Virus record (IMG/VR): IMGVR_UViG_3300042923_000257
Span: 1 to 57,837 of that record
Length of the DNA stretch: 57,837 nt
Origin: a virus
Reading direction: 5' to 3' (one strand)
Shown: piece by piece, positions 1 to 57,837 of the stretch
Layout of the letters: the number at the start of each line of letters is the position of its first letter
Numbering within the stretch: position 1 is the first letter of the stretch
Translations under genes and position numbers: made by a program
The notes under the pieces: model-generated
What the model was told of the DNA's origin: nothing
Seen by the model: the letters and a program-made list of their open reading frames with translations, nothing else
Databases searched by the model: none

Positions 1-22
1 GATCGAAGGAAGGCGCCCCCGG
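1..22. repeat. Terminal direct repeat, left copy
   Basis: The first 22 bases, beginning GATCGAAGGAAGGCG, recur exactly at 57751-57772. This suggests the window is a linearised circle or permuted phage genome whose ends overlap, rather than two unrelated chromosomal edges. Confidence 0.85.
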
Positions 23-213
23 CGGGTCCTCGTCGCTCTTTCTAACGCATTACCCCATGTATGTGCGTGCGTGTGCGAATGAATGAATAAACGCCGGCAG
101 GTGCCAGGCAATAACATCCGAGCATTCGGGCATAGCCCATTAGGAATGTGTGCATTCATTCATTAGAATGCGAATGCATGAGGGAATGAGGCTAGGTCGA
201 CTTGAGGTCGACC

Positions 214-389
214 CCCTGTCGATGCCCTGTCGACTAGGTGTCCCTGTCGGGCCCGGTAGTCCGTGCCGGCCCCCTGTACGGCCGACTCCTGTGTACGTGG
301 CTCCCCTGTACCCCTTGACAGAGATACGGTGTGTGGGGTATACGCGTGCGCGCACGTTCCTATATACACAGCAGGGGCTAGGGCCCTGT
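214..389. repeat. Iterated CCCTGT motif
   Basis: CCCTGT occurs at 214-219, 225-230, 242-247, 272-277, 304-309 and 384-389, with a TCCTGT variant near 287. Most copies are followed by CG or AC. The copies are irregularly spaced. They could be protein-binding iterons, but no function can be read from them. Confidence 0.45.
315..344 (+). promoter_or_regulatory. Sigma70-type promoter candidate
   Basis: A perfect TTGACA (315-320) is followed after 18 bases by TATACG (339-344). It would transcribe rightward into the left-arm small genes, passing through the 13-bp site at 467. Confidence 0.5.
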
Positions 390-466
390 ACCGGCCTAGG
401 GGCCGGCCCCCGTCGACGCCGGCACCACAGTGCCCCTGAACGAATGAAAGAAAGATGCGCTCCCAG

Positions 467-479
467 GTTGAATCGAGAC
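467..479 (+). promoter_or_regulatory. 13-bp operator-like site GTTGAATCGAGAC
   Basis: Exact consensus copy in forward orientation. TTGAAT could act as a -35 box with TCTAAT at 492-497 (18-base spacer). An imperfect hairpin containing GGGTGTGCC and GGCACCC follows. Confidence 0.65.
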
Positions 480-724
480 TGCCAACCGTGCTCTAATAGG
501 GGTGTGCCCGGAGGAACGGCACCCGACAGGGGGCCTAGTACGAAGGCAGCACTCGTTCCACAGTCAACTGAACAGCGTGCTAAGCAAAGCAAGATCCTAT
601 AGGCGAGTAAGAGCCGGCTAGTAGGAAGAATGACGCGCCGTATACCGCGATAGTCCCTAGGGAGCTACGGGAGCTTTGATCTAGGGGTTTCAAAATGGGG
701 CAACCTGGCAGACACAGTCTGTCG

Positions 725-747
725 CATGTCGAGAAGGTGTCGACATG
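725..747. promoter_or_regulatory. Perfect inverted repeat CATGTCGA/TCGACATG
   Basis: Arms at 725-732 and 740-747 flank a 7-base centre; a second small inverted repeat (ATGGCG/CGCCAT) overlaps its right end. It has the look of a dimeric protein-binding site in a gene-free stretch. Its role is unknown. Confidence 0.4.
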
Positions 748-933
748 GCGAACACCCGCCATCGCCTAACAGATCTTGCTCATACCCTAAGCGTCAGAAC
801 ATTCCCCGCGGCCCCTAAGGGGGCCGACATGAGAGGGTAGGGCCTACTAGCCGGCCCTAGTCCACAATGAAGGCTAGATGCACCACACAAGAGGGATGAC
901 GGCCCTAGGGTTGTAAACCTCAGTAGGTATGCA

Positions 934-990
934 GTAAGAGGGTAGCCGGTCCGCATCATGCCGGCCCGGGTGCCCACTTACCGTCGCCTA
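934..990 (+). other. Repeated RNA stem-loop, copy 1
   Basis: GTAAG (934-938) and GGGTAGCCGG (940-949) can pair with CTTAC (977-981) and CCGGGTGCCC (966-975), leaving one internal mismatch. The element ends CTTACCGTCGCCTA. A second copy at 1134-1195 keeps the same pairings while the loop differs, which argues for an RNA element flanking the 42-residue gene at 1005. Confidence 0.5.
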
Positions 991-1004
991 CAACAGGAGG
1001 AATC

Positions 1005-1133
1005 ATGGAAGACAACACGGCTGAATGGGCACAGTCTCCCCTCACTGAATGGGAGCGTGACCTTCTGGCACTGGACATGTCGGACGTCCCTGTGAGGGAC
1101 ACTACGGCAGACGAGAACATTGCAGCACAGTAG
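1005..1133 (+). CDS. Hypothetical 42-residue protein
   Basis: The ATG at 1005 follows a clean ribosome site (AGGAGG at 995-1000). The product is acidic, 42 residues long, contains two EW pairs (residues 7-8 and 15-16) and ends at a TAG at 1131. It is too short for family recognition. The gene is bracketed by two copies of the same stem-loop element, so it may be a mobile-like or independently controlled unit. Function unknown. Confidence 0.6.
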   Translation: MEDNTAEWAQSPLTEWERDLLALDMSDVPVRDTTADENIAAQ

Positions 1134-1195
1134 GTAAGCGGTATCGGGTAGCCGGCCCACCCCGAGTGGTCCGGATGCCCTCTTACTGTCGCCTA
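1134..1195 (+). other. Repeated RNA stem-loop, copy 2
   Basis: GTAAG (1134-1138) pairs with CTTAC (1182-1186) and GGGTAGCCGG (1146-1155) with CCGGATGCCC (1171-1180), with the same internal mismatch as copy 1. The 3' end matches CTTACYGTCGCCTA. It lies directly before the operator-like site at 1197. Confidence 0.5.
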
Positions 1196-1196
1196 G

Positions 1197-1209
1197 GTTG
1201 AATCGAGAC
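1197..1209 (+). promoter_or_regulatory. 13-bp operator-like site GTTGAATCGAGAC
   Basis: Exact consensus copy. It ends only five bases before the ATG at 1215, so it cannot be the -35 box for that start. A roadblock or repressor-type role fits better here. Confidence 0.65.
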
Positions 1210-1214
1210 ACACA

Positions 1215-1493
1215 ATGCCCATTTGGATCACAGCCGTAGTCATGGCACTGGTCTACATCTCCGGAGTTCAGGCACTGAGCATGCCGGCCCGGAACATCAC
1301 GGAGCATCACTCTCAGGACAGCATCACGGATGCGGCTGAATGGGACGCATTCCACGCTGAGGCTTATGAGGAGTACGCCGCAGAGTTCACCGCACTCTAC
1401 AACGGATACGAGACCCGGTGGAGTAAGAACAACCGGCTCATGATCCGTAACGGGGACAGTGGTCCGTATAAGTTCGTCAAGCGTGCAGCCTGA
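1215..1493 (+). CDS. Hypothetical protein with N-terminal membrane segment
   Basis: A 92-residue product. Residues 1-22 are hydrophobic (ITAVVMALVYISG) and could be a signal anchor; the rest is acidic and tyrosine-rich. No ribosome site precedes the ATG because the 13-bp site occupies that place, so a leaderless start or the internal ATG at 1281 are alternatives. No family was recognised. Confidence 0.55.
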   Translation: MPIWITAVVMALVYISGVQALSMPARNITEHHSQDSITDAAEWDAFHAEAYEEYAAEFTALYNGYETRWSKNNRLMIRNGDSGPYKFVKRAA

Positions 1494-1506
1494 GGAGGAG
1501 AAAGCA

Positions 1507-1668
1507 ATGAGTGACGTCTACTGTTTTGAGGACGGACAACTCGTATACGGCAGGATCATTGCTACTGGTGGCCGACGAGGTGACCTTTACACCATTCAGT
1601 GGGATGACGGAATGCAGACGGATGAATGGAGCGACACTGAGGGCTCCTACTGGTGGTGGGCCGAGTGA
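1507..1668 (+). CDS. Small hypothetical protein (SH3/tudor-like)
   Basis: A 53-residue product. The ATG at 1507 is preceded by GGAGGAG at 1493-1499, which favours it over earlier in-frame codons. The pattern of aromatics and glycines (YGRIIATGGRRGD, then YTIQWDDG and YWWW) resembles a small beta-barrel of SH3 or tudor type, but this is only a resemblance. Its stop overlaps the GTG of the next gene. Confidence 0.6.
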   Translation: MSDVYCFEDGQLVYGRIIATGGRRGDLYTIQWDDGMQTDEWSDTEGSYWWWAE

Positions 1669-1847
1669 ACGCGGAATTCATTGCATGGTTGGTCGGGACG
1701 GACGTCAGTGACGTAGTGGCCTACCGGGACGTAGCCGACTGGCCCACACATTGGGCCGCTAAGGCACAGCACCACATGCGGGCCCTTGGTATCGGGAGTG
1801 AGCACGAAGCACTTTCGGTGTTCCGCTCCCGTTACTACTACGGCTGA
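1665..1847 (+). CDS. Hypothetical protein
   Basis: A 60-residue product. The GTG at 1665 overlaps the upstream stop (GTGA), the common coupling in this genome, and is preferred to GTG codons at 1653 and 1656. Its aromatic-rich C-terminus ends YYYG. It is followed by an operator-like site and a hairpin. No family was recognised. Confidence 0.55.
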   Translation: MNAEFIAWLVGTDVSDVVAYRDVADWPTHWAAKAQHHMRALGIGSEHEALSVFRSRYYYG

Positions 1848-1861
1848 CGCATACCCGCATA

Positions 1862-1874
1862 GTTGAATCGAGAC
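1862..1874 (+). promoter_or_regulatory. 13-bp operator-like site GTTGAATCGAGAC
   Basis: Exact consensus copy between genes. No -10 box lies at 16-18 bases; instead a perfect hairpin starts three bases downstream. Confidence 0.65.
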
Positions 1875-1876
1875 TA

Positions 1877-1897
1877 GGCCCCTGGATTCCAGGGGCC
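1877..1897 (+). terminator. Hairpin after operator-like site
   Basis: Perfect 9-bp stem GGCCCCTGG/CCAGGGGCC with a 3-base loop and no U tract. It sits between the 13-bp site and the ribosome site of the next gene, so it may be an attenuator or a transcript-stabilising 5' stem rather than a simple terminator. Confidence 0.5.
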
Positions 1898-1910
1898 GGC
1901 AGGAGCAAGC

Positions 1911-2231
1911 ATGAACGTGACACAGGTATTCGCAGAATTCTGGGCACTCTACTCCGGTAAGCGGGAAGTCCTGGGGCATGCACTCATTTCCCATGATCCG
2001 TATGACCAATTTGCCTGGTGCCAAGGGTGGCGTTTCGCTATTGCGGGTTACCTCACCTTCCAAAAGGGTGAGTCCGTTCCCGACTTCCGTCCGGCCCCTA
2101 GTGGTCCGGAAGACACGTATGAGTATGAGGAACTCCTGCACATCCGGCCGGATACTGACGCACTTTGGTACGCGTTCAACGTTCTGAGCCGGTACCGCGA
2201 ATGGCTCCGCATTGCAGGAAAGGACTACTGA
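1911..2231 (+). CDS. Hypothetical protein
   Basis: A 106-residue soluble protein preceded by AGGAG (1901-1905) and starting ATG. It is rich in aromatic residues (FWALY, FAWCQGWRF, WYAF) and lacks a signal or membrane segment. It is the first gene of a run that continues with overlapping starts to 2393. No family was recognised. Confidence 0.65.
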   Translation: MNVTQVFAEFWALYSGKREVLGHALISHDPYDQFAWCQGWRFAIAGYLTFQKGESVPDFRPAPSGPEDTYEYEELLHIRPDTDALWYAFNVLSRYREWLRIAGKDY

Positions 2232-2393
2232 GTGAACGAACGCATGCTCGGAGTGTGTGGCATGGCCGGTACGGGTTGTTCACCAAAGTGCCGGCGTACC
2301 CACAAGCCTAAGCCTAAGAGGAGCAAGAGGGCCCAGCGCTCTTACGAAAAGGGCAAGTGGCGTAAGTCCATCAGTAAGTACCTGAGCCGTTAG
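2232..2393 (+). CDS. Small basic Cys-containing protein
   Basis: A 53-residue, strongly basic product. The GTG at 2232 directly follows the stop of the preceding gene. An N-terminal CGMAGTGCSPKC cluster precedes a Lys/Arg-rich tail, suggesting a nucleic-acid-binding or metal-binding peptide. This is inference from composition only. Confidence 0.55.
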   Translation: MNERMLGVCGMAGTGCSPKCRRTHKPKPKRSKRAQRSYEKGKWRKSISKYLSR

Positions 2394-2404
2394 GAGAGTG
2401 CATC

Positions 2405-2590
2405 ATGCCCGTTTCTCTGGTCAAGGATCTGCCTAAGTGGCAGTACTTCCACAACGACGGGGAGCCGGTACCGGAGCACATTCTGATGAGTCGCCGGTAT
2501 GACAACGGCGCCCGGATTTCACAGGAATGGGGGTACTACTTGCGCAACAACGACTTGTGTGAATTGCAGGAGTACTACCGACACGGCTGA
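2405..2590 (+). CDS. Hypothetical protein
   Basis: A 61-residue product with TAGGAGAG ahead of its ATG. It is a soluble, tyrosine-rich chain with no recognisable domain. A perfect hairpin 22 bases after its stop may end or attenuate this transcript block. Confidence 0.6.
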   Translation: MPVSLVKDLPKWQYFHNDGEPVPEHILMSRRYDNGARISQEWGYYLRNNDLCELQEYYRHG

Positions 2591-2612
2591 TTCGGTCGGG
2601 CGAATGGAGGTG

Positions 2613-2634
2613 GACAGACCCTTAGGGGTCTGTC
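2613..2634 (+). terminator. Intergenic hairpin
   Basis: GACAGACCC and GGGTCTGTC form a perfect 9-bp stem with loop TTAG. No U run follows, so it could be a weak terminator or a processing or attenuation site. Confidence 0.5.
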
Positions 2635-2681
2635 TGCCGCATTGACCCTATCGGAACTAGCAGGAAGCAAGGGGTAAGGCA

Positions 2682-3092
2682 ATGAGCGAAACGCGTGAAC
2701 ACTGGACACTGTGGGTCTGCACGAATTGCATTATGCATCACGCAAACGGTGAGTGCGGAGACTGCCACAACCCGGACGGACATGAGGGGGGCGAACCCCT
2801 GAGCAAGGTGGATTACACCCGCTCCGCGGCCGGCATGTTTTCCGAAGAACATGACGACACTTGCATGCGTAAGTGCTCGTGCACTCAGGATGACGACTGT
2901 GAAGAGCACGGTGAAACGGACCCGGTAACGGGAGACTCCCGAGACTCACAGCACCATGACGCATCCGATCATGTCTGCCCGGATGACTACGAGTGCGACT
3001 GTGAGACGAGCACATTCAGCACGAGCACTTGCGACGGGTGTGGCAGTGAGTACCACGGTGAGCGGCACGCCATGACGGAATGGAGCAAGTGA
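2682..3092 (+). CDS. Cysteine-rich, probably zinc-binding protein
   Basis: A 136-residue product with at least six Cys-rich motifs: CTNC, CGDC, CMRKCSC, DDDCEEH, CDC and CDGC, spread over the whole length with many His and acidic residues. The spacing suggests several small zinc knuckles. There is no signal peptide. Its neighbour at 3095 is also Cys-rich. Streptomyces phages often carry such small early proteins of unknown role; interference with host transcription is one possibility, with no direct support here. Confidence 0.6.
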   Translation: MSETREHWTLWVCTNCIMHHANGECGDCHNPDGHEGGEPLSKVDYTRSAAGMFSEEHDDTCMRKCSCTQDDDCEEHGETDPVTGDSRDSQHHDASDHVCPDDYECDCETSTFSTSTCDGCGSEYHGERHAMTEWSK

Positions 3093-3094
3093 CC

Positions 3095-3301
3095 ATGGCT
3101 AGTGGATATGAGGGTGAGACCCTCTCCCTTCCGCACGTCAACTACCCGCATGAGCCGGGCCGGCTGTATGACTGCCCGGGTTGTGAATCCGAGTGCCATT
3201 GCTCGGAAGTCAAGCGACTGCAAGGGGAAACGCAGTGCATCTTCTGTGCATCCCTGGAGGCTCAATTCACCGATGCTGACTTTCTCGACACCGACCACTG
3301 A
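3095..3301 (+). CDS. Small zinc-ribbon-like protein
   Basis: A 68-residue product with CPGCESECHC and CIFC, a four-cysteine zinc-ribbon pattern. The ATG at 3095 is preferred; an in-frame ATG at 3080 would overlap the upstream gene. It is probably co-transcribed with the Cys-rich protein at 2682. Function unknown. Confidence 0.55.
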   Translation: MASGYEGETLSLPHVNYPHEPGRLYDCPGCESECHCSEVKRLQGETQCIFCASLEAQFTDADFLDTDH

Positions 3302-3323
3302 GCAACAGACAGGAGCATCACTC

Positions 3324-3587
3324 ATGCGTAAGTTCATCGCGTCTCTCGTCATCCTTCTGACCATGACTGCCGGTACCGCGGAAACGGCTACGGCCAAGCC
3401 CCTGAGCTACCGCCAGAAGGTGATTGCCGGTACGGCCGGCTACGGCCCCTGCAAGGCTATGCGAAAGACTGAGGCCGGCCGCATTGCCTATTGGGACATG
3501 GTGGCGGACAACACGGATGACGGTAAGCGTCGCTCCGTTAAGGCTCAGGTCTCGTACGTACGTCAGGGTTGCCGGAACGGAGTCTGA
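3324..3587 (+). CDS. Secreted hypothetical protein
   Basis: The ATG at 3324 gives an 87-residue protein with a clear signal peptide: MRK, a hydrophobic core (FIASLVILLTMTAG) and a cleavage-like ATA-KP site. The mature part holds two cysteines that could form a disulphide. A longer in-frame extension upstream has no ribosome site and is rejected. It may be exported by the lysogen or infected cell. Confidence 0.65.
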   Translation: MRKFIASLVILLTMTAGTAETATAKPLSYRQKVIAGTAGYGPCKAMRKTEAGRIAYWDMVADNTDDGKRRSVKAQVSYVRQGCRNGV

Positions 3588-3590
3588 ACA

Positions 3591-3785
3591 ATGCGCACTT
3601 TCGCCGCAGTAGTCGTGTCGGTCCTGCTGTCTGTCAGTGTCTCTGTGGGTATCACGCACAGCCTCATGCAGGAGCGGGCACAGCAGGAAGTCAACCGCAC
3701 CCGGGTCGACTCGTTCAATGACGGCTTTCTTGACGGATTGTGCCGTGACGGTATCGACGGCCGAGGCACTCTGTGCGTCAAGTAA
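3591..3785 (+). CDS. Small membrane-anchored or secreted protein
   Basis: A 64-residue product with an N-terminal hydrophobic stretch (FAAVVVSVLLSVSVSVG), then a charged helix and two cysteines near the C-terminus. It begins three bases after the stop of the secreted protein at 3324, so the two are probably co-expressed and act at the cell envelope. Confidence 0.6.
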   Translation: MRTFAAVVVSVLLSVSVSVGITHSLMQERAQQEVNRTRVDSFNDGFLDGLCRDGIDGRGTLCVK

Positions 3786-3798
3786 GTTCAATCGAGAC
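3786..3798 (+). promoter_or_regulatory. 13-bp operator-like site (variant GTTCAATCGAGAC)
   Basis: One mismatch to consensus at position 4, which would weaken any -35 function. It begins one base after the upstream stop codon. Confidence 0.55.
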
Positions 3799-3811
3799 TA
3801 GGAGTAAGAGC

Positions 3812-4009
3812 ATGAGCCCCCGTATCGGAGTCCACTACTCGTCTTACGTTGCCGCAGAGGGAATGAAGTGTATTCCCTTCTGTGAGGAGACCCCCACACA
3901 TTGGGCATGCTCGGAGTTCCGCGGAGACAAGCATCACGCGTGCCAGGCACGGTGTGAGACGCACCGACAGACCGACGAGCCTCACACGACGTACAACACC
4001 ATTCAGTAA
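3812..4009 (+). CDS. Small Cys/His-rich protein
   Basis: The ATG at 3812 follows AGGAG at 3800-3804 and yields 65 residues. Cysteines (CIPFCEE, WACS, ACQARC) and several histidines suggest metal binding. It is a single gene between two operator-like sites (3786 and 4019). No family was recognised. Confidence 0.55.
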   Translation: MSPRIGVHYSSYVAAEGMKCIPFCEETPTHWACSEFRGDKHHACQARCETHRQTDEPHTTYNTIQ

Positions 4010-4018
4010 CGCCGGCTA

Positions 4019-4031
4019 GTTGAATCGAGAC
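4019..4031 (+). promoter_or_regulatory. 13-bp operator-like site GTTGAATCGAGAC
   Basis: Exact consensus copy in an intergenic gap, followed after three bases by a strong hairpin. No -10 box is visible. Confidence 0.65.
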
Positions 4032-4034
4032 TAC

Positions 4035-4059
4035 GGGGCCCGGACAACCGGGCCCCCTT
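4035..4059 (+). terminator. Hairpin after operator-like site
   Basis: GGGGCCCGG and CCGGGCCCC form a perfect 9-bp stem with loop ACAA, followed by CTT. It is terminator-like, placed between the 13-bp site and the next gene. Confidence 0.55.
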
Positions 4060-4080
4060 CACTCAGCGGGAGGTAAGTCA

Positions 4081-4494
4081 ATGAGCGTGGAAGAACTTAA
4101 GGCATGGTCTGCGGAGCATGAGCGCACCGACGAAACCAGGTATGCCGTAGCTACCTACAGCTATGCGTGTACTGCCTATGTGCGGACTGCACTCCGTAGG
4201 GCCCTGGAATTCCAGCCGCGGGACAACGTGTGGTTCGGAACGGAATATGTGAACACTGCCCGCGGCATGGTCGACGGGCCCGGCATCCTGCCGGACGTTT
4301 CAGTCTGGCGCCTTACCAAGCTGGAACTCATGACCATTAGCCGTGCCCTTGAATGGCGCAGAGGTAAGCGCGCGGCCGGCAAGGTGGACGTCAACGTGTC
4401 TCCCTCCATTCTCCTGGAATGGGAGTCAATTGAGAATGAGGTAAGCCGAGTGCTGCGGGACGTCTGGCACTCCGAGGGAAAGTATTGGATGTGA
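4081..4494 (+). CDS. Hypothetical protein
   Basis: A 137-residue soluble, largely helical product with an upstream GGGAGG. Arg- and Trp-rich segments (VWRLTKLELMTISRALEWRRGKRA) are the only notable feature. It heads a short run with the genes at 4499 and 4748. No family was recognised. Confidence 0.65.
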   Translation: MSVEELKAWSAEHERTDETRYAVATYSYACTAYVRTALRRALEFQPRDNVWFGTEYVNTARGMVDGPGILPDVSVWRLTKLELMTISRALEWRRGKRAAGKVDVNVSPSILLEWESIENEVSRVLRDVWHSEGKYWM

Positions 4495-4498
4495 TCCT

Positions 4499-4738
4499 GT
4501 GAGCCTCACTAAGCGATTCCAGGAAGACGTAGACGACTTGACGCACCGTGCCGCTAAGGCGGCATGGCTCGAAACGTCAACGGAGCGCATGGCAGCAATC
4601 CGAATCGTATTCCAGGATGCTGGCACCGCGTCACTCATCTACAACGATCCCCCTACCATCACGGTTCTGTTCGTAAAGGCAATCTCGAAAGCCTTTATGG
4701 ACGCGCGTAGGGCAACCATCTATCGAGTAGCCGGTTAG
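4499..4738 (+). CDS. Hypothetical protein
   Basis: A 79-residue product with a GTG start four bases after the preceding stop. It is predicted helical (RFQEDVDDLTHRAAKAAWLE), with a moderately hydrophobic centre. No recognisable motif. Confidence 0.55.
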   Translation: MSLTKRFQEDVDDLTHRAAKAAWLETSTERMAAIRIVFQDAGTASLIYNDPPTITVLFVKAISKAFMDARRATIYRVAG

Positions 4739-4747
4739 GAGAATGTG

Positions 4748-4912
4748 ATGTCCCTTTTCATCATCGTTCGTTGGGGATGCTGTGCAGACTACCAATCCGC
4801 ATGGACAACCGAAGAAAGGGCAAACGAGGAATGCCGCGCTCTTAACGCGGAATACTTCCGTAATTACGGTAGGGAACCCTTCGAAGTAATCGCCTCCCAC
4901 CTCAACGCCTGA
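4748..4912 (+). CDS. Small hypothetical protein
   Basis: A 54-residue product; the ATG at 4748 has GGAG upstream at 4738-4741. It begins MSLFIIVRWGCC and contains TTEERANEEC, the style of small phage proteins with an alpha/beta fold. A rho-independent terminator follows, so it closes this transcript block. Confidence 0.55.
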   Translation: MSLFIIVRWGCCADYQSAWTTEERANEECRALNAEYFRNYGREPFEVIASHLNA

Positions 4913-4929
4913 ATTCTCGTGTTCCTAGA

Positions 4930-4957
4930 CAACCCCCATAACCGGGGGTTGTTTGGG
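4930..4957 (+). terminator. Rho-independent terminator
   Basis: CAACCCCC (4930-4937) and GGGGGTTG (4944-4951) form a stem with loop ATAACC, followed by a T-rich tail. Confidence 0.7.
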
Positions 4958-4984
4958 TTCATGGATATTCAGAACGGAGGAGAC

Positions 4985-5167
4985 ATGCCAAGAGTAGTTA
5001 TCGAAGCATGCGCCGCATGTCATAAGAAGGATGGCACCGTACGAAAGTCAGATGTCGAGTTGACGCTTGACGGAAAGACTTGGTTCCTGTGTGACGAACA
5101 CGAGTCATCCCTAGCAATGCAATTCGTCAGTCTGTTGGGTGATCCCTGTGAAGAGGAGGATAAGTGA
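4985..5167 (+). CDS. Small zinc-ribbon-like protein
   Basis: The ATG at 4985 with GGAGGAG just upstream gives 60 residues. CAACHKK and FLCDEHE form a C-x2-C-H plus C-x2-H pattern, with two beta-like segments between, typical of a small zinc ribbon. Its stop overlaps the GTG of the DUF3987-type gene, implying coupled translation and perhaps a joint role. It could be a DNA-binding accessory, but that is inference. Confidence 0.6.
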   Translation: MPRVVIEACAACHKKDGTVRKSDVELTLDGKTWFLCDEHESSLAMQFVSLLGDPCEEEDK

Positions 5168-6486
5168 GTCTCGAAGCATTCGAGGGCATGAGGTACGGGC
5201 CCCTAGGCGACGCTGTAGCACTTGCGGAGCCTCATACCGAGGCGGACCCGGTGGGTATCTATGCCGCGGCGCTTGCCCTATGGTCATGTGCAATCAATGG
5301 CCATGTCTCAATGGACAACGGCCGGCCGGTGGTTGTCTGGACCGTGCTAACGGGTGGCAGTGCCATCGGCCGTAAGGGGACTGCACTGCGGGTTGCGCAG
5401 GGTCTCCTCACTCCTGCCATAGGTTCGTTCCTAGCGGCACGGACGGAAGGTGGGGTGAGTTCCGGTCCGTCCCTTACTCAACTCCTGTATGAAAAGCAAG
5501 AGGAGACAACGGGAACGGAAGGGGGCACCGACACACGACTTATCATCGTAGATGAGGAGTGGTCGGAAAACCTCAAGCGGACGAACCGGTGTCCTACGTT
5601 CTCATCCAAGCTTCGGTCCTGTTGGGACGGAGTGACTATCCGGCACACCACTACCAAAGTGAGCATGACGGTAGACGAGCCTAGGCTTGGATTCCATGCC
5701 CACATCACTCCGGGTGAGTGGTCGGAATACGTCAAGCCTCGGGATGCAAAGGGTGGAAGTTTCAACCGGCTCTTGCCTGTGTTGGTGGAAGGCTCTAAGG
5801 TTCTTCCGTACAACCACCGGCCACACATTCCTGAGGTGCCGGAACTTTCCGAGGCTTACGATTGGGCACGCCGCAGTCCGCGGCGTATGTCCCTGAGCAA
5901 GGATGCCGGCCGTAGGTTCGATGAACTCCGCGGTATGTTCCTTGCCAAGCTAGCGGACATGCCGGAACACTTGCGTTGCTACATTGAGCGCACTCCCGAG
6001 CAAATCATTCGTGTTGCGGCTGTCCTCACGGCTACCGAACAGAAGACTACGATCACCCGTGATGCTGTGAATGCGGCCTGGTCCTTTGTCCAGTACAGCA
6101 TGCGAAGTGTCGAGAAGTTGGTTCGGGACGACACTAAGGCAGTGTCCGGTAGGACCATGCGTAGCCTTCCGGAACTCATCAGGGAGATTCTAGACCGGTA
6201 TGAGGGGGAGGCAAGTGCCTCCCTCATGCTCCGGGCCCTTGGAATGCGTGCCACAGCAGCAAGCCTTAGGGCTGCTGTCGAATCCATGGATGACATAGAG
6301 GTTGTCAAGGGGCAGACAGCATCCGGGCGCGGTAGACGACCGGAGATTTACCGGCGTATCCAGCCGGCTGAATCCGCGGAGGAGACTCCCGAACCTGAGC
6401 CGGCTCCGGAGCCTGTTGTGTCCCTTCCTGAGCCTCAGGAGCCCGTTAGGGAACCTGAGCTAGCACTGTCCGGGAGTTGGCTGTGA
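5164..6486 (+). CDS. DUF3987-type P-loop ATPase (replication-associated)
   Basis: A 440-residue product with a GTG start after GAGGAGG. Near residue 65 is GGSAIGRKGTA, the modified Walker A of DUF3987 proteins; LIIVDEEW near 125 fits Walker B; the region ending FNRLLPVLV matches the conserved ring-like ATPase core. The C-terminal 60 residues are a Pro/Glu repeat tail (EPEPAPEP). DUF3987 proteins are helicase- or primase-linked and occur in plasmids, prophages and satellites. It lies 25 kb from the phage helicase/primase/polymerase genes, hinting at a separate role, for instance in origin firing or lysogen-state replication (inference). Confidence 0.65.
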   Translation: MSLEAFEGMRYGPLGDAVALAEPHTEADPVGIYAAALALWSCAINGHVSMDNGRPVVVWTVLTGGSAIGRKGTALRVAQGLLTPAIGSFLAARTEGGVSSGPSLTQLLYEKQEETTGTEGGTDTRLIIVDEEWSENLKRTNRCPTFSSKLRSCWDGVTIRHTTTKVSMTVDEPRLGFHAHITPGEWSEYVKPRDAKGGSFNRLLPVLVEGSKVLPYNHRPHIPEVPELSEAYDWARRSPRRMSLSKDAGRRFDELRGMFLAKLADMPEHLRCYIERTPEQIIRVAAVLTATEQKTTITRDAVNAAWSFVQYSMRSVEKLVRDDTKAVSGRTMRSLPELIREILDRYEGEASASLMLRALGMRATAASLRAAVESMDDIEVVKGQTASGRGRRPEIYRRIQPAESAEETPEPEPAPEPVVSLPEPQEPVREPELALSGSWL

Positions 6487-6614
6487 ATCCGGGAGACATG
6501 CCGCGGAGCAAGCCCTGTAGGTACGTACAGGGCCGTTATACCGGCCTAGTCCGTAAGTGGTCGGATGGTAAGTGGAAGACAGAAACGGGGAGAGAACGTG
6601 CGAAGAATACCTGA
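6483..6614 (+). CDS. Small basic hypothetical protein
   Basis: A 43-residue basic product. The GTG at 6483 overlaps the stop of the DUF3987-type gene (GTGA). It contains PCRYVQGRYTG and many Lys/Arg residues. Its 3' end overlaps the next gene by 17 bases. It is probably translated by coupling; function unknown. Confidence 0.5.
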   Translation: MNPGDMPRSKPCRYVQGRYTGLVRKWSDGKWKTETGRERAKNT

Positions 6615-6777
6615 TGGTGTCTGGACCATAGTCCTGTCTATGTTCGCCATTTGGTGGGCCATTCTGGCGTTCACCGTGATGTTTCCTGTGGACGATTCAT
6701 GGTGGCTTGTTAGGTGGAGCCCTGTAGCGCTCATCCCATGGGCCATAGTCGACATAGTCAGAGAGTACCGACGCTAG
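6598..6777 (+). CDS. Two-segment membrane protein
   Basis: A 59-residue protein from the GTG at 6598, which has GGGGAGAG upstream and is preferred to the in-frame 6565 codon. Two hydrophobic segments (VLSMFAIWWAILAFTVMF and LVRWSPVALIPWAIV) flank a short acidic turn, with a basic C-terminus, giving a hairpin topology. It is the last gene before a strong terminator. Confidence 0.55.
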   Translation: MRRIPDGVWTIVLSMFAIWWAILAFTVMFPVDDSWWLVRWSPVALIPWAIVDIVREYRR

Positions 6778-6794
6778 CATCAGAAACGAGAAAA

Positions 6795-6824
6795 GGCCCC
6801 CGCCAAATGGCGGGGGCCTTTTTT
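6795..6824 (+). terminator. Strong rho-independent terminator
   Basis: GGCCCCCGCC (6795-6804) and GGCGGGGGCC (6809-6818) form a 10-bp stem with loop AAAT, followed by six T. The upstream AAAA would also allow termination of leftward transcripts, so it may separate the left arm from the convergent late operon. Confidence 0.85.
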
Positions 6825-6919
6825 GTGTTTGTGCCTAAGGCACTCTCTCTCACCCGGATACCGTCTCCACGGAATCCAGTACAGGGGCCGGCCTAGTAGG
6901 GCCGGCTACAGGGGGGACG

Positions 6920-7123
6920 TCACTCATCGGGGGACGTCAGATAGGCACGGAGCGTCTTTGCATTCTCGACACGCTGAGCAAGTTCACCCGCGGACAGAGC
7001 AACGGCAGACAGCGTCACAGCAGACTGCCAGGGGAGTGTGTCCAGCACGGCAACGGCTACAGGAGCAACGGCAACGACCACACCAGAGAAACGGACTACG
7101 TGGCGGAGTACCCATTCTCTCAT
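6920..7123 (-). CDS. Small membrane protein, possible holin or lysis accessory
   Basis: A 67-residue product, leftward like the lysis genes. It has a basic N-terminus (MREWVLRHVVR), a hydrophobic segment of about 20 residues (FSGVVVAVAPVAVAVLD), a second segment (SAVTLSAVALSAG) and a charged tail. This is the size and topology of a small holin, and it is the last gene of the late operon, just beyond the endolysin. The ribosome site is weak (GAAGGG). The other holin candidate is at 8650. Confidence 0.5.
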   Translation of the reverse strand: MREWVLRHVVRFSGVVVAVAPVAVAVLDTLPWQSAVTLSAVALSAGELAQRVENAKTLRAYLTSPDE

Positions 7124-7448
7124 TCATTCACCCTTCACTACGGGCCCCGACGGACCATGCCGCGGAGCACTGGAATCAACCTACGGCCGGCAGGAGTGGT
7201 CCTAGCCGGCCCACATCTGAATACAGGGACGGGATAAAGGGCACGAGAATGCCCATTAATTCATTCATGCATTCATTAGCAGGAGGAAAGCGGGAGGCCC
7301 CTGGAAAGGGCCTGAATTTGAATAGGTGGAATTGAGGGGGAGGGTTAGCGGGAATCGACGTCACGAAATTTCCGTGAACTCCTGCCAGGAAAAACGGGTT
7401 TCGTTTGGCATCCGCTTCGAGTTGAAATCCACCCATATTTGAAACGCG

Positions 7449-7463
7449 GTAAGTGACTCGCGC
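7449..7463. repeat. GTAAGTGACTCGCGC repeat, copy 1
   Basis: Exact 15-base match to 7564-7578; a close variant is at 8976-8990. All three sit between genes of the lysis region. Confidence 0.6.
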
Positions 7464-7563
7464 GCGGGGGCGTGCGAGCGAGCAGGCGTGGCCGGGCCCG
7501 CGAGAGCGAACCCGACCGAACCTGGTCGGCCAACCTAGTGAGATTGGTCGAACGAAAAGGCCC

Positions 7564-7578
7564 GTAAGTGACTCGCGC
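7564..7578. repeat. GTAAGTGACTCGCGC repeat, copy 2
   Basis: Lies directly after the endolysin stop codon on the leftward transcript. Confidence 0.6.
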
Positions 7579-7582
7579 CGGC

Positions 7583-8650
7583 TTACGCCTTCGGCACCTT
7601 CAGTTGGTCCCAGGTCTGCTTACCGGGCCAACCGTCAGCAGCAGTGCCGCGGTGACCCTTCTTGAGCTGCCACTTCCGGTAGCTCTTGCGGTCAGCCTCG
7701 GTCCACTGAGGACCAGGACCAGAGCTGTAAGCGGAGCAACCCTCGGCAACCAGACGCTTGCCCATACGGGTGATGAGGTCAGATCGCGGAGCCTTCTTGA
7801 AGTACGCCTCACCCGGGTAGGGCTCGTACTCCACCTTGGCCGGGGGCTTGGAGGCAGTCTTCCCAGGAACCTTGAGCTTCTGCCCAGGCTTGATGACGTA
7901 AGGGGCCTTCAGGCTGTTGAGCTTGGCAAGCTCCTGCCAGTCGACCTTCAGCTTCCGGCCAATACCCGAGAGGGTGTCGCCGGCCAGGACCGTGTAGGTG
8001 GAGCCGGTGGGCTTGGGCTCAGCCGGCTTCTGCGGGGTCGTGGTGGTCTTACCCTTCAGGGCCTCTTCGAGGTCATCCCGGACAAGGTCCATGTCCATCA
8101 TCTTGCCGGGGGCGTAACCCGGGTCCCACTTACCGGGGGACCCCGACTCACCATGCCCGATCAGGCTGTACTTGTTCCACCCGTGGAAGTCGTGAACAGC
8201 AGCAGCAAGCTTGATCAGGGCCTTGTACTGGGCATCCGTCATCTTGTGGGAACCCGAGTACCAGATTTCAACGCCGTAGAAATGCCGGTTGAAGTCGGTG
8301 TTCGACTCGTTGTCGACAGGAGCCGGACGCTCGTCTATGACAGCGTCCAGGACGTCATCATCCCCAAGACCGGCATGGTTGGCACGACCCCAGCCGATGA
8401 GGTGGACAGTGCCGTCCTGGGCCAGGCCGAAGTGACAGAGCGGGCCAGGAAGCCCGGAGATGCCGTTGTAGAGAAGGGAACGCTGGTCCTTGGCATCACT
8501 ACCCGTGTGGTGGACCATGAAGCCGTGCATAGGGCCCCAAGGGCCCTTGTGGTTACGGTTGTGGGTCTCCCAACCCTGGTATTCCTTGTACGAGACTCCC
8601 CACTTCTTGAGCTGAGCAAGAATCTGAGTTGGAGTCATGGGAGTAGCCAT
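7583..8650 (-). CDS. Endolysin: N-acetylmuramoyl-L-alanine amidase with LysM and peptidoglycan-binding domains
   Basis: A 355-residue, three-domain lysin. Residues about 35-190 are a PGRP/amidase_2 fold with zinc-ligand-like histidines (GFMVHHTGS near 43 and LIGHGESGSPGKWDPG near 165). Residues about 220-265 are a LysM repeat (YTVLAGDTLSGIGRKL). The C-terminus (YRKWQLKKG to ADGWPGKQTWDQL) is a peptidoglycan-binding domain. It cleaves the amide bond between MurNAc and the stem peptide at the end of the lytic cycle. There is no signal peptide, so it needs a holin; its ATG overlaps the stop of the holin-like gene upstream. Confidence 0.9.
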   Translation of the reverse strand: MATPMTPTQILAQLKKWGVSYKEYQGWETHNRNHKGPWGPMHGFMVHHTGSDAKDQRSLLYNGISGLPGPLCHFGLAQDGTVHLIGWGRANHAGLGDDDVLDAVIDERPAPVDNESNTDFNRHFYGVEIWYSGSHKMTDAQYKALIKLAAAVHDFHGWNKYSLIGHGESGSPGKWDPGYAPGKMMDMDLVRDDLEEALKGKTTTTPQKPAEPKPTGSTYTVLAGDTLSGIGRKLKVDWQELAKLNSLKAPYVIKPGQKLKVPGKTASKPPAKVEYEPYPGEAYFKKAPRSDLITRMGKRLVAEGCSAYSSGPGPQWTEADRKSYRKWQLKKGHRGTAADGWPGKQTWDQLKVPKA

Positions 8651-8919
8651 TAGAGCCCCCTCTGTATTCGAAGCTCTTCGAGCTTCTGTGGGTCAATGGT
8701 GGAGAGCAGGGAAACCAAGTTGCGGTTGTACTGCTCCAGATGTGTAAGCCGGTTCTTGATTTCTTCCAGCTCTCCGAAGAGGCGATCGGCGCGAGTCTTC
8801 TGGGCCTCGGCCTCTTCCTTCCAGATGCGGGCGGAGTTAGTTCGAATGCTTGCGGCCACGAGGGCAGCGGCGCCGGAAATGCCGGCTAGGGCCCCGCCAA
8901 GGTTTATGAGATCGAGCAA
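8650..8919 (-). CDS. Holin-like membrane protein with coiled coil
   Basis: An 89-residue product with a TTG start at 8919 supported by AGGGGG upstream. The N-terminus (INLGGALAGISGAAALVAASI) is a single hydrophobic segment; residues about 35-75 are a charged coiled coil (EAEAQKTRADRLFGELEEIKNRL). One membrane span plus a cytoplasmic coil is seen in class III-like holins and in spanin-type accessory proteins. Overlap with the endolysin start supports a lysis role. Confidence 0.6.
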   Translation of the reverse strand: MLDLINLGGALAGISGAAALVAASIRTNSARIWKEEAEAQKTRADRLFGELEEIKNRLTHLEQYNRNLVSLLSTIDPQKLEELRIQRGL

Positions 8920-8975
8920 GGTTCCCCCTCATATGGAATCCGCACGAAGACGAAAACCACTGAGCGGGGATCTTC

Positions 8976-8990
8976 GTAAGCAACTCGCGC
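8976..8990. repeat. GTAAGTGACTCGCGC repeat, variant copy
   Basis: Reads GTAAGCAACTCGCGC, two changes from the copies at 7449 and 7564; lies between the holin-like gene and the tail fibre gene. Confidence 0.5.
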
Positions 8991-9010
8991 GGCTAAGTGG
9001 TCATGAGTGA

Positions 9011-9036
9011 GGGGCCGCCCCCGACAGGACGACCCC
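9011..9036 (-). terminator. Hairpin after leftward operator-like site
   Basis: On the minus strand GGGGTCG and CGGCCCC form a 7-bp stem (one G-U pair) directly downstream of the 13-bp site at 9042, repeating the site-then-hairpin arrangement. Confidence 0.5.
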
Positions 9037-9041
9037 TTTGT

Positions 9042-9054
9042 GTCTCGTTTCAAC
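9042..9054 (-). promoter_or_regulatory. 13-bp operator-like site GTTGAAACGAGAC (leftward)
   Basis: Points leftward, as does transcription, five bases after the stop of the tail fibre gene and ahead of the lysis genes. No -10 box follows. Confidence 0.6.
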
Positions 9055-9059
9055 TTTGG

Positions 9060-11717
9060 TCACGCGCCAAGGTTGTTGGTCGGGGTTGTTCCCGCACCTG
9101 CGTACTCCAGAACGCCAACAGCCAGAGTGCCCTTGGTGATCAGGATGTTTCCGGTGATCATGTTGGGGCCGGCATCTCCCATGGCCTCTTCCCGAATGAG
9201 AGACCTCGTCCGGCCATCAGTCGGAGACGAGGTCAGGGTGTTGCCCTGAATGTTGTTGTTCTTCGAGCCGTACTCCAGGTGGATACCGGAGACCTGCCCA
9301 TTCAGGGTGCCTACCTCACCAGGACTGAAGATGGTGCAAGCCGAGACGATGTTGCCAGTAGCCGCAATGAAGACGGAATCTCCAGCAGTGCCATCGAAGT
9401 TGCATCCAACAATCTTGGTAGCACTACAGTCCTGAAGACGAACACCCTTGGTGTTGTTCGTTGCCCCACCGACGAAGTTGCACGAGTCGATGAACTGCGT
9501 TCCCGCCCGGTCAAGGATGCAAGTAGCGGTCTCAAGCCCTGTACCTCCGGAGCCTCCGAGGAACTCGAAGTCACAGCCGATGATCTGGTTCTCATCGCTG
9601 CTGTTCATCTGGATTCCACGGCCAGGCCCAGGAGAGGTCATGGACTCATCGAAGAGGCATCCGATCACCCGGTTGTTGTGGCCGAAGGCAGCATTGTTCA
9701 TGCCCCCCAGGTACAGGGCATCATCCCGGCATGCGATGAAGTGGACGTTGTCGAACCGGCAAGCCACTGCACCGGCACCGTAGAGACCACCAGAGGTGCC
9801 CGCGGTGCCCTGCTCCAGGCAGTTGCCGTCAATGGTGAGATCCCGAACCGTGATCCTGGTGTCCTCACCGGTCATGCGGAAGATGTAGCAGTTGCTGGCA
9901 CCCTTGAGCTTGACCCGTGCACCCCAACCAGAGCCGATAAGGGCGTAACCCTCACCAGCAGGCAGGACAACAGGAGTTGAGACGAGGAAGGTGCCGGTGG
10001 GGAAGTAGACGGTCGTCTTGTCGGCAGCAGCTTGGTTCACTGCGGCCTGGATAGCCGCGGTGTCGTCAGAGAGGCCGTCTCCTCGTGCACCGAAAGCCTT
10101 GACGTTGTGCCAGCCAAGGGCAGCATCTGAGGCGTCGATGACAACTCGGTCTTCGGCGTAATTGTTACCGGCCACTGTGGTGATCATGCCCAGGGTAACT
10201 CGGTTGTTGTTGCCTTCGTCGTACAGCCCCGCAGTCAGGCCGTGGAGGTAGGCGTTGTCGATCTGCACGTCCCGAGCACCGCCGATGCGGATGCCGTACT
10301 GGGGAGAGGTGTTGGCTGTACCACCATCGTCCGTGCCCACGTAGCAGGTGACCCCGTTGACGACCACAGGAGACTGATTGCCGAGCTTCAGGCCGGCGTA
10401 GCCACCACCACCAGGACCACCGTTACGGCCGTCTCTCCGGGTCATCAGAGCGTTGATGAGGATGGCACCGTTACCGGTGCTGTCCACCCGGACACCGTCC
10501 CAGGCGTTGCGGTCAGTCGAGCAATTGGACAGGGTCATGGAGCCCGAGCCGGGCCAGTTGCCCCAAGCTCCAGTGATGTGGAAGCCAAACTCACCGTTCC
10601 ACTCGGCCCGGCACTTCTCCACGATGGTGTTGGCACAGTTGACCAACTTGAAGCCACTGAACTTGGAGCCGATGACCTGGCAGTCCTCAAGGGTGAGGTC
10701 AGTGTTCCTCTCGAAGATCATGCCTGCGCCCTTGACGTTGTCCACCATCACGGAGTGGAGGCGCCAGGAGTACGGCCAATCACCGGCAGCGTTGGGGGCG
10801 GAAGTGATGCCGTCGTGGGAGACCTTGCGGATACAGACGTCCCGCATGACAACGTTCTGAACGTTGCCCTTGGCATAGATACCGTCAACGATCGGGCCGG
10901 TAGCCTTCGATCCGTCAAGCATCAGGTTGTAGAGGCGCTGTTCGCCGTTGATGGCAGGGTGAACTCCGTCGTTCTCCCCGACAATCCGGATCATAGCCCC
11001 TCCAGTGAAGGAGGGGAGGGCCTGGATATAGCAAGGGAAGTCGTTGTCCGTCATCCCAGGACCGACCATCAAGTTCGAGTGAGATCCCTGAAGGGTGATG
11101 CCCCGAGGAAGGTCAAGGGGCTGGGAGGTGCGGTACACGCCCTTGGGTAGGTGGACCACTCCACCGATGCCGGCTGCGTTGATCGCAGTCTGAAGAGCCG
11201 TGGTGTCATCTGCTATGCCATCACCAACGGCGCTGTAGGGAGCATCCTGCACGTTGATCCATACGGAGGAGCCCCCTCCTCCACCTCCACCAGATCCGGT
11301 GGGGAGTTGGGCCGTAGGAACCTTCCCGAACTCGTCCAGAGTGGCAATGCCGTTAGCGGCACCCTTCTGGGCGTTGACCTCCTCCAGGGCGTCAGCCTTG
11401 GAACCGTGGGGGTCTTCCGCTTCGATGTGTGCTGCGAAGTCGGTAGCGAGGTTGACCGGGGTCATGGCCACTCGGCCGGCTCCGAAGTCTGCGTAGAGCA
11501 GGGTGACACCGTCAGGGCCGTAGAAGTGCTGCACCATGCCCTGGGTGTCAGACACGAGGGAAGTGATGGGGTTACCAGACGCGTCCTGGAGGTCAAGTAT
11601 TTGAGCAGCCCCAACCGTAGGACCGTCGTAAACGGTGCCTACGGCGTCAGGGACTCGCACGCCTTCAACGTCCTCAGCAACATCAGCGGCTGAACCACCA
11701 AACAGATTTCTAGCCAT
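9060..11717 (-). CDS. Tail fibre/tailspike with two pectate-lyase-type beta-helix domains
   Basis: An 885-residue product starting ATG after GGAGGAA. Residues 1-130 look like a virion-attachment region ending in a Gly-rich linker (SGGGGGGGSS). Two domains begin with the pectate_lyase_3 signature: GDGIADDTTALQTAI near 165 and GARGDGLSDDTAAIQAAV near 545. Each is followed by beta-helix repeats rich in Asn (NCANT, SNCSTDRNAWDG, NNRVIGC). Such proteins bind and often degrade surface polysaccharide. The tandem pair suggests duplication or a two-specificity spike. Confidence 0.75.
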   Translation of the reverse strand: MARNLFGGSAADVAEDVEGVRVPDAVGTVYDGPTVGAAQILDLQDASGNPITSLVSDTQGMVQHFYGPDGVTLLYADFGAGRVAMTPVNLATDFAAHIEAEDPHGSKADALEEVNAQKGAANGIATLDEFGKVPTAQLPTGSGGGGGGGSSVWINVQDAPYSAVGDGIADDTTALQTAINAAGIGGVVHLPKGVYRTSQPLDLPRGITLQGSHSNLMVGPGMTDNDFPCYIQALPSFTGGAMIRIVGENDGVHPAINGEQRLYNLMLDGSKATGPIVDGIYAKGNVQNVVMRDVCIRKVSHDGITSAPNAAGDWPYSWRLHSVMVDNVKGAGMIFERNTDLTLEDCQVIGSKFSGFKLVNCANTIVEKCRAEWNGEFGFHITGAWGNWPGSGSMTLSNCSTDRNAWDGVRVDSTGNGAILINALMTRRDGRNGGPGGGGYAGLKLGNQSPVVVNGVTCYVGTDDGGTANTSPQYGIRIGGARDVQIDNAYLHGLTAGLYDEGNNNRVTLGMITTVAGNNYAEDRVVIDASDAALGWHNVKAFGARGDGLSDDTAAIQAAVNQAAADKTTVYFPTGTFLVSTPVVLPAGEGYALIGSGWGARVKLKGASNCYIFRMTGEDTRITVRDLTIDGNCLEQGTAGTSGGLYGAGAVACRFDNVHFIACRDDALYLGGMNNAAFGHNNRVIGCLFDESMTSPGPGRGIQMNSSDENQIIGCDFEFLGGSGGTGLETATCILDRAGTQFIDSCNFVGGATNNTKGVRLQDCSATKIVGCNFDGTAGDSVFIAATGNIVSACTIFSPGEVGTLNGQVSGIHLEYGSKNNNIQGNTLTSSPTDGRTRSLIREEAMGDAGPNMITGNILITKGTLAVGVLEYAGAGTTPTNNLGA

Positions 11718-11728
11718 AGTTCCTCCGC

Positions 11729-12796
11729 TTAGTCAAAGTCGTTTGTCTCGTAGACTCCCGTGATGGTCAGCACCGACTTGGCAGGAATCGTCTTAAGACC
11801 GTCCAACCCCTCCTTGAGGGTGTTGAAGTTGGTGTAGTGCAGATAACAGTTGGTGTTTCCACCATTCTCGTTCTTGCCCACAATGTGGAGAAAGTTCGGG
11901 AAGCTGTTCCGCTTCTCCGGGTTGTCTAGGAACCCGTAGAGGATGGTGTTGGTGGCCTTGGAGGTCGGCACAGGGAGAGTGAAGCCTATGGACCATCCTC
12001 CCGAAGCGGCATTAACCGCTGAGGTGGAGGTGTTGGAGATCCTCATGGAGAAGTACACGAGGCCCGGAGCGATGTACCTCCAGTAGCCCTTGCGGTTGGC
12101 CGCAGAAGGCTTGTTGGTCACCGTGAAGAGGTCCGGGGTGTACTCGACTCGGGATCCGAGGTGACGGGTGACTGCCTGGCCGTCCCGGCCCATGAAGCCT
12201 TCAAACTGGGCTCCGTCCTGGTTGGTGTCCATGTCCAGGAAGAAGGTGCCGCGGGGCATCAGCGCCGCGCTGTTCCCCGAGTTGATCGGGTAGACCACAT
12301 GCTGAGGCTGGTCGAACGGCATACGGAGGTTGAGGCTCACGGTGGCGTTGTTCGCTCCCGCGTTGACCTCCCAAAGAGGCAGCTCCCACAGAGAGCCGAC
12401 CTGCCGGCGGGGCTGGGGGACGACCGGGCTCGCAGCCGGCGTTCCCTGGACGAGCTTGATGTTCGTTGATCCGGTGGACATGTTCGTCTGGACGACGATC
12501 AGATCCTTCCGCGGGTTGGCGGTCAGGTTGTCCGGCACCGTGACGGTGAGAGGGGCAGTGAGTTCGTAGTAGAAGCCCCCAACCCAAGCCTTGCCAGGCT
12601 GGATTACTACGTTGCGGTTGGTGTTCACCCCAGCAGAGAAGGGGAGCGCGGTGCTTGCATAAGTAGTTGCGGTGAGCTGGAAGTCCACTCGGTCCCCGCC
12701 CCACAGGCGGGCCATGGACTGCCACTGGACCTGGGAGAGGTTCTTACTTCCACCACCGGCTGAGTCATCCGCAAACGGGTAGCTGATTTCTGCCAT
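11729..12796 (-). CDS. Minor tail / baseplate-associated protein
   Basis: A 355-residue product; the ATG at 12796 follows GAGGA and is preferred to an upstream in-frame codon that would overlap the neighbour. The N-terminus (MAEISYPFADDSAGGGSKNLSQVQWQSMARLWGG cut here to its theme) and a beta-rich body with an FFLDMDTNQDG segment resemble receptor-binding or upper-baseplate proteins of actinobacterial siphophages. It lies between the Gp37-like protein and the fibre. The exact role is inferred from position. Confidence 0.6.
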   Translation of the reverse strand: MAEISYPFADDSAGGGSKNLSQVQWQSMARLWGGDRVDFQLTATTYASTALPFSAGVNTNRNVVIQPGKAWVGGFYYELTAPLTVTVPDNLTANPRKDLIVVQTNMSTGSTNIKLVQGTPAASPVVPQPRRQVGSLWELPLWEVNAGANNATVSLNLRMPFDQPQHVVYPINSGNSAALMPRGTFFLDMDTNQDGAQFEGFMGRDGQAVTRHLGSRVEYTPDLFTVTNKPSAANRKGYWRYIAPGLVYFSMRISNTSTSAVNAASGGWSIGFTLPVPTSKATNTILYGFLDNPEKRNSFPNFLHIVGKNENGGNTNCYLHYTNFNTLKEGLDGLKTIPAKSVLTITGVYETNDFD

Positions 12797-12797
12797 T

Positions 12798-14189
12798 TCA
12801 CATCCTCGCTTCCAGTTTGCGCAGCTTCTCACGCATCTCAAATACGGACTTGTAGAGGTTCAGAGGGTCACCACTTCCTTGCTCCCCAATCTTCGGGGAG
12901 ACCGTTACGGCGTTTCCTCCGTCGTCAACGGTGATGTTCACTTCCCGGACCATGTCCACGTACTCGGCTCCGTCGATCTCCACGGTCACAAAGTCACCGA
13001 CGAAGTAGTCCCGACCGAACTTGGTCTGCGCAGTGTCAATGGGGTAGATCTGGAAGTTGCCGTTCTTCTCACCTTCCTTGAGGACGTCATCCGCGGCCTG
13101 CTCAATGACGTCTACGTAGTAGGCAATAGCTACCGGCTTGGCTTCTATGGTCTCGTACACCACAGCGTCATACTCGACGTCATGGTTGCCCTCAGGGTCA
13201 GCCTCAACGGCGTCCTCGTAAGCAGCCTTGGCCGCTGCAAGCTCTGGAGTCCATTCCTGCCCATCGGGGTTCGTCCCGATGTCTTCCCAGCCGTTGTCCA
13301 GCTTCTTGGTAACCAAGGTGGGCTGACCGTTCGAGGCAGTCTTGAGAGGGATGTCCCTGCGGTCCACGAACTGCTCAATCTGGAGGCCCCACTCAATTTC
13401 TGAGGCTGAGTCAATCTTCTGCCAGACGTAGCGTTCCTTGCCTTCGCCCTGGCAGGCGACGATGACCCGAGTCACCTTCGGAGCGGACAGGGTCCAGACG
13501 AACTCCCGGAGGTTGCCAAGTTCAGGAGAGAACCGGACCGACTTGGAGAGGTCCCGAGGCGTGTAGACGTCCAGGTCAATCGTCTTGGTGTTGGGGTTGT
13601 AGAGCAGTTGCCAACCGGTCTTCTTGGTACTGCACCACTCCATCAGCTTTTCCCCGATGACGTCGTACCTGAGAGTATCTGCCTTGAGGTCAGCGAACGG
13701 AGTAGGTGGAGTTCCTACATTGACGCCGGCTACCCGTCGATTGGCGATGGCAGAAGGCCCCAGAGCCTTGTCTATCTCGTTCCATACCAAGGTGTTCACG
13801 GCGCCTCTGGCCGCACGTACGTCCATCGGGCTTGACCACTGCTGAGAGACAGACTTGGAGGGGTCAGGGAAGGCAAGCCTGGAGAACGCAAGCTTGTTGT
13901 CTGTCTTCCCACCGACGAAGACCGATCCATCTGAGGAGTGCTGGACAGTGGTCCAGTACTTCTGGAAGTCCTCAATCTGCCCTGTCAGTAGAGGCTTCTC
14001 CACACCATCCTGGTAGATGGCTACCCCGCCACCTCGCTGAAGCAGCTCGGCTTGCGGAGTACCCGCCTTGACCAGGAGCTTCCAAGAGCCCTGGTCACAG
14101 AACTGGATTACCATGTCAAGCTGAATCCAAGTGTCAATCTCACCAATGCGGTTCAGATCCTTGTCCCGCACCTCAATTCTGTAGCCCAT
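12798..14189 (-). CDS. ReqiPepy6 Gp37-like tail protein
   Basis: A 463-residue product. The start (MGYRIEVRDKDLNRIGEID), the WQLLYNPNTKTIDLDVY stretch and the C-terminal VTVSPKIGEQGSG region match what I recall of the siphovirus ReqiPepy6 Gp37-like family, tail-tip hub proteins related to prophage tail endopeptidase/hub modules. It is located directly after the distal-tail-like protein, as expected. It ends in a short coiled coil (FEMREKLRKLEARM). Two-base gap to the upstream gene. Confidence 0.75.
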   Translation of the reverse strand: MGYRIEVRDKDLNRIGEIDTWIQLDMVIQFCDQGSWKLLVKAGTPQAELLQRGGGVAIYQDGVEKPLLTGQIEDFQKYWTTVQHSSDGSVFVGGKTDNKLAFSRLAFPDPSKSVSQQWSSPMDVRAARGAVNTLVWNEIDKALGPSAIANRRVAGVNVGTPPTPFADLKADTLRYDVIGEKLMEWCSTKKTGWQLLYNPNTKTIDLDVYTPRDLSKSVRFSPELGNLREFVWTLSAPKVTRVIVACQGEGKERYVWQKIDSASEIEWGLQIEQFVDRRDIPLKTASNGQPTLVTKKLDNGWEDIGTNPDGQEWTPELAAAKAAYEDAVEADPEGNHDVEYDAVVYETIEAKPVAIAYYVDVIEQAADDVLKEGEKNGNFQIYPIDTAQTKFGRDYFVGDFVTVEIDGAEYVDMVREVNITVDDGGNAVTVSPKIGEQGSGDPLNLYKSVFEMREKLRKLEARM

Positions 14190-14190
14190 A

Positions 14191-15180
14191 TCAGTAGCCC
14201 TCGTATCTCGGCTGGAATATCAGCCGTACCTTGGCTCCCGTAGCACCAGGAAGAATGTCGACGGTGCACGTTGAATCGCCTTCGGGGAGTGACCAGAGCT
14301 GAGGGTTGGCATCAAGGTCCGGCCAGTAGTTCGTTCCTTGGTCGTCCTTCAAGGACTTGTATCCGGGTCTCGTATCAACTGTGAGAGTACGGCCTGCGGG
14401 GACAACGTCAGAGCCGTCTCCAGGAGGAGTGACCCCGAAGGACTGCCCCTCAGGACTGACGAAGGTGAAGCCCTTGATGGGCCCTTCCAGCTCCCACCGC
14501 GGCCACGCTTCGACGTCTCCCGGATTGGAGACGTCGACTGAAGAGCCCGACACCATCCCTGCGTTCAGGCGCAGGGGATAGAACGCCTCGGTCGTGGAGA
14601 AGAACGCCTGCCCGCCACCGAACTCCCACTGAGCCACCTGGACATCGTCCGAGTAGAAGTAGGGGTCGTAGGCGACGAGTTGGATCCCGAACTTCTTCCA
14701 GGTGAAGCCGGACTGGTCCTGAGCCTCACTGCCCTCCATGCCGCTCTTGTAGTAGCACTTGAGGTAGCGGGGGACTCCGTCCCCTTCCACGAACTTCAGT
14801 ACACAGAACCCCTTCTTGGGGTTCAGGGATGTCACAAGCTTCTTTTGCAGAGCCTTCACGGTCTGTCTGTCAATGCCGTGTAGGTAGATCGGGAGCATGA
14901 CTTCCCGGGCAACTGCCCGAGCATCCCGGAAGATCCCCCCATCAAGATTGGGGCTGTCATCCGAGTGCAGTTCGAACGGAGGTGCATCCAACCCCGTAGC
15001 GCCGGGCATCATGAAGATGCCCGGCCACTTCGAGTTAGAGAAGTCAGTGAGGGGGATTTCCTCCCCCTCACCGTTCTTCCCTCGGATGGATACGTATGTC
15101 CGTCCCCAATGCACCGGCTGAGGGGGCTGGGGCCCTGTGGGCGTAGGCGTGATAACCCGCCTTAGCACCGGAATAGGCAT
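14191..15180 (-). CDS. Distal tail (Dit-like) protein
   Basis: A 329-residue product. A Pro-rich N-terminus is followed by a segment (LPIYLHGIDRQTVKALQKKL, GFCVLKF, FGIQLVAYDPYFYSD) characteristic of siphovirus tail-component/Dit proteins, and a beta-rich C-terminal half. Dit links the tail tube to the tip complex and starts adsorption-device assembly. It directly follows the tape measure gene, the conserved place for this protein. Confidence 0.75.
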   Translation of the reverse strand: MPIPVLRRVITPTPTGPQPPQPVHWGRTYVSIRGKNGEGEEIPLTDFSNSKWPGIFMMPGATGLDAPPFELHSDDSPNLDGGIFRDARAVAREVMLPIYLHGIDRQTVKALQKKLVTSLNPKKGFCVLKFVEGDGVPRYLKCYYKSGMEGSEAQDQSGFTWKKFGIQLVAYDPYFYSDDVQVAQWEFGGGQAFFSTTEAFYPLRLNAGMVSGSSVDVSNPGDVEAWPRWELEGPIKGFTFVSPEGQSFGVTPPGDGSDVVPAGRTLTVDTRPGYKSLKDDQGTNYWPDLDANPQLWSLPEGDSTCTVDILPGATGAKVRLIFQPRYEGY

Positions 15181-15195
15181 ACGTCCACCTCTTTC

Positions 15196-18100
15196 TTAGA
15201 GTCGACTGCCGTACATGGCATCAATCCACTGGAAGCCTCGGAGAATTGCCTGAGGCGTGGTCTCGTGCTTGGCTTCCTGCACCGTCACGGAAATCGGCCG
15301 ACTGCCAACCGCAAGGAGGGCTTCCGTATCCTGGTTGTTGTAGACCCGCTGTCCGCCCTTACCGAAGTCGATAAGCTCCGGCCCCTTCTCGCCCACCAGG
15401 GCGAGGCCGGGAGACGCTGAAAGCGTCCCAGTGGCGTACGCCGCGGGGATGGAAGGCTTGAAGCCGTAGGTGTCAGTGAAGAGGCTGCTATTCCAACCTC
15501 GTGCACCAGGACCGACAATGACGCCAGCACCACCACGAGACTCCACATTGACCCCATTAAGGGTGCCCGCTGTGTGACCAACACCCTTATTCGTAATGCC
15601 AATCATGAACGGGGCCTTGAGCCCGCGGATCCATCCGGAAGGAGCCTTGCTACCGGAGAATGCCCCGGTAGCCCAGCGACGGTGAGGCTTCTCACCGCGG
15701 ATAACGGATTCGATGGCGCTCATAAACCCTGAGCAGTCCCATGAAGGGTTACCGTTTCCACCCCACTGATAGGGAAGGCCGTGCTGAGTACGAGCCCAGG
15801 TAAGGGCCCGGCCAGTGCCTGGCCCACCACTCTCAATGACCTTATCGAAGTCAGGCTTCTTTGCCGTCAGCTTGTCGTCCTCGGAGAAGTCGAAAAGCCC
15901 CTTCATGTTGGGAAGGGAGTCCTTCGCCGTGGAATAGATATCGCTGACAACCTGCTCGGCATAGTCCTTGGGGCTCTGCCAGATCTCCTTCAGACCCTGC
16001 ACCGTGCTGGTTACGCCGGCATAGGATTCCTTGGTCATCTCCCAGACACCTGACAGGGCGTCCTTGATGGTGCCGTACGGGTCGGATGCAAACGACGTTG
16101 CTGAGTTGAAGAACCCCGTGATGGTGTCCCAGATGTTGTCCAGTGAGTTGGTGATTATCTTGGTGATGGCACTCGGGGAGAACATGTGCTGGAGGAAGGT
16201 GTTTCCTCGCTCCACAATGTTTCCTGAGCCCTTCCAGACATCATCCCAGAAGTGCTCACCGGCAACCGGGGCAAGGGCACCACCGATGGTGCCCAGTACC
16301 TGGCTGGCTCCGTTGGACGGAAGCCTCCGCAGAAGCGTCCAGGCGTCCTTGGACATGAAGTTCCGGACAGTATCCAGACGAACGGAGGTGTCACCACCAA
16401 TGAAGTGACCACTGTCCGTACCAGAACCGATGATGCCCCTCTGGACGCCGCCCCCGAGAGGGCGAGACGAGGAATCCATGTCCATGGTGCGGGAAGCACC
16501 AATGACGTCGACACCGAGGTTGAAGCCTCGTGCGGTGTCGATGATTCCCTGAAGACCAAGCTTCTCGATGATGCCGCCGTTAGCGAACTGCATTGCATCC
16601 CGGACACCGTGAACGCCCTTGGTGCGGGCGATCTGGTTAAGCCTGTTGACTTCCTGCTCACCGACAGCAGCGGTGAACTCGGGGCGCATGACAGCCTCAC
16701 CACCGGACAGGTCCAGCGTGCCGGCCGTGGGGCTGAAGAACCGGTGGACGTCGACACCGGGCGTGTAGCCCGGAAGAACGCCACCCATGGCCTTCTTCTT
16801 TTTCTTGCCGCCCCCTCCGCCACCAGGCGCATGCGCGGAGATGTCATTCAGGGAGCTGTTGAGGTTGTCGGCCTTGCCGTCCGCCCCGTCCAGAGCATCC
16901 TTCAAGTCCTTGACAGCCGCAATGATGCTCTTCAGGCTTCGCCCGTTGAGTGTCGTAATCCGGCCGTTCACACCAGACTTGGTGGTACCAACCGTCTTGT
17001 AGACCTCATTGGCCGCGGAGTTGAGCTGATTGAACTGCTTGCGGACATTACCGAGTCCAGCTCGGTTCAGGTTGTTCACCCTGTCCCGGACTTCCTTGAC
17101 CTTGGTCTCCAAGCCAGCAGCCGTCTTGGTGGTGTCCCGGAACTGTTCCTGAAGGGAGTTCAGGTTCTTCCGGTTGAGGTCACTTACGGCAACCGCGGCG
17201 TTGTCCGTCTTGTTCTTCAGGTCAGCGACGGTGCCCTCAGCACCGTCGATCGTCACCTTCAGTTGGGTGAGCTTCTGGTCATTCAGGTTGCCGAAGGCAG
17301 CCTTAGAATCCCGGACCTTCTCCGTCAGGCTGCGCACCTTGTCCTGGAGGTCGGAGACCTCACCAGACACCTGATTGAGGTTCTGATTGTTGAGCTGGTT
17401 CACACCCTGGGTGGCCTGAGTTACCTGCTGATTGGCGTTCTGGGCAGCACCCTGGAGGGTGTTGTTCCCCGAGCCGGCGAACTGATCCACCAACTGACGG
17501 ATGGAGACACTGTTGACTTCCCGGATCTGACGCTGAAGGTCGGTAATCCCGTCCTCAGCCTGCCTGATGGCATCCTCGGTGTCCCGGATGGACTGACGGA
17601 GCTGGTTGGACCCAGAGTCTCGACCAGTGACCCGGTCACGAGCACGAGCAACAGGACCACGGATGTCCCCGCCACGAAGCTCAGTGCGACGCTCCCGGTA
17701 GCGGTTGGTCATCCGGTCACGGATGCTCCCTGCATCTCCGTCACCACTCATGCCGGCACGGACGGCAGATCCGACCTGGCGACCTGTACGGGTGACACCT
17801 CGAAGGCCCTTGAACATGCCTGCAAGAGGAGTCAGAGCAGCACCGAGGATCTTGTTGACCTTACCCAGGAGCTTCGTCCCGAGCCCGAGAGCGATGATGA
17901 AGGGAAGAGCAGCAGCAGCCATCTTCAGGAGGTTTGCGAAGACCTCCTTCACCTGAGGATGAGCGTTCAGCCAGTCCGAGAACCACTGAATCTGATCCAC
18001 GAACGTTCCGATGGAGGAGAAGAACGTCTTGAGGAGTTCGGTGACATTGTCCTTCTGGTCGCCACCGAGTTCCTGGACCTTCTGAAGAAGGCCACCCTCG

Positions 18101-19791
18101 TAAATGGTGTTTCCGTTCTTGTCCTTGCCCGAAGCCTTACCCATGATGGACTCACCAAGGCCGGTGTACCTGTACTCACCAGTCTTGGGGTCCTCTTCAG
18201 CGAAGAGAGACCCAAGCTCGTACTGAGCCCGCTCCTTGAGCTGGGAGATACGACCAGAGATGGTGGCGGAGGTCATCCGCTCACCGAATCCAGCAGAACC
18301 ACCCGCGGTGCTGTGGTCCTTCGAGTTGACGATGGGCTGACCCGTCTTCGGGTCGACCTTCGGCTTACCGTTCTTTCCCTTGACGAAGTAGTTCGGGTCC
18401 CAGCCCATGAGCAGGTTGTTAATCATGTCCTGGCCCGAGATGCCGCCACCCTTGGCGACGGGAGTACCAACCTGCTTCCAGAAGGCGCCGGCATTCTCGA
18501 AGCCGAACATCCGGGCAAGCTCACCGGCAGGAATACCAGTGGCTTGAACAAGCTGGTTGATGTTACGAGTCGGGGCCTTGTCCATGTCCATGATGCGGTC
18601 AACCGCATACATGGCCCGCTTGAACATCTCCGGGTCCAGGTTTCCGGCCCGAGCCATCGTGTCACCGATGGCCATGATGATGTCAGTGGTCTTACCAGCA
18701 GCCCGGTTAGCAGCCTCACCCTTGGTGGACTTCTTGTACCACTCCTTATCGTTACCAGCGATAGAACGAATAATCTTCATCTGGTATTCGTGCATCGTGT
18801 CGATGCTGAAAGGAGTGTTGATGGCGTATTCCTGGATCTGCCGCATTTCCTTGGCGGAAGTCTGCTTGGAGACACCCGCAGCGGAGAGACCCATCTGACC
18901 CAGGATTCGCATGTCCGCGGACTGCACACCGATGGTGGTGAGCATGGTGGAGACAGCACCAAGAGGCATCAGGAGATTGGTGGTGACGAGTCGGCCGGCC
19001 TCGGTGATGTTCGTACCGAGACGCTCAATGGCCTCACCCTGCCGGCGCCAACCGGTACGGAGGTTCGTCAGCCCCCGGCCTACAGCACGAGAGTGGTCCT
19101 CCATCTGACGCCGGTAGTCCAGGAGTTGAGCCCTGAGGCTCCGGACCTGGTCCCGGTGGGCATCCATCTGCCCCCGGAGGTCAGCCAGTCGAGCGGTACG
19201 AGCCTCAGCCAGGGTGCGACGAAGCTCCTCACGCATCTGCTGCTGGGCTCGACGGTAGGCAGCAGCCTCGTCCCGGGCTGCCTTCTCGGCAGCCTTGGTA
19301 CGCTCCCGGATCATCCGGAGGCGCTCACGCTCAGCCGTCTCCCACGATCTGGCCGTGTCCCGTGCTGCCTGCTGCTCTCCCCGGACCGTCGCCTGAAGGG
19401 CTCGACGGGTCTCGGCAGAGGTGTTCTGGAGGAGCTTGGCCTTCTTCTTCTCCAGCTCGGCAGCCTCACGGAACCTCTTGCCAGCTTCCTTGCCGTAGTC
19501 CCGGGTAATCTCCTGCTCGATGCGCTTCAGGACCTTCTTGGAGTCCTGAGCGCCCTTCTGAAGCTCCTTCTGAGCCTTCTGAGCGGCCTGGGCAACCTTC
19601 TTGGGGACATTGGCCAGGGAAGTGGAGATGCCGTCTGAAAGGGCCTTTCCAGCCTTCTTACCGGAGGCACCCATCTGCTTCTCAAGCTGAGCCCGGGTCT
19701 CCCTGAGCTGCTTCTGATTGATCTTCGGGAAGACGTCGATGTAGCCTGAGCCAACCTTTATGGGGCCGCGTCCGCTGCCAGTCGTAGCCAT
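15196..19791 (-). CDS. Tape measure protein with NlpC/P60 peptidase domain
   Basis: A 1531-residue product, by far the longest gene. Residues 20-250 and 740-1010 are long coiled coils rich in Arg, Gln and Asn. Hydrophobic segments lie near 270 (LVTTNLLMPLGAVSTML) and 640 (AAAALPFIIALGLGTKLLG). Near 1325-1450 is an NlpC/P60-type domain: PYQWGGNGNPSWDCSGF carries the catalytic Cys and GVGHTAG the His. The protein sets tail length and probably cuts peptidoglycan peptides during DNA entry. A GGAGG precedes the ATG at 19791. Confidence 0.9.
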   Translation of the reverse strand: MATTGSGRGPIKVGSGYIDVFPKINQKQLRETRAQLEKQMGASGKKAGKALSDGISTSLANVPKKVAQAAQKAQKELQKGAQDSKKVLKRIEQEITRDYGKEAGKRFREAAELEKKKAKLLQNTSAETRRALQATVRGEQQAARDTARSWETAERERLRMIRERTKAAEKAARDEAAAYRRAQQQMREELRRTLAEARTARLADLRGQMDAHRDQVRSLRAQLLDYRRQMEDHSRAVGRGLTNLRTGWRRQGEAIERLGTNITEAGRLVTTNLLMPLGAVSTMLTTIGVQSADMRILGQMGLSAAGVSKQTSAKEMRQIQEYAINTPFSIDTMHEYQMKIIRSIAGNDKEWYKKSTKGEAANRAAGKTTDIIMAIGDTMARAGNLDPEMFKRAMYAVDRIMDMDKAPTRNINQLVQATGIPAGELARMFGFENAGAFWKQVGTPVAKGGGISGQDMINNLLMGWDPNYFVKGKNGKPKVDPKTGQPIVNSKDHSTAGGSAGFGERMTSATISGRISQLKERAQYELGSLFAEEDPKTGEYRYTGLGESIMGKASGKDKNGNTIYEGGLLQKVQELGGDQKDNVTELLKTFFSSIGTFVDQIQWFSDWLNAHPQVKEVFANLLKMAAAALPFIIALGLGTKLLGKVNKILGAALTPLAGMFKGLRGVTRTGRQVGSAVRAGMSGDGDAGSIRDRMTNRYRERRTELRGGDIRGPVARARDRVTGRDSGSNQLRQSIRDTEDAIRQAEDGITDLQRQIREVNSVSIRQLVDQFAGSGNNTLQGAAQNANQQVTQATQGVNQLNNQNLNQVSGEVSDLQDKVRSLTEKVRDSKAAFGNLNDQKLTQLKVTIDGAEGTVADLKNKTDNAAVAVSDLNRKNLNSLQEQFRDTTKTAAGLETKVKEVRDRVNNLNRAGLGNVRKQFNQLNSAANEVYKTVGTTKSGVNGRITTLNGRSLKSIIAAVKDLKDALDGADGKADNLNSSLNDISAHAPGGGGGGKKKKKAMGGVLPGYTPGVDVHRFFSPTAGTLDLSGGEAVMRPEFTAAVGEQEVNRLNQIARTKGVHGVRDAMQFANGGIIEKLGLQGIIDTARGFNLGVDVIGASRTMDMDSSSRPLGGGVQRGIIGSGTDSGHFIGGDTSVRLDTVRNFMSKDAWTLLRRLPSNGASQVLGTIGGALAPVAGEHFWDDVWKGSGNIVERGNTFLQHMFSPSAITKIITNSLDNIWDTITGFFNSATSFASDPYGTIKDALSGVWEMTKESYAGVTSTVQGLKEIWQSPKDYAEQVVSDIYSTAKDSLPNMKGLFDFSEDDKLTAKKPDFDKVIESGGPGTGRALTWARTQHGLPYQWGGNGNPSWDCSGFMSAIESVIRGEKPHRRWATGAFSGSKAPSGWIRGLKAPFMIGITNKGVGHTAGTLNGVNVESRGGAGVIVGPGARGWNSSLFTDTYGFKPSIPAAYATGTLSASPGLALVGEKGPELIDFGKGGQRVYNNQDTEALLAVGSRPISVTVQEAKHETTPQAILRGFQWIDAMYGSRL

Positions 19792-19799
19792 ACGGCCTC

Positions 19800-20216
19800 C
19801 TACAAGCTATTCATCCTGTTGAAGAACGCGGCCACTTCATGGCCAGACGCGAACTCCTCTGGTTTGGGCTTTTCCTCAACAGCCGGCAGGGGCTGTCCAG
19901 GCCGATGAATCGGTTCGGGCAAGGGGATCTCGGTGTCCTCAGACGAATTGGCCTGAATGAACAAGTAGTTGCTCAGTTCAAGGGCGTCAGAGATCCGGGC
20001 TGCTACATAGATGTCAGGACCCCACATAGTGGTTTCGTCCACGACCATGAGCAGGGTTGAACGACCCGGCTTCCGCATCAGGGATTTGACACAGACGTAG
20101 ATCTTGTGAAAAGGCAACCGCCCGCGCTTGAAGTCCTCCAGGTCCAGGTGAAAGAACTCTTGAAGGTCTGCTTCGAGTTCATCCCTGTGTTCCTGAAGTG
20201 CGCGGACGGTGGTCAT
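19800..20216 (-). CDS. Tail assembly chaperone, downstream (T) part
   Basis: A 138-residue frame immediately before the tape measure gene. Its ATG overlaps the TGA of the upstream chaperone (TGATG), and its frame is -1 relative to it. It can be reached by the slippery heptamer at 20219-20225, giving a fused G-T protein as in lambda and many actinophages, or translated on its own. The acidic C-terminus (PKPEEFASGHEVAAFFNRMNSL) is typical for the T part, which contacts the tape measure during tail assembly. Confidence 0.75.
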   Translation of the reverse strand: MTTVRALQEHRDELEADLQEFFHLDLEDFKRGRLPFHKIYVCVKSLMRKPGRSTLLMVVDETTMWGPDIYVAARISDALELSNYLFIQANSSEDTEIPLPEPIHRPGQPLPAVEEKPKPEEFASGHEVAAFFNRMNSL

Positions 20217-20509
20217 CAGTTTCCCGGGTCGTTGTAACCGGCTGCCTTGACGACGAGGTCAGAGAAATTGGAGAAGTCCCGGATGGTCGGGCGAGTAGCC
20301 CGGAAGGTGACCCACTGATCGGGGCCAACGATTGCCTCAATGACGTCGAACTCCGACTCGGCCAGAGCGACTTCCATGGGAAGGTCCAGCGGGTCAGCAG
20401 GAACGGAGTACTCGGTACCCTTGTACTCAATGGTGTTGGTCTTCGGAGCCTCGGCCTCGGTCTCGGCCGGCTTCGGCTTGGCAGCCGCAGTCTTGCGCGG
20501 AGTAGTCAT
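20216..20509 (-). CDS. Tail assembly chaperone, upstream (G) part
   Basis: A 97-residue product with an Ala/Lys/Pro-rich N-terminus and a folded core (DPLDLPMEVALAESEFDVIE) like other tail chaperone G proteins. The gene ends CCG GGA AAC TGA, placing a canonical G-GGA-AAC slip site on its last sense codons. Chaperones coat the tape measure while tail tube subunits polymerise around it. The ratio of G to G-T product is set by the frameshift. Confidence 0.8.
   Translation of the reverse strand: MTTPRKTAAAKPKPAETEAEAPKTNTIEYKGTEYSVPADPLDLPMEVALAESEFDVIEAIVGPDQWVTFRATRPTIRDFSNFSDLVVKAAGYNDPGN
20219..20225 (-). other. Programmed -1 ribosomal frameshift site GGGAAAC
   Basis: On the minus strand the G frame reads ..CCG GGA AAC TGA, so the heptamer is split G-GGA-AAC exactly as a -1 slip requires. 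After slipping, the ribosome reads CTG ATG ACC and continues in the downstream frame to 19800. Confidence 0.8.
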
Positions 20510-20550
20510 AGGAATCTCCTGGAAACAATGAGTGAGTGAGAGAGAAGGTG

Positions 20551-20570
20551 CCGGGATTTAGACCTCCCGG
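20551..20570 (-). terminator. Hairpin after leftward operator-like site
   Basis: CCGGGA and TCCCGG pair around an 8-base loop, five bases downstream (leftward) of the 13-bp site at 20576. It lies between the major tail protein and the tail chaperones. Confidence 0.5.
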
Positions 20571-20575
20571 CCAGG

Positions 20576-20588
20576 GTCTCGTTTCAAC
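20576..20588 (-). promoter_or_regulatory. 13-bp operator-like site GTTGAAACGAGAC (leftward)
   Basis: Identical to the copy at 9042 and oriented with late transcription. It sits seven bases after the major tail protein stop, followed by a hairpin. Confidence 0.6.
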
Positions 20589-20595
20589 TAAGAGA

Positions 20596-21192
20596 TCAGG
20601 GAGTGTCGCCCATGTTCTCCGTGGTCAGGACGTAGCCAAGGCTGCCGTCCGAGTCCATGGCGTCAATGGTGAGTTCGAACTGCTGGGCCTGAGTGCGCTG
20701 AAGGGTGATGGCACCCCGCTCAGCAACCATGGAGCGGCTCAGGACCGCACGCCACAGGTTCGTCTTGTACTTCCAGTCCACGACGATGGCGAATTCCTTC
20801 AGCTCGGGCAGAGAGCTGAGGTTCAGCTTGTACTCACCAGTCGGGGTGGGGGTCCCACCAACGTCCTCCATGACCTCTTCCCACTCGGCACCGAAGAAGG
20901 TCTCAGTGACCAGCTTCGAAGCCTCCAGGAGGGTGGCGGAGAGCTGGAAGGAAGCGGAGTCGACGTTGTAGAGGACCGGGGCCGCGGACTGCCAGGCCGG
21001 CAGAGGCGTGGTCGTGATGCTCGGGGTCATGGTGACACCGTTCTCCGACACATAGCCAAGAGCCTTGAAGCCGGCAGGCGGGGTAACCCCGTCACCAACG
21101 TCGGTCGGCAGGACCAGGCTGCCTCCGACAGGGGCAAGGTAGATCATTCCATCCGGAGCGAACCGGATCTTTTCAGCATTTCCAGAAGGCAT
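20596..21192 (-). CDS. Major tail protein
   Basis: A 198-residue, beta-rich product placed between the tail-completion genes and the chaperones, the conserved position of the tail tube subunit. The N-terminus (APDGMIYLAPVGGSLVLPTD) and the VTMTPSITTTPLPAWQSAAPV segment match tail tube proteins of actinobacterial siphophages. An intrinsic terminator lies immediately before its ribosome site and a 13-bp site with hairpin immediately after it, so its mRNA is bracketed by structures. Confidence 0.8.
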   Translation of the reverse strand: MPSGNAEKIRFAPDGMIYLAPVGGSLVLPTDVGDGVTPPAGFKALGYVSENGVTMTPSITTTPLPAWQSAAPVLYNVDSASFQLSATLLEASKLVTETFFGAEWEEVMEDVGGTPTPTGEYKLNLSSLPELKEFAIVVDWKYKTNLWRAVLSRSMVAERGAITLQRTQAQQFELTIDAMDSDGSLGYVLTTENMGDTP

Positions 21193-21212
21193 ATGGGCTC
21201 CTTGGGGGCAAC

Positions 21213-21237
21213 AAAAAACGGCCCCTCAAGGGCCGTT
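21213..21237 (-). terminator. Intrinsic terminator just before the major tail gene
   Basis: On the minus strand ACGGCCC and GGGCCGT flank a short loop and are followed by six T (plus-strand A run 21213-21218). Only about 20 bases separate it from the ATG of the major tail protein, so it acts upstream of, not after, that gene. Confidence 0.75.
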
Positions 21238-21252
21238 GAACGTGTATGTGAT

Positions 21253-21645
21253 TCAGGCTGCTTGGTAGTACAGGGAGACTTCTCCGCAGTACACATGCTC
21301 TCGGGAGCTGGTATCCGGCTCGTAGTCAGGAAGGCTCTGGTCCCTGGAGTCCAGGAAGTAGAGATCCTTGTAGGTCACTCCGTTGCGGAGGCCCTCCAGG
21401 AGGTGATCCCTTACGAGGAAGGCAAGCTGAGCAGCCTGTTCCCTGTCTAGGGAGTAGACCTCGTAGGCAACGAATACTCGTTCCAGCTTGGAATCCCGCT
21501 CCACCCGGTAACCCCCGTCATGAGCCACGTAGATGGTGGTGTCCCCGACCTCCCGGGCACTCAGGTCCCCTGTGACACTGCCTGCCGGCAGATCCGGAAC
21601 CGACCGAAGGAACTGGACCACTGACGAGATGGGATCTAGGTTCAT
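21253..21645 (-). CDS. Tail terminator / tail completion protein
   Basis: A 130-residue product in the slot directly before the major tail protein, where the tail terminator (gpU-like) sits. Its mixed alpha/beta pattern (IYVAHDGGYRVERDSKLERVF, AAQLAFLVRDHLLEG) fits that family. It overlaps the preceding gene by four bases. Assignment is mainly by position. Confidence 0.6.
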   Translation of the reverse strand: MNLDPISSVVQFLRSVPDLPAGSVTGDLSAREVGDTTIYVAHDGGYRVERDSKLERVFVAYEVYSLDREQAAQLAFLVRDHLLEGLRNGVTYKDLYFLDSRDQSLPDYEPDTSSREHVYCGEVSLYYQAA

Positions 21646-21995
21646 TCCACCCTCGCATTCAGAAGCGCTTCCCGGAGGAATCTCTTACCGGGATGCCGCT
21701 TGCCCTTCTTATCGGTCCAGCCGAGATCCTGAAGGAGCGTATGCCGGACTCGGTCATTGAGTTCGATGGTGACGTTCCCGTAGTAACCCTTGACGTCCTT
21801 CTCCACGAAGGCAGAGATGTTCTTCTTGATCTGGTTCCAGTTCGTCTTGGTGTTCTTCGCCCGGGGAGCTTCCCTGACGGCACCAATACGGATGTGCTCA
21901 GTCACCTCAGCTACCAAGGCGCCTGCTTCCAGGGTTGAGAGCATCTGGTTTTCCCAACCGCGGTGCATCGTTAGCTTGAACTCGCCCTCTCTCAT
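21642..21995 (-). CDS. HK97 gp10-like head-tail connector
   Basis: A 117-residue product from the ATG at 21995 (MREGEFKLTMHRGWENQML). The helix-rich N-terminal half, the basic middle (RAKNTKTNWNQIKKN) and the late GWTDKKGKRHPGKRFLREAL motif are typical of HK97 gp10-like neck/tail-completion proteins. A longer in-frame extension overlaps the neighbour and has no ribosome site. Confidence 0.65.
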   Translation of the reverse strand: MREGEFKLTMHRGWENQMLSTLEAGALVAEVTEHIRIGAVREAPRAKNTKTNWNQIKKNISAFVEKDVKGYYGNVTIELNDRVRHTLLQDLGWTDKKGKRHPGKRFLREALLNARVE

Positions 21996-22321
21996 CCGTT
22001 CTTCGCCCTCCAAATGATCAGGTGGGTATGACGGGTGGAGCCGTAGGGCCAGAGGTCCGGAGGACCGTCGATCTCGTACCACAGACCGCGCCACTTGACT
22101 CGGTGCTGGTCGTCCAGGGCCTCGGTGTACGGCATGTAGACGTGACACCGCTCCTGAGCAAGGTCCCGCTCAGGGGACCTCATCTCGAAGTTGCGGTCAG
22201 GCTGGACACTGGCCCGGGACTGAAGGACCAGGACCGGATGGTCCCAGTCCTTCTTGACCGAGTAGGCACCCTCAACCTCGTCAGCGCTGTAGACCTCAAT
22301 GCGCTCGGTGTACTGGCTCAT
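21992..22321 (-). CDS. Head closure (stopper) protein
   Basis: A 109-residue, beta-rich product in the head-completion block. The YMPYTEALDDQHRVKWRG and YEIDGPPDLWPYG segments match the pattern of small head-closure/stopper proteins that plug the portal before tail joining. Its stop overlaps the next start. Confidence 0.6.
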   Translation of the reverse strand: MSQYTERIEVYSADEVEGAYSVKKDWDHPVLVLQSRASVQPDRNFEMRSPERDLAQERCHVYMPYTEALDDQHRVKWRGLWYEIDGPPDLWPYGSTRHTHLIIWRAKNG

Positions 22322-22881
22322 CAGTCCGCCCTCCCAAGGGAGAGCGTCCCTACTGTGGACCGGAACCGGCGAAGGGCGTACTTGGCAGCCTCAGACAGGG
22401 TCTGCGGGCTGGCTGAGTCGTACTCAACCTCTCGCTCACCCGTGCGTTCCATGGACAGACCAGGAGTACGGGCCATCCACCGGATGACCTCGGCCGCGGC
22501 AGCCACCTTGAGGGCGGCCGGCAAGGGGCTGTAGCCCCATGAACCAGTGATAGTGACCAGGCCGGTCCAGCCGGCCTCCCGGTACAGGCTCATCTCATGG
22601 GAGTTGCGGGTGGCAACCTCCCAATCAGTCACAACCTGACCATCCACCTTGACCTCAGTGAAGATGAGATAGGGGAGTACCCGGCGGGGAAGCTGCAAGA
22701 GGCAGTCTCCGTAACCAACGACGGTGAAGTCCTGGTCAGTACGAGGCTCGAAGTCCACCCCGCAGTAGTCCTCTATGAGGACAGTGCAGTCCTGAATGAA
22801 TGCCTCAACCCGAGCCTGCTCATCGGGAGTGAGGGGCCACCCCAGACGGGTGGCCACCTCTTCAGCAGTGACAAAAGCCAC
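22321..22881 (-). CDS. Head-tail adaptor (gp6/gp15-like connector)
   Basis: A 186-residue product starting MAFVTAEEVATRLGWPLT, the classic opening of phage connector (gp6-like) proteins, followed by a helical bundle (EQARVEAFIQDCTVLIEDYCG) and a tryptophan-rich YREAGWTGLVTITGSWGY segment seen in this family. It binds the portal after DNA packaging. Confidence 0.75.
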   Translation of the reverse strand: MAFVTAEEVATRLGWPLTPDEQARVEAFIQDCTVLIEDYCGVDFEPRTDQDFTVVGYGDCLLQLPRRVLPYLIFTEVKVDGQVVTDWEVATRNSHEMSLYREAGWTGLVTITGSWGYSPLPAALKVAAAAEVIRWMARTPGLSMERTGEREVEYDSASPQTLSEAAKYALRRFRSTVGTLSLGRAD

Positions 22882-22914
22882 TAGTCATCCCTCCCTTCAA
22901 AGGGAAGGCGTCGA

Positions 22915-24000
22915 TCACGGAGTAGGCGCAACCTCGGTGATGTTGACCTTCAGGCCACGGACGAACTTCTCACCGATCAGCGTGCCGCGGACGTTGTAGT
23001 CCGGGTCTTCCTTGATGGTGGTGAAGCCGTACATGGTGTCCAGGCCGATCGTGTCCGCCTTCTTGCCGAAGTCGTAGTCGACCAGCATGCGGGTGGCGAT
23101 CCCATTCACGTTCTGGACCGAGCCGGCAACCGCACCCATCGGGATAGCCGGGGAGACGGAGGCCAGGAGGAACGCCGACTTGTGGAAGAAGTACATCTCC
23201 AGGTCGAACGAGTTGTGAACCACAACATCGAAGCCGTAGAAGGAACCGATGGTGGCCCGACGAAGGGCGTTGGTGTCACCGCTGTAGTCCACAGCCACGA
23301 ACTCGGGGTCCTTCAGAAGGATGGCCTCAACCTCGGGGCCGGCGATGACGTAGCGCTCCGAGTTCGGAACGTGGGCCTTGTTCAGGGCCATGCGGGCATC
23401 CACGAAGGCCACACGGAGGGCAAGAGCACGCTCCATGAGGTTCTCACGGGTACCGTCGTACGTCGGGATGGAGACCTCAACGTCACCACCGATGACCGCC
23501 TTCTGACCTGCGGTCAGGGCAGAACGGTTGATGTTCGCCTTGATCCACGCGGCAATGGTGTCATCGAAGTACTCGGCCATACCGCGGGTCAGCGGGGCGA
23601 GAACCTGGCCACCGAACTTCTTGAGGTCGAAAGCAACCTGCTCCATGCTCAGGGCAGTGGCGTTCTGGACCAGCGTGGTGAGCTGAACCGGGAACCGGGT
23701 CTCGTTCACGAAGCCGTTCGGAGGACGACGGTCCGTGGTCGGCAGCGGCCGGTCAGTGGCCGCGGCAAACACGTTCTTGTCACCCGTGATCGGGTTCTTG
23801 ATGATGTTGGAGACGCCAGTCTCCTGCACCTTGATCGAGCGGCTCGGGCGGTTGACGTTGATGACGTCACCGAGGCCACCGGTGAAGTTCAGCTCCGAGT
23901 AACGAGCCGGAATGGAACCAAGGGTGAGCTGACGGTCCAGCAGACCCAGAGCAGCAATGGTGACCTGCTTCGGGTCAAGATTAAAGTGATGATCGGGCAT
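22915..24000 (-). CDS. Major capsid protein
   Basis: A 361-residue, HK97-fold coat protein of the P22 gp5-like type: the N-arm, the FPVQLTTLVQNATALSMEQV stretch and the following FDDTIAAWI spine helix are characteristic, and the C-terminus is beta-rich. It follows the scaffold gene. A strong intrinsic terminator sits just before its GGAGG ribosome site, which is unusual for a gene that needs very high expression. Confidence 0.85.
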   Translation of the reverse strand: MPDHHFNLDPKQVTIAALGLLDRQLTLGSIPARYSELNFTGGLGDVINVNRPSRSIKVQETGVSNIIKNPITGDKNVFAAATDRPLPTTDRRPPNGFVNETRFPVQLTTLVQNATALSMEQVAFDLKKFGGQVLAPLTRGMAEYFDDTIAAWIKANINRSALTAGQKAVIGGDVEVSIPTYDGTRENLMERALALRVAFVDARMALNKAHVPNSERYVIAGPEVEAILLKDPEFVAVDYSGDTNALRRATIGSFYGFDVVVHNSFDLEMYFFHKSAFLLASVSPAIPMGAVAGSVQNVNGIATRMLVDYDFGKKADTIGLDTMYGFTTIKEDPDYNVRGTLIGEKFVRGLKVNITEVAPTP

Positions 24001-24020
24001 AGATCCTCCAAGAGGGCATG

Positions 24021-24046
24021 AAAAAAGCCCTCCGGAGGGGAGGGCT
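24021..24046 (-). terminator. Intrinsic terminator just before the capsid gene
   Basis: On the minus strand AGCCCTCC and GGAGGGCT form an 8-bp stem with a 5-base loop, followed by six T. The capsid ribosome site GGAGG starts about 10 bases later. The layout matches that before the major tail gene. Confidence 0.8.
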
Positions 24047-24065
24047 CACAGATTGGCTGTGGGGT

Positions 24066-24629
24066 TTAGAAGATGGACCCACCAGTGATGAGATCTGCAA
24101 GCTCATTGGGGTCCATCGTGGTGACCTCCGGGGCTCCACCGGACTGCTTGCCGGCGCCCTGAAGGCTCGGGAACTCTTCCTTGCTCTTGGGAAGAGACTC
24201 GACAAAGGACTTCACGGCCTCCTTGTTGGGCCGGCCATCCTCTCCGAGGAACTTGGAGACATTCAGGTACTCGGCAGGCGGAAGAGATACCCCCGCCGTA
24301 GCAGCCTGGAGAGCCATTTCGGCAGTCACCAGATCCGTACCAACCTCGCTGAGTGCGGACGTCCGGCCCTCAGCTCGTGCAGTCTCAATAGCCTTCTCGG
24401 CTTCGGTCATCTGAGCCTCACGGAGCTTCGTCAGCTCACCAGAGGCGTCTTCCCACTTCTTCTCGTTCTGCCGGGACAGAGACTTCCACTTGGTGGAGTT
24501 GTTGCGCTCCTCTTCCAGGAGGGCAAGAGCCTCTTCAAGAGTGGCAGGAGCCTTGGACTCCTGACCCTGGCCGTTGTTACCGGCCTGGTCGTTCTTGTTG
24601 TCGTCAGCAGGGGTGTTCTCTTCAGGCAT
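24066..24629 (-). CDS. Scaffolding protein
   Basis: A 187-residue, acidic and Gln/Asn-rich product with a long coiled coil (ALALLEEERNNSTKWKSLSR, KLREAQMTEAEKAIETARAE) between portal and capsid genes, the standard scaffold signature and position. A hairpin (GTCAGCC/GGCTGAC) and a repeated ACCGAAATGG lie in the 63-base gap upstream. Scaffold shapes the procapsid and is later removed. Confidence 0.8.
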   Translation of the reverse strand: MPEENTPADDNKNDQAGNNGQGQESKAPATLEEALALLEEERNNSTKWKSLSRQNEKKWEDASGELTKLREAQMTEAEKAIETARAEGRTSALSEVGTDLVTAEMALQAATAGVSLPPAEYLNVSKFLGEDGRPNKEAVKSFVESLPKSKEEFPSLQGAGKQSGGAPEVTTMDPNELADLITGGSIF

Positions 24630-24692
24630 GCGCTCATCCCATTTCGGTGTTGAGTCAGCCCACCATTTCGGTTGGCTGACGTGAGCTAGGTG

Positions 24693-26141
24693 TTACTTCT
24701 TCTCTCCAAGCTTCCGGGAGACGTTCCCGGAGTTGCCCTGAGGTGGCTTGGCTGCCATTTCGGCTGCCTTCTTGCCTCCCGCGGGGCCACCAGGCTCCTG
24801 AGCCTGGGGCCCAAGTTCCTGGACTTCCTTCGCTGCCTTGGCATCTTCCTTACGAAGCTCACGGAAGGCTGCTATCTCGGTAGCGGTGAAGCCGGCTCGC
24901 ATCCACAAGATTTCCTCGGGTACGTTGAGCTGCTTCAGCTTCAGCAAAGAGTCAATGTGCTGGGCCTCGGTCCGGTATTCCGGATCTGCCCAGACCGTTT
25001 CCATGGAGTACTCCTTCGCTCGCTTGTCCTTCTTGACAGCGAAGCAAAGCCGGATTACCTGCTCCCAGGCTTCTCCGAAGTACAACATTCGCTCCTTGAC
25101 CTTGGAGACAAGGCCGGCCTCGGCACTGATGATTGCCTCACCAGAAGGAGCGGTTCCCTGGTTCACCAGGAAGTAGTGACTCGGAGTACGAGACACAGAA
25201 CTGAGGTGCTGCACCAGGAGGTTGATCAGGTTCACATAGTTCTTCAGGTCCGCGGCCTGGAACTGACCGAATTCCACTTCCGGGTTCTCGGCCTGGAGGA
25301 GCTTGTCCAATCCCACGTCATACGGCATCTTGAGATTGCCGTTCTCATCCTCTTGGATTTCCAGACCGGTGACCCATCGCTGCGGCCAGGCAGCGAACTC
25401 GGAAGCCAGAAGGGCATCAGACGTAATCTTGTTGATGGCATCCTGGATTGGGATGACATTGGCAAGGTCTGAGTAGGGGTCACCATTGATTCGAGACCTG
25501 TTGTGGAACGGAACTACAGGCACGATCCCAAGAGGGTTGGGCTTACGCTGACCCTGCTCCCACTCGGTCTTCCCAAGGGGGACCTCGTAGACGTAATCCT
25601 CAGTCCAGAGAGTTACCCAGGTACGACCCCAGGAGTCCATGAAGAACCGTGCCGCGGCCTCCAGCTCCGTGCTGGAGCCGGGCTTGTACTGGACTGCCAT
25701 CTCCTCAGCGGAGACGGGGGTGATGACTGGCTCCCCGTCCTTGCCACCCCACACAACGACGTACGCGCGTCCCTGGACCATCGCGTCCAGGTGCACGGCG
25801 TTGGACAGAGCATCGAGCTGGTTACGCTGCCAGAACTTCTGAGCGTCCTCGTCCATCTTCCCCTTGCCGGGGAATCGGAAGCCCTCCACACGCATTCGCT
25901 CTGTAGCAGAGTCGATGATGAGCCCACAGAAGTTGTCTCTCCAGTCGTTGAAGAGATCCTTGAAGGCGGACTTGTATCGGGCCTGGGCAAACTTGAGCTT
26001 CTGCTGTTCGCCCTCGTAGTAGCTCGCGTACTTGAGGAAGTCAGCCCGGCCATTGGTGAGCTTCCCCTGAAGGAATGCCAACCAGTCAGTCTCGGTAGCC
26101 GGCGGACCAACGGAGGTATAGCCGCTGGGAGGGATAATCAT
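24693..26141 (-). CDS. Portal protein (SPP1 gp6-like)
   Basis: A 482-residue product. Features of SPP1-type portals include YYEGEQQKLKFAQARYK near the N-terminus, FCGLIIDSATERMRVEGFRF, the central IPIQDAINKITSDALLASEF stem/clip region and SVSRTPSHYFL. The C-terminal 40 residues are Ala/Lys/Gly-rich. It forms the dodecameric DNA gate and directly follows the large terminase. Confidence 0.85.
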   Translation of the reverse strand: MIIPPSGYTSVGPPATETDWLAFLQGKLTNGRADFLKYASYYEGEQQKLKFAQARYKSAFKDLFNDWRDNFCGLIIDSATERMRVEGFRFPGKGKMDEDAQKFWQRNQLDALSNAVHLDAMVQGRAYVVVWGGKDGEPVITPVSAEEMAVQYKPGSSTELEAAARFFMDSWGRTWVTLWTEDYVYEVPLGKTEWEQGQRKPNPLGIVPVVPFHNRSRINGDPYSDLANVIPIQDAINKITSDALLASEFAAWPQRWVTGLEIQEDENGNLKMPYDVGLDKLLQAENPEVEFGQFQAADLKNYVNLINLLVQHLSSVSRTPSHYFLVNQGTAPSGEAIISAEAGLVSKVKERMLYFGEAWEQVIRLCFAVKKDKRAKEYSMETVWADPEYRTEAQHIDSLLKLKQLNVPEEILWMRAGFTATEIAAFRELRKEDAKAAKEVQELGPQAQEPGGPAGGKKAAEMAAKPPQGNSGNVSRKLGEKK

Positions 26142-26154
26142 GGGGCCTCCTGTT

Positions 26155-27741
26155 CTAGAACCCCACGACCCGACTCCTACGGCGCTTCATGCGCCCGTCG
26201 GCTATTGCGTCTGCTCTCGCCTCCAGGGCGAGAATTGCACACACCGCAAGGTCAATCTTCCTCTTCGATCGTGGGCTGTCCTTCTGAATGAGAATTCCGA
26301 CTTCACCACCAACCGTGACCTCACGAGTCACGGCATTGAGGACGTGACGAGTAAGACGCTCGTCCCCGTCGTGGCATATCTCTTTGGTCATCACCGCGGA
26401 GCGGAAACGCTCAGTGGCCTGCACCATGCGGGTTGGCTTGTTGGTCCAGAACTCGAAGACGTACTCCGTATCCCGGGTGGCAAACTGAATGGCCCACCTA
26501 CCAAGGGCCTCCTGGAAGTACGGAGGATCTCCGTAGAACCATTCGACCTTGTAGTCCCGAAAAGCCTTGTAGACCGCGGCCTCAACCGCGAGGGTGTCTA
26601 CTTCCCAATCGTCCCGAGCGTCTTTGGGACGCTCCCAGACGTCGATAACAAAGAGCTTCCCATCACTCAGCCGGCATCCAACCAGACCGGTAGCATCGCC
26701 GCGGATGGATCCATCGAACCCAATGGCGATCTGGTCACCCGGCTTGATGGGTTCGTAACTGGACGCAATGGCATCCCATTCGGACTTTGACATCCATCCG
26801 TCTGAAGACTCTGCGATCTGGTTGAAGTAGAATCGGCAGTAGGTTGAATCTGGAGTCGTCCGGTCGAAGAGAATTGTCTTCGTAAGTCCGTCAATGTCGG
26901 CCCAGGTGGCGTCTCCGTAGGCTTCAATGAGAGCCCGCTTGACGTGAGCTTCATCTCGAATCTGCTCAACTTCGATATCCCCCTCAAGGCAGTCATAGAG
27001 CCAGAATCCCTGAGCGACCATTTCGGACTCATGGATCCTCTGCGCAACGCTGTCCTCATTGGGGTTGTAAGCGTTGGTAGTGGTAACCCATCGACTTCCA
27101 GCCTTGGTGGTCTTCTCCACATTTCGCTTCAGGACCTGGTAGAAGTCAGGGCCACCGTTGGAACCAACCCAGTGGTGGACCTCGTCCATCACAACGAATG
27201 TCGGGCGGTTACCCTCATTGGTACGGCCGGCAGTCGCCTTGGGCTTGATGCTGCCGGGCTTGCCAGACTTGAACTGGACAATGCTCTTGGAGATCTCAAG
27301 TCCGTACTCCGCTTCCGCGGGGGACTCGGAGAGCATTCCTCGGATCATGTCCAAGGTCTGCTCGGTCTGGTCCAGTGCCGTTGCACCGATCTGCACAATG
27401 GGCAGAGGAACGGCCTTCCCGACCGGGAGGCCGAAAGCATCGAAGTGACTGAACCGGCAGGGCCCGAGGAACTCGGTGATAGCCAGGGCAGCCAGTAGAG
27501 GCGTCTTTCCCCAGCCCTTGGCACGTCTCAGCGTGCCCGCGGCGTACTTCCATGTCCCGTCAGGGTTGATGGCGTAGAACCACAGCACAAAGCGGAGTTG
27601 CTCGTCAGTGAACTGCCAGGGTTCACCGGCTCGTTCACCATCCGGCGTCACAACGTATTGCGTCGCCCAACGGATGATCTGGTAGCCAAGGGTTTCCTTG
27701 GGGGACGGAACGCCCGGAGGGAGATTTCCGGTCTGGGGCAT
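26155..27741 (-). CDS. Terminase large subunit
   Basis: A 528-residue packaging motor. RAKGWGKTPLLAALA near residue 90 is the deviant Walker A, FVVMDEVHHW near 185 the Walker B, and IGFDGSIRGDATGLVG near 345 opens the RNase H-like nuclease domain with its first Asp. It cuts and packages DNA with the small subunit at 27986, powered by ATP. Length and motif order are normal. Confidence 0.9.
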   Translation of the reverse strand: MPQTGNLPPGVPSPKETLGYQIIRWATQYVVTPDGERAGEPWQFTDEQLRFVLWFYAINPDGTWKYAAGTLRRAKGWGKTPLLAALAITEFLGPCRFSHFDAFGLPVGKAVPLPIVQIGATALDQTEQTLDMIRGMLSESPAEAEYGLEISKSIVQFKSGKPGSIKPKATAGRTNEGNRPTFVVMDEVHHWVGSNGGPDFYQVLKRNVEKTTKAGSRWVTTTNAYNPNEDSVAQRIHESEMVAQGFWLYDCLEGDIEVEQIRDEAHVKRALIEAYGDATWADIDGLTKTILFDRTTPDSTYCRFYFNQIAESSDGWMSKSEWDAIASSYEPIKPGDQIAIGFDGSIRGDATGLVGCRLSDGKLFVIDVWERPKDARDDWEVDTLAVEAAVYKAFRDYKVEWFYGDPPYFQEALGRWAIQFATRDTEYVFEFWTNKPTRMVQATERFRSAVMTKEICHDGDERLTRHVLNAVTREVTVGGEVGILIQKDSPRSKRKIDLAVCAILALEARADAIADGRMKRRRSRVVGF

Positions 27742-27755
27742 CCCGTATCACCCCC

Positions 27756-27989
27756 CTATTCTGTGTCAGTACGCGCCTCCCTGCGCCATGCGCGGAAGTT
27801 CTTCATGTAGACGGCTCCATAAGCGAATGCTGATACCAGGAATCCCCATTGCTGAGTACTCACTGCGTAGGCCAACCAAAGGCCCTGAGCACCGAGGCCA
27901 ACTGCCCAACCCCACTTGCTCTTTCGACCAGCGAGGTAGAGCCCGAAGACCCCAACGGCTGTCAGTAGATAGCTCCAGTAGGGGTTCAT
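27756..27989 (-). CDS. Small multi-span membrane protein
   Basis: A 77-residue product with three hydrophobic stretches (YLLTAVGVFGLYLAG, GLGAQGLWLAYAV, FLVSAFAYGAVYM) and charged ends. Genes like this often lie between terminase subunits in actinophages; their role is unknown. It overlaps the small terminase gene by four bases, so it is probably co-translated. Confidence 0.6.
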   Translation of the reverse strand: MNPYWSYLLTAVGVFGLYLAGRKSKWGWAVGLGAQGLWLAYAVSTQQWGFLVSAFAYGAVYMKNFRAWRREARTDTE

Positions 27990-28414
27990 ACGGCCCTCAA
28001 TCGCTTGTACAGGTCGTCATCCATGTCAGGTACTGGAGAGCCCTCAGAGGGGCTCTCAGAGCCGTCCTCTGGCTTCTTCTCGAAGGACATGCGCAGTCGA
28101 GCGCGGTCCTCGTTGGTCGCCCCCCACTTCGCAACCCGCTGCCGGATCTCGCCGGCCAACTTGGTATCGCCTAGGTAGAGCTGGTCCACGAGGAGAGTTG
28201 TGATCTCCAGTTCAACCCAGTCGGTTTCCATCCACGTAGCCGACTGAGGAGACTCAGCCCAGGTCTTCCAGAAGCGCTTAGCGCTAGCAGTCTGGACGGG
28301 GAGAGTCTTGGGAAGAGGCCGGCCAGGCTGAGCCTTGGGGCTCAGCTCGACCTCATAGTCATGCTTGTTGCGCCTTACGGCGTTCTCCTTGGGAGCTGGT
28401 CCCCTACTGCCCAT
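27986..28414 (-). CDS. Terminase small subunit (P27-type)
   Basis: A 142-residue product from the ATG at 28414; the opening MGSRGPAPKENAVRRN is the typical start of P27-family small terminases. The middle (SAKRFWKTWAESPQSATWME and the following helices) is the DNA-recognition/oligomer region, and the C-terminus is acidic. A longer in-frame start upstream overlaps another gene. Confidence 0.8.
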   Translation of the reverse strand: MGSRGPAPKENAVRRNKHDYEVELSPKAQPGRPLPKTLPVQTASAKRFWKTWAESPQSATWMETDWVELEITTLLVDQLYLGDTKLAGEIRQRVAKWGATNEDRARLRMSFEKKPEDGSESPSEGSPVPDMDDDLYKRLRAV

Positions 28415-28601
28415 TGGGAACCTCCTCCGCAGTGGTAGTGAAGTAGTAGTTCCGGGGAATGGTGTGGCCATAAGAAGCCAGGGTCATATCCCCTACAAGA
28501 CGGTTGATCCTGTCCTGAAGCTCCGCAAGGTCGATCACGTGCTCTTCAGCAATCTGTCCATCAGGGAGCACCTCAACGGAGTGCTCAGGGTGAGAACACA
28601 T
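28404..28601 (-). CDS. Hypothetical protein
   Basis: A 65-residue product from the ATG at 28601, which overlaps the stop of the upstream gene (ATGTG/TGATG arrangement). Core: VEVLPDGQIAEEHVIDLAEL and then LQDRINRLVGDM, probably a short beta strand plus helix. It overlaps the small terminase start by 11 bases. No family was recognised. Confidence 0.55.
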   Translation of the reverse strand: MCSHPEHSVEVLPDGQIAEEHVIDLAELQDRINRLVGDMTLASYGHTIPRNYYFTTTAEEVPNGQ

Positions 28602-28699
28602 CAGATAGCCCACCTTTGTGGCATCGCTTCCCAACAAAGAAGCGTGAAGCCAATCCAGGCAACGGCCACCATCTCTTCGGTGGTTAGGACTCGTGCCAT
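28601..28699 (-). CDS. Tiny single-span membrane protein
   Basis: A 32-residue product with one hydrophobic helix (MVAVAWIGFTLLCWEAM). Start and stop overlap both neighbours (ATGA and TGATG), a strong sign that it is really translated despite its size. Function unknown. Confidence 0.5.
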   Translation of the reverse strand: MARVLTTEEMVAVAWIGFTLLCWEAMPQRWAI

Positions 28700-28860
28700 C
28701 AGAGACGAACCCCCGGTATCTGAATGCCCTCAGGAAGCTCGTAGAGGTCTCCAAGGTCGTCAAGCTCCTCCTGGACGGAGGAGCGCCAACCAGAGCGCTC
28801 CGCGGCCTTGGAGGGCCGCTTAACGTCCTCGTAGAGGTACTCGTCATCGAACTCGTGCAT
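28699..28860 (-). CDS. Small acidic hypothetical protein
   Basis: A 53-residue product from the ATG at 28860 (MHEFDDEYLYEDVKRPSKAA). It is strongly acidic at the N-terminus. Its start overlaps the end of the papain-like hydrolase gene and its stop the next start. No family was recognised. Confidence 0.5.
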   Translation of the reverse strand: MHEFDDEYLYEDVKRPSKAAERSGWRSSVQEELDDLGDLYELPEGIQIPGVRL

Positions 28861-29362
28861 CGGCTTCCATTTCCTTGAGCAGCTTCCAGAGGTCCCCGGG
28901 TGTGTAGTCACCCGGGAAGGTGTCAGGCCCGAACAGCTCGACGCCGGCACGGCGGTACGCCTCCACGACGAGCTGACTACAAATCAGATGGCCCGAGTCC
29001 CGCACGCGGTCTCGAATCAACCTCGAAGGCACGCCAAGGCGCTTCAGGGCGATCGACAGGTAGTCCAGGAAGGAGTACGGGGTACCAACTAGATCAAGGG
29101 CTTGCCACATGACCTCTTCCTGTTCCTCTTCCGTCAGAGGAACAAGTCCCGTGGACCACTTGACCACGGGCGAGGCGTCCTCCAGGCGGATCAGCTCGGC
29201 CCCGGAGGGCATGGCCTGAACGACCATGCCGTCACCCACGTAGACGAGAGCGTGTTGGACGGGAGCGAAGTCCCCAACGAACCATTGCCCGAAGGTGATG
29301 AAGGCGCCGGCCAGTCCCTTGATCTTGGTCAGGCCGAAGTCGCCTAGCTTGGGTTCGGTCAT
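28844..29362 (-). CDS. Papain-like (NlpC/P60, YiiX-type) hydrolase
   Basis: A 172-residue product. VQHALVYVGDGMVVQA carries a His followed by a strand, and GHLICSQLVVEAYRRAG carries the candidate nucleophilic Cys; His before Cys is the circularly permuted order of YiiX/DUF830-like enzymes. The TPYSFLDYLSIAL stretch is typical of the substrate groove. Substrates in this group are peptidoglycan peptides, amides or lipids. Its place at the head of the late operon, away from the lysis genes, suggests a non-lytic role. Confidence 0.65.
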   Translation of the reverse strand: MTEPKLGDFGLTKIKGLAGAFITFGQWFVGDFAPVQHALVYVGDGMVVQAMPSGAELIRLEDASPVVKWSTGLVPLTEEEQEEVMWQALDLVGTPYSFLDYLSIALKRLGVPSRLIRDRVRDSGHLICSQLVVEAYRRAGVELFGPDTFPGDYTPGDLWKLLKEMEADARVR

Positions 29363-29525
29363 CAGGTCTCCTCTCCAGTTCCTTGGCTATGTCCCGCAGG
29401 ATGCGGGGGAGTGCGGTGTCAACGATGTAGGGGTAGTGGATGCCTCCAGAGCCCAGCTCGGTGACCTCCCCGTCTCCGATCTGAACGAAGACCTTGACTG
29501 GGACCTCATACCGACTCCTGGGCAT
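29232..29525 (-). CDS. Hypothetical protein with long 3' overlap
   Basis: A 97-residue frame from the ATG at 29525. The first 57 residues (SRYEVPVKVFVQIGDGEVTE and a VDTALPRILRDIAKELE helix) look like a real domain. The last 40 overlap the hydrolase gene by 131 bases in another frame and are Arg-rich, so the functional protein probably ends near residue 57. Either the overlap is tolerated or a frameshift has extended the gene. Confidence 0.5.
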   Translation of the reverse strand: MPRSRYEVPVKVFVQIGDGEVTELGSGGIHYPYIVDTALPRILRDIAKELERRPDDRTQARRLRPDQDQGTGRRLHHLRAMVRWGLRSRPTRSRLRG

Positions 29526-29736
29526 CTGTGCTCCTAGCGATGGCAGCGTTTGCCCAGAACATAACCTCTTCCAACTTCGTGATGGCAAGGGCCTTCTCAC
29601 GGCCCTCAGGAAGGAGGTCGTTCAGATGGTCGGCAAGCTGCCGGCAGCCCTGCCGGGCTGAAGTGTGCTCGTCTCGCTTCTCCTGCCGGCTGGCAGCATG
29701 GAAGGCAAAGCGATGTTCGATGTCCTTGGGGTACAT
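29506..29736 (-). CDS. Acb2/Tad1-hairpin-like protein (putative anti-CBASS/Thoeris sponge)
   Basis: A 76-residue product with AGGAG before its ATG. An N-terminal RFAFHA is followed by a two-helix hairpin (RQLADHLNDLLPEGREKALA, then TKLEEVMFWANAAIAR). The PEGREKALAITKLEE..WANAAIAR pattern is the hallmark of the Acb2/Tad1 hairpin family as I recall it. Acb2 binds and hides cyclic di- and trinucleotides made by CBASS and can block Thoeris signals. Being first in the late operon beside a tRNA-like gene is an odd place for an early-acting defence inhibitor. Family recognised by motif only. Confidence 0.65.
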   Translation of the reverse strand: MYPKDIEHRFAFHAASRQEKRDEHTSARQGCRQLADHLNDLLPEGREKALAITKLEEVMFWANAAIARSTDAQESV

Positions 29737-29862
29737 GAGTCTCCTAGTCGGGTTCAGGGCACTGAGACCGGTGGCAACCGTGTCTCCAACAGAAGTTCGG
29801 ATCTCTCATCTCTTCTTCTGTAGCCACGCCAACCCCCCGTTGGATGAATGAAGTTGTGTCAG

Positions 29863-29942
29863 TGCGCCGCCTTGGAATCGAACCAAGCAAGCCTCAATTG
29901 GCCAGGGCTTTACAGGCCCCGTTGTGTCCCAGCACTCAACGC
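29863..29942 (-). tRNA. tRNA-Tyr(GUA)-like gene, D arm degenerate
   Basis: On the minus strand an anticodon arm (GGGGC, loop CTGTAAA, GCCCT) reads GUA; a T arm (CTTGG, loop TTCGATT, CCAAG) is perfect; a 16-base variable arm with GCC/GGC fits class II. The acceptor pairs six of seven positions (GCGTTGA with GCGGCGC). The D arm is short (15 bases to the anticodon stem) and weakly paired, and no CCA is encoded. It is either an atypical phage tRNA or a decaying one. Confidence 0.55.
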
Positions 29943-30100
29943 AAGACCTCGTCCACAAGGAACGAGGTGTGTTTCAAAAGCCCATCAGGGCCAACCGCCT
30001 CACGACGGGATGTCGGATGCCACGGGGGCTGCAATAGCTCTCTCCTGCATCCTCTGTGCTCTTCTCCCGAGGCAGCCTCAGGTGCCTGAAGCACAGCCGT

Positions 30101-30418
30101 TCAACCGAACTTCCTTGTTTTGGCCGCATGACACGGCCGGCACAAGGTGATCAAATTTTCCAACTCCCAGCTACCACCCCGGGCAACCGGGACCAGGTGG
30201 TCCACCTCAAGCTCGGATCTCTTTCCGCAGCGTTGACAGGCGAACCGATCCCGGGCCAGGACCCGGGCCCTGATGGAGGGCCAGTTTCCTGGGCGGTTCT
30301 GGTTCCTGGCAGATGTGTTCTGCCAGGGCTTCCGGGTTTGGTGCTCCCGGCACCGGCCATCCCGGAAGGTCTTGGTGGTGCAACCCTTGGCCAAGCAGAT
30401 CGAGTGTGCCCTTGGCAT
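30101..30418 (-). CDS. HNH endonuclease
   Basis: The ATG at 30418, with GGAGG 11 bases upstream, gives 105 residues. N-terminal zinc-type cysteines (CLAKGC, CREH) precede a classic HNH core: FACQRCG, then LEVDHLVPVARGGSWE, then NLITLCRPCHAAK. Small HNH proteins beside the terminase genes are common and help terminase cleavage at packaging sites. Here it is the first gene of the late operon, next to the divergent control region. Confidence 0.85.
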   Translation of the reverse strand: MPRAHSICLAKGCTTKTFRDGRCREHQTRKPWQNTSARNQNRPGNWPSIRARVLARDRFACQRCGKRSELEVDHLVPVARGGSWELENLITLCRPCHAAKTRKFG

Positions 30419-30494
30419 GCGTGGTTCCACCTCCAAGAAGTCTTCGGCCCAGGCTGGTTACTGATCTGGCAGCCTGGGCCAACTACCCCCTTGG

Positions 30495-30507
30495 ATCTCG
30501 AATCAAC
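30495..30507 (-). promoter_or_regulatory. 13-bp operator-like site GTTGATTCGAGAT (leftward)
   Basis: One change from consensus at the last base. It lies between the stem-loop array and the HNH gene, pointing into the late operon. Confidence 0.6.
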
Positions 30508-30523
30508 TAACCTGGAACTAAAA

Positions 30524-30723
30524 AGCCGTCCTCCAAGGGACGGCTACTTACTCAACAGGGAGATCAACAAGAAGGAAACTTATCGGGATCCTCTTTAAGG
30601 AGGATCCCTCTGTAGTACTTACCTTGTCGGGGCTCCTTAAGAGCCCCTCTATGTTTTATCTCTTATCTTCAGTCTAGCATGGTCTTCCAAACTGAGTCAA
30701 CTCGGTTCTTCAAGGAACCGAGT
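30524..30723. other. Array of four perfect stem-loops with similar loops
   Basis: Stems: AGCCGTCC/GGACGGCT (30524-30545, loop TCCAAG), GGGATCCTC/GAGGATCCC (30585-30608, loop TTTAAG), GGGGCTC/GAGCCCC (30629-30647, loop CTTAA) and ACTCGGTTC/GAACCGAGT (30700-30723, loop TTCAAG). All stems differ but the loops share YYYAAG. The first is followed on the minus strand by TTTTT, so it can terminate leftward transcripts; the third is followed on the plus strand by TCTATGTTTT. Confidence 0.7.
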
Positions 30724-30754
30724 AACTAGTAAGTATTTTCTTTTCTCTCTTCAC

Positions 30755-30820
30755 TATAGACGTCGGTGTCACTAGCCCAGGGTTTGTGACACAGGATGTT
30801 GAAGTGAGACCCACATCACA
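30755..30820. repeat. Duplicated control element, copy A
   Basis: Core TATAGACGTCGGTGTCA (30755-30771) differs by one base from 57507-57523; similarity continues loosely through TTTG.GACA to ..ATCACA. GTGTCAC and GTGACAC form an inverted repeat within it. Confidence 0.55.
30798..30810 (+). promoter_or_regulatory. Operator-like site variant GTTGAAGTGAGAC
   Basis: Two or three changes from consensus in the centre; part of a 20-base repeat shared with 30961. First of four sites upstream of the HTH gene at 31097. Confidence 0.5.
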
Positions 30821-30891
30821 GCCAAGGAAGGTGAGAGTTAGGTTAAGTGCGTTGGCCAAAGGTTACCGGCTGGTCTACGGTGACCAGCAAC

Positions 30892-30904
30892 GTTGCTTCG
30901 AGAC
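30892..30904 (+). promoter_or_regulatory. Operator-like site variant GTTGCTTCGAGAC
   Basis: One change from GTTGATTCGAGAC. Nested in an inverted repeat ACGTTGC/GCAACGT. Confidence 0.55.
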
Positions 30905-30959
30905 CCGAACGCAACGTGTGGGGCCTAAGGGGTAACTGAACAGGAACGCAAGACTCCGT

Positions 30960-30972
30960 ATTGAAGTGAGAC
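30960..30972 (+). promoter_or_regulatory. Operator-like site variant ATTGAAGTGAGAC
   Basis: Second copy of the 20-base repeat that begins at 30799; 12 bases before the next site. Confidence 0.45.
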
Positions 30973-30983
30973 ACACGTCACAT

Positions 30984-30996
30984 GTTGAAACGAGAG
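30984..30996 (+). promoter_or_regulatory. Operator-like site variant GTTGAAACGAGAG
   Basis: One change from the GTTGAAACGAGAC form used in the late operon. It lies about 100 bases before the HTH gene. Confidence 0.5.
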
Positions 30997-31096
30997 ACTC
31001 TCAGAGCCGTTACTGACTATGGTGACCGAGTCACGAGGACTGCCGGCCTCGTGTCGAAAGGGCCACTGCATGTAACGCCGCCACGAAGGACATGAC

Positions 31097-31606
31097 ATGC
31101 CCACCAGCCTTCTTCCGCCTGATCATGAGCTTGCCAAGCTCTACCATCGTGACGTCTCGGACAGAGAGATCGCAGAGCGGTACGGAGTCACCGTTCAGGC
31201 CGTGAACAAGAGACTCTCTGCGATGGGCTTGTTCAGGAAGCCCATCTCCAAGCAGGTCAACGAGGCTCTCGCGGCACGGTGGACCATCTGGGCCCCGAAG
31301 GATGGGACCGGTCACCACAACCGGTACAGTGCCAAGGCTCTGAAGGTCTGGCTCCGGAGACAGCTCGGGGACGACACCCTGAGCAAGGCACAGTTGGACA
31401 TGGCTGACCGATGGGAGCGCCGGCTGAGGCGAGACAACCTCGTCCTCTGTTACGACCCCAACACGGAATCGGCGTGGTACTACCGGCCCCGGACACCCCA
31501 GGACGGGAAGCTGGTCATCGACTGGCCGAAGCACATCCCCTTCCCAAACGAGAGGTTTAAGAGGGCCCTGGAGCTGCCCGCGGAGGACGTGCGGCGGACG
31601 CTCTGA
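31097..31606 (+). CDS. HTH DNA-binding protein, candidate immunity repressor
   Basis: A 169-residue product. Residues about 18-42 (SDREIAERYGVTVQAVNKRL) form a clear helix-turn-helix; the rest (NEALAARWTIWAPKDGTGHH, then Trp/Arg-rich helices) is unlike sigma or recombinase families. It is the first rightward gene, downstream of four operator-like sites and followed by a strong terminator, so it is a one-gene unit that could autoregulate. A monomeric HTH repressor binding 13-bp asymmetric sites is the L5 gp71 model; size (169 against about 183) and context fit. Identity as repressor is inference. Confidence 0.6.
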   Translation: MPTSLLPPDHELAKLYHRDVSDREIAERYGVTVQAVNKRLSAMGLFRKPISKQVNEALAARWTIWAPKDGTGHHNRYSAKALKVWLRRQLGDDTLSKAQLDMADRWERRLRRDNLVLCYDPNTESAWYYRPRTPQDGKLVIDWPKHIPFPNERFKRALELPAEDVRRTL

Positions 31607-31623
31607 GATCCAAGACACAGCGA

Positions 31624-31649
31624 GACCCCCTGTGACCAGGGGGTCTTTT
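31624..31649 (+). terminator. Rho-independent terminator after the HTH gene
   Basis: GACCCCCT (31624-31631) and AGGGGGTC (31638-31645) form a stem with a 6-base loop, followed by TTTTGTTTT. Confidence 0.85.
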
Positions 31650-31703
31650 GTTTTGGTTAGGTAACCCTAATGGTTGTACTGGTGACTGTGTGGTCATGGT
31701 CAC

Positions 31704-31716
31704 GTTGATTCGAGAT
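31704..31716 (+). promoter_or_regulatory. 13-bp operator-like site GTTGATTCGAGAT
   Basis: One change from consensus at the last base, as in the leftward copy at 30495. It lies between the terminator of the HTH gene and the next gene. No good -10 box follows. Confidence 0.55.
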
Positions 31717-31799
31717 GTCGTTGAGTGAAGAACCTGTGTACATTCCGTTGTGCAGGTGGACATGTTTAAAGTTCACCAACTGACGCGGGGAGGGCCTAG

Positions 31800-32129
31800 A
31801 TGCTCCGTTTGATCACGTCTCAGGAGGCGGAAGCCGACAAAGGGGACGTACTGGGGATGATCTACAGGGGCAAGATCCGGACAACCCGAACGTGGGTTGA
31901 GACGGATGCTCTCCTGATCACTGAGGTACTCGGTGAATCGTTTCGCTACTTCCTCCTGGTGCTGACGGACGAGGTCACCGAGGACGATGCGGACCAACTC
32001 CACAGATTGGCCAGGGAGTTGAGGAAGAACCTGTGCGACTGCGTTGTTGAACGAGAGAGAGTCGACAAGCAGCACAGCAGGTTCCCGGGTAGTAAGTATT
32101 TCGATCTTGTGACGGTGTATGGAGGATGA
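31800..32129 (+). CDS. Hypothetical protein
   Basis: A 109-residue, acidic product with GGGGAGGG before its ATG. The central part (ESFRYFLLVLTDEVTEDDAD) and the helix RLARELRKNL suggest an alpha/beta fold. It stands alone between two terminators, so it is expressed as a separate unit next to the HTH gene; a regulatory role is possible but unproven. Confidence 0.6.
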   Translation: MLRLITSQEAEADKGDVLGMIYRGKIRTTRTWVETDALLITEVLGESFRYFLLVLTDEVTEDDADQLHRLARELRKNLCDCVVERERVDKQHSRFPGSKYFDLVTVYGG

Positions 32130-32143
32130 CAACCCCGCCGACT

Positions 32144-32175
32144 GGGGCCATGTCTCGGGAACATGGCCCCTTTTT
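32144..32175 (+). terminator. Rho-independent terminator
   Basis: GGGGCCATGT and ACATGGCCCC form a 10-bp stem followed by TTTTT. Confidence 0.85.
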
Positions 32176-32207
32176 CATGCCCTGTCACAGCTAGACCAGG
32201 AGGTCAC

Positions 32208-33044
32208 ATGAGCCGAGACATCACCACACAGCCGCGGTCTGTCTCCCAGACTGAGCAGTACGAGAAGTGCAGTTGGCAGTTCTATCTCCAGCGAGTTGAG
32301 CGGGTCGTCCCTCGGCCGGCCGCCTGGTCCTTCCAGGGCACGGCCTTCCACTCGGCCGCGGAGAAGTTCGAGAAGGAGTTCAGGGAGCCCACGGCAGAGG
32401 AGATGGTCCAGCTCTTCTCCGACCAGTACAGCGCCATGGTGAACAAGGCGATGGACCAGGAGCCGGATCTGAACCGGTGGATGACTGCCAACAAGAAGCC
32501 TGCCGGCCAGGACATCGAAGAGCGGTACGCCCTGGGGCAGAGTCAGGTAGCTCGGTATGTCGAGTGGTCCAACGAGAACGAACCTGAGATCTGGGTGGAT
32601 GGCGAGGGTTGGAACGGGGCGGACATCTCGGAGGCTCCGACCAACCCCAAGATGGGCCTGGAGCTGTACTTCAAGGTCGAGTTGGGAGGCGTGGTCGTCC
32701 GTGGCTACATTGATCAGCTTCCGTACGACGGAGGCCCTGGAACCGTGAGGGTTCGGGACCTGAAGACCGGAAGCACCAAGTCCGAGTTCCAGCTTCAGAC
32801 GTACAAAGTCGCCGTGGAGAAGCAGTTCGGTCTCACGGTCAACCGAGGGGACTGGTACTTCGGCAAGACTGGGGGCCTGTCCAAGGCTGTCGACCTCTCC
32901 GAGGTGACGGAGGAACAGGTAGCAGCTCGGTATGTGGAGATGGACCAGGGCGTGAAGCGGGGAGACTTCCCGGCGAAGCCGGGCTTCCACTGCAATTTCT
33001 GTGACGTGAGCCACGCTTGCACTTTCAAGCGGACTCGTAGTTGA
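32208..33044 (+). CDS. Cas4/RecB-like PD-(D/E)XK exonuclease with Fe-S cysteines
   Basis: A 278-residue product; the ATG at 32208 follows CAGGAGG. SVSQTEQYEKCSWQFYL holds the first cluster cysteine; residues about 180-210 (VVRGYIDQL, then VRVRDLKTG) are the PD-(D/E)XK core with D, D and K; the C-terminus (HCNFCDVSHAC) supplies the other cysteines. This four-cysteine arrangement is that of Cas4/AddB-type nucleases. In phages it probably processes DNA ends for recombination-dependent replication. There is no CRISPR array nearby. Confidence 0.8.
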   Translation: MSRDITTQPRSVSQTEQYEKCSWQFYLQRVERVVPRPAAWSFQGTAFHSAAEKFEKEFREPTAEEMVQLFSDQYSAMVNKAMDQEPDLNRWMTANKKPAGQDIEERYALGQSQVARYVEWSNENEPEIWVDGEGWNGADISEAPTNPKMGLELYFKVELGGVVVRGYIDQLPYDGGPGTVRVRDLKTGSTKSEFQLQTYKVAVEKQFGLTVNRGDWYFGKTGGLSKAVDLSEVTEEQVAARYVEMDQGVKRGDFPAKPGFHCNFCDVSHACTFKRTRS

Positions 33045-33069
33045 ATCGAGACAGGAAGTCTGTCATACT
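33040..33069 (+). promoter_or_regulatory. Promoter with embedded 13-bp site (twin of 44795)
   Basis: GTTGAATCGAGAC at 33040-33052 supplies TTGAAT; after exactly 17 bases comes CATACT (33064-33069). The stretch TCATACTGGAAGTAGG is identical at 44818-44833, so the two promoters are clearly related. The site overlaps the stop codon of the nuclease gene, and a hairpin follows at 33084. Confidence 0.7.
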
Positions 33070-33083
33070 GGAAGTAGGGAGCA

Positions 33084-33104
33084 GGGGCCCGAAGTCAGGG
33101 CCCC
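33084..33104 (+). terminator. Hairpin downstream of promoter
   Basis: GGGGCCC and GGGCCCC pair around GAAGTCA, followed by TTCCCT. It lies about 15 bases after the -10 box, so it would be at the 5' end of the transcript: attenuator or stabiliser. Confidence 0.55.
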
Positions 33105-33121
33105 TTCCCTACGGTCCGTTA

Positions 33122-33134
33122 GTTGAGTCGAGAC
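33122..33134 (+). promoter_or_regulatory. 13-bp operator-like site variant GTTGAGTCGAGAC
   Basis: One change from consensus. It lies after the hairpin and 15 bases before the GTG of the next gene. No -10 box follows. Confidence 0.55.
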
Positions 33135-33149
33135 CCTGGAAGGGGAGTC

Positions 33150-33383
33150 GTGAAGCAGGTCAGCTACAGCGAGGAAGAGACTTACTACGTCGCCGGCCGA
33201 GACGTTGAGGACGCTCGGTACCGGGAGCGTACGGATGATGCAGCCTGCGCCACTCCTCAGGCTGCATGGGATGTCCTCTCGTATTGGGATCAGGAAGAAC
33301 ACGCTTCCGAGTTCGAGGTCTTCAAGTTCGTGACTACCGTTCAGGTCACCAAGGTTGACCCTCCCTACACCTCTCGGAGCTGA
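33150..33383 (+). CDS. Hypothetical protein
   Basis: A 77-residue product; the GTG at 33150 follows AAGGGGAG. It is acidic with a repeated Glu/Tyr pattern (SYSEEETYYVAG) and a C-terminal strand (FKFVTTVQVTKV). It is the first gene of a tight run of six that continues to 34801. No family was recognised. Confidence 0.6.
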   Translation: MKQVSYSEEETYYVAGRDVEDARYRERTDDAACATPQAAWDVLSYWDQEEHASEFEVFKFVTTVQVTKVDPPYTSRS

Positions 33384-33384
33384 C

Positions 33385-33582
33385 GTGAGTGCACGCGATG
33401 AGGCCCGCAAATGGATGATTGCGGGCAACCCTGATGAGCTGCTTGACAACTTTGCACACGAGCTTGCGGAGAAGCAGCGGGAATGGGCCAAGACTTTTGG
33501 TGAGACCCCGACACAGCAGGCCCTTCGGTCAATTATCAATGAGTCCGCTGACCTTATTGACCCGGAGGTCTCAGGTGTCTAG
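33385..33582 (+). CDS. Small helical hypothetical protein
   Basis: A 65-residue product from the GTG at 33385, one base after the preceding stop. Mostly helical (NFAHELAEKQREWAKTFGE). No ribosome site is obvious, so coupling to the upstream gene is likely. Its end overlaps the next start by eight bases. Confidence 0.55.
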   Translation: MSARDEARKWMIAGNPDELLDNFAHELAEKQREWAKTFGETPTQQALRSIINESADLIDPEVSGV

Positions 33583-33820
33583 CGCCAAGGAAACTCTGGT
33601 CTCGACTCTGGCGAACGCTCTGGCTGTGACCCGTGTTGGTCGGATGGACGCTCACCGTAAGGAAGCAGAGCGGCTGGTTGACGAGGCTCTGAAGGAGCAG
33701 GCTCTTCGCCTCTCAGACAGGGTCCTTGAAGAGGCTTGGCCTCACGAGCGGGACGAGCGAGAGAACGAACTGATTTACAAGATGGCTGACCTGATCAATC
33801 AGGAGGCCCAGAAGTGCTGA
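33575..33820 (+). CDS. Small coiled-coil hypothetical protein
   Basis: An 81-residue product; the GTG at 33575 follows GGAGG. Long charged helix (DAHRKEAERLVDEALKEQAL and onward). It may be a structural or regulatory coiled coil. It overlaps the tiny membrane protein gene downstream. Confidence 0.55.
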   Translation: MSSAKETLVSTLANALAVTRVGRMDAHRKEAERLVDEALKEQALRLSDRVLEEAWPHERDERENELIYKMADLINQEAQKC

Positions 33821-33912
33821 TTGTTCTGACCGCGATCATCTCTCTGTCCGTTGGATTCGTCCTCGGCTTCCTGTCAAAGCCGGCTGAGACGCCTCTGAAG
33901 GAGGCTCAGTGA
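33814..33912 (+). CDS. Tiny single-span membrane protein
   Basis: A 32-residue product with one hydrophobic helix (LIVLTAIISLSVGFVLGFL) and a charged C-terminal tail. It overlaps both neighbours (seven bases upstream, GTGA downstream), which supports real translation. Function unknown. Confidence 0.5.
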   Translation: MLIVLTAIISLSVGFVLGFLSKPAETPLKEAQ

Positions 33913-34295
33913 ATAGCTGGCACCATGCCGTCTCCGCGGCACGGAAGTGGGGCGGTAGCCCCGAGGACTACCTTCCGATTGAGGAGTTCATTGACTCCTC
34001 CAAGAAGATCATTGGTGATGTACGACACCGGTCCTTGTACCACCACACCGAGGGTACTTGGCTTGTTCAGCGGATCTTCGGTGTGACCCTGGACATTCAG
34101 AAGGGCAAGCGGATTGTGAAGGTGCCGACTCGGCTCATTGCTGAGCGGCACATCATGGAAGACCTGGGTTGGCTGCCTTCGCCGGCCGACTACATCGACG
34201 GTATGCCGGTCAAGAAGTGGATGTCCGGTTCTCAGCGCAAGGAAGTTCCTCTGTCCACCCTTCTCCTCAACCAGCCTTCGGAGGCTTCAGCATGA
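33909..34295 (+). CDS. DUF6915-like protein
   Basis: A 128-residue product, GTG start. The pattern WHHAVSAARKWGGSPEDYLP, IEEFIDSSK, RHRSLYHHTEG and a late ERHIMEDLGWLPS region matches a family I recall as DUF6915, found in many phages and some plasmids. The paired and conserved histidines suggest a metal site, but no activity is known to me. Confidence 0.65.
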   Translation: MNSWHHAVSAARKWGGSPEDYLPIEEFIDSSKKIIGDVRHRSLYHHTEGTWLVQRIFGVTLDIQKGKRIVKVPTRLIAERHIMEDLGWLPSPADYIDGMPVKKWMSGSQRKEVPLSTLLLNQPSEASA

Positions 34296-34801
34296 CGACT
34301 GACACCAACTTCCTCGGTATGCCTGTCTCTGGTGACATCACTGCCGGCTCGACTCGGGTCGAGCAGAAGCCTCTTGAGGAGCTTGCTCCGCTGTTCCAGG
34401 GCCTCCTTGATGATCCCACCATCGTTGAGTTCGGGTGGACGCAGTACACCCCCTACTTCAATGATGGGGAGCCCTGTGAGTTCAGCGTTAGCATCGTGTG
34501 GGTCAAGACCTCGGATGACGAGGTGGACGATGATGAGATCTCTGTCTATGACCTGAACGTTGACTACCACCCGAGCCTTGGCAAGGTGAAGAGCCACTGG
34601 GAGGGTGACTGGCCGAACCGTCAGCACGTGATTGACGGGTACGAGGGTCCGGACGAGGACCGGTACAACCGGTGTAAGGCCCTTTCTGGCGCTCTTCAGT
34701 CTGGGGCCTTCGATCACGTCCTGCTTGAGCACTTCGGGGATCACGCCTTCATCACCGTCCGTAAGGACGGCATCGAAGTTGAGTTCTACTCTCACGACTG
34801 A
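34292..34801 (+). CDS. Hypothetical acidic protein
   Basis: A 169-residue product from the ATG at 34292, overlapping the upstream stop. It is strongly acidic (KTSDDEVDDDEISVYDLNVD), with alternating strands and a C-terminal segment (FITVRKDGIEVEFYSHD). Highly acidic early phage proteins often mimic DNA, but nothing specific supports that here. Earlier in-frame codons lie inside the neighbour. Confidence 0.6.
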   Translation: MTTDTNFLGMPVSGDITAGSTRVEQKPLEELAPLFQGLLDDPTIVEFGWTQYTPYFNDGEPCEFSVSIVWVKTSDDEVDDDEISVYDLNVDYHPSLGKVKSHWEGDWPNRQHVIDGYEGPDEDRYNRCKALSGALQSGAFDHVLLEHFGDHAFITVRKDGIEVEFYSHD

Positions 34802-34818
34802 TCTTCTCTGGCACTATG

Positions 34819-34848
34819 GTTGATTCGAGACGCTGAGTCGTGTAGGGT
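34819..34848 (+). promoter_or_regulatory. Promoter with embedded 13-bp site
   Basis: GTTGATTCGAGAC (34819-34831) supplies TTGATT; 17 bases later is TAGGGT (34843-34848). It would drive the gene at 34878, with CTCTC/GAGAG able to form a small leader hairpin. Confidence 0.6.
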
Positions 34849-34877
34849 CTCTCTTGTAGCCGAGAGAGGGAGTCGAA

Positions 34878-35078
34878 GTGAGTGCACGGGAAGAGCTGAT
34901 TGAGGCTCTGACGCAGGGCGTAGCTCATTCTTCGGAGTATGCCGGTCTTCTGATCGACAACCTCCTTGAGGAGGCCGTAACGAAGATCCGTGAAGACACT
35001 GCACAGTGGGATGGTTGGCCTGAGAAGCAGTCTGCTATGGGCTACGCAGCTAACCTAATCGACCCTTACGCCAAGTAA
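34878..35078 (+). CDS. Small hypothetical protein
   Basis: A 66-residue, acidic helical product (GTG start after GAGAGGGAG). It is a single-gene unit: its own promoter upstream and a strong terminator 17 bases downstream, so its dosage is controlled separately from the neighbours. No family was recognised. Confidence 0.6.
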   Translation: MSAREELIEALTQGVAHSSEYAGLLIDNLLEEAVTKIREDTAQWDGWPEKQSAMGYAANLIDPYAK

Positions 35079-35094
35079 GACCCCTGAACGCTTA

Positions 35095-35124
35095 GGGCCC
35101 CGAGACAACACCTCGGGGCCCTTT
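35095..35124 (+). terminator. Rho-independent terminator
   Basis: GGGCCCCGAG and CTCGGGGCCC form a 10-bp stem with a 7-base loop, followed by TTTCG. Confidence 0.8.
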
Positions 35125-35141
35125 CGTATGTCTGGAAGAAG

Positions 35142-35981
35142 GTGAGTGTCATCTATAGCTTGGTCCAGAGTGCAAGGATCAAGGGCTCCGCAGGGGAGCC
35201 GATACCCAACCCGTCCAAGGCACTTCAGAAGCTGGACGTCGACTTCAGGCGAGGGGAACTCTCTCTCGTTGCTGCCGGCCCGGGTACGGGTAAGTCCCTC
35301 TGGTCCCTAAACCTCGCTCTCTACGGTTCACTGCCGGCCATGTACTGGTCCGCGGACTCGAACGCTGCTACGCAGCTCAGTCGAGCTACGGCCATGCTGA
35401 CCGGGGACAACGTCCGGGATGTCAAGAAGGCACTCCTGGAGGACAAGTTCCAGTCCTACGAACGAGTCCTCGGAGACAAGTGGTGGATCCGGTTCAGCTA
35501 CGAAGCCATGCCTACTCCGCAGGACATGGAAGCTGATCTGGCGATCTACTACGAGGTCTTCGGCTGCTTCCCTCATCTCTGTGTCGTGGACAACATCACC
35601 AACGTGGACACGGGCGGTGCCGGCGATGCCGAGTCCTTCACCTTCGGGCTGGAGGGTATGTGTGAGTACCTCAACGACATGGCTCGGGAGACCGAGGCTC
35701 ACGTCCAGGCCCTCCATCACGTCACTGGTGAGTACTCCGATGGCTTGAAACCCATTCCCTTGTCTGGGGTGAAGGGCAAGATCGGCCGTGTGCCGAGCTT
35801 GATCCTGACTATCCATCGGGAGCCGGACGAGCAGGGCATGAACCGGGTACTGAACATCTCACCTGTGAAGAACCGTGAAGGCTTCGCAGACGCCTCGGGC
35901 AACACCTTTGCCAAGCTGGAGCTTGACAGCGACACCCTTCGTCTGAAGGACCACGCTGACGCCACGGGTATCAACTTCTAG
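35142..35981 (+). CDS. DnaB-like replicative helicase / RecA-fold ATPase
   Basis: A 279-residue product, GTG start. AAGPGTGKS near residue 45 is a Walker A; CVVDNITNV near 145 is Walker B; HHVTGEYSDG and the LSGVKGKIGRVP stretch fit the DnaB/RecA-core sensor and loop regions. It lacks the N-terminal DnaB domain, as do many phage helicases of this size. It probably unwinds DNA ahead of the phage polymerase (47383) with the split primase (37782/38062). Confidence 0.75.
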   Translation: MSVIYSLVQSARIKGSAGEPIPNPSKALQKLDVDFRRGELSLVAAGPGTGKSLWSLNLALYGSLPAMYWSADSNAATQLSRATAMLTGDNVRDVKKALLEDKFQSYERVLGDKWWIRFSYEAMPTPQDMEADLAIYYEVFGCFPHLCVVDNITNVDTGGAGDAESFTFGLEGMCEYLNDMARETEAHVQALHHVTGEYSDGLKPIPLSGVKGKIGRVPSLILTIHREPDEQGMNRVLNISPVKNREGFADASGNTFAKLELDSDTLRLKDHADATGINF

Positions 35982-35992
35982 GAGGAGTAGGC

Positions 35993-36349
35993 ATGTTCGA
36001 ACAGGGCGACCGTGTGAAGAGCGAGTGGACGTCGAACCTGGGCAAGGTTCTCTACGGCCCCTTCGTCCCCGCGGCTGAGCATTACAAGGGGGAGGAGTCC
36101 TACCTTGTTGAGCTGCTGGAGGGCCAGAGGAAGGGGATGACGGGTATCTGGCCTACGAAGGTCATGAGTCGTGGCCCCAAGTTCGAGCTTGGTCAGAAGG
36201 TCACGTTCACCTACAGCCCTGTAAGTGAGGTCTTCGAGGTAGCAGCCGGCCCGTTCCCGGGTGACGAGGGGCAGCCTCTCTACGTCCTCAAGGACAAGGA
36301 CGGTGTCCACGACACCTCTTGGGAGAAGCACATGGTTCCGGTTGAGTGA
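35993..36349 (+). CDS. Two-module SH3/tudor-like protein
   Basis: A 118-residue product with GGAGGAG before its ATG. Two similar beta-barrel-like modules begin QGDRVKSEWTSNLGKVLYG and LGQKVTFTYSPVSEVFEVA. Small phage proteins with such folds often bind nucleic acids or partner proteins. The gene at 39103 has a comparable module. No exact family was recognised. Confidence 0.6.
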   Translation: MFEQGDRVKSEWTSNLGKVLYGPFVPAAEHYKGEESYLVELLEGQRKGMTGIWPTKVMSRGPKFELGQKVTFTYSPVSEVFEVAAGPFPGDEGQPLYVLKDKDGVHDTSWEKHMVPVE

Positions 36350-36380
36350 CCTAGATCACCCCTTCACATTTGCTTCGCAA

Positions 36381-36411
36381 GTTGATTCGAGACCTACACA
36401 GGGTGCACACT
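36381..36411 (+). promoter_or_regulatory. Promoter with embedded 13-bp site
   Basis: GTTGATTCGAGAC (36381-36393) gives TTGATT; CACACT (36406-36411) follows after 18 bases, and the downstream ACTGGA matches the twin promoters at 33040 and 44795. The predicted start of transcription falls at or next to the ATG at 36418, implying a leaderless or very short-leader mRNA. Confidence 0.6.
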
Positions 36412-36417
36412 GGAGAC

Positions 36418-36717
36418 ATGAAGACGAACAAGCGCACGAACCCCACAGGCTTCGGAATCCAGAGAGACATCACGGATGACGGAGCGGTCCTCTACCTCAG
36501 GATCACGAACCCCCGCCGGCTGAACACCAAGTCCCTCGGAGAGGTTCTCGTCCGCTACCTTCAAGGTGGATTCGAGACACTGATTCTCGATCAGGGTCCC
36601 TTCAAGCGACAGAAGATGAAGCTCGTTGAGTTCCTTGGCCGGCTCCAGGCCAGTTTCAACGAAGGACAGCTTCTTTTTTTCGAGCGTAAGTTGAATCGAG
36701 ACCGTGTCTCGTTCTAA
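36418..36717 (+). CDS. Hypothetical protein
   Basis: A 99-residue basic product; the ATG at 36418 is the first codon after the promoter and is preferred to an in-frame codon at 36370 that lies upstream of the promoter. The body (VLYLRITNPRRLNTKSLGEV, FKRQKMKLVEFLGRL) is alpha/beta. A 13-bp site lies within its last codons. No family was recognised. Confidence 0.6.
   Translation: MKTNKRTNPTGFGIQRDITDDGAVLYLRITNPRRLNTKSLGEVLVRYLQGGFETLILDQGPFKRQKMKLVEFLGRLQASFNEGQLLFFERKLNRDRVSF
36690..36702 (+). promoter_or_regulatory. 13-bp operator-like site GTTGAATCGAGAC
   Basis: Exact consensus, within the 3' end of one gene and one base before the GTG of the endonuclease VII gene. It cannot be a -35 box for that start. 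Confidence 0.6.
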
Positions 36718-37150
36718 GACACGGCAGTGTACGAAGTGCCTGAAGAACAGGGCACTGCGGTTCTTCACTCCGCGGGGTCGGGTCTGTGCCGACTGCCGGA
36801 AGAAGTCTCGGAGCAAGGCTTCTCACGAGAACCGAGTACAGGACACATACGGGTTGCTTCCGGGGGAGTACGACAAGCTCCTTGAGGCCCAAGGCGGCGT
36901 CTGTGCTATCTGCGGAGGAAGTCGACGCGGAAATCTGGACGTTGACCACGATCACACCACTGGGGCAGTTCGGGGCCTGCTGTGTGCAGCAGACAACCGC
37001 AAGGTTCTGAAGTACGCCAGGAATGACCCGGAACGACTTCGTAGGGCTGCGGCCTACTTGGAGGATCCGCCGGCTCCACGGTTCATCGGTATTCGCATCC
37101 ACAAGGAGAACAGGGGGCTTGGTGGAGGAGACATGGAAACCGATACCTGA
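36704..37150 (+). CDS. Recombination endonuclease VII-like
   Basis: A 148-residue product. An N-terminal zinc ribbon (CTKCLKNR, CADCRKK) precedes YGLLPGEYDKLLEAQGGVCA, CGGSRRGNLDVDHDHTTGAV and LLCAADNRKVL, the endonuclease VII signature with catalytic DHDH. T4 endonuclease VII resolves Holliday junctions and branched DNA before packaging. The GTG start has the 13-bp site where a ribosome site should be, so translation may be coupled to the overlapping upstream gene. Confidence 0.8.
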   Translation: MSRSKTRQCTKCLKNRALRFFTPRGRVCADCRKKSRSKASHENRVQDTYGLLPGEYDKLLEAQGGVCAICGGSRRGNLDVDHDHTTGAVRGLLCAADNRKVLKYARNDPERLRRAAAYLEDPPAPRFIGIRIHKENRGLGGGDMETDT

Positions 37151-37673
37151 TTACCCCGAGTATGAGTGCTCGACTCTTGGGCGGGTCAGGTCGTGGAAGC
37201 CAATAGGTACGAACCAATCATGCGAAGGCAAGCCTCGGGAGGAACCACTTCTCCTCTCTCCAGGAAGGACCCGCGGGGACTACCTATCCGTTGGTCTATG
37301 CAAGGAGGGATCAGCCAGGAGCTTCAGGGTCAACAGACTGGTGCTTCTTACCTTCGTTGGCGAACCACCAGAGGGTATGCAGGCTTGCCACAACAACGGA
37401 AACCGGCAGGACAACCGTCTGACTAATCTCCGATGGGATACCCCGCTCAACAACACGAGGGACAAGGTTTCTCACGGAACTCAGATGTACGGTCCTGACT
37501 TCAGTCAGTCCAAGCTGACCGCGGACATCGTTCGTGAGGCGCGCCGGCTGTACGTGCCCAAGCATCCCGAGTATGGGAATAACGCCCTGGCCAAACGGTA
37601 CGGGGTTTCTGCTCCAACCATGCATAAGGCAATCCAGGGAAAGACCTGGACGACTGTGAAGGACACTGACTGA
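37122..37673 (+). CDS. NUMOD4/HNH homing-type endonuclease
   Basis: A 183-residue product; the GTG at 37122 overlaps the endonuclease VII gene. EETWKPIPDYPEYECSTLGR is the NUMOD4 motif, followed by an HNH_3 core (NRLVLLTFVG, ACHNNGNRQDNRLTNLRWDT) and a C-terminal HTH (NNALAKRYGVSAPTMHKAI). Such free-standing homing-type endonucleases are selfish genes that insert near essential phage genes. Confidence 0.8.
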   Translation: MEETWKPIPDYPEYECSTLGRVRSWKPIGTNQSCEGKPREEPLLLSPGRTRGDYLSVGLCKEGSARSFRVNRLVLLTFVGEPPEGMQACHNNGNRQDNRLTNLRWDTPLNNTRDKVSHGTQMYGPDFSQSKLTADIVREARRLYVPKHPEYGNNALAKRYGVSAPTMHKAIQGKTWTTVKDTD

Positions 37674-37819
37674 TGGACACCATCGTCTCGAACTACCGCG
37701 AATACATGGGCACCGCTCACTTCATGAAGCAGCTTGAACGGGAGTACTTCTTCCCTGTTGAGGTCTACAAGGAGAACGAGGATGGCACGCGCGAACTGGT
37801 CCGGATCGACCCCGCCTAA
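37673..37819 (+). CDS. Small hypothetical protein
   Basis: A 48-residue product; the ATG overlaps the preceding stop (TGATG) and the 3' end overlaps the primase zinc-domain gene by 38 bases. Mixed helix (HFMKQLEREYF) and strand. Function unknown. Confidence 0.5.
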   Translation: MDTIVSNYREYMGTAHFMKQLEREYFFPVEVYKENEDGTRELVRIDPA

Positions 37820-38207
37820 GCCTCCTATCGCTGAGGTCTTCTCGGAGTTCTACCCGGAGGTCCGCCTTTCCTACGGGCCCGGATGGAACAGCACTTGGCA
37901 GAAGATCTTGTGTCCTCTCCATGCGGAGGACAGACCTAGTGCCTCGGTGAACATTGAGGCCAACCGTTGGAAGTGTCACGCCTGTGACGTCTCCGAGGAC
38001 TCATGGGCAATCATCATGCGGGAATTGGAGGTGAGTTTCCCTGAAGCGCTCGAATGGGCAAATGGCTGGAGCGGTGGAGGCGGCGAAGCTCTACCAGAGT
38101 CAGTACCAGGGGAGCCCAGCAGAGGAGTACCTGAGCGCCCGCGGTTTGGACGAGGGCGCAAGCAAGTGGCTCCCCGGGTACGTCGGTTCGGCCAGAACGG
38201 GCCATGA
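37782..38207 (+). CDS. DNA primase, zinc-binding domain part
   Basis: A 141-residue frame from the ATG at 37782 (AAGGAG upstream). CPLHAEDRPSASVNIEANRW and KCHACDVSEDSW form the CHC2-type zinc finger of DnaG primases, with a helix ending FPEALEWANGW. After about residue 95 the sequence becomes Gly/Pro/Arg-rich and out of character, precisely where the TOPRIM gene begins in the +1 frame. The true protein may end there functionally or continue into the TOPRIM part by frameshift. Confidence 0.75.
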   Translation: MARANWSGSTPPKPPIAEVFSEFYPEVRLSYGPGWNSTWQKILCPLHAEDRPSASVNIEANRWKCHACDVSEDSWAIIMRELEVSFPEALEWANGWSGGGGEALPESVPGEPSRGVPERPRFGRGRKQVAPRVRRFGQNGP

Positions 38208-38739
38208 GAAGTATCGGGATCACCTAGTCATCCCGTACCTTCGGCCGGCTGGTGGGCCTCACAAGGTAGCTACGGTCCGGTTCCGGTGCATCCGGGACGA
38301 GTGCGTGAAGGACTCAGACGGGTCGTACTTCTTCCAGAAGGGCATGAAGGAGCAGCACCAGGGACACGGGAAGTACCAGTCCCTGCCCGGTGACCATCCG
38401 CGGCTGTTCAACACCGAGGCACTGATTGTGCCCAGTCCCCATGTGGCTATCTCTGAGGGTGAGTTCTCGGGGTGGGCTGTCGAGCTGGACGGGATCCCCT
38501 CGGTGGCTGTCCAGGGTGTGAGTGCCTGGAAGGACCACTTCGATAGAGCCTTCGCCGGCTACGAGAAGGTCTTCATCCTCGGGGATGGAGACGAGGCTGG
38601 CAGGAAGATGACGGAGAAGTTGGCGGAACGCCTTCCCAACGGAGTTCCCATCGAACTCCCTTCGGGAGAAGACCCGGACTCACTTCGTCAGAAGCACGGT
38701 GACGGAGTCATTCGACAACTGCTAGGGCTGGAGGGCTGA
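38062..38739 (+). CDS. DNA primase, TOPRIM catalytic part
   Basis: A 225-residue product. The start (AAKLYQSQYQGSPAEEYLSA) matches the beginning of the DnaG core; VAISEGEFSGW and FILGDGDEAGRKM are the TOPRIM glutamate and DxD motifs; the C-terminus (LPSGEDPDSLRQKHG) is typical. It overlaps the zinc-domain gene by 146 bases in the +1 frame. Together they make a split primase that would prime replication with the helicase at 35142. Confidence 0.8.
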   Translation: MAGAVEAAKLYQSQYQGSPAEEYLSARGLDEGASKWLPGYVGSARTGHEKYRDHLVIPYLRPAGGPHKVATVRFRCIRDECVKDSDGSYFFQKGMKEQHQGHGKYQSLPGDHPRLFNTEALIVPSPHVAISEGEFSGWAVELDGIPSVAVQGVSAWKDHFDRAFAGYEKVFILGDGDEAGRKMTEKLAERLPNGVPIELPSGEDPDSLRQKHGDGVIRQLLGLEG

Positions 38740-38918
38740 TGGCTGACATGGGTGGTTGGAGCCTCACTGAGGCATACGCAAAGCCGGGGACCCTCTGTCT
38801 TCAGGCAGAGGAGGTGAGGGACCTGGACATTGTCTACAACGACAATCCGCTGACCCCTTCTCAGATGCGTGCTCTTGGGGAGCACCTGATCCGTGCGGCT
38901 AACGAGATGGAGGCCTGA
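38739..38918 (+). CDS. Small hypothetical protein
   Basis: A 59-residue product whose ATG overlaps the primase stop (TGATG) and whose stop overlaps the next ATG. Content: LCLQAEEVRDLDIVYNDNPL, then a C-terminal helix (MRALGEHLIRAANEM). No family was recognised. Confidence 0.55.
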   Translation: MADMGGWSLTEAYAKPGTLCLQAEEVRDLDIVYNDNPLTPSQMRALGEHLIRAANEMEA

Positions 38919-39106
38919 TGTTCGAGGCAAGTGACTACGTTGAGACTGTTACGGACGACCGGATGAATGGTCTTTTCGGTGAGGTCGTCAGGGTCGGCTT
39001 TGACGAGCATGAGGGTGATTACGCGATCCTGATTCTGGACGAGGATCGAGAGTTTGGGCTGGAGACCTACTTCCTCTTTTCTGAGCTTCGGAAGGTGGAG
39101 GCATGA
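38918..39106 (+). CDS. Small acidic beta-rich protein
   Basis: A 62-residue product (DDRMNGLFGEVVRVGFDEHE) resembling a single SH3/KOW-like barrel, similar in style to the N-terminal module of the next gene, with which it overlaps by four bases. Possibly a duplicated module. Confidence 0.55.
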   Translation: MFEASDYVETVTDDRMNGLFGEVVRVGFDEHEGDYAILILDEDREFGLETYFLFSELRKVEA

Positions 39107-39711
39107 GCAAGTTCAAGGTTGGTGACAGTGTCGTGGTTGTTCGTGACAACCATCAGGGGCAGGGAAACTACGTCGGGGAGAGGGGGACCGTTCACCGTTT
39201 CGAGGAGTCCGAAGAGTATGACGTTGCTGTGCGGCTTGGTCCTCACCGCATCCGTAACTTCGATGAAGATGAGCTGGAGTTCGAGCACGTCTACGATGCC
39301 CCCTCTTCTCCTTACGTCAAAGTTGATTCGAGACTGACTGACTCTCGGTTCATCACCAAGGACTCCGGTGAGCGGGAGACCTATGCAAGTGGCATGGTCC
39401 GGGACGCTGATGGAGCGACGAAGGACAACTTCTTCCTCCTGGTTCACAAGGGCGTTCCGTATGAGGAGCAGTTCCTTACCCGGTTTGCTCAACTCCTGAC
39501 CCGAGGTGCGGAGAAGTACTCGAAGCGGAACTTCGAGCTTGCCAACTCGCCGGCAGAGCTGGAGCGGGCTCAGGAGAGCCTCTTCCGTCATCTCATGCAG
39601 TACCTCTGCGGGGATGAGACCGAGGATCACGCAATGGCCATCTGCTTCAACGTACTTCTTGCTGAACTGACCAAGTATCGGATGAAGCAGCTTGGAGGCA
39701 CTGTTGAGTAA
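39103..39711 (+). CDS. Fusion: KOW/SH3-like module plus dATP/dGTP diphosphohydrolase (DUF5664/MazZ-like)
   Basis: A 202-residue product. Residues 1-65 (KVGDSVVVVRDNHQGQGNYV) are a KOW/SH3-like barrel. Residues about 88-202 (GERETYASGMVRDADGATKD, then RGAEKYSKRNFELANSP and DETEDHAMAICFNVLLAELT) match a family I recall as DUF5664, dATP/dGTP diphosphohydrolase, related to MazZ of base-modified phages. No PurZ is present, so a role in dNTP pool control is more likely than 2-aminoadenine synthesis. A 13-bp operator-like site is embedded in frame between the two parts. Confidence 0.65.
   Translation: MSKFKVGDSVVVVRDNHQGQGNYVGERGTVHRFEESEEYDVAVRLGPHRIRNFDEDELEFEHVYDAPSSPYVKVDSRLTDSRFITKDSGERETYASGMVRDADGATKDNFFLLVHKGVPYEEQFLTRFAQLLTRGAEKYSKRNFELANSPAELERAQESLFRHLMQYLCGDETEDHAMAICFNVLLAELTKYRMKQLGGTVE
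39322..39334 (+). promoter_or_regulatory. 13-bp operator-like site GTTGATTCGAGAC inside a gene
   Basis: Exact consensus, translated as part of KVDSRL at residues 73-78 of the fusion protein, exactly at the domain junction. It suggests an intergenic operator captured when two genes fused. Confidence 0.55.
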
Positions 39712-40375
39712 GCCGGTGATCGTGGACCTCTTCTGCTGTGCCGGCGGGGCTGGAATGGGCTACCACCGTGCAGGCTTCGAGGTGATCGGGGTGGATATCG
39801 TACCCCGTCCCAACTACCCATTCGAGTTCGTCAAGATGGACGCCATTGACGTACTCAAGGATATTGTCCGGGGCTATCAGAGGTGGATGGTAGGGATCCA
39901 CGCCTCTCCTCCTTGTCAGAAGGACTGCACTCTTACCAAGGGCACAAACGCCCATCTGGCAGACAAGTACGTAGACCTCTACGACCAAACCAAGGAACTC
40001 ATGGAGGCCACCGGCCTCCCTGGGGTCATCGAGAATCCGCGGGCCCAGAAGGACATGGTCCTCTGCGGTGAGATGTTCGGTCTCGGTGTCATTCGGCATC
40101 GGAACATCGAACTCGTCAACTGGTCGGCTCCTGCACCGAAGCACAAGACGCACCGAGGACGTGTCCGCGGATACCGCCACGGTGTTTGGTACGACGGTCC
40201 TTACATTGCCGCCTACGGAAAGGGCGGAGGTAAGGGCAACGTTCAGGAGATGCAGGAGGCAATGGGCATCGACTGGACGGACGTCCACGAGGAACTGACC
40301 GAGGCCATTCCGCCGGCCTACACCGAATACATAGGCCATCAGCTCATGGCCCATCTGAAAGGAAGTGGTTCATGA
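39704..40375 (+). CDS. DNA (cytosine-5) methyltransferase
   Basis: A 223-residue product; a TTG start at 39704 is chosen because GGAGG lies six bases upstream. VDLFCCAGGAGMGYHRAGF is motif I (AdoMet binding), ASPPCQ motif IV with the catalytic Cys, GVIENP motif VI; later EAIPPAYTEYIGHQL is motif X-like. It is shorter than typical C5 enzymes (300 or more), with a reduced target-recognition region. No partner restriction enzyme is adjacent, so it is probably a protective orphan enzyme. Confidence 0.85.
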   Translation: MSKPVIVDLFCCAGGAGMGYHRAGFEVIGVDIVPRPNYPFEFVKMDAIDVLKDIVRGYQRWMVGIHASPPCQKDCTLTKGTNAHLADKYVDLYDQTKELMEATGLPGVIENPRAQKDMVLCGEMFGLGVIRHRNIELVNWSAPAPKHKTHRGRVRGYRHGVWYDGPYIAAYGKGGGKGNVQEMQEAMGIDWTDVHEELTEAIPPAYTEYIGHQLMAHLKGSGS

Positions 40376-41112
40376 AGCTGCTTACGCTAGACATCGAGAC
40401 AAGTCCGAACTTGGCCCACGTCTGGGGCCTTTGGCAGCAGAACGTTGGGCTCAACCAGCTCCTTGAGTCCGGTGAGGTCATCTGCTTCGCAGCCAAGTGG
40501 TACGACTCGGAGAAGACCCAGTTCTTCTCTACCTTCCACAACGGCAAGACGGAGATGGTTGAGGCTGCACACGACCTCCTTGACCTGGCTGACGCTGTAA
40601 TCCACTTCAACGGGGCCCGGTTCGACATCCCTCACCTCAACCGGGAGTTCGCTGAGGCTGGGATGACCCCGCCCTCTCCCTACGCTCAGATCGACCTCCT
40701 GAAGGTCGTCAAGAAGCAGTTCCGGTTCCCGAGCAACAAGCTCGACTACGTCACCAAGGCTCTGGGGCTGGACCACAAGGTCCAGAACGGTGGTCATCAG
40801 CTCTGGGTTAAGTGCATGGCCGGCGACTTCCAGTCCTGGGAGGAGATGAAGAAGTACAACGTCCAGGACGTTGTGATCACTGAGCAGCTCTACGACCGGC
40901 TGCTTCCGTGGATCTCCTCTCACCCGGCCCATGGCCTTTACCAGGAGGGTGACGGAGACACCTGCACTAACTGCGGTGGCTCGAACCTGAAGAAGCGCGG
41001 GATTGCCTACACACAGGTCTCCGCCTTCCAGCAGTACCGGTGTGACGACTGCGGGAAGTGGATCCGCGGAAACAAGCGCCTGTCCGGTATCGAGATGCGA
41101 GGGGTGAAGTGA
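40372..41112 (+). CDS. DEDDy 3'-5' exonuclease with zinc ribbon
   Basis: A 246-residue product. LLTLDIETSPN (Exo I), FNGARFDIPHLN (Exo II) and YNVQDVVITEQLYD (Exo III) identify an RNase H-like DEDD exonuclease; Tyr four residues before the last Asp gives the DEDDy type. The C-terminus carries a zinc ribbon (CTNCGGSNL, CDDCGKW). The separate polymerase has its own exonuclease domain, so this enzyme probably serves repair or recombination. Confidence 0.75.
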   Translation: MKLLTLDIETSPNLAHVWGLWQQNVGLNQLLESGEVICFAAKWYDSEKTQFFSTFHNGKTEMVEAAHDLLDLADAVIHFNGARFDIPHLNREFAEAGMTPPSPYAQIDLLKVVKKQFRFPSNKLDYVTKALGLDHKVQNGGHQLWVKCMAGDFQSWEEMKKYNVQDVVITEQLYDRLLPWISSHPAHGLYQEGDGDTCTNCGGSNLKKRGIAYTQVSAFQQYRCDDCGKWIRGNKRLSGIEMRGVK

Positions 41113-41300
41113 TGAACGAGTCCGTTTGGCTTGAGCTGAAGGTGGACTTGGATGGGCTGGTCCACAACATGGAGGAACTTGACCGGGACACCCTCTTTGA
41201 GTTTGTGAAGCGTCTCGATGAGCGGGTGTCGGAGTGGGATTTCACTGTCAAACTCCGGGACTACTTCAACGGAATTGACTACTCGGAGGTGGACGGCTGA
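41112..41300 (+). CDS. Small acidic hypothetical protein
   Basis: A 62-residue product; the ATG overlaps the upstream stop (TGATG). Acidic helices (MEELDRDTLFEFVKRLDERV) and a C-terminal YFNGIDYSEVDG. No family was recognised. Confidence 0.55.
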   Translation: MNESVWLELKVDLDGLVHNMEELDRDTLFEFVKRLDERVSEWDFTVKLRDYFNGIDYSEVDG

Positions 41301-41629
41301 TGGCTACTGCGCCGAAGTTCAAGTCCCGGGTCTTCACCCGGGATGAGCTTTCAGAGATGGGGGTCCCCTACGAGTGTGACCCTGAGAACGGTTATGCCGA
41401 AGAGCTTCATGACGCGCTGTATGACACCACTCGTTGGACCAACGTCTATGAGTTCGTATTTCGGGCCCCGGACGACGGTAAGGCATACCGCGTCTATTAC
41501 GAGGTTGGCGCGAGTGACAGTCAGGACGACGTAGATCCTTGGGACTACGAGGACAAGATTCGGGCTACTGAGGTCGAGCTTGTTGAGGTAGTCACCACGG
41601 AATGGAAGCCGGTGAAGGCTGATGACTAG
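41300..41629 (+). CDS. Hypothetical protein
   Basis: A 109-residue acidic product, start overlapping the previous stop. VFTRDELSEMGVPYECDPEN is followed by strands (YEFVFRAPDDGKAYRVYYEV) suggesting an alpha/beta fold. No family was recognised. Confidence 0.6.
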   Translation: MATAPKFKSRVFTRDELSEMGVPYECDPENGYAEELHDALYDTTRWTNVYEFVFRAPDDGKAYRVYYEVGASDSQDDVDPWDYEDKIRATEVELVEVVTTEWKPVKADD

Positions 41630-41837
41630 GTATGCCGTTCCTCTCCAGACATACGCAAGTACGGTGGTTTACGTCGAGACGGACGAGACAGACCCCAACA
41701 AGATTGCTTCCCTGGCGGAAGAGCAGGTGGAGGTAGGCAGTCTCTGCCATCAGTGTGCTTCGGACGTCGACCTTGGTGACGTGTGGGAAGTAGTGGAGTA
41801 CGACGGCAAGCCCGAGGTCTACAAGGAGGATGAGTGA
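41622..41837 (+). CDS. Hypothetical protein with CxxC
   Basis: A 71-residue product, overlapping the previous gene by eight bases. AVPLQTYASTVVYVETDETD and a single CHQC motif are the only features. Possibly a small metal-binding protein. Its stop overlaps the sigma-like gene. Confidence 0.55.
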   Translation: MTRYAVPLQTYASTVVYVETDETDPNKIASLAEEQVEVGSLCHQCASDVDLGDVWEVVEYDGKPEVYKEDE

Positions 41838-42388
41838 GCACAGAGTTTGATTGGGAACCCATCATCGAAATCGCGGGCAAGGTTGCCTTCGAGGTCGCTG
41901 AGAAGTGGTCGGTCGTTGAGGCCGATGACGTCAAGCAGGAGATCATGGTTCATCTCCTGACCGAGCGTGAGCGACTGTCCGAGCACTTCGGAGACACGGA
42001 CTTCATTCGTAAGGTCTGCTGGGTTGCCGGCAAGCGGTTCGCAGCCAAGGAGCGCAACCACTACGACCTGATGGACGATCAGTACTTCTACACCCCGGAT
42101 GAGGTTCGTATCGCTCTCCGGTCCTTCATCTACTCAGATGAGGAGATCGGTCAGGTCATTGGCAAAAAGGATGACCTGACTCAGTGCCTGATCTCGGACA
42201 ACATTGTGACTGCCCGGGTGGATGCCGCCCGCGGCCTCCAGAAGGTGTCCAAGGGCTACCAGGAGGTCATTCAGCGGGTGTTCATCTATGGGCTGCCCCC
42301 GAAGGACGCCAACGAGCGTCGGGCCTCTTACAGGGCCGTTGACGCCCTTACTCAGGCCATGAACCGACTTGTTCGGACGGGACGATGA
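41834..42388 (+). CDS. Sigma-70-like RNA polymerase factor (distant)
   Basis: A 184-residue product, GTG start. WSVVEADDVKQEIMVHLL resembles sigma region 2 (the AEDLVQEVF-type helix), DFIRKVCWVAGKRFAAKER the rest of region 2, and the C-terminal half (LQKVSKGYQEVIQRVFIYGL, then RRASYRAVDALTQAMNRL) a degenerate region 4. Length fits ECF-type sigma factors. If functional it could direct host RNA polymerase to phage promoters, possibly those with the 13-bp TTGAWTCGAGAC box. It lies mid-operon with overlapping neighbours. Confidence 0.55.
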   Translation: MSTEFDWEPIIEIAGKVAFEVAEKWSVVEADDVKQEIMVHLLTERERLSEHFGDTDFIRKVCWVAGKRFAAKERNHYDLMDDQYFYTPDEVRIALRSFIYSDEEIGQVIGKKDDLTQCLISDNIVTARVDAARGLQKVSKGYQEVIQRVFIYGLPPKDANERRASYRAVDALTQAMNRLVRTGR

Positions 42389-42609
42389 TTGAGACTCGCC
42401 TTTCCCATCTTCTTTATGGAAGTTCCTACTTTGTCCGGGTCACCTTCGGTGGTGACCTGGAAGAGGTCAACCTCCGGTTCGGTAGTGACGACTGCCCTGA
42501 TGCTGACAACGACCTGAGCCTTGATGACCTCAACACGCTGATTTACATGCTGTCCGTGGCTCGGGGTGAGCTGGAGAGCAACCAGCCGACTAACAAGGAG
42601 ACTGAATGA
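42385..42609 (+). CDS. Small hypothetical protein
   Basis: A 74-residue product overlapping the sigma-like gene and the ribonucleotide reductase gene by four bases each. Beta strands (YGSSYFVRVTFGGDLEEVNL) then a helix. Being locked between these genes it is surely co-translated. Function unknown. Confidence 0.6.
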   Translation: MIETRLSHLLYGSSYFVRVTFGGDLEEVNLRFGSDDCPDADNDLSLDDLNTLIYMLSVARGELESNQPTNKETE

Positions 42610-44774
42610 CGGAGTTTCGTACTGATACGGCCAGGCAGGTCTTTCTTCGCACCTACAGCCGGACGAAGCCGAACGGCGCACAGGAATCGTGGGAAGAAAC
42701 TGTGTCTCGGGTTGTCGACGGCAACCTGAAGCTCGTTGACTCCCGGTACATCGAAGAGGGTGAGCGTGAAGACCTCATGGACCTGATCGGCAGCATGAAG
42801 GTGCTGCCGGCTGGTCGTCATCTGAAGTCGAGCGGGGTCAACAACTTTGCTCTGAACAATTGTTGGGCGGCCGGCTGGGATCCGGCCCGTCCTGAGGAGC
42901 ACTTCACCTTCACCCTCCTCCGCCTGGCCGAAGGCGGGGGAGTGGGCTCGAACTACTCGGCTCGGTTCTTCGAGGACTTCCCCGCGGTGCAGGTGCCGGT
43001 GAACGTCCACATCGTCTGTGACCCGGAGCATCCTGACTATCTGGACATGGTTGAGGCTGGTCTCATCTCGACTGAGTACAGCCACGATTGGGCCGGCGCG
43101 TATGCGGTGGAGGACTCACGAGAGGGCTGGGCTGAGGCCCTCGGGGATTTGATCCGTACGGCTCATGACCCGAAGACCCGGCACACTCAGCGGGTGTACG
43201 ACGTCTCTCGTGTCCGTTGCAAGGGCAGCCCACTGAAGACCTTCGGGGGTACTGCTTCAGGCCCTGAGCCCTTCGCAGAGATGATGTGGGAGGCCGGGCA
43301 GCTCCTGACTAAGGTCTTCTATCGCGATGGAATCGTTGATCCTGTCGGTACTGAGCACATCAATGGGCTTGACGCCATGCGGATTGACCATGCCATCGCC
43401 AAGGCGATCGTTGCTGGTGGTGTCCGTCGATCTGCTCGCATGTCGATCATGCGTTGGGATGACCCACTCATCTTCGAGTTCATCAACATCAAGGCTGAGG
43501 GAGGTCACTGGACCACCAACATCTCTGTTGAGGTGGACAACGCCTTCTTTGCTGCCTTGTACGAGGAGCCTGACACTCAAGTAGTCCAGGTGTTCGTAGA
43601 CTCTGAGGGGCGCTATGTCCAGGATGACGATGGAAGTAATCCCGGCTTCCTGGGCCTTTCGCTCAGTGAGGTGCGTCGTCCCGTGGCTAAGGGCGCTAAG
43701 GCTGCTCTTCAGGCGAAGAACGTCCTTTGTGCCATCGCTGAAGGCATGCTCCGGAACGGGGAGCCTGGTGTCTGGAACTCGGCTCTCACTGCGGAAGGGG
43801 AGGTGGACGGCACCTTCACCACCAACCCGTGTGGTGAGGCAACGCTGACTCCCTGGGAGCCGTGCAACCTGGGATCGGTCAACCTCGCTGCGTTCGCTGG
43901 CCATGATGGCAGCGTGGACTCAGCCGGCATCCGAAAGGCTCACCGTCTCCTCACTCGGTACCTGATCCGGGCGACGTTTGCTGACGTCGCTGACCCCAAG
44001 TCGGCCGAGGCGATTGCTCGTTACCGTCGTATTGGTGTGGGGCACCTCGGCTTCGCTGACTACCTCTACAAGCAGGGGATCCGCTACACGGAGGCTGATG
44101 GGGTCTACCCGGGCCGTGCTCTTCGTGGCTGGGCTCAGGTCGTGGACGAGGCAGCAGCCGAGTACGCGAACGAGCTGCGTATCCCGGTTCCGATCAAGAA
44201 GCGGGTGATTGCTCCGACTGGCACCATCAGCAAGTTGGCCGGCGTCTCTGGTGAGGCGACGCATGCTCCCTTCGCTGACTACTTCATCCGCAGGATTCGG
44301 TTCTCCACCGTGGACCCGAACGAGGTTGCTCAGGTGGAGGAGTACAAGCGCAAGGGGTACCGAACGGAGCCCTGCCAGTACGCAGACAACACCGTAGTGG
44401 TGGAGATCCCGACCAAGGATGCCCTTCTTGACGAGCTGGAGTTCCCGGAGTACTTCCAGCACGCTGGGGAGCTGACCATTCGGGACATGCTGAACGTTCA
44501 GCGGGTCTATCAGAAGTACTGGGCTGACCAGGCCGTGTCTTACACGGTCAACGTCGATCCGGAGAAGTACACCGCGGAGGAACTGGCCGGCGTCCTGGCT
44601 GAGTACCTCCCGGAGCTGAAGGGGACAACCGTGTTCCCGGAGATGTCCATGCCTCAGTCTCCCTACGAGCGCATCTCCTTCGAGGAGTACAAGGCTCGGG
44701 CTGCTGAGGTCGGCATTGAGGTCACTGACACCGGCTTCGATGAGGCATGCGCTTCAGGCGCATGCCCCGTGTGA
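42606..44774 (+). CDS. Adenosylcobalamin-dependent ribonucleotide reductase (class II)
   Basis: A 722-residue product of the monomeric ribonucleoside-triphosphate reductase type. NNCWAAGWD near residue 80 gives the first redox Cys, NPCGEATL near 405 the radical-site Cys and Glu, IAPTGTISKLAGVSGE near 535 the phosphate-binding loop, and CASGACPV at the end the shuttle cysteine pair. It makes deoxynucleotides for replication; B12 is normally supplied by a Streptomyces host. With ThyX and dCMP deaminase it forms a dNTP supply module. Confidence 0.9.
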   Translation: MTEFRTDTARQVFLRTYSRTKPNGAQESWEETVSRVVDGNLKLVDSRYIEEGEREDLMDLIGSMKVLPAGRHLKSSGVNNFALNNCWAAGWDPARPEEHFTFTLLRLAEGGGVGSNYSARFFEDFPAVQVPVNVHIVCDPEHPDYLDMVEAGLISTEYSHDWAGAYAVEDSREGWAEALGDLIRTAHDPKTRHTQRVYDVSRVRCKGSPLKTFGGTASGPEPFAEMMWEAGQLLTKVFYRDGIVDPVGTEHINGLDAMRIDHAIAKAIVAGGVRRSARMSIMRWDDPLIFEFINIKAEGGHWTTNISVEVDNAFFAALYEEPDTQVVQVFVDSEGRYVQDDDGSNPGFLGLSLSEVRRPVAKGAKAALQAKNVLCAIAEGMLRNGEPGVWNSALTAEGEVDGTFTTNPCGEATLTPWEPCNLGSVNLAAFAGHDGSVDSAGIRKAHRLLTRYLIRATFADVADPKSAEAIARYRRIGVGHLGFADYLYKQGIRYTEADGVYPGRALRGWAQVVDEAAAEYANELRIPVPIKKRVIAPTGTISKLAGVSGEATHAPFADYFIRRIRFSTVDPNEVAQVEEYKRKGYRTEPCQYADNTVVVEIPTKDALLDELEFPEYFQHAGELTIRDMLNVQRVYQKYWADQAVSYTVNVDPEKYTAEELAGVLAEYLPELKGTTVFPEMSMPQSPYERISFEEYKARAAEVGIEVTDTGFDEACASGACPV

Positions 44775-44794
44775 CCCACAGCACTGCACTCTAG

Positions 44795-44824
44795 GTTGAA
44801 TCGAGACCACATGTTCGTCATACT
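44795..44824 (+). promoter_or_regulatory. Promoter with embedded 13-bp site (twin of 33040)
   Basis: GTTGAATCGAGAC (44795-44807) gives TTGAAT; 17 bases later is CATACT (44819-44824). TCATACTGGAAGTAGG is shared with the promoter at 33040. Predicted transcription starts about 11 bases before the GTG at 44842, just ahead of its AGGAGG. Confidence 0.7.
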
Positions 44825-44841
44825 GGAAGTAGGAGGTAAGC

Positions 44842-45366
44842 GTGACTGACTTTGACCCCACCGACCCCTGGGGACAGAAGAGCCCCTGGGATGTTGCCCA
44901 GCCTGAGCCCCAGACTGCACCGGAGGTGCCTGTGACCAACCCGTCTGCTGCTGTTGTTGCCCCTAACCCCTTCAAGATTGGCCTGACCCTCAAGGCAGGC
45001 GCCGGCTATGACGCTGAGTGGATCACCCCGACCATCTACGGCGCCTCTGCTGACGAGGTTGCTTCCCGCACGGTGGAGCTGATCAACGCCCTGAAGCAGC
45101 ACGGTGTGATTGAGCTGACCGCTAAGGCCGCGGAGTTCACTCGGGGCCAGGCTGGTGCAGGCAAGCCGGCCGCCCCCGCGGCCAAGCCGACCTTCCAGAA
45201 TGGCCAGGTGCAGTACGGCAACCAGCCGGCTGCCTCGTCCGGTAGCTCGGACCGACCGGACAACGTCCCGGCCCACTTCACCTACAAGGAGGGGACCAAG
45301 AATGGGAAGACCTGGAAGGGTTGGTTCCCGCCCCGAGGTTCCAGTGAGGCCCCGATCTGGGTCTAA
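44842..45366 (+). CDS. Possible single-stranded DNA-binding or replication accessory protein
   Basis: A 174-residue product, GTG start with AGGAGG (44831-44836). A Pro-rich N-terminal region, a core (FKIGLTLKAGAGYDAEWITP and following) and an Ala/Pro linker lead to a conserved-looking tail (HFTYKEGTKNGKTWKGWFPP). The domain layout recalls annotated ssDNA-binding proteins of actinophages, but no OB-fold motif is certain. It has its own promoter and is followed by another promoter-terminator pair, so it is expressed alone and perhaps highly. Confidence 0.5.
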   Translation: MTDFDPTDPWGQKSPWDVAQPEPQTAPEVPVTNPSAAVVAPNPFKIGLTLKAGAGYDAEWITPTIYGASADEVASRTVELINALKQHGVIELTAKAAEFTRGQAGAGKPAAPAAKPTFQNGQVQYGNQPAASSGSSDRPDNVPAHFTYKEGTKNGKTWKGWFPPRGSSEAPIWV

Positions 45367-45381
45367 TTTCTTGCTCAGATA

Positions 45382-45411
45382 GTTGATTCGAGACTGGAAC
45401 TCCTCTAGTCT
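45382..45411 (+). promoter_or_regulatory. Promoter with embedded 13-bp site
   Basis: GTTGATTCGAGAC (45382-45394) gives TTGATT; TAGTCT (45406-45411) follows after 17 bases. A terminator-like hairpin starts four bases downstream. Confidence 0.65.
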
Positions 45412-45414
45412 TCA

Positions 45415-45443
45415 GGGGGCCGGTAATCCGGCCGGCCCCCTTT
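45415..45443 (+). terminator. Terminator-like hairpin after promoter
   Basis: GGGGGCCGG (45415-45423) and CCGGCCCCC (45432-45440) form a 9-bp stem followed by TTT. It lies at the predicted transcript start, another case of the site-then-hairpin layout. Confidence 0.65.
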
Positions 45444-45464
45444 GCCCTTCGGCATTGGAGTCAT

Positions 45465-46037
45465 ATGGACGTGAAGGCTGCAAAGGTTCTCGTAGCGGGT
45501 GTGGGAACTGTTCTCGCCGGGAGCGTGGTTGCACACGGGTTACTGGAGATGAACGGCCCTGAGATCCGACACGTAAGTACCCCTGGCCCTACGGTTACTG
45601 AGACTCAGATTCAGATTCGGGATGGAAAGATCCCGGTTCCTGGTCCAACGGTGACTAAGAAGGTCGTTGAGACCAAGACAGTTCGTCCCAAGGTTCCCGA
45701 GCACGTCACCCGCTCCAACGAGCGGAAGAAGCCCAAGACTTCCTCGGTACCGCGGGCAGGCGCCAGGGCAGCAGCTCAGTCCATCTTCGGTTCGCAGTTC
45801 TCGTGCATCGACGCACTGATTACCCGAGAGTCCGGGTGGCGAGTGAACGCCACCAACCCTTCGTCTGGGGCCTACGGACTTCCCCAGGCTCTTCCCGGTT
45901 CCAAGATGGCGTCTGCCGGCGCCGACTGGCGAACCAACCCGGTTACGCAGCTCCGTTGGATGAAGTCGTACGTCGATGGTCGATACGGCGGGGCTTGTGG
46001 CGCCTGGAACTTTTGGCAGTCCCACCACTGGTACTGA
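45465..46037 (+). CDS. Secreted lytic transglycosylase-like protein
   Basis: A 190-residue product. Residues 8-25 (VLVAGVGTVLAGSVVAHG) are a signal anchor; a Pro/Thr/Lys-rich linker with repeats (PGPTVTET, PGPTVTKK) follows; residues about 105-190 form a lysozyme-like domain with catalytic Glu in CIDALITRESGWRVNA and NPSSGAYGLPQALPG. It would act outside the membrane on glycan strands. It sits in the early operon between replication genes, far from the lysis cassette, so superinfection exclusion or wall remodelling is possible (inference). Confidence 0.75.
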   Translation: MDVKAAKVLVAGVGTVLAGSVVAHGLLEMNGPEIRHVSTPGPTVTETQIQIRDGKIPVPGPTVTKKVVETKTVRPKVPEHVTRSNERKKPKTSSVPRAGARAAAQSIFGSQFSCIDALITRESGWRVNATNPSSGAYGLPQALPGSKMASAGADWRTNPVTQLRWMKSYVDGRYGGACGAWNFWQSHHWY

Positions 46038-46046
46038 GGAGACCTC

Positions 46047-46760
46047 TTGTTTGATAGCACCTTCCGGTCTGACATGACTGTGGACCTGATCAAGCATGCT
46101 GCGGAAGACACTGACGTTACCTTCGCTGCCCGGGTCTCGACTCAGGGTGGGGAGTCCCGGTTCAACGAGGCATCTGAGAAGGACGCCGGCCTCATCAACT
46201 ACCTGATGCGGGATCGACATGGTAGTCCCTTCGAGCACACGTCGATGACCTTCTACATCGAAGCTCCGATCTTCGTTGCTCGGGAGTTCTTCCGTCATCG
46301 GGTGGGCTGGTCCTACAACGAGGAGTCCGGTCGCTACAAGGAGCTTCAGCCGGTCTTCTACATCCCCGGCAAGGAACGCAACCTTGTCCAGGTTGGGAAG
46401 CCCGGTGCCTACACCTTCGAGCCGGGGACTGGCGATCAGTACGTCCTCATGACGTCGGACATGAGGCATGCCTACATAGAGGCGTACGAGTCCTACAAGC
46501 AGATGCTTAAGGACGGAATCGCCCGAGAAGTAGCCCGCATGGTCCTTCCTGTTGGTATCTACACCTCGTTCTACGCCACCTGTAACGCTCGGTCTCTTAT
46601 GCACTTCCTGGGTCTCCGAACCGCGGATCCCGAGAGCAGGTTTCCAAGCTTCCCTCAGCGCGAGATCGAGATGGTTGCTGAGGAGATGGAGAAGGTCTTC
46701 GCCGGCCTGATGCCGGTCACCTACGGAGCCTTCCAGAAGAACGGCAGGGTAGCCCCGTGA
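46047..46760 (+). CDS. thyX: Flavin-dependent thymidylate synthase
   Basis: A 237-residue product; a TTG start with GAGGAG five bases upstream. RHRVGWSYNEESGRY is the ThyX signature (RHRxxSxNExSxRY, with W in place of the usual residue before S). It methylates dUMP to dTMP using FAD, NADPH and methylene-tetrahydrofolate. It belongs with the ribonucleotide reductase and dCMP deaminase of this operon. Confidence 0.92.
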   Translation: MFDSTFRSDMTVDLIKHAAEDTDVTFAARVSTQGGESRFNEASEKDAGLINYLMRDRHGSPFEHTSMTFYIEAPIFVAREFFRHRVGWSYNEESGRYKELQPVFYIPGKERNLVQVGKPGAYTFEPGTGDQYVLMTSDMRHAYIEAYESYKQMLKDGIAREVARMVLPVGIYTSFYATCNARSLMHFLGLRTADPESRFPSFPQREIEMVAEEMEKVFAGLMPVTYGAFQKNGRVAP

Positions 46761-46843
46761 ACTGTCCGGGGCACTGCTTCATCTCCGTTTGGATCGCAGG
46801 CAAGTACGTCCTGAAGTGCATCAACTGTGAGGAGATCCGATGA
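46757..46843 (+). CDS. Tiny zinc-ribbon-like peptide
   Basis: A 28-residue product, GTG overlapping the thyX stop. NCPGHCF and KCINCEE are two CxxC-like pairs, a minimal zinc ribbon. Overlap with both neighbours argues that it is translated. Function unknown. Confidence 0.5.
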   Translation: MNCPGHCFISVWIAGKYVLKCINCEEIR

Positions 46844-47019
46844 GTGAGCTGAAGCCCGGAGACAAGATCCGGATTCTTGAGGATCGGCTTGAGGATGCAA
46901 ATGTCGAAGCTGGAGATATTCTCACGGTGAATTGGGTTTATGCAGGTACGTTCACCGCCAATCGTTGGTATTTCGGCATGGAGTTCGAGGGCACGGGGTG
47001 GGAGCGCTATGAGGCGTAA
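46840..47019 (+). CDS. Small SH3/KOW-like protein
   Basis: A 59-residue product (KPGDKIRILEDRLED, then VEAGDILTVNWVYAG) with the pattern of a KOW/SH3 barrel, like the modules at 35993, 38918 and 39103. Overlaps at both ends. Function unknown. Confidence 0.55.
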   Translation: MSELKPGDKIRILEDRLEDANVEAGDILTVNWVYAGTFTANRWYFGMEFEGTGWERYEA

Positions 47020-47176
47020 TCGCAATGACGAGCTGGTTGTTGGGATCCTGATGGCCCTCATCCTGGTGGGCATCCTGAGTTTCGGAATCTGGTCCCGAGT
47101 CAGTGGACCTTGTTGGATGTGGAACTGGGCTCCTGCAAAGGACATCCCGGGTCGCTGCATTATGGGGGACAAGTGA
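47009..47176 (+). CDS. Small single-span membrane protein
   Basis: A 55-residue product from the ATG at 47009. Basic N-terminus (MRRNRNDE), one membrane helix (VVGILMALILVGILSFGIW), and a Cys/Trp-rich outer part (CWMWNWAP, GRC). Overlaps both neighbours. Function unknown. Confidence 0.55.
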   Translation: MRRNRNDELVVGILMALILVGILSFGIWSRVSGPCWMWNWAPAKDIPGRCIMGDK

Positions 47177-47358
47177 ACTACGCGGAAGAGTACGAACTTC
47201 GTTGGAAGGGTGCAGCAGGAGGCTGGAAGCTGCTTAACACCTTCGAAACCGAAACTGAAGCCGTTGAGGCGATGAATGAAGATGTCAGGGATGTATCCGG
47301 CTCCTGGCGGGTGGTTCGAGTCTCTGAAGTAACTGTGGCGAGTGTCGCCAAGGCGTAA
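47173..47358 (+). CDS. Small hypothetical protein
   Basis: A 61-residue product, GTG start overlapping the upstream stop. EEYELRWKGAAGGWKLLNTF and ETEAVEAMNEDV then strand WRVVRVSEVTV: a beta-alpha-beta pattern. It ends 24 bases before the polymerase gene. Confidence 0.55.
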   Translation: MNYAEEYELRWKGAAGGWKLLNTFETETEAVEAMNEDVRDVSGSWRVVRVSEVTVASVAKA

Positions 47359-47382
47359 GTCAACTCAACAGGGGAGGTCACT

Positions 47383-49392
47383 TTGAAGGTTCTCGAAGCT
47401 GATGTGCAGGGTCCGGTTCGGATCTATGTGGTTGAAACCGCGGGTGACCTCCCCGCCTTCTATTCCTTCGTAGAAGCTAACCAGGACTTCCTTGGGTTCG
47501 ACACTGAGACGACTGGTGGCTTCAACTGGTGGGATGCGCCAGACAACTACGGTTGCCGGCTGGCTCAGTTCGGTAACTGGGACACGGCCTTCATTCTCCC
47601 CGTTGAGTTCGGAGGTCCTTTTGTCCAGGCCATGAAGTGGGCACTGGACAAGGTCAAGCGCCTGTCGGCTCAGAATCGCGGGTTCGACTTCCACGTCATT
47701 GAGTCTTGCTTCGGTGTCGACCCCTTCCCCCTGATCCAGAAGACCTGGGACACCAAGATCCTCGCTCACCTCGTTGATGGACGGGCGGTCAAGGAAGGTG
47801 GCGTAGGACTCAAGCTCGAAGAGCTGGTCAAGCACTACGTTGACCCTGGCCTTGGGGCTCGGATCAAGGGCTCTATGAACGAGATTGCTCAGGACATGAA
47901 CCGGCAAAAGGAGGTCGTGGGCTTCAAGGCCCGGGACAAGGACAAGGTCACCCATGAGTTCCGGTTCTCGGACCGTCCAGGGCTGACCAAGGAGGAGCTG
48001 AAGGCCGAAGGCTACTCCTACATCCGGGAGTTCAAGGAAGGCATCTACGGCAAGGTCACCAAGGACAACGTGTGGGCGAAGGTGCCTCTCTTCCACGAGG
48101 GATACAACCTCTACGCCGGCATGGACCCGATCTTCGCGTATCGGCTGGTCAAGATCCTGTTCCCGCTCATCCCGCGGAAGTCTCTGGGATACGGCCTCAT
48201 CGGCTGGGAGCACCGACTTCACTGGATTACATACCAGATGGAGCGGACTGGTTACCTCGTTGATGAGGAGTACACCCGGCTTCGGATTGAGGAGCTGGTA
48301 GAGGAAGAGGAGAAGTGGAAGGCGGTTGCTGCTGAGTGGGGTGTGAGCCTAATCGGCTCTTCCGCTCAGATCATTGAGGCTCTGACCAAGCTCGGTTTCA
48401 AGCTGACCAAGAGAACGAAGCCGAGCAAGGAACACCCCAATGGGCAGATCTCGACTGATGACTCTGTTCTCCAGTCTATTGACCATCCTCTGACTGAGGC
48501 CATTCTCAAGGCCAAGAGTGCTTCCAAAAAGCGTTCTACGTGGTTCGAGGCGGCCTACAACAACCGGGACAGAGAAGGGCGCGTCCACCCGTCTATCAAC
48601 TCGCTACAGGCCCGTACAGGCCGCATGAGCATCACCGGAGCCATTGCAGCTCAGACCCTACCGTCTGGTACCGGCTATGTACGTCACTGCTTCTTGGCTG
48701 AGCCTGGGCATGTCTCGGCTACGGTCGACTTCAGTTCCATGGAGCTGATGTTCCTGGCCGCGGAGAGCGGCGATCGACGGATGCTCAAGGCGTATAAGGA
48801 AGGGGAAGACCTCCACAACATCACCGCGGCTGGTGCTTTTGGTCCTATGGGGTGGGATCCCACTAGTGGGGAGAATCACCCCAAGCGCAAGGCAGGTAAG
48901 GGCACCAACTATACCGTCTGTTTCGGAGGCGGCTGGAATGCCGTCTCTACTCAGTGGGACATCCCGGAAGAGGATGCCAAGAAGGCTGTCAAAGGCTTCT
49001 GGGACACCTTCCCGGCTACCAAGAAGCTCTCTAACAAGTTCAGTGACGAAGCTCGACAGAACGGCTTTATCTACACCGCAACTGGCCGACGGATCCTGAC
49101 TGACGAGAAGCGTCCATATGCCGGCATGAACTACCGGATTCAAGGAACTTGCCGGGACATTACGGTTCGGGCCCTGGTGGAGCTGGACAAGGCAGGTTTC
49201 ACACCCTTTATGCGTCTTCCGGTGCACGATGAAGTGGTCTTCAGCTTCCCCAAGGAGCGAGCGGTAGAGCTGGCAAAGAAGGCCGCACAGATCATGGCCT
49301 TTACGTACAAGGGTCTTACGATCCCCGCGGACTACGAAATTGGTGACAGGTCATGGGGCAGTTGCCTCGATAAGGAGGACTCGAAACACTGA
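47383..49392 (+). CDS. DNA polymerase I (family A) with 3'-5' exonuclease domain
   Basis: A 669-residue product; TTG start with GGGGAGG upstream. GFDTETTGG near residue 42 (Exo I) and QNRGFDFHVI near 98 (Exo II) form the proofreading domain; there is no 5'-nuclease domain. DFSSMELMFLAAESGD is motif A, KRKAGKGTNYTVCFGGG motif B, and LPVHDEVVFSF motif C with the catalytic HDE. This is the phage replicative polymerase. Confidence 0.93.
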   Translation: MKVLEADVQGPVRIYVVETAGDLPAFYSFVEANQDFLGFDTETTGGFNWWDAPDNYGCRLAQFGNWDTAFILPVEFGGPFVQAMKWALDKVKRLSAQNRGFDFHVIESCFGVDPFPLIQKTWDTKILAHLVDGRAVKEGGVGLKLEELVKHYVDPGLGARIKGSMNEIAQDMNRQKEVVGFKARDKDKVTHEFRFSDRPGLTKEELKAEGYSYIREFKEGIYGKVTKDNVWAKVPLFHEGYNLYAGMDPIFAYRLVKILFPLIPRKSLGYGLIGWEHRLHWITYQMERTGYLVDEEYTRLRIEELVEEEEKWKAVAAEWGVSLIGSSAQIIEALTKLGFKLTKRTKPSKEHPNGQISTDDSVLQSIDHPLTEAILKAKSASKKRSTWFEAAYNNRDREGRVHPSINSLQARTGRMSITGAIAAQTLPSGTGYVRHCFLAEPGHVSATVDFSSMELMFLAAESGDRRMLKAYKEGEDLHNITAAGAFGPMGWDPTSGENHPKRKAGKGTNYTVCFGGGWNAVSTQWDIPEEDAKKAVKGFWDTFPATKKLSNKFSDEARQNGFIYTATGRRILTDEKRPYAGMNYRIQGTCRDITVRALVELDKAGFTPFMRLPVHDEVVFSFPKERAVELAKKAAQIMAFTYKGLTIPADYEIGDRSWGSCLDKEDSKH

Positions 49393-49556
49393 TGGCCAAG
49401 AAAAAGATTGCTCACGAAGTCAAGTATGAGCTGGTTGTTACTGAGTCAGAGCTGATGTTGATTCGCAGGGCGCTTCACCTGGTGAACAACTTCGGAGACG
49501 CGGAAGACTGGGATCCCGCTATCCAGCTCCTCAACGACCTCAGCGAGGAGGACTGA
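49392..49556 (+). CDS. Small hypothetical protein
   Basis: A 54-residue product starting MAKKKIAHEVKYELVV, then a helix (ELMLIRRALHLVNNF). ATG overlaps the polymerase stop and its own stop overlaps the next ATG. Possibly an accessory of the polymerase, but only position says so. Confidence 0.55.
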   Translation: MAKKKIAHEVKYELVVTESELMLIRRALHLVNNFGDAEDWDPAIQLLNDLSEED

Positions 49557-49726
49557 TGGACGACTACACCACTGAGGAAATCTCCGTCCTCTTTGATGCT
49601 CTGGACGAGCACTTGGGCAAGCTTAAGCACTATCCGCAACAGTTCACGCCGGCTGAGGCGGATGCGCTCGAAGGGCTGCACGAGGCATTCCATCTGGAAG
49701 CCCAGTACCGGGGGATCATTTACTGA
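49556..49726 (+). CDS. Small acidic helical protein
   Basis: A 56-residue product (TTEEISVLFDALDEHLGKLK, then ALEGLHEAFHLEAQYRG). Both ends overlap neighbours by one base (TGATG). No family was recognised. Confidence 0.55.
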   Translation: MDDYTTEEISVLFDALDEHLGKLKHYPQQFTPAEADALEGLHEAFHLEAQYRGIIY

Positions 49727-49965
49727 TGGACGAGGAAGAGTCCATAGTCATCACCCTCACTGACGAGGACATGGGAAGGGAGTACGCCCGTCTAATGGAC
49801 GGGCTTCCCTATGAGACTCCTGGACAGCTTCGGGACGCTGTGTTCAACGGGGGAGAGTTCTGTCACCCCAACTGCTTTGACTGGGATCACCCTCATGGGG
49901 ATGCCTGGCAAGGCATGCAGAACTGGCTATTTCTGATGGGCCTTGACTGGCGAGAGGTGAAGTGA
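49726..49965 (+). CDS. Small hypothetical protein
   Basis: A 79-residue product with a strongly acidic N-terminus (MDEEESIVITLTDEDMG) and a CHPNCFDWDHPHG motif that could bind a metal. Overlaps neighbours. Function unknown. Confidence 0.55.
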   Translation: MDEEESIVITLTDEDMGREYARLMDGLPYETPGQLRDAVFNGGEFCHPNCFDWDHPHGDAWQGMQNWLFLMGLDWREVK

Positions 49966-50216
49966 TGGACAAGAACGAGGATAACTACAACAAGGAGTTC
50001 GAGGCTCTGACCGAGAACATGGAGTACGAGAAGCAGCTTGACGCCCTTGCACACCGTGCCCACCTCGCTCAGGTCATCTCTATGCACTCGGCTGAGATCT
50101 ACAAGGCTGCCCGTGAGGCCGGCCTTCCCCGGGACACCGCGGGACAGATGGCCCGGGACTACTTCCTGTTCGAGATCACGCCTTCCAGCATTTACATGAT
50201 TGAGGGGGAGGGATGA
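49965..50216 (+). CDS. Small helical hypothetical protein
   Basis: An 83-residue product; the ATG at 49965 overlaps the upstream stop and is preferred to the GTG at 49962. Long charged helices (EFEALTENMEYEKQLDALAH) and a C-terminal segment DYFLFEITPSSIYMIEGEG. No family was recognised. Confidence 0.55.
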   Translation: MDKNEDNYNKEFEALTENMEYEKQLDALAHRAHLAQVISMHSAEIYKAAREAGLPRDTAGQMARDYFLFEITPSSIYMIEGEG

Positions 50217-50359
50217 GCGAAGCCATGGAGAAGTACTGGAAGGCCAAGGCCGAAAGGCTTCAGGCTCAGATCGACCTCATTGGTAAGGCGTACTGCGAAG
50301 CGCCTACGGACCACGACTTTGCTGAGACGGTGTATCGAATCCTTGGGGGAGAAGAGTGA
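50213..50359 (+). CDS. Small hypothetical protein
   Basis: A 48-residue helical product (EKYWKAKAERLQAQIDLIGK). Four-base overlaps with both neighbours support translation. Function unknown. Confidence 0.5.
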   Translation: MSEAMEKYWKAKAERLQAQIDLIGKAYCEAPTDHDFAETVYRILGGEE

Positions 50360-50583
50360 GCGACGACTACGAGTTCTGGCTTGTTGAGCAGTTCGTAGAC
50401 CTCGGCAACGAGTCCTTCTGGCACGAGAAGGCCAGTCTTCTTCGGAGGAAGTTCCAGAGTGAGGCGGGCATGCTGGAAAGCGCTCATCTCGTAGGTAAGC
50501 GAGACGTCACCAAGCACGGAGGCCGTTACCGGATTCGCGTTGTCCGTGAGGAGACGGTGTTCGACTCTGGGGAGGGCGAGTGA
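50356..50583 (+). CDS. Small hypothetical protein
   Basis: A 75-residue product, GTG start. Helix then basic middle (SLLRRKFQSEAG, KRDVTKHGGRYRIRVV) and acidic end. Overlaps both neighbours. No family was recognised. Confidence 0.55.
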   Translation: MSDDYEFWLVEQFVDLGNESFWHEKASLLRRKFQSEAGMLESAHLVGKRDVTKHGGRYRIRVVREETVFDSGEGE

Positions 50584-50963
50584 TTACCAAGCAAGAGGCC
50601 GCGGATCTCGAAGAGATCCGCCGGCTGCTGGACGAGGCGTATGACCACTACTTCGCCAACTCCGATGGCCACTGCAAGTCCTCTGAGGGACACATTGCCC
50701 TCAACTACTCGAACTACTTCGAGCGCAAGGACGGTGCAGGTCTCGAAGTCAAGTCGGTAGAGATCTACTCCTACGTCTTCGGTCCCAACCGAAACCACTT
50801 CTTCAAGTCCACTGCTGAGGCCCTGGAGGCTGTGAAGCAGTGGCATGAGAGGGAGATGCAGGAGGACTACTCGGACAATGAAGAGGTGTGGATCTCTGCA
50901 TCTGAGTCCATGCCGATCGGATGGGATCTGGACCCACAGCACGAATGGGTTCACTGGCAGTAG
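50580..50963 (+). CDS. Hypothetical protein
   Basis: A 127-residue product, GTG start. Helix (AADLEEIRRLLDEAYDHYFA), beta strands (VKSVEIYSYVFG) and an acidic C-terminal third. It precedes the dCMP deaminase gene. No family was recognised. Confidence 0.6.
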   Translation: MITKQEAADLEEIRRLLDEAYDHYFANSDGHCKSSEGHIALNYSNYFERKDGAGLEVKSVEIYSYVFGPNRNHFFKSTAEALEAVKQWHEREMQEDYSDNEEVWISASESMPIGWDLDPQHEWVHWQ

Positions 50964-50971
50964 GAGGATTG

Positions 50972-51379
50972 GTGACCAATGTACGACCAGACTGGACGAC
51001 CTATTTCCTGGGAATCGCTGACGCGGTGGCAGCAAGAGGTGATTGTATCCGCTGCCGGGTTGGCGCCGTCCTCGTGGGACAGGATCTTCGGATTCGCTCC
51101 ACCGGCTACAACGGATCGTATCCGGGAGGGCCGTCTTGCAGCCGTGGTGAATGCCCGCGGTGTGCGTCTGAAGTCCCGTCCGGTTCGGGTTATGAGGACT
51201 GTATTGAAGTCCATGCCGAGGCAAACGCTCTCCTATACGCGTCCTGGGAGGATTGCCAGGGCTCAACGCTCTATGTGACCCGAAAGCCCTGTAAGGACTG
51301 CTCAAAGTTGATTCGAGCCTCAGGCGTTGTGAAGGTCGTCTGGGCTGACGGACTAGGGATTCACAAGGTGATCCTCTGA
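50972..51379 (+). CDS. dCMP deaminase
   Basis: A 135-residue product; the GTG at 50972 with GGAGGA just upstream is preferred to earlier in-frame codons. HAEANALLYA and PCKDCSKLI hold the zinc ligands and catalytic Glu of the cytidine/dCMP deaminase fold; YNGSYPGGPSC with extra cysteines fits the dCMP branch. It makes dUMP for ThyX. Confidence 0.85.
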   Translation: MTNVRPDWTTYFLGIADAVAARGDCIRCRVGAVLVGQDLRIRSTGYNGSYPGGPSCSRGECPRCASEVPSGSGYEDCIEVHAEANALLYASWEDCQGSTLYVTRKPCKDCSKLIRASGVVKVVWADGLGIHKVIL

Positions 51380-51834
51380 TGGTATTCACAGTCGTTGTGA
51401 CCGGTAGCCGGCACTTGGAAGACGAACAGAAGGTCTTTGACTACTTGAGTGACCTGAAAGCAGAGCTTGGGTACGAGCCTCTGTTTGTCCGTCACGGGGA
51501 CTGCCCTACTGGGGCAGACAGGTTTGCAAGTATTTGGTGCTCTGACTTCTATGGGCCCGAAGACGGGGTTTACGAGATCAAGCACCCCGCGGATTGGGAC
51601 AACTGTACTTCCAATTGCCTTCCTGGGCATCGGCGGCGTAAGCAGCCTGGTGACACGGTCTATCCGGGTCTACTAGAAACCTACTGCCCGAAGGCCGGCC
51701 CACGCCGAAACCGGGAGATGGCTCAGGCCGGCGCGGATCTCTGCTTGGCCTTCCCTCTCGGCAAGTCCTACGGGACTTGGAACTGTGTCAACGAGTGCAA
51801 GAAGGCAGGTATCCCGGTGAAGGTGATCGAGTGA
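51379..51834 (+). CDS. SLOG-family (YspA/cpYpsA-like, DUF2493) nucleotide-binding protein
   Basis: A 151-residue product. VVVTGSRHLEDEQKVFDYL, FVRHGDCPTGADRFASIW, YEIKHPADW and KAGPRRNREMAQAGADLCLA follow the Rossmann-like SLOG pattern with the GxGADR and GPxRN motifs. SLOG proteins sense or process nucleotide-derived ligands, and some act in defence systems, so a role in nucleotide signalling is possible; its enzymatic activity is unknown. Confidence 0.75.
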   Translation: MVFTVVVTGSRHLEDEQKVFDYLSDLKAELGYEPLFVRHGDCPTGADRFASIWCSDFYGPEDGVYEIKHPADWDNCTSNCLPGHRRRKQPGDTVYPGLLETYCPKAGPRRNREMAQAGADLCLAFPLGKSYGTWNCVNECKKAGIPVKVIE

Positions 51835-52109
51835 GGTTCGGAAGCCTGGAGTACTACCAGGAGAATGCGGACTACTGGCACAAGCAGTATCAGGAGGCTG
51901 ACCGCAGAGCCAATACCGCGGTAGCCGAAGCCAAGAAGTCCAAGGAACGGCTCCTCACCTCCATCCGGATGATGCAGACGGTCAAGGCTGAGCGGGACCA
52001 GTTTGAGGACATGCTTCACCGGATCGGCAAGCTCTACTCCTACGCCCGCGATGCCGATGAGTTCACTGAGCACGTCTACACGATTTTGGAGGATCGAAAC
52101 CGTGAATAG
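51831..52109 (+). CDS. Coiled-coil hypothetical protein
   Basis: A 92-residue product from the GTG at 51831. Long charged coiled coil (DYWHKQYQEADRRANTAVAE, KAERDQFEDMLHRIGKLYSY). No family was recognised. It overlaps the SLOG gene by four bases. Confidence 0.55.
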   Translation: MRFGSLEYYQENADYWHKQYQEADRRANTAVAEAKKSKERLLTSIRMMQTVKAERDQFEDMLHRIGKLYSYARDADEFTEHVYTILEDRNRE

Positions 52110-52416
52110 AAACGAACGAATTGAGTCGTACTACCAGCAGAGTGCCTGGGAGCTGGCAGAGCGGATCGTAGACCTCGAAGATTCCTTGGCTCTCTACAAG
52201 GCAAACCAGAAGATTCTCTCTGATGCGAACCTTCGGATTCAGAATCAGGGTCTTGACCCGGAGCGAGTTGAGTCGGCTCTTCGAATGTACGTAGCCGAGC
52301 TGGACTACGACATTCACAAGTACATCGAGTCCCCCGAGGACGGGGGACCGGACAGGTACCCGGAAGAGGCTGATTACTTCCTTCGGTGCTGGCACACGGC
52401 AGGGGAGGGTGTGTGA
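52102..52416 (+). CDS. Hypothetical protein
   Basis: A 104-residue product from the GTG at 52102, with GGAGG a little upstream and an eight-base overlap. Helical (AERIVDLEDSLALYKANQKI, VESALRMYVAELDYDIHKYI) with an acidic Pro-rich end. No family was recognised. Confidence 0.55.
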   Translation: MNRNERIESYYQQSAWELAERIVDLEDSLALYKANQKILSDANLRIQNQGLDPERVESALRMYVAELDYDIHKYIESPEDGGPDRYPEEADYFLRCWHTAGEGV

Positions 52417-52517
52417 CCCAAGAGGAGTGGCTTGAACTTTGGTTGCCTAAAGCCCCTGTGATTGCTGAAGAAACGCTAGACAAGATCCTGGACCTGTACG
52501 AACTCGAACGAGGCTAG
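52413..52517 (+). CDS. Tiny acidic peptide, last gene of the early operon
   Basis: A 34-residue product (MTQEEWLELWLPKAPVIAEE and onward), GTG overlapping the upstream stop. Acidic helix. Directly followed by the bidirectional terminator. Function unknown. Confidence 0.5.
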   Translation: MTQEEWLELWLPKAPVIAEETLDKILDLYELERG

Positions 52518-52528
52518 ACAAGACTGAG

Positions 52529-52563
52529 CCCCCTCCTGGCGATTGCCGGGAGGGGGTTCTTTG
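52529..52563. terminator. Terminator between convergent early operon and integrase
   Basis: CCCCCTCCTGGC (52529-52540) and GCCGGGAGGGGG (52545-52556) form a 12-bp stem with one wobble pair and loop GATT, followed by TTCTTTG. It lies between convergent genes and probably works for both strands, best rightward. Confidence 0.8.
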
Positions 52564-52568
52564 TCGTC

Positions 52569-54065
52569 TCAGGCAGCCTCGGTGAAGACAGGCTCTACCC
52601 GGGCAGCATCGAAGTTGGCTCCCCGGCTCTTGGCCGGGTGGATCAGGACCGCGGTGAGCACCGACCTGACCACCTCGCGCTGACGCTCCAGAGACAGCCC
52701 CTGCCATCCCTTCCGGATGACGTCCTCTTGGACGGGAGCCTGAGTCTCTGCCAGATGTAGGGCCCTCTCAGCCTTCAGCCTGTCTCGGTCAGACTCCAGG
52801 TCTTCCAGGGTGGCTACGTAGATGCTGGCTCGGATCTCCCGCTTCTCCCACTTCTGCTGGAGATCCTTGATCTCCTGCTGAACCTCGTCAAGCTCTGCCT
52901 GTTTGGTCCACTCGGTGTCCTTCTTGACCTCCAGGCCGACCAGAGACCTTTCCACCGTGGCCCAGACGAGCTGACGGACCATCTTGTCTACTGGGGGACC
53001 AGTGATCTGCATACGCCCGCACTCGTCCGCCTGCCTCTTCTGGCAGGAGTAGGCGTAGGTGTCCGTCTTCTCGCCCTTCTGCCAGACCGGGGCCCCATGC
53101 ATCCGGGATCCACAACGGCCACACCGAGCGATGCCGGACAGGAGGTACTTCGTGGTGATGTCCGGCTTCGTCTTCTTCTGCCGACTGGCAATCTTGGCCA
53201 TGAGGGCTTCCCACTCGTCCACCGTGACGATGGGGGGCCAGTCACCCATGACGTAGTTGCCGTCCTTGTCCCTCATGGGCTCACCCTGGAACTTCAGGAT
53301 GCCGGCGTTACGGCAGCGCATGAGGACGCGACGGAAGTGCTCCCGGGAGAAGGGCTTACCCGTGCTGGGGTTGATGAGGTTCTCCTCAGCGAACCTCTCT
53401 AGGATTGTGGGGATGCGGTCACCTTGGATGAACCACTTGGTGCCACGGCGGATCATGTCCGCGGCCACGGGGTCCAGCTTCAGGCGGTCCTCAGGATCCC
53501 AGCCGAAGGCCGGCGTCCCTCCGTGGAACTCCCCCTTCTCCGCCATGCGCTTGGCCTCACGCCTGATCCGGCGTCTGGTGTCCTCAGAAGACTTGTTGGC
53601 GATGGAGACGAAGAGCCGAGCAGAGAAGCGGCCATCCGGGGTGTTCAGATCGAAGTTCTGGCCGGACAGGCCATCGAAGATCAGGTACCGGCCCTTCTCG
53701 TTGGCTCCCTCGTAGATGTCGATAGTTCGCTCAAGGTCCCGCGGTTGGCGGGTGTAGCGGTCGATGTCGTAGTAGAGGATGCCGTCCAGGGCCCCAGGCT
53801 TGGGGAGATCCTTCAGGAGCTGTTCGAAGCGCTTGCGCTTCACGCTCCGACTGAAGGCGGAGAGGTTGTTGTCCTCGTACCAGACGATCTCGCCGGGGGA
53901 GTAGCCGTGTCTCTCAGCAAGGGCTACGACGTCATCCTTCTGCTTCAGGACGCCCTTCCGTTCCCGCTCCTGGCCTTCCTCCTTGGTGATGTCTCCGTTC
54001 CTGACAGCACGTCGGATCTCGGCTAGGTCGGCATCGGAGATGCGCAGGTACCCTGCAATGGGCAC
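52569..54065 (-). CDS. Large serine recombinase (phage integrase)
   Basis: A 498-residue product. YLRISDADL at the N-terminus puts the catalytic Ser at residue 10; the resolvase domain includes DRYTRQPRDLERTIDIYE; a recombinase domain follows (GGTPAFGWDPEDRLKLDP); a zinc ribbon near 320-355 (ARCGRCGSRMHG, then CQKRQADECG) and a C-terminal coiled coil (QAELDEVQQEIKDLQQKWEK) complete the phiC31/Bxb1-type layout. It integrates the phage by attP x attB without host factors. It is alone on the minus strand, with attP expected just upstream of its start. Confidence 0.93.
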   Translation of the reverse strand: MPIAGYLRISDADLAEIRRAVRNGDITKEEGQERERKGVLKQKDDVVALAERHGYSPGEIVWYEDNNLSAFSRSVKRKRFEQLLKDLPKPGALDGILYYDIDRYTRQPRDLERTIDIYEGANEKGRYLIFDGLSGQNFDLNTPDGRFSARLFVSIANKSSEDTRRRIRREAKRMAEKGEFHGGTPAFGWDPEDRLKLDPVAADMIRRGTKWFIQGDRIPTILERFAEENLINPSTGKPFSREHFRRVLMRCRNAGILKFQGEPMRDKDGNYVMGDWPPIVTVDEWEALMAKIASRQKKTKPDITTKYLLSGIARCGRCGSRMHGAPVWQKGEKTDTYAYSCQKRQADECGRMQITGPPVDKMVRQLVWATVERSLVGLEVKKDTEWTKQAELDEVQQEIKDLQQKWEKREIRASIYVATLEDLESDRDRLKAERALHLAETQAPVQEDVIRKGWQGLSLERQREVVRSVLTAVLIHPAKSRGANFDAARVEPVFTEAA

Positions 54066-54194
54066 GACGAAAACCCCCCAGACACTGGTGACACGGTGGT
54101 CAGATCAGTGTAGCGGGGAGTACAGTGTTCTTGGAACTCTTGCATGTGCGGGGGTTCCAGGATCTCCGTATACGAGCCGGGAGGCTGACCAGGC
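54066..54194. other. Probable attP region
   Basis: This 129-base gap upstream of the integrase start is the usual attP place for large serine integrases. It holds an imperfect inverted repeat with outer arms ACACTG (54081-54086) and CAGTGT (about 54105-54110), and further short symmetric repeats to 54160. The exact crossover dinucleotide cannot be read without an attB or lysogen junction. Confidence 0.45.
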
Positions 54195-54308
54195 ATGATG
54201 ACAGCTAGTGAGTGGGTTGATCACTGGACGCAACAGGCTCCCCTCATCCCTCCGGACCGTCTGCGGGATCTGATCGACAGCATCGCAGAGGACGAGGAAG
54301 AGGAGTAG
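54195..54308 (+). CDS. Small acidic hypothetical protein
   Basis: A 37-residue product (MMTASEWVDHWTQQAPLIPP, ending EDEEEE). A second ATG at 54198 is possible. It is followed two bases later by the RHH-like gene, with which it probably forms an operon next to attP. Function unknown. Confidence 0.5.
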   Translation: MMTASEWVDHWTQQAPLIPPDRLRDLIDSIAEDEEEE

Positions 54309-54310
54309 CC

Positions 54311-54541
54311 ATGACGGCCCCGAAGCGCGTCACCAAGAACCTGTCCGTCATGAGGACGGACGACCTGGACCGGAACCTGAGGGTCATCCGGGAGACAGGG
54401 AAGGATCAGTCCGAGGCCACCAGGTGGGCTCTGTACGTGGTTGCCAACATCCTTCAGCACGCGTGGCACAACGGTCACGCGGAGCGGGGAGTCATCCCGG
54501 AGATGCGAGTCATCTTCCCCAAGGAGCCGGCTGAGCAGTAG
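54311..54541 (+). CDS. Ribbon-helix-helix-like small protein
   Basis: A 76-residue product. MTAPKRVTKNLSVMRTDDLD then RETGKDQSEATRWALYVVAN suggests a strand followed by two helices, as in CopG/Arc-type DNA-binding proteins. It lies beside the integrase and attP on the opposite strand, a position that would suit a regulator or a recombination directionality factor, but there is no direct evidence. A typical Streptomyces accessory gene is the alternative. Confidence 0.5.
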   Translation: MTAPKRVTKNLSVMRTDDLDRNLRVIRETGKDQSEATRWALYVVANILQHAWHNGHAERGVIPEMRVIFPKEPAEQ

Positions 54542-54658
54542 TCAGCACTCTGCGGAGCGTCTCACTGATCATGGATTAGGAGGAAGCCCGAACCATCGGG
54601 TAATGTTCAGGTCGTCGCAAGGAGCCCCGGTGGCAAGACGGGGCTCTGACGAACACCA

Positions 54659-54740
54659 GGCGGTGTGCCCGAGCGGCCAAAGGGAGCAGACTGTAAATCT
54701 GCCGGCTCAGCCTTCCCAGGTTCGAATCCTGGCGCCGCCA
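54659..54740 (+). tRNA. tRNA-Tyr (anticodon GUA)
   Basis: Complete class II cloverleaf: acceptor GGCGGTG/CGCCGCC (one G-U), D arm CCC/GGG with AGCGGCCAAA loop, anticodon arm GCAGA-CTGTAAA-TCTGC, long variable arm, T arm CCAGG-TTCGAAT-CCTGG, discriminator A. No CCA is encoded. It looks like a normal, functional actinobacterial tRNA-Tyr, in contrast to the degenerate one at 29863. Confidence 0.93.
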
Positions 54741-54749
54741 CACTAGTAG

Positions 54750-54776
54750 GCCCCTCCCTTCGGGGAGGGGCTTTCT
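54750..54776 (+). terminator. Terminator after tRNA-Tyr
   Basis: GCCCCTCCC (54750-54758) and GGGAGGGGC (54763-54771) form a 9-bp stem with loop TTCG, followed by TTTCT. Confidence 0.8.
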
Positions 54777-54800
54777 GCTGTCTGGGGACACGAAGAAGAA

Positions 54801-54835
54801 GCCCTCCCGGTCTGTTAGTCCGGGAGGGCTCTTCT
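54801..54835. terminator. Bidirectional terminator
   Basis: GCCCTCCCGG (54801-54810) and CCGGGAGGGC (54820-54829), flanked by AAGAAGAA and TCTTCTT. It serves rightward transcripts and probably the leftward DUF397/XRE operon. Confidence 0.7.
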
Positions 54836-54969
54836 TATGGGGAACCCTCAGCCTCAGCCCCCAGCCAGCCGGCTGGTAGCCCATACGAGGAGTCTGAGGG
54901 GCCGGCCCCACAAGTAAGAAGTCCCCTCTGGACTCAAAGGGTTTGTACACGCAGAGGGGGACTTCCGTT

Positions 54970-55013
54970 GTCTCCTACGGCTTTGTATGGGTGAACCTCC
55001 CACCGTAGGAGAC
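54970..55013. terminator. Long-armed hairpin downstream of DUF397 gene
   Basis: GTCTCCTACGG (54970-54980) and CCGTAGGAGAC (55003-55013) are perfect 11-base arms around a 22-base loop. It lies 13 bases after the DUF397 stop on the minus strand. Confidence 0.5.
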
Positions 55014-55026
55014 GCCTTGCAGTCTA

Positions 55027-55236
55027 CTAGACGAGGCTGCCCTTCTGCACGGCGCTGATGAAGCTGCCCCAGGCGGTGTCAGCGAAGACGACCGCGGGGC
55101 CGGCAGGGGCCTTGGAGTCCCGGACAGGCATAGCCGCGGGGATGGCTCCGTGAGCCACCTCAACACAGTCGTTACTTCCTCCGCTGTAGCTGGACTTGGT
55201 CCAGCCGTTCAGTGCGGATGCATTGTCGATGATCAT
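55027..55236 (-). CDS. DUF397 domain protein
   Basis: A 69-residue product. WTKSSYSGGSNDCVEVAHG and VRDSKAPAGPAVVFADTAWG followed by SFISAVQ are the DUF397 signature. These small proteins are found almost only in Streptomyces and relatives, next to XRE regulators, as in the whiJ-type developmental loci, where they are thought to act as partners of the regulator. The start overlaps the XRE stop by one base. Confidence 0.9.
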   Translation of the reverse strand: MIIDNASALNGWTKSSYSGGSNDCVEVAHGAIPAAMPVRDSKAPAGPAVVFADTAWGSFISAVQKGSLV

Positions 55237-56087
55237 TAGATCGCGTCCTTCAGTTGTTCAATGAGGTTGGCCGATTCATCGAGAGGCAAGGCCGCGGCAC
55301 GTAGATGCTCGTAGGCCGAGCCGTATCGACTTACTTCCGCAGGATCCTCCACATACAGAGCACTCGTCAGGGACTCAACCAGGACAACGTCCAGGTCTGC
55401 CGTCTCCGGGAAGCCGATGACAGCGAATGAGCCGCTCATCCCGACGTGCGGGGGAGCGTCCAGAGGCAGTACCTGTATCGAGACGTGCGGAAGCTCTTGT
55501 TTGTCCAGCAGCCATTGGAGCTGCTCCTTCATCATCCCGGGGTCGCTCTTCAGGTGAGGGTGAAGAGCTGCCTCATGGATGACTGCCCACAGCTCCAGAG
55601 GCTCCGGGCGGGATAGGACCGACTGACGAGCCCGGCGAACGTCTACCAGGGAGTTCACCTGTTCAGGCGTGGCAGTCATGTTGATTGCGCTGATGGTGGC
55701 GCGGGCGTAGGCCGCGGTCTGAAGCAGGCCCGGGATGAGCGTGGCTTGGTAGGTCCGCAGGTTGACTGCGTCATCCTCCAGGCTGATCAGGTCTTCGTAG
55801 GCCGGGGAGATGATGCCGCGGTAGGTCTGCCACCAGCCGCGCTTCTTACCGTCCCGGGCGAACATGTGGAGGGCATCCCGCTTCTCCGGGTCGGTGATCT
55901 CGTAGAGGTCCAGAAGAACATTGAGGTCAACCGGCCGGATCCCCAGCACGGCCTTCTCAACCCTGCTGACCTTGGACGGAGTTAGGTCTGTTTGGGCTGC
56001 TACGTCGTCCAGCTTCAGGCCCTTGGCTTCCCGGGCTGTCCGCAGCTCGGAGCCGAGTCGACGCGTCCGAACCGTGGGCTCTGCCAT
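55236..56087 (-). CDS. XRE-family regulator with DUF5753 (WhiJ-like)
   Basis: A 283-residue product; the ATG at 56087 is placed seven bases after GGGGG, and a GTG at 56093 is the alternative. Residues 10-70 are an XRE helix-turn-helix (ELRTAREAKGLKLDDVAAQT, then TPSKVSRVEKAVLGI). The remainder is the DUF5753/Scr1-type sensor domain (RTYQATLIPGLLQTAAYARA, then DVRRARQSVLSRPEPLELWA). Host examples regulate development and antibiotic production. On a phage it could alter lysogen physiology or be a toxin-antitoxin-like element. Confidence 0.9.
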   Translation of the reverse strand: MAEPTVRTRRLGSELRTAREAKGLKLDDVAAQTDLTPSKVSRVEKAVLGIRPVDLNVLLDLYEITDPEKRDALHMFARDGKKRGWWQTYRGIISPAYEDLISLEDDAVNLRTYQATLIPGLLQTAAYARATISAINMTATPEQVNSLVDVRRARQSVLSRPEPLELWAVIHEAALHPHLKSDPGMMKEQLQWLLDKQELPHVSIQVLPLDAPPHVGMSGSFAVIGFPETADLDVVLVESLTSALYVEDPAEVSRYGSAYEHLRAAALPLDESANLIEQLKDAI

Positions 56088-56289
56088 GCGCACCCCCTTC
56101 TACCTGTCCATTCTTCGCCCAACTCTGGTGCGTGGCTACAGCTTTCCACAGTCGGCCAGACCATGCCCTGATCCGACTGCAATTTTGCTGAGTTGGTTCA
56201 ACGGGTTGCATCCGGGGTACGACTTTGGACACACTGTTAGTGCCAGTCCGCGTACAGTGGGTGATCACATGCAGGGATTAGGAGGCGCC
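56088..56289. other. Divergent promoter region of the cargo module
   Basis: A 200-base gap between the leftward XRE gene and the rightward gene at 56290. It contains an inverted repeat CACTGT (near 56231) and ACAGTG (near 56254) that could bind the XRE regulator. No strong -35/-10 pair was identified on either strand. Confidence 0.45.
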
Positions 56290-56514
56290 GTGTCGCGTCC
56301 TGAAGCGAAGGATCTGCCAGCCGTAGGAACGGTCATGGTGGACACAGCTCGAAGCAAGCTCGGTGAGTTCCAGGGAGCCCAGGCCGGCCGGTACTACCTC
56401 CGACCGATCGGGGGAGGCCGTGAGTGGGACGTGGCGGAGAAGTGGGCCCGGGTTGCTACTCCCGGGGATCTCAGCAGCGAATGGTTGAACGCGACACAGG
56501 GTGGTAGTCGGTGA
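56290..56514 (+). CDS. Streptomyces-type small conserved protein
   Basis: A 74-residue product; the GTG at 56290 has GGAGG at 56281-56285. VGTVMVDTARSKLGEFQGAQ and YYLRPIGGGREWDVAEKW resemble small proteins commonly found beside XRE-DUF5753/DUF397 pairs in Streptomyces. Divergent from the XRE gene, so probably its regulatory target. Function unknown. Confidence 0.65.
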   Translation: MSRPEAKDLPAVGTVMVDTARSKLGEFQGAQAGRYYLRPIGGGREWDVAEKWARVATPGDLSSEWLNATQGGSR

Positions 56515-56735
56515 CTACGTCCTCCCTGCCTTTGACTCTCAAGCCTTCTGGCCTTCCGGTTAAGCAGTTCATCGAGTGCACCAGGTGCCTGGACGCAAGC
56601 AGGGACGAGAGCGCTGTTGATGCCTGGGCTGCTGAACACCTGACGAAGCGTCCGGGGCACGACACCTTCCGGACCGTCAACACAGCCAGTTGGCGACTTG
56701 GGCCGAAAGAGCACACCACAAGCCCCACGACCTAG
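56511..56735 (+). CDS. Streptomyces-type small conserved protein (DUF7848-like)
   Basis: A 74-residue product, GTG overlapping the upstream stop. FIECTRCLDASRDESAVDAW, then AAEHLTKRPGHDTFRTV: a zinc-type CxxC plus His pattern common in small Streptomyces proteins of this kind. Forms a two-gene unit with 56290. Confidence 0.6.
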   Translation: MTTSSLPLTLKPSGLPVKQFIECTRCLDASRDESAVDAWAAEHLTKRPGHDTFRTVNTASWRLGPKEHTTSPTT

Positions 56736-56960
56736 GCGCCCGTGCGTCTGAGTCGTGGAAGGGGGCAACGGGGGCCGGTTCCCAGCTAGGTTGGCCGAGG
56801 CCGGCCCCTGTTCGCCTCGTCAGATCGTCCCGGGGAAGCAGTCCTTCGCCCTGGGACAACCCCCGCCCGGTGCCGGCAGCCCGAGAGGGAAAGTATCGGG
56901 TGGGGGCCCGACTGTGACCGACTTTGACCGAGTCGGCAGGGGAGTAGAGGGGAGGGAACC
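56736..56960. other. Intergenic stretch
   Basis: About 225 bases, GC-rich, with no gene, strong hairpin or known motif visible beyond GGCCGG-type palindromes. Confidence 0.4.
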
Positions 56961-57056
56961 ATGGATAGCACTCTGGGAACCGTCTGCACTTGGCCGCCTG
57001 TGCCCAAGCCGGACGACGATCCGCCTACACCGCCACCGGATGATCTGACCAAGTAG
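56961..57056 (+). CDS. Tiny Pro/Asp-rich peptide
   Basis: A 31-residue product (MDSTLGTVCTWPPVPKPDDD, then PPTPPPDD) with GGAGGGAACC before its ATG and a stop eight bases before the next ATG. Small Trp/Pro-rich peptides of this style occur in Streptomyces accessory clusters. Function unknown. Confidence 0.5.
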   Translation: MDSTLGTVCTWPPVPKPDDDPPTPPPDDLTK

Positions 57057-57064
57057 GAGTTCCC

Positions 57065-57250
57065 ATGGCTGTCAGCCGCAATCGAGTGCCCACCCCTCGT
57101 GATCTAGCCGAGGATGAGTGGAGGATGGACACAGCCCGGGGGCGTCGATACTGCCGGGTGCACCCCCAGCAGCAGATGATCCCCCTCGCCGTGGGCGATG
57201 TGTGTCCTCTGCCTCATGGCGAGACCCACGAGAAGGCTGATAGCCGATAA
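57065..57250 (+). CDS. Streptomyces-type small conserved protein
   Basis: A 61-residue product with GGAG before its ATG. DTARGRRYCRVHPQQQMIPL and VCPLPHGETH: one Cys-x2-His and a later Cys/His suggest a small zinc site. It is the last gene of the cargo module. Its 5' part (57071-57144) reappears inverted at the window end. Confidence 0.6.
   Translation: MAVSRNRVPTPRDLAEDEWRMDTARGRRYCRVHPQQQMIPLAVGDVCPLPHGETHEKADSR
57071..57144. repeat. Inverted repeat partner of the window end
   Basis: This 74-base segment is the exact reverse complement of 57764-57837. It lies inside the coding region at 57065, which is intact, so this is the genuine copy and the terminal one is probably the artefact. Confidence 0.8.
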
Positions 57251-57262
57251 CTCCGGGGTGAT

Positions 57263-57310
57263 AAGAAGCCTCGTCCACTTCCCTCTAAAAGGGAGTGGGC
57301 GGGGCTTCTT
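57263..57310 (+). terminator. Strong terminator
   Basis: AAGAAGCC.. (57263 on) pairs with ..GGGGCTTCTT (to 57310) through a long, slightly imperfect stem with CTAA loop, followed by CTATTT. Confidence 0.8.
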
Positions 57311-57318
57311 CTATTTCC

Positions 57319-57453
57319 GGGGCTGAAACCCCTTAATTCATTCTTTCATGACCAGGCCGGCACTCCTGAGGTGCCGGCTACTCCTCTTTCATTCATTCTG
57401 CCGCACTCAGGGTGCGGCACTACCCCTGTCGCCCGCCCTCTACCCGGGCGGGC
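57319..57453. other. Tandem small hairpins interspersed with ATTCATTC
   Basis: GGGG/CCCC (57319-57332), GCCGGCAC/GTGCCGGC (57356-57378), GCCGCAC/GTGCGGC (57400-57418) and GCCCGCCC/GGGCGGGC (57431-57453). ATTCATTC lies at 57336-57343 and 57391-57398, between the hairpins. The pattern looks organised rather than random. Confidence 0.55.
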
Positions 57454-57506
57454 TCTATGGGTGACACTGAAGATCACTAAGGGGGGTATATTCTTTCACC
57501 CTACAA

Positions 57507-57572
57507 TATAGATGTCGGTGTCAATCGAAGCTGTTTGAGACAGAATCATGAAAAAATGAGGCCCAGATCACA
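57507..57572. repeat. Duplicated control element, copy B
   Basis: TATAGATGTCGGTGTCA (57507-57523) matches copy A at 30755 in 16 of 17 bases; further partial similarity runs to ..AGATCACA. The 13-bp-site variant present in copy A is degraded here. Confidence 0.55.
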
Positions 57573-57750
57573 CAGTAGAGGGGCCTTGATTCATTCATTC
57601 TGACCTGCGAGAGGGAGTCAGGAGCTGTTTGGGGCTGAAAAGGGGCCTGAGAGCCCCTCAGAGGGCCTCTTAGGGGGCCTGTGGGGCGTTGGAGCGGCGT
57701 AGCCGAGTTAGGGCGTCAGAGAGCCTCTCAATCATTCCTAACCCGTACAC

Positions 57751-57772
57751 GATCGAAGGAAGGCGCCCCCGG
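57751..57772. repeat. Terminal direct repeat, right copy
   Basis: Identical to positions 1-22. After it the sequence diverges from the left end and enters the inverted segment. Confidence 0.85.
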
Positions 57773-57837
57773 GCTGTGTCCATCCTCCACTCATCCTCGG
57801 CTAGATCACGAGGGGTGGGCACTCGATTGCGGCTGAC
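57764..57837. repeat. Terminal inverted segment, probable chimera
   Basis: Exact reverse complement of 57071-57144. The junction lies in CGCCCCCGG, a nine-base word present both in the expected continuation (positions 14-22) and in the inverted segment, so microhomology-driven template switching explains it. Confidence 0.75.

Follow-up and report, generated by a model that had tools for sequence, protein, structure and literature searches.

The closest described system is the repressor/stoperator system of the cluster A mycobacteriophages, represented by L5 gp71, Bxb1 gp69 and the TipsytheTRex repressor (PMC9283540, PMC6550527, PMC3029335). In the cluster A site, positions 1 and 9–13 are invariant (G.......TCAAG; PMC3029335). 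Stoperators of the same architecture as those described below, but with different consensus sequences, occur in phages of other actinobacterial hosts, namely Rhodococcus cluster CA and Gordonia A15, with the consensuses TGTCTATTGTCAAG and GGGGATTGTCAAG (PMC13313380, PMC5559632). R4-like (cluster BD) Streptomyces phages have already been credited with a repressor-stoperator system (Smith 2013, as cited in PMC10276819).

The window analysed here is a stretch of 57,837 nucleotides from a soil phage. Its gene content makes it a relative of Streptomyces phage Ibantik (NC_073462), as an earlier note on this DNA had suspected in proposing a Streptomyces phage. Ibantik is the closest isolate and is colinear with the window; it carries approximately 13 sites of its own, many at the same positions, and a published description of these was not found in the literature searched. 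The window phage is very probably a temperate actinophage that uses a repressor/operator-stoperator circuit of the cluster A type. The presence of a serine integrase speaks for a temperate life style. In a single scan of bacterial genome contigs, no convincing prophage relative was found.

The repressor is encoded at 31097 and matches transcriptional repressor families phrog_3929/357. Over nearly its whole length it gives a profile match to the TipsytheTRex repressor (PDB 7r6r, E=6e-6), which is also the only significant Foldseek match to its AlphaFold2 model (E=8e-6, prob 1.0); the model is of moderate confidence (pLDDT 77) and superimposes on 7r6r with a TM of 0.51. The repressor of IronMan, which belongs to the L5 clade, is recovered by hhalign profile-profile comparison with a probability of 97.8%, at an identity of approximately 24–28%. 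Identity to Ibantik gp55 is 56%. The Ibantik protein was already annotated as an “immunity repressor”. Some residues essential in TipsytheTRex are not retained, and the essential R45 aligns with V33 of the window protein.

The sites were scored with the motif GTTGAWTCGAGAC. Twelve exact copies are present in the window and none in 500 dinucleotide shuffles. With up to one mismatch allowed there are 23 sites; the shuffles averaged 0.14 and never exceeded 2, and none of 2000 column-permuted motifs had more than 3 matches. The 21 positions listed in the earlier note all hold the sequence ascribed to them: 11 are exact, seven have one mismatch, 30798 and 30984 have two and 30960 has three. These last three are believable only because of their location upstream of the repressor. 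An exact minus-strand site at 29009, kept in relatives, had been overlooked, and 14367, 25485, 36566 and 51307 are further one-mismatch sites that were absent from that list. The site at 25485 is probably fortuitous, since it has the wrong orientation and its L022 counterpart ignores the specificity of L022, having kept the CGAGAC form; it also lies inside a CDS.

Orientation and placement are both strongly biased. Outside the divergent control region (30437–31096), 20 of the 21 exact or one-mismatch sites are co-directional with local transcription (p=1e-5), which bears out the orientation proposed earlier; 25485 is the exception. Placement between genes was likewise borne out, as 16 of 23 sites fall between genes or across a stop codon where approximately 3.4 would be expected (p=4e-9), but “nearly all” was somewhat overstated: 36690, 39322 and 29009 lie within a CDS and are nevertheless kept as sites in relatives. 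The 13-bp site is asymmetric, GTTGAATCGAGAC differing from its reverse complement GTCTCGATTCAAC at most positions. The dispersed repressor sites of the phiC31 CIR type contain inverted repeats. A palindromic site of this kind is rejected here, because GTTGAATCGAGAC contains no such repeat.

Table 1. Repressor, associated genes and sites in the window.
Feature	Position	Strand	Counterparts in relatives, or basis
Site GTTGAATCGAGAC	467..479	+	Kept in G001; centre switched in Ibantik
Site, probable stoperator, intergenic	1197..1209	+	
Site, probable stoperator, immediately 5' of GC-rich hairpin	1862..1874	+	
One-mismatch site, between stop codon and next ribosome-binding site	3786..3798	+	
Intergenic site	4019..4031	+	
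Site GTTGAAACGAGAC, structural-gene region	9042..9054	-	Kept in G001
Site between structural genes	20576..20588	-	Kept in G001
Site inside CDS	29009..29021	-	Kept in G001; switched form GTTTATAAGAGAT in L022
Control-region site facing leftward genes	30495..30507	-	GTTGATAAGAGAT in L022 and L029
Predicted leftward promoter, GTTGACTCAGTTT with TAGACT, 18-bp spacing	30689..30701	-	Full site in G001, Ibantik, L022 and L031
Weak site (two mismatches), 5' of repressor	30798..30810	+	GTTGAAGTGAGAT in L022
Site GTTGCTTCGAGAC, 5' of repressor	30892..30904	+	Counterparts in G001 and Ibantik
Very weak site (three mismatches), 5' of repressor, function uncertain	30960..30972	+	
Putative 37-aa leader ORF, stop just 5' of repressor start codon	30983..31096	+	Sequence; overlapping ORF kept in G001, small gene gp56 in Ibantik
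Weak site (two mismatches) overlapping leader ORF start	30984..30996	+	L022 counterpart at 9865
Immunity repressor, 169 aa, N-terminal HTH and C-terminal Stoperator-type domain	31097..31606	+	Profile, fold, Ibantik gp55
Site GTTGATTCGAGAT 3' of repressor gene, 22 bp ahead of TAYRTT-like hexamer	31704..31716	+	Retained in switched form in every clade member read there
Predicted operator, TTGAAT as -35 and CATACT (33064-33069), 17-bp spacing	33040..33052	+	-35/-10 pair kept in G001, Ibantik, L022, L027, L029 and L031
Site GTTGAGTCGAGAC, GC-rich hairpin upstream, next gene downstream	33122..33134	+	Switched in relatives
Predicted operator with TAGGGT, 17-bp spacing	34819..34831	+	Also in Ibantik
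Predicted operator with CACACT, 18-bp spacing	36381..36393	+	Kept in G001 and in Ibantik (CATGCT)
Site in 3' end of CDS, T7 9 bp before	36690..36702	+	Switched form retained in Ibantik, L022 and L027
Site inside CDS	39322..39334	+	Switched in Ibantik, L022 and L027
Predicted operator with CATACT, 17-bp spacing, 3' of ribonucleotide reductase gene	44795..44807	+	
Site GTTGATTCGAGAC, T-rich sequence before	45382..45394	+	Switched in Ibantik
Large serine integrase	52569..54065	-	Pfam Resolvase, Recombinase, Zn_ribbon_recom

The likeness to cluster A extends over the whole arrangement: a homologous two-domain repressor, a 13-bp asymmetric site in more than 20 dispersed copies, a single orientation relative to transcription, a mostly intergenic location, and a fixed TTGA half beside a half that varies with specificity. 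The same kind of scan recovered the L5-clade and Bxb1 consensuses from the two cluster A genomes used for comparison, IronMan (A2) and Bxb1 (A1), and these share with the window the TTGA polarity and the placement from stop codon to start. Written in the L5 convention, the sites are GGTGGMTGTCAAG in L5, GTTACGWDTCAAG in Bxb1 and GTCTCGAWTCAAC in the window; the last agrees with five of the six cluster A invariants (positions 1 and 9–12) and has C instead of G at base 13. Unlike the cluster A genomes, the window has a Streptomyces phage backbone and a much stronger T-rich patch before its sites. The earlier note had left the choice between an independently evolved and a divergent circuit. Independent evolution is rejected because the repressor and the site are both homologous to those of cluster A, the site nearly matching the Bxb1 consensus once that is reverse-complemented. 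“Divergent” describes the circuit well. The regulatory scheme of L5 and Bxb1 is extended to a Streptomyces phage clade, with sites predicted for each member.

Comparison with these relatives, which the earlier note had recommended, shows that the syntenic sites are conserved in G001, while other relatives carry switched centres. The site takes the form GTTGWCACGAGAC in Ibantik and L027, GTTGAYAAGAGAK in L022, L028 and L029, GTTGCACTGAGAY in L030 and GTTGAYATGCGAN in L031; versions of the site read GTTGTCACGAGAC in Ibantik and GTTGATAAGAGAT in L022. Ibantik is thus predicted to belong to a different immunity group from the window phage. What is new here is that one Streptomyces phage clade contains five specificities (centres AWTC, WCAC, AYAA, CACT and AYAT-G), each applied consistently across the dispersed sites of a genome.

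Site and repressor co-vary across the relatives, in five specificity groups of which three are replicated and all are of shared ancestry. Judged from the aligned sequences, repressor residues 63–72 track the switch best, ranking first among 147 windows in how well they separate the groups, and they align with K75-K81 of TipsytheTRex, the segment that contacts the centre of the site. The sites might instead be targets of another phage or host DNA-binding protein, with a role for instance in partition, replication or packaging, the repressor homology being a coincidence. Dispersed asymmetric sites do exist in other systems, but the top-ranking window falls on the DNA-contacting segment of the repressor, the polarity and placement are those of cluster A stoperators, and a serine integrase rather than partition genes was identified, which leaves this explanation with very little probability. 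The stoperator-like immunity reading of the earlier note is well supported by this covariation together with the repressor homology and the length, polarity and placement of the sites. The colinear genomes supply a naturally occurring set of five or more matched pairs of repressor and site, in which it can be tested which residues read which bases and how an elongation block in one orientation works.

Some of the sites appear to have a second function. Hexamers resembling -10 elements follow 7 of 20 sites at 16–19 bp, where 2.6 would be expected (p=0.01), a modest enrichment that includes some conserved cases. At approximately one quarter of the sites (33040, 34819, 36381 and 44795) such hexamers are conserved, and TTGA would be the -35 element of a predicted promoter, so that repressor binding there is proposed to block initiation. 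These sites would be operators and the rest are probable stoperators; as several sites would double as the -35 of a conserved predicted promoter, “operator/stoperator” describes them more precisely than “stoperator” alone. It could be argued that the sites are only -35 elements, read by a host sigma or a phage factor and marking early promoters, given that they start with TTGA and that several have a conserved -10-like hexamer 17–18 bp on. This is very improbable, as approximately two-thirds of the sites are without a -10, the nine bases past TTGA are nearly fixed and the sites at 29009, 36690 and 39322 lie within a CDS. Furthermore, the centre of the whole set changes with the repressor, a change that a host sigma factor would leave unaccounted for. 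A pure promoter motif is rejected on the first and last of these grounds.

Many sites are preceded by a T-rich patch at −17 to −10, which is also seen in Bxb1. It often consists of T6–T8 and ends exactly 9 bp before the site. An UP element is disfavoured as its meaning, since the patch occurs with similar frequency whether a -10 is absent (21 of 66 sites) or present (15 of 35 sites; p=0.28), and on the sense strand it consists of T alone. Hairpin terminators lie upstream of the T-tracts at 30495, at L030 4542, at L027 11988 and at Ibantik 21131; as a general partner of the tracts, classical hairpins are rejected, being absent at most sites. The fixed polarity, intergenic location, nearby hairpins and T-rich sequence would also suit elements acting in the transcript, such as antitermination or processing signals. 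Against such signals, the site at operators precedes the point where transcription is predicted to start, its centre switches with a DNA-binding repressor, and no antitermination or processing-type protein was identified, making an RNA-level role highly improbable.

The reading that is preferred, a repressor acting on DNA, can be set out as follows. The 169-aa protein would probably bind as a monomer, with its HTH on the TTGA half and the Stoperator-type domain on the CGAGAC half. The sites other than operators lie in the gaps between genes or at the ends of genes and run with transcription; at these, the repressor when bound probably halts RNA polymerase during elongation, and this block would silence the prophage and confer superinfection immunity against phages that share the site. 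From the repressor/site pairs it can be predicted which phages have immunity in common, and the pairs could serve as orthogonal transcription roadblocks in Streptomyces genetics. It is possible, though with rather less than an even chance, that the stoperators here, and to a lesser extent those of Bxb1, are composite elements that include the T-rich patch, and that joint switches of specificity in repressors and their dispersed sites have happened repeatedly, with residues 63–72 reading the centre. The patch would then fall where the 3' end of the RNA lies in a polymerase halted by bound repressor, and a weak U-rich hybrid may turn the roadblock into termination, which would help to explain the dependence on orientation. 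The patch is a concrete clue to the one-way block, and one that was previously unremarked in the literature searched.

The R4-like phages resemble the window phage in infecting Streptomyces, in a related repressor C-terminal domain and in dispersed, oriented sites, but they have another site and a shorter repressor with little N-terminal similarity. De novo motif ranking over the whole genomes of Ponzi, Success and Joe was dominated by repeats in coding sequence, and for Ponzi and Success the search had to be restricted to intergenic DNA. In Joe, the recurring motif GTGTGACAGTGTGA was found. Within the window, synteny with Ibantik places the site at 20576 in the region of the major tail protein and assembly chaperone.

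The window is a complete IMG/VR virus record of 57.8 kb, for which only gene-content similarity points to Streptomyces as host. Its nearest isolate relative is the colinear Streptomyces phage Ibantik (NC_073462), and the closest relative found is G001, a 55.6-kb contig with 83% nucleotide identity over aligned parts, which comes from the same metagenome as a related contig, L022. The motif GTTGAWTCGAGAC occurs in the window as 12 exact copies, or 23 allowing at most one mismatch, versus 0 and a maximum of 2 in 500 dinucleotide shuffles, the control proposed in an earlier note that had described a stoperator-like immunity system. All 21 sites listed there are present, and a further one, at 29009, was overlooked. 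The claim that sites outside the control region point along local transcription also holds, for 20 of 21. On an approximate map, made by a codon-based gene call and amended by hand, 16 of the 23 sites fall between genes or overlap a stop codon. Several (1862, 4019, 9042, 20576) have a GC-rich hairpin lacking a T-run immediately downstream.

The 31097-31606 protein matches PHROG families of phage transcriptional repressors. A four-relative profile matched a single Protein Data Bank entry strongly and over nearly the whole length: 7r6r, the TipsytheTRex immunity repressor (E=6e-6). That entry was also the only one that Foldseek matched significantly to an AlphaFold2 model (pLDDT 77, pTM 0.66), with E=8e-6, probability 1.00 and TM 0.51. 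Profile-profile comparison with the L5-clade IronMan repressor gave 97.8%, and by tblastn the family includes Ibantik gp55 (56%), Ponzi, Success, R4-like phages (e.g. Joe) and cluster A mycobacteriophages. The TipsytheTRex repressor pairs an HTH with a Stoperator domain and is a monomer on DNA, the HTH being the first part a polymerase would encounter (PMC9283540). A strong intrinsic-terminator-like hairpin with a T-rich tail lies immediately 3' of the window repressor gene.

Judged from sequence, the window site is of the same kind as cluster A sites. In IronMan, sites read as CTTGACANCCACC occupy the plus strand of the rightward arm, and those of the leftward arm nearly all fall on the minus strand; the Bxb1 site CTTGAHWCGTAAC has the same bias (12/13 and 17/17). 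Window sites share this polarity, with TTGA first along transcription, and also the location, after a stop codon and ahead of the ribosome-binding site that follows. In the published convention, the window site is GTCTCGAWTCAAC, that of L5 GGTGGMTGTCAAG and that of Bxb1 GTTACGWDTCAAG. Positions 1, 9-12 and 13 are invariant in cluster A (PMC3029335); the window keeps all but 13. Cluster A mycobacteriophages are established carriers of such systems (PMC9283540, PMC6550527). Others have been reported, as consensus sites, for phages of Gordonia and Rhodococcus, and PMC10276819 attributes one to R4-like Streptomyces phages; the window system therefore belongs to a known kind. No description of Ibantik-like sites was found in the literature searched, which covers subscription papers little. 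An oriented 14-mer, GTGTGACAGTGTGA, recurs in Joe (NC_054674) and contig L014 and is probably the BD-cluster repressor site.

Sites and repressor switch together among relatives. The window motif is kept in G001 at most positions, the conservation that the earlier note had proposed checking. Ibantik has GTTGWCACGAGAC at many matching positions and L022 has GTTGAYAAGAGAK at syntenic places. Among the related contigs L027-L031, each phage type has its own sequence across dispersed sites: Ibantik-type in L027, L022-type in L028 and L029, GTTGCACTGAGAY in L030 and GTTGAYATGCGAN in L031. The starting GTTG is invariant throughout the Ibantik-like clade. Sites paired with more distant repressors are CTTGAATCCGTGA (contig L023), CTTGAAACTGTCA (Ponzi), CTTGAAACTGYGA (contig L038), CTTGCGACTGTGA (contig L043) and GTTGCCTCCTGGG (Success). 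Repressor residues 63-72 best separate the specificity groups (rank 1 of 147 windows in a 10-residue scan; identity 0.83 within groups, 0.20 between) and align with TipsytheTRex K75-K81, of which K75, D78 and K79 contact bases (PMC9283540). This makes a strong circumstantial case that these residues track site specificity, and not proof, because the phages sampled are few and not independent by descent. The CDS-internal sites 36690, 39322 and 29009 also change with the repressor among relatives, and therefore selection acts on the DNA itself.

Positions of sites and neighbouring features
Feature	Genome	Position	Detail
Paired sites (examples)	window/Ibantik	467/55877	
	window/Ibantik	33040/22460	
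	window/Ibantik	34819/21131	
	window/Ibantik	36381/18598	
	window/Ibantik	36690/18289	
	window/Ibantik	44795/11943	
Overlooked site	window	29009	exact, minus strand, within CDS; kept in G001
T-rich patch or T6-T8 run ending ~9 bp before site	Ibantik	11277, 16350, 18289, 21131, 53797	
Leftward-promoter partial site	window	30689-30701	GTTGACTCAGTTT
Leftward-promoter site	G001	25193-25205	GTTGACACGAGAC
Terminator-like hairpin	window	31623-31656	
Hyphenated palindrome	window	31657-31670	TTAGGTAACCCTAA
tRNA-Tyr (GTA)	window	29862-29947	
tRNA-Tyr (GTA)	window	54659-54741	just upstream of integrase gene
HTH_31 + DUF5753 regulator	window	55236-56093	near serine integrase

At the candidate operators 33040, 34819, 36381 and 44795, a -10-like hexamer preserved in relatives (CATACT, TAGGGT or CACACT) comes 17-18 bp after TTGAWT. 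Most of the remaining sites have no -10 and are probable stoperators. In the control region the leftward promoter is TTGACA-N18-TATACT or TAGACT; G001, Ibantik, L022 and L031 each have a full site there and the window a partial one, and the G001 copy has an Ibantik-type centre, versus AWTC-type at other G001 sites. The palindrome upstream of the 31704 site is recognisable ahead of its equivalent in Ibantik, L022, L030 and L031, and may be where a second regulator binds at the early promoter.

Sense-strand T is enriched at -17 to -10 from the sites (41-63% versus 21% background) and drops back outside, and 36% of sites have at least four T in seven versus 2.9% expected, among 101 sites of eight Ibantik-like phages, of which many are syntenic, non-independent copies, so that p-values overstate the evidence; the patch is nevertheless seen at about ten distinct positions. 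T5-T8 runs end 8-12 bp upstream, most commonly exactly 9 bp, at 26 sites of the Ibantik-like and neighbouring clades, and 5 of 6 T6+ runs in the Ibantik genome lie at that distance from sites. Bxb1 has the patch too (22% versus 1.4%); it is weak in IronMan and Joe. An UP element is argued against by T-only composition and independence of -10 presence. By the geometry expected of a roadblock, the patch would lie where the transcript's 3' end sits in a polymerase stalled at the repressor. No mention of the patch was found in the literature searched, in which subscription papers are little covered.

The tRNA-Tyr gene beside the integrase gene could relate to attP. The HTH_31 + DUF5753 regulator is of a type associated with Streptomyces chromosomes.

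Follow-up and report, generated by a model that had tools for sequence, protein, structure and literature searches.

In the viral window analysed here (the whole stretch of DNA, 57,837 nt), the genes for the major capsid protein (MCP) and the major tail protein (MTP) are each preceded by a hairpin which, judging by its retention before these genes and its co-varying arms, is a selected feature. Both hairpins look like true intrinsic terminators, each standing where the operon passes to a gene whose product is needed in more copies. The preferred reading, given a probability of roughly 45%, is that they are genuine selected terminators acting as conditional stops, which late lytic transcription would read through and whose hairpin would then insulate the leader.

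Anatomy of the leaders and chance expectation

On the minus strand, the MCP leader contains the stem-loop GAGCCCTCC-CCTCC-GGAGGGCTT (24047-24025; 9 bp, loop of 5) with a T6 run at 24026-24021, the Shine-Dalgarno (SD) sequence GGAGG at 24009-24005 and the ATG at 24000. The MTP leader is built in the same order, with the stem-loop AACGGCCCT-TGA-GGGGCCGTT (21237-21217; 9 bp, loop of 3), T6 at 21218-21213, SD AGGAG at 21202-21198 and ATG at 21192, and in both leaders the start codon lies 24 nt past the end of the stem. The preliminary description had placed U6 hairpins shortly before these two starts with an SD after each; the positions are confirmed, as are both genes by PHROGs (Table 1). The paradox which it saw in a stop ahead of abundantly needed genes is real and common to the whole clade. 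A third terminator of the leader type carries the same TTTTTCATGCCC and stands before an early exonuclease gene with PF12705 and phrog_69 matches, while in phage Ponzi further terminators precede gene 40 and the chaperone, membrane protein and endolysin genes.

Table 1. Features of the window, with position, strand and the evidence or remark attached to each.
Feature	Position	Strand	Evidence or remark
MCP leader intrinsic-terminator hairpin and U6	24021-24047	-	sequence, conservation, stem covariation
MCP post-U-tract element CATGCCC and SD GGAGG	24005-24020	-	motif recurs in MCP leaders
MCP gene	22915-24000	-	phrog_283, E 4e-32
MTP leader intrinsic-terminator hairpin and U6	21213-21237	-	sequence, conservation, stem covariation
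MTP post-U-tract element GTTGCCC and SD AGGAG	21198-21212	-	motif recurs in MTP leaders
MTP gene	20596-21192	-	phrog_117, E 4e-25
13-bp stoperator-like site GTTGAAACGAGAC	20576-20588	-	one of 15 exact GTTGAWWCGAGAC sites
MTP trailer hairpin GCCGGGA-GGTCTAAA-TCCCGGC	20550-20571	-	no U run
Scaffold-leader hairpin, CCGAAATGG copy 1 at 24671-24663	24654-24680	-	covariation
CCGAAATGG copy 2	24639-24647	-	9 nt before scaffold ATG at 24629
Scaffolding protein gene	24066-24629	-	phrog_4708, E 1e-11
Third leader-type terminator	32144-32175	+	38 nt before exonuclease gene (start 32208)

A loose terminator scan of 15-33 kb returned 19 sites against 13.8 +/- 4.0 expected, hence no overall enrichment, with the MCP and MTP hairpins ranking among its strongest sites. 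Intergenic terminator sites with at least six G-C pairs number six in the whole window, the intergenic calls resting on a home-made gene caller, and A/T runs of at least 6 occur only 5 times in the 57.8 kb, two of them being the MCP and MTP U tracts. When the upstream sequences of relatives were dinucleotide-shuffled, a strict terminator appeared in 0.2% of trials for 46 MCP and 0.1% for 81 MTP sequences. One 400-kb sample of a Streptomyces chromosome held 7 A/T runs of at least 6 and 2 terminators of the leader type, too few for the post-U-tract element to be compared with host terminators. The pattern GGGCT6NWTGCCC was found in at least 120 stretches of viral contigs, near the estimated chance level, and was set aside.

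Conservation and covariation among related phages

Relatives were sought with protein alignments of 12 MTP and 9 MCP sequences as seeds. In the comparison with related phages that the preliminary description had proposed, terminators are kept in a gene-specific manner before MCP and MTP and are nearly absent at most other late genes. Within 75 nt upstream, a terminator is present in 38/46 distinct MCP and 66/81 distinct MTP sequences, compared with 18/50 for scaffold, 5/57 for the chaperone, 2/50 for portal and 2/80 for the tape measure; none was found at terL (0/35), the adaptor (0/82), the stopper (0/80), the gene following it (0/74), the tail terminator (0/79) or the first minor tail protein (0/4). 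Ten distant actinophages have no MCP or MTP leader terminators. A hairpin at the SD of the adaptor gene, after MCP, is visible in several relatives and was rejected, permutation giving no support (z -0.5, n=13).

The stems are mostly of 7-11 bp and G-C in composition, with a loop of 3-6 and U4-U7 abutting, the T run measuring 6-7 in 33/38 MCP and 46/64 MTP leaders. An [AT]T[GT][CT]CC element lies 0-2 nt from the T run in 36/38 and 55/64 of them, respectively. Compensatory change preserves the stem: when halves are exchanged between leaders, the loss is 3.1 kcal/mol for MCP (z -5.4) and 3.8 kcal/mol for MTP (z -11.1) by permutation, and for neither gene was the cognate value attained in 20,000 permutations. 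The signal persists when hairpins are not preselected (z -4.7 for MCP, -11.1 for MTP). The arm sequence is otherwise free, with 16 distinct 5' arms among 38 MCP leaders and 39 among 64 MTP leaders, as expected of a terminator and not of a binding site of set sequence. The hairpin begins at least 13 nt past the upstream stop codon in all 38 MCP cases and in 62/63 MTP cases, a distance at which a terminating ribosome would probably not cover it.

The terminator reading draws support from the conservation, from the covariation of the stems and from the restriction to particular genes. In the G-C stem that abuts a U run, the small loop and the distance from the stop codon, these hairpins are like intrinsic (Rho-independent) terminators; they differ in lying inside an operon, directly before the MCP and MTP ribosome sites, and in being gene-specific. 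The element is dispensable, as the whole gap is lost in four MTP leaders (L014, L017, L154, L164) and the MCP leaders of Ibantik and Success are without it.

Conditional stop or leader function

In the conditional-stop reading, the late transcript would meet a terminator just ahead of each of the two cistrons needed in greatest number. RNA polymerase that the phage has left unmodified, or that strays through the prophage, would stop at the hairpins, late lytic transcription would pass through both, and the hairpin and U-rich tract would afterwards form a clean, insulated leader for a strong ribosome site. Both termination in vivo and regulated read-through are what we infer from the sequences compared. 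Against this stands the placement itself, since a stop before the most needed genes should lower everything downstream unless it is read through; among the window proteins scanned, a minority, no antiterminator was recognised, and no antitermination site was identified, such as belong to late antitermination systems (lambda Q/N, put). Hidden promoters, also proposed in the preliminary description, are an unlikely reason for the hairpins, because the stretch from the U tract to the start codon is only about 20 nt long, SD included, and a sigma-70-like scan (2 sites against 3.7 expected) placed no site before MCP or MTP.

A possible, if doubtful, alternative is a post-transcriptional role for the hairpins, which would stabilise 5' ends, mark processing boundaries or serve as insulators, uncoupling MCP and MTP translation from the upstream low-copy genes, with the U tract recruiting ribosomes. 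The U-rich tract before the SD could work in translation instead of termination, and processed leaders are known from T7 gene 10 and those of the T4 gene 32 type, which likewise run from a hairpin through a U/A-rich stretch to the SD of an abundant protein, the form here being that of a U6 terminator. This alternative is favoured by a distance from U tract to SD of 10-11 nt in 32/38 MCP leaders, yet the corresponding MTP distance ranges from 6 to 22 nt. It also accords with gene layout, as no gap divides the four connector genes that lie between MCP and MTP, which adjoin or overlap one another, while MCP and MTP have gaps of their own, and with the conserved hairpin that closes MTP as well (62/84). 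Some leaders, such as those of MCP at L200, L215 and L265, keep the hairpin after the T run has decayed, a loss that a pure terminator should not tolerate; terminators without poly-U occur in phiC31. What a post-transcriptional role does not need is a U run abutting the stem, and that is the most regular feature of all.

In an improbable third scheme, read-through RNA would fold otherwise, the 3' arm of the terminator pairing with the GCCC that follows the U tract and its loop with the SD, so that the SD is hidden. This is the minimum-energy fold of the window's leaders (-22.6 and -23.8 kcal/mol, the terminators by themselves giving -16.1 and -14.5), but the terminator is the predicted fold in many representatives. 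The cognate advantage is weak for MTP (permutation p 0.017 for the duplex and 0.032 for the fold, n=34) and for MCP the values are 0.079 and 0.14 (n=11), in a test of little power, because nearly all arms are G-rich and can pair with CCC; the SD-hiding fold is, as modelled, weakly supported. Least probable is that partial terminators set stoichiometry by attenuation alone: strong U6 stems do lie within the operon, and the logic is familiar from other operons, but its direction is wrong, the genes for abundant proteins coming after the stop.

The scaffold leader and stoperator-like sites

The gap between portal and scaffold holds two copies of CCGAAATGG, the first inside a hairpin whose stem pairs 24680-24674 with 24660-24654 (minus strand) and shows clear covariation (permutation z -9.0), the second at the expected SD position. 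An outer stem for copy 2 was rejected, since swapped arms did as well as the cognate ones (z +0.9). The tandem is conserved in about 70 scaffold leaders, 2 of 72 (L325, L350) having been dropped by eye as chance, in a tally over all 118 loci L299-L416; another look covered L299-L387, 89 of the 118. A model search of all 17 leaders lacking the exact tandem matched L241, L200 and L234 at E <1e-8, gave weak matches in L247, L209, L231 and L208 and one on the opposite strand only in L244 (E 0.99), and left 9 without a match. In one lineage, copy 1 itself is the loop of a U6 terminator. Rfam gave one sub-threshold match, to a human lncRNA on the plus strand, in 20500-24800 at E up to 1, and across the whole window only tRNA reached a curated score, the scaffold motif remaining unmatched.

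A conserved, structured RNA thus lies at the scaffold ribosome site, and the tandem CCGAAATGG motif is a candidate operator of the scaffold gene. Translational operators are known from MS2 and T4 gp32, and autoregulation by the scaffolding protein was reportedly described long ago in P22. Like these, the scaffold leader has a structured RNA where ribosomes bind the message of a regulated or morphogenesis gene; unlike them, it has CCGAAAUGG in tandem, with copy 2 at the SD position, and in one lineage joins it to a terminator. Most simply, the CCGAAAUGG hairpin and repeat would together be the operator through which a protein holds scaffold synthesis down. It is conceivable, although rather unlikely, that the late operon is run at the RNA level throughout, a protein, likeliest the scaffolding protein, shutting off scaffold via the CCGAAAUGG hairpin and its twin, and the conditional MCP and MTP terminators completing the control over how much capsid and tail protein is made. 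Where the motif is a terminator loop, a single binding event could govern both elongation and translation.

The MTP gene was also said to be closed by a 13-bp site with a hairpin, and both are present. The trailer hairpin has no U run and is therefore not a canonical terminator; its motif recurs in 62/84 MTP downstream gaps, 60 of the 62 continuing into a pyrimidine-rich stretch, with modest covariation (z -2.4, 183/20,000 permutations, n=22). The site belongs to the 15 exact copies of GTTGAWWCGAGAC, against 1 for a reversed control, all 15 co-oriented with predicted genes: 10 are intergenic, 1 overlaps and 4 lie inside genes, as predicted by the home-made caller. Ibantik carries a different form, GTTGWCACGAGAC. 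Mycobacteriophage L5 has a repressor-stoperator system. Such a system is also described for phage R4 (PMC10276819), and the GTTGAWWCGAGAC copies appear to form a stoperator-like set of a kind known in principle from that phage. The likeness lies in the numerous short, asymmetric sites, which all point the way of transcription, and in a repressor gene, the predicted product of 31097-31606 matching transcriptional repressors phrog_3929 and phrog_357; the site differs, GTTGAWWCGAGAC being a candidate binding sequence. In the titles and beginnings of abstracts searched, with few subscription journals among them, neither terminators before capsid or tail genes nor a scaffold RNA motif were mentioned.

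Taken together, the sequences suggest that a Streptomyces-type phage may control the supply of its virion building blocks at the level of RNA. Capsid, tail and scaffolding proteins have to be produced in set proportions, probably from a single transcript, and gene-specific terminators with a small covarying scaffold RNA would provide defined, testable parts for ratio control in siphophages. The RNA at the scaffold start is a possible target for scaffold autoregulation, while the leader terminators may constitute a second silencing layer beside stoperators in temperate Streptomyces phages.

Terminators before the capsid and tail genes

The virion genes of this 57,837-base IMG/VR virus record lie on the minus strand, and the Streptomyces lividans phages Ibantik, Ponzi and Success are its named relatives. 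The terminator-like hairpins which the preliminary description placed just ahead of the major capsid protein (MCP) and major tail protein (MTP) genes are present as stated. Terminators with at least six G-C pairs occupy six intergenic sites across the whole window, three of which stand 25–38 nt upstream of a start codon (MCP, MTP and an exonuclease, 32208). A/T runs of at least six bases number only five in the window, two being the MCP and MTP U tracts.

Features of the window
Feature	Position	Strand	Remark
Portal	26141-24693	-	
Whole tandem RNA element	24680-24639	-	before scaffold gene; covarying hairpin
CCGAAATGG copy 1	24671-24663	-	portal-scaffold gap; inside hairpin
CCGAAATGG copy 2	24647-24639	-	portal-scaffold gap; 9 nt upstream of scaffold ATG
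Scaffold	24629-24066	-	
MCP leader hairpin	24021-24047	-	
MCP	24000-22915	-	
Adaptor, stopper, two further connector genes	between MCP and MTP	-	
MTP leader hairpin	21213-21237	-	
MTP	21192-20596	-	
Post-MTP hairpin	20571-20550	-	with pyrimidine tract
Chaperone	20509-20216	-	
Tape measure	19791-15196	-	
76-aa protein	29506-29736	-	Acb2/Tad1 hairpin domain (PF24729); possible anti-CBASS/Thoeris sponge
tRNA-Tyr (gta)	29862-29947	-	ARAGORN prediction; below Rfam threshold
Repressor-like gene	31097-31606		
tRNA-Tyr (gta)	54659-54741	+	ARAGORN prediction; meets Rfam threshold
Inverted repeat	57071-57144 and 57764-57837		perfect, 74 nt, ends at record's last base; assembly artefact or genome end

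MCP and MTP served as queries for gathering relatives' loci, both from viral contigs and from bacterial genomes, and one identical scan for terminators within 75 nt of the start was run on twelve late genes. Counted as distinct sequences rather than independent lineages, terminators precede MCP in 38/46, MTP in 66/81, scaffold in 18/50, chaperone in 5/57, portal in 2/50 and tape measure in 2/80, with none before terL (0/35), adaptor (0/82), stopper (0/80), the two genes after the stopper (0/74 and 0/79) or the first minor tail gene (0/4); shuffled controls yield 0 to 2.6%. Clustering of the terminator-bearing leaders (the stretches just upstream of the start codon) at 80% identity leaves 11–14 MCP and 34–38 MTP representatives, among which stem covariation is strong. 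Terminators stand upstream of scaffold and MTP at 18 loci, where the window-type MCP was not found and where the MCP leader was looked at in Success alone, which has no terminator there; at 19 loci they precede MCP and MTP, the scaffold being without one, and no locus has one before both scaffold and window-type MCP.

Ten actinophages further removed (Attoomi, Sycamore, Neville, LeBron, P318, Kromp, Ghobes, phiC31, R4 up to 25 kb, and PA6) showed no terminator before MCP or MTP in the same scan (0/10 each), and the leader terminators are thus a clade trait. Within the clade they occur in phages and in Streptomyces, Kitasatospora and Embleya genomes, the latter copies presumably being prophages.

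Proposed conditional termination and its alternatives

Their anatomy argues for the hairpins being true terminators: U6, a kind of run scarce in this genome, abuts the stem, arm sequence is free, pairing is conserved, and the upstream stop codon lies at least 13 nt away in 100/101 cases. Their position ahead of the most-needed genes argues for read-through being normal in the late phase. Termination there may be conditional, the preferred though tentative reading, given a probability of about 0.45. A post-transcriptional leader or segmentation role of the hairpins is a close second, itself rather doubtful. The motif [AT]T[GT][CT]CC follows the T run by 0–2 nt in 36/38 MCP and 55/64 MTP leaders; pairing of the stretch after the U tract with a terminator arm, hiding the Shine-Dalgarno (SD) sequence, fits the window's leaders but is weakly supported across relatives. 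The leader-terminator observation is sound, conserved and gene-specific, with conditional termination a proposal for the in vivo mechanism.

Stoperator-like sites and the MTP trailer

The 13-bp site GTTGAWWCGAGAC has 15 exact copies in the window against 1 for the reversed control, spanning 467 to 45394, all 15 pointing along predicted genes and 10/15 being intergenic. The repeat in Ibantik, GTTGWCACGAGAC, is related to it and that in Ponzi is different, as would be expected of immunity-specific stoperators (short asymmetric repressor-binding sites). A repressor-like gene is present, and R4-type Streptomyces phages use a stoperator system, according to PMC10276819. The post-MTP hairpin, found in 62/84 relatives' gaps, is a widely conserved element separate from the 13-bp site, which in GTTGAWWCGAGAC form occurs in 6/84 MTP downstream gaps.

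A tandem RNA element in the scaffold leader

The relatives' scaffold terminators drew attention to the most striking feature of the analysis, a CCGAAATGG tandem in the scaffold leader. It occurs in 72/89 distinct scaffold leaders, two of which (L325 and L350) were rejected by eye as chance. L325 holds two CCCGAAATGGG copies (about 594-623) closely upstream of a 159-aa ORF with no scaffold profile match.

Copy 1 variants CCGAAACGG, CCGGAATGG and CCGCAATGG retain the closing pairs. Across 40 aligned representatives of the copy 1 hairpin, paired cells (87.8% vs 73.4% in shuffles), double changes (54 vs 20.3 ± 5.2) and covariation (0.436 vs 0.203 ± 0.020) were each matched by 0/500 shuffles, and slid controls drop covariation to 0.081 or less; 6 pairs carry a double change, an unremarkable number (254/500). 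Swapping arms between leaders costs 3.7 kcal/mol (z -9.0, 0/20,000). No covarying outer stem encloses copy 2, which occupies the scaffold gene's SD position; an SD-like tetramer (AGGA, GGAG, GAGG or AAGG) separates it from the start codon in only 7/70 leaders.

Within the examined viral-contig loci (89/118 fetched), the exact tandem, short enough that some chance matches are expected, has 97 contexts, 22 with a scaffold-like ORF downstream; most others look like coding repeats. A covariance model gave 7 matches in 6/150 Streptomyces genomes: the two above 40 bits stand upstream of scaffold genes, and none of the remaining five (28 bits or less) showed a scaffold-like ORF nearby. No counterpart family exists in Rfam. 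Thermobifida phage P318 has the same tandem upstream of its scaffold. Because the element is common to phages whose MCPs show no recognisable kinship by tblastn while their scaffolds are related, scaffold, or portal, is favoured over capsid protein as its putative binder. Not found described in the literature searched, this leader RNA element merits separate study.

Follow-up and report, generated by a model that had tools for sequence, protein, structure and literature searches.

The analyzed stretch of DNA, hereafter referred to as the window, comprises all 57,837 bases of the IMG/VR virus record IMGVR_UViG_3300042923_000257 and contains a single gene of the Acb2/Tad1-hairpin type. This gene is located on the minus strand at the exact position given in a preliminary description of the record; it possesses an ATG start codon preceded at a distance of 4 nt by an AGGAG Shine-Dalgarno sequence, and encodes a product of 76 residues (MYPKDIEHRFAFHAASRQEKRDEHTSARQGCRQLADHLNDLLPEGREKALAITKLEEVMFWANAAIARSTDAQESV), in which the hallmark motif quoted in that description was readily recovered (PEGREKALAITKLEEVMFWANAAIAR). 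The coordinates of this gene and of the other features discussed here are listed in Table 1.

Table 1. Position and strand of the features discussed in the text (window coordinates).
Feature	Position	Strand	Remarks
Terminase large subunit (TerL)	26155–27741	minus	
Terminase small subunit (TerS)	27986–28471	minus	PF25673, E = 2.3e-28
YaeF-like papain-fold protein	28844–29362	minus	'peptidase' in Ibantik annotation
97-aa ORF	29232–29525	minus	MPRSRYEVPVKVFVQ...
Acb2/Tad1-hairpin gene (sponge candidate)	29506–29736	minus	76-aa ORF, ATG start
Shine-Dalgarno sequence	29741–29745	minus	AGGAG, 4 nt 5' of the hairpin-gene ATG
Conserved micro-ORF	29744–29827	minus	27 aa, GTG start, VATEEEMRDPNFCWRHGCHRSQCPEPD; immediately 5' of the hairpin gene
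Weak tRNA-Tyr-like sequence	29862–29947	minus	ARAGORN only
HNH endonuclease	30101–30436	minus	PF01844, E = 2e-14; first recognizable operon gene
Structured leader	30515–30730	minus	216 bases
Terminator-like hairpin	30524–30545	minus	AGCCGTCC CTTGGA GGACGGCT TTTTA; between promoter and HNH gene; last hairpin of leader
Three further perfect stem-loops	30585–30608, 30629–30647, 30700–30723	minus	conserved covarying leader array
Sigma70-type promoter	30671–30700	minus	TTGACT-18-TAGACT, extended -10; conserved across four syntenic phages
SLOG-family protein	51379–51834	plus	YspA/cpYpsA-related; PF10686, 35 bits
Large serine recombinase	52569–54065	minus	
tRNA-Tyr gene, intact	54659–54741	plus	
Sco1979-type host-like regulator	55236–56093		

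Operon organization and leader region

On the minus strand, the promoter and the structured leader are followed by the HNH gene, the tRNA-Tyr-like sequence, the 27-aa micro-ORF, the hairpin gene, the papain-fold 'peptidase' gene, terS, terL, the portal gene and head genes. The operon thus contains late genes (terminase, portal, head), although the hairpin gene is not its first gene, as had been proposed, since it is separated from the promoter by the HNH gene, the tRNA candidate and the micro-ORF. The HNH and tRNA-like neighbors named in the same description are both present upstream in the operon, yet the second of these is weak: its acceptor stem contains one mismatch and several G-U pairs, its score falls below the Rfam gathering score, and the copy looks degenerate. 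The slot which it occupies between the HNH and hairpin genes carries tRNAs whose identity varies by phage, being Tyr-like in the window and His, Thr+His or Met+Gly elsewhere. The Streptomyces phage Ibantik and the IMG/VR contigs L010, L011, L012 and L027 were otherwise found to share the gene order of the window. A peptide similar to that of the micro-ORF is encoded at the same location in L002, L010 and L012, so that it directly precedes the hairpin gene in four phages; its motif, resembling (V/L)ATEEEMRxPxWCW and accompanied by cysteines, would be compatible with a small metal-binding peptide. The 97-aa ORF overlaps both the end of the hairpin gene and the beginning of the peptidase gene. 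It returned no Pfam match and has no counterpart at the corresponding position in L010, in which a few bases separate the peptidase gene from the hairpin gene preceding it.

Four perfect stem-loops, whose loops resemble CTTNAAG, are present in the leader. Across five phages, each leader contains three to five perfect hairpins having a stem of at least 8 bp, compared to the 0.06–0.11 expected from first-order Markov shuffles, and Ibantik, L010, L012 and L027 conserve the array as three to five hairpins with covariation. Furthermore, an RNAalifold consensus of the leaders contains 14 pairs with compensatory changes, i.e., with changes on both sides, while the folding z-score of the window's leader is -6.5. 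The promoter, which is situated between hairpins 1 and 2 and whose form TTGAC-N-TGCTAGACT is retained in all five phages, probably drives the operon that includes the hairpin gene. The arrangement is reminiscent of a promoter-leader-terminator switch located before late genes, and antitermination may possibly control the late operon.

Assignment to the Acb2/Tad1 hairpin family

The 76-aa protein belongs to the Acb2/Tad1 hairpin family, an assignment already made in the preliminary description and now strongly supported by independent tests at the level of profiles, PDB sequences and individual residues. A search against the Pfam profile of this family (PF24729, Acb2_Tad1_hairpin) returned a match of 71.6 bits (E = 6.3e-20) covering profile positions 2–58 of 58, with the curated cut-off being 27 bits. 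This score equals or exceeds those of the two proven sponges used as positive controls, i.e., T4 Vs.4 (annotated vs.4; 71.4 bits) and PaP2 p26/Acb2 (identical to PDB 8h2j; 66.1 bits). The protein also matches PHROG 1454 (E = 1.4e-29), and each of the 59 relatives in one alignment, when scanned singly, matched PF24729 and no other Pfam family. As a test independent of Pfam, a profile built from 34 relatives, none of them a proven sponge, was searched against 177,635 PDB sequences; the top eight matches were all Acb2/Tad1 chains, including 9ptq, 'Acb2 homolog 43' (E = 8.2e-12), CbTad1 (1.1e-3) and T4 Vs.4 (0.058), while the ninth was unrelated. Direct similarity to the proven Acb2s appears weak, as hhalign comparison of a family alignment with each of them yielded E-values of 0.23 (PaP2) and 0.0019 (T4 Vs.4), although such single-sequence targets render this comparison underpowered. 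PADLOC returned no match for the 76-aa protein, and neither did NCBIfam, whose silence is meaningless because both proven Acb2s were missed as well.

The gene is short, lies in GC-rich DNA and is overlapped by opposite-strand ORFs, and a chance resemblance or a non-coding ORF might be considered on these grounds. The likelihood of this is practically nil: it is refuted by the Pfam E-value, by the occurrence of relatives in 340 phage records and by pairwise dN/dS values of 0.07–0.18 against six relatives, which indicate a real gene under purifying selection.

An AlphaFold2 model based on 51 sequences (mean pLDDT 84) places helices at residues 3–10, 18–41 and 46–75. This corresponds to the layout of the Acb2 protomer, i.e., a short N-terminal helix followed by two long helices, whereas in Tad1 an N-terminal beta-sheet domain is present as well and helps to form the pocket for gcADPR (PMC12043709); the model is all helical, with no beta domain fused to the hairpin. 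When the monomer model was compared with the PDB by Foldseek, nothing significant was returned (Vs.4 ranked 28 and 39, E about 8), a result that is uninformative for a small helical hairpin, and the fold identity consequently rests on the helix layout. In a viral library, the Foldseek matches were members of the same hairpin family.

Agreement with the Acb2s extends to residues implicated in ligand binding. In T4 Acb2, the Y8A mutant is deficient in binding, and T68M, a natural variant, exhibits a lower binding affinity (PMC12657230). Y8 aligns with F12 of the 76-aa protein, a conservative change which preserves an aromatic residue, and T68 aligns with T53, a pairing that was also obtained independently by hhalign. 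Of 119 family sequences, 107 have F or Y at position 12, 114 have T at position 53, and 116 have R at position 28 (R28 in the 76-aa protein), which aligns with PaP2 K26 and T4 K23. The pocket signature of the clade may be written as F-x-[FY]-H ... R, as opposed to G-Y ... K in the proven Acb2s.

Comparison with individual members of the family places the protein among several known relatives. Ibantik gp60 (YP_010754682.1, 'hypothetical protein') is 76% identical over residues 1–71 and its gene occurs in the order HNH, tRNA slot, sponge, peptidase, TerS and TerL; Ibantik differs in having tRNAs for Met and Gly upstream and additional genes separating the peptidase gene from the terminase genes. 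The closest solved relative, Acb2 homolog 43 (9ptq; phmmer E = 1.7e-6), likewise has 76 residues, yet lacks the W61 and N63 of the window clade. T4 Vs.4 (7uq2) and PaP2 p26 (8h2j, 8ixz) share the Pfam domain, the helix layout and the Y8/T68-equivalent positions, but are only about 25% identical, with a longer inter-helix linker in addition to the pocket differences given above. CbTad1 (7uav/8smd) has in common with the 76-aa protein the hairpin motif RE..A.ALT..EE...W.N, and differs by its N-terminal beta domain and gcADPR pocket.

Distribution and genomic contexts

A survey of 50,697 phage records detected relatives in 340, the majority from phages of Mycobacterium, Paenibacillus, Gordonia and Streptomyces; further relatives occur in 433 viral-contig stretches and at 57 bacterial genome loci. 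Nearly all copies among the matches listed are annotated as 'hypothetical', while many homologues bear the UniProt label 'Acb2/Tad1 hairpin domain-containing protein'. In some records of Paenibacillus and Brevibacillus phages, homologues (H41, H51, H52 and H60) are labelled 'putative phosphomannomutase', which represents a mis-annotation of the hairpin gene. Actinophage Acb2 annotations are already in print, i.e., for Microbacterium phage Statler gp57 (PMC13348362) and for mycobacteriophages Xandras gp101 and BigBubba gp102 (PMC11953737); these were made by homology only and concern other phage clusters and hosts. The 76-aa protein therefore joins a known and widespread family, for which the literature yielded no published functional test of a member of this clade in Actinobacteria.

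The surroundings of the relatives vary considerably. They are found beside genes for thymidylate synthase and DNA polymerase in phages Anthony and Anon, an endolysin or holin in KimJongPhill and Bing, a serine recombinase in Leyra and a DNA methyltransferase in L013. Among 64 informative hairpin clusters, terL follows the hairpin gene within 3.2 kb in ten and precedes it in two, both counts being lower bounds because TerL detection was restricted to seeds and their 5–8 kb flanks; a regular location beside the terminase genes is thus true for a minority of lineages only. A non-defence role of the hairpin fold, for example in head assembly or packaging as an accessory factor or regulator, would explain this location, and the strong purifying selection on the gene is compatible with it. 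Such a role is nevertheless considered very unlikely, since most relatives are not beside the terminase genes, and since relatives at 74–85% identity occupy unrelated contexts, as expected for a mobile accessory gene.

Predicted function, timing and host targets

Taken together, these data suggest that the hairpin gene probably encodes an Acb2-type sponge for cyclic-oligonucleotide signals, a function that we infer from family membership, predicted fold and binding-site residues. It had previously been described as a likely anti-CBASS or anti-Thoeris sponge; the first of these is favored, because the predicted protein is devoid of the N-terminal beta domain of Tad1, and anti-Thoeris activity would appear less likely than anti-CBASS activity. 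A purely anti-Thoeris function was set aside on the same grounds. The 76-aa protein would most likely assemble into a homohexamer, which fits the six chains present per entry in the Acb2 structures (9ptq, 7uq2 and the PaP2 entries), and the interfaces of this hexamer may bind cyclic di- and/or trinucleotides produced by host CBASS enzymes. Sequestration of these molecules would keep CBASS effectors inactive during the lytic phase.

Given that the clade and the proven Acb2s have different pocket signatures, it is conceivable that the ligand lies beyond the Acb2 range. The protein might be a sponge that mainly binds a cyclic ADP-ribose synthesized by a TIR protein, as does the anti-Thoeris protein Tad1, or another nucleotide signal that is not bound by T4 or PaP2 Acb2. 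In line with this, its second helix resembles the CbTad1 hairpin (EGREKALAITKLEEVMFWANAAI), with which it shares R46, E47, T53, E56, W61 and N63, Tad1 ranked above Vs.4 in the profile search of the PDB, and ThsB-type TIR matches were detected in 10 of 101 Streptomyces genomes. Most of these TIR matches are weak and located inside very long reading frames, however, and the beta domain which contributes to the Tad1 pocket is missing, rendering this alternative unlikely. A search of the Streptomyces genomes for Thoeris ThsA via its STALD domain (PF18185) gave no match, but was uninformative as the controls also gave none.

The preferred, Acb2-type reading presupposes a suitable host system. The closest relatives, i.e., those of phage Ibantik and of Streptomyces prophages, point to Streptomyces as the host. 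A SMODS nucleotide cyclase (CD-NTase) was identified in 15 of the 101 Streptomyces genomes; as this amounts to only 15% of the sample, the target of the sponge may often be absent. A PF24729 gene is present in four of these genomes. Elsewhere in the window, the SLOG-family protein is encoded by a gene that adjoins a dCMP deaminase gene; SLOG folds can bind nucleotide signals, which makes this protein a further candidate for a role in signal handling. In its right part, the record has the appearance of a prophage-host junction, with the large serine recombinase gene near an intact tRNA-Tyr gene, which is followed by the host-like regulator.

Expression together with late genes had been regarded as unusual for a defence blocker. 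This argument is weak, given the ten clusters in which the gene lies just upstream of terL and the late triggers that have been published: the staphylococcal CBASS trigger is an RNA from terS-terL (PMC10686824), while Thoeris is triggered by the major capsid protein (PMC12578639). Because late products can act as triggers of both systems, a late sponge would not be paradoxical. The leftward operon, which encodes the terminase and head proteins as well, may supply the sponge at the time when late infection triggers appear. As a conjecture to which we attach rather little confidence, the dose of this sponge may be tied to late infection, and the widespread PHROG-1454 clade, which has a distinct His/Arg pocket, may differ from T4 and PaP2 Acb2 in its signal spectrum. 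Co-transcription with the terminase genes from a constitutive-looking promoter, via a structured leader and terminator in a layout similar to that of lambda pR', would in that event allow the sponge to accumulate at the very stage at which CBASS or Thoeris could be triggered by terminase-gene RNA and capsid protein.

As a single case, the gene described here is ordinary; its interest lies in the function of a widespread clade in Actinobacteria and in the timing of its expression. If the sponge role is true, phages of this clade would represent a ready probe for actinobacterial CBASS and Thoeris signals, and the recurrent place of the gene beside the terminase genes would make the timing of counter-defence testable.
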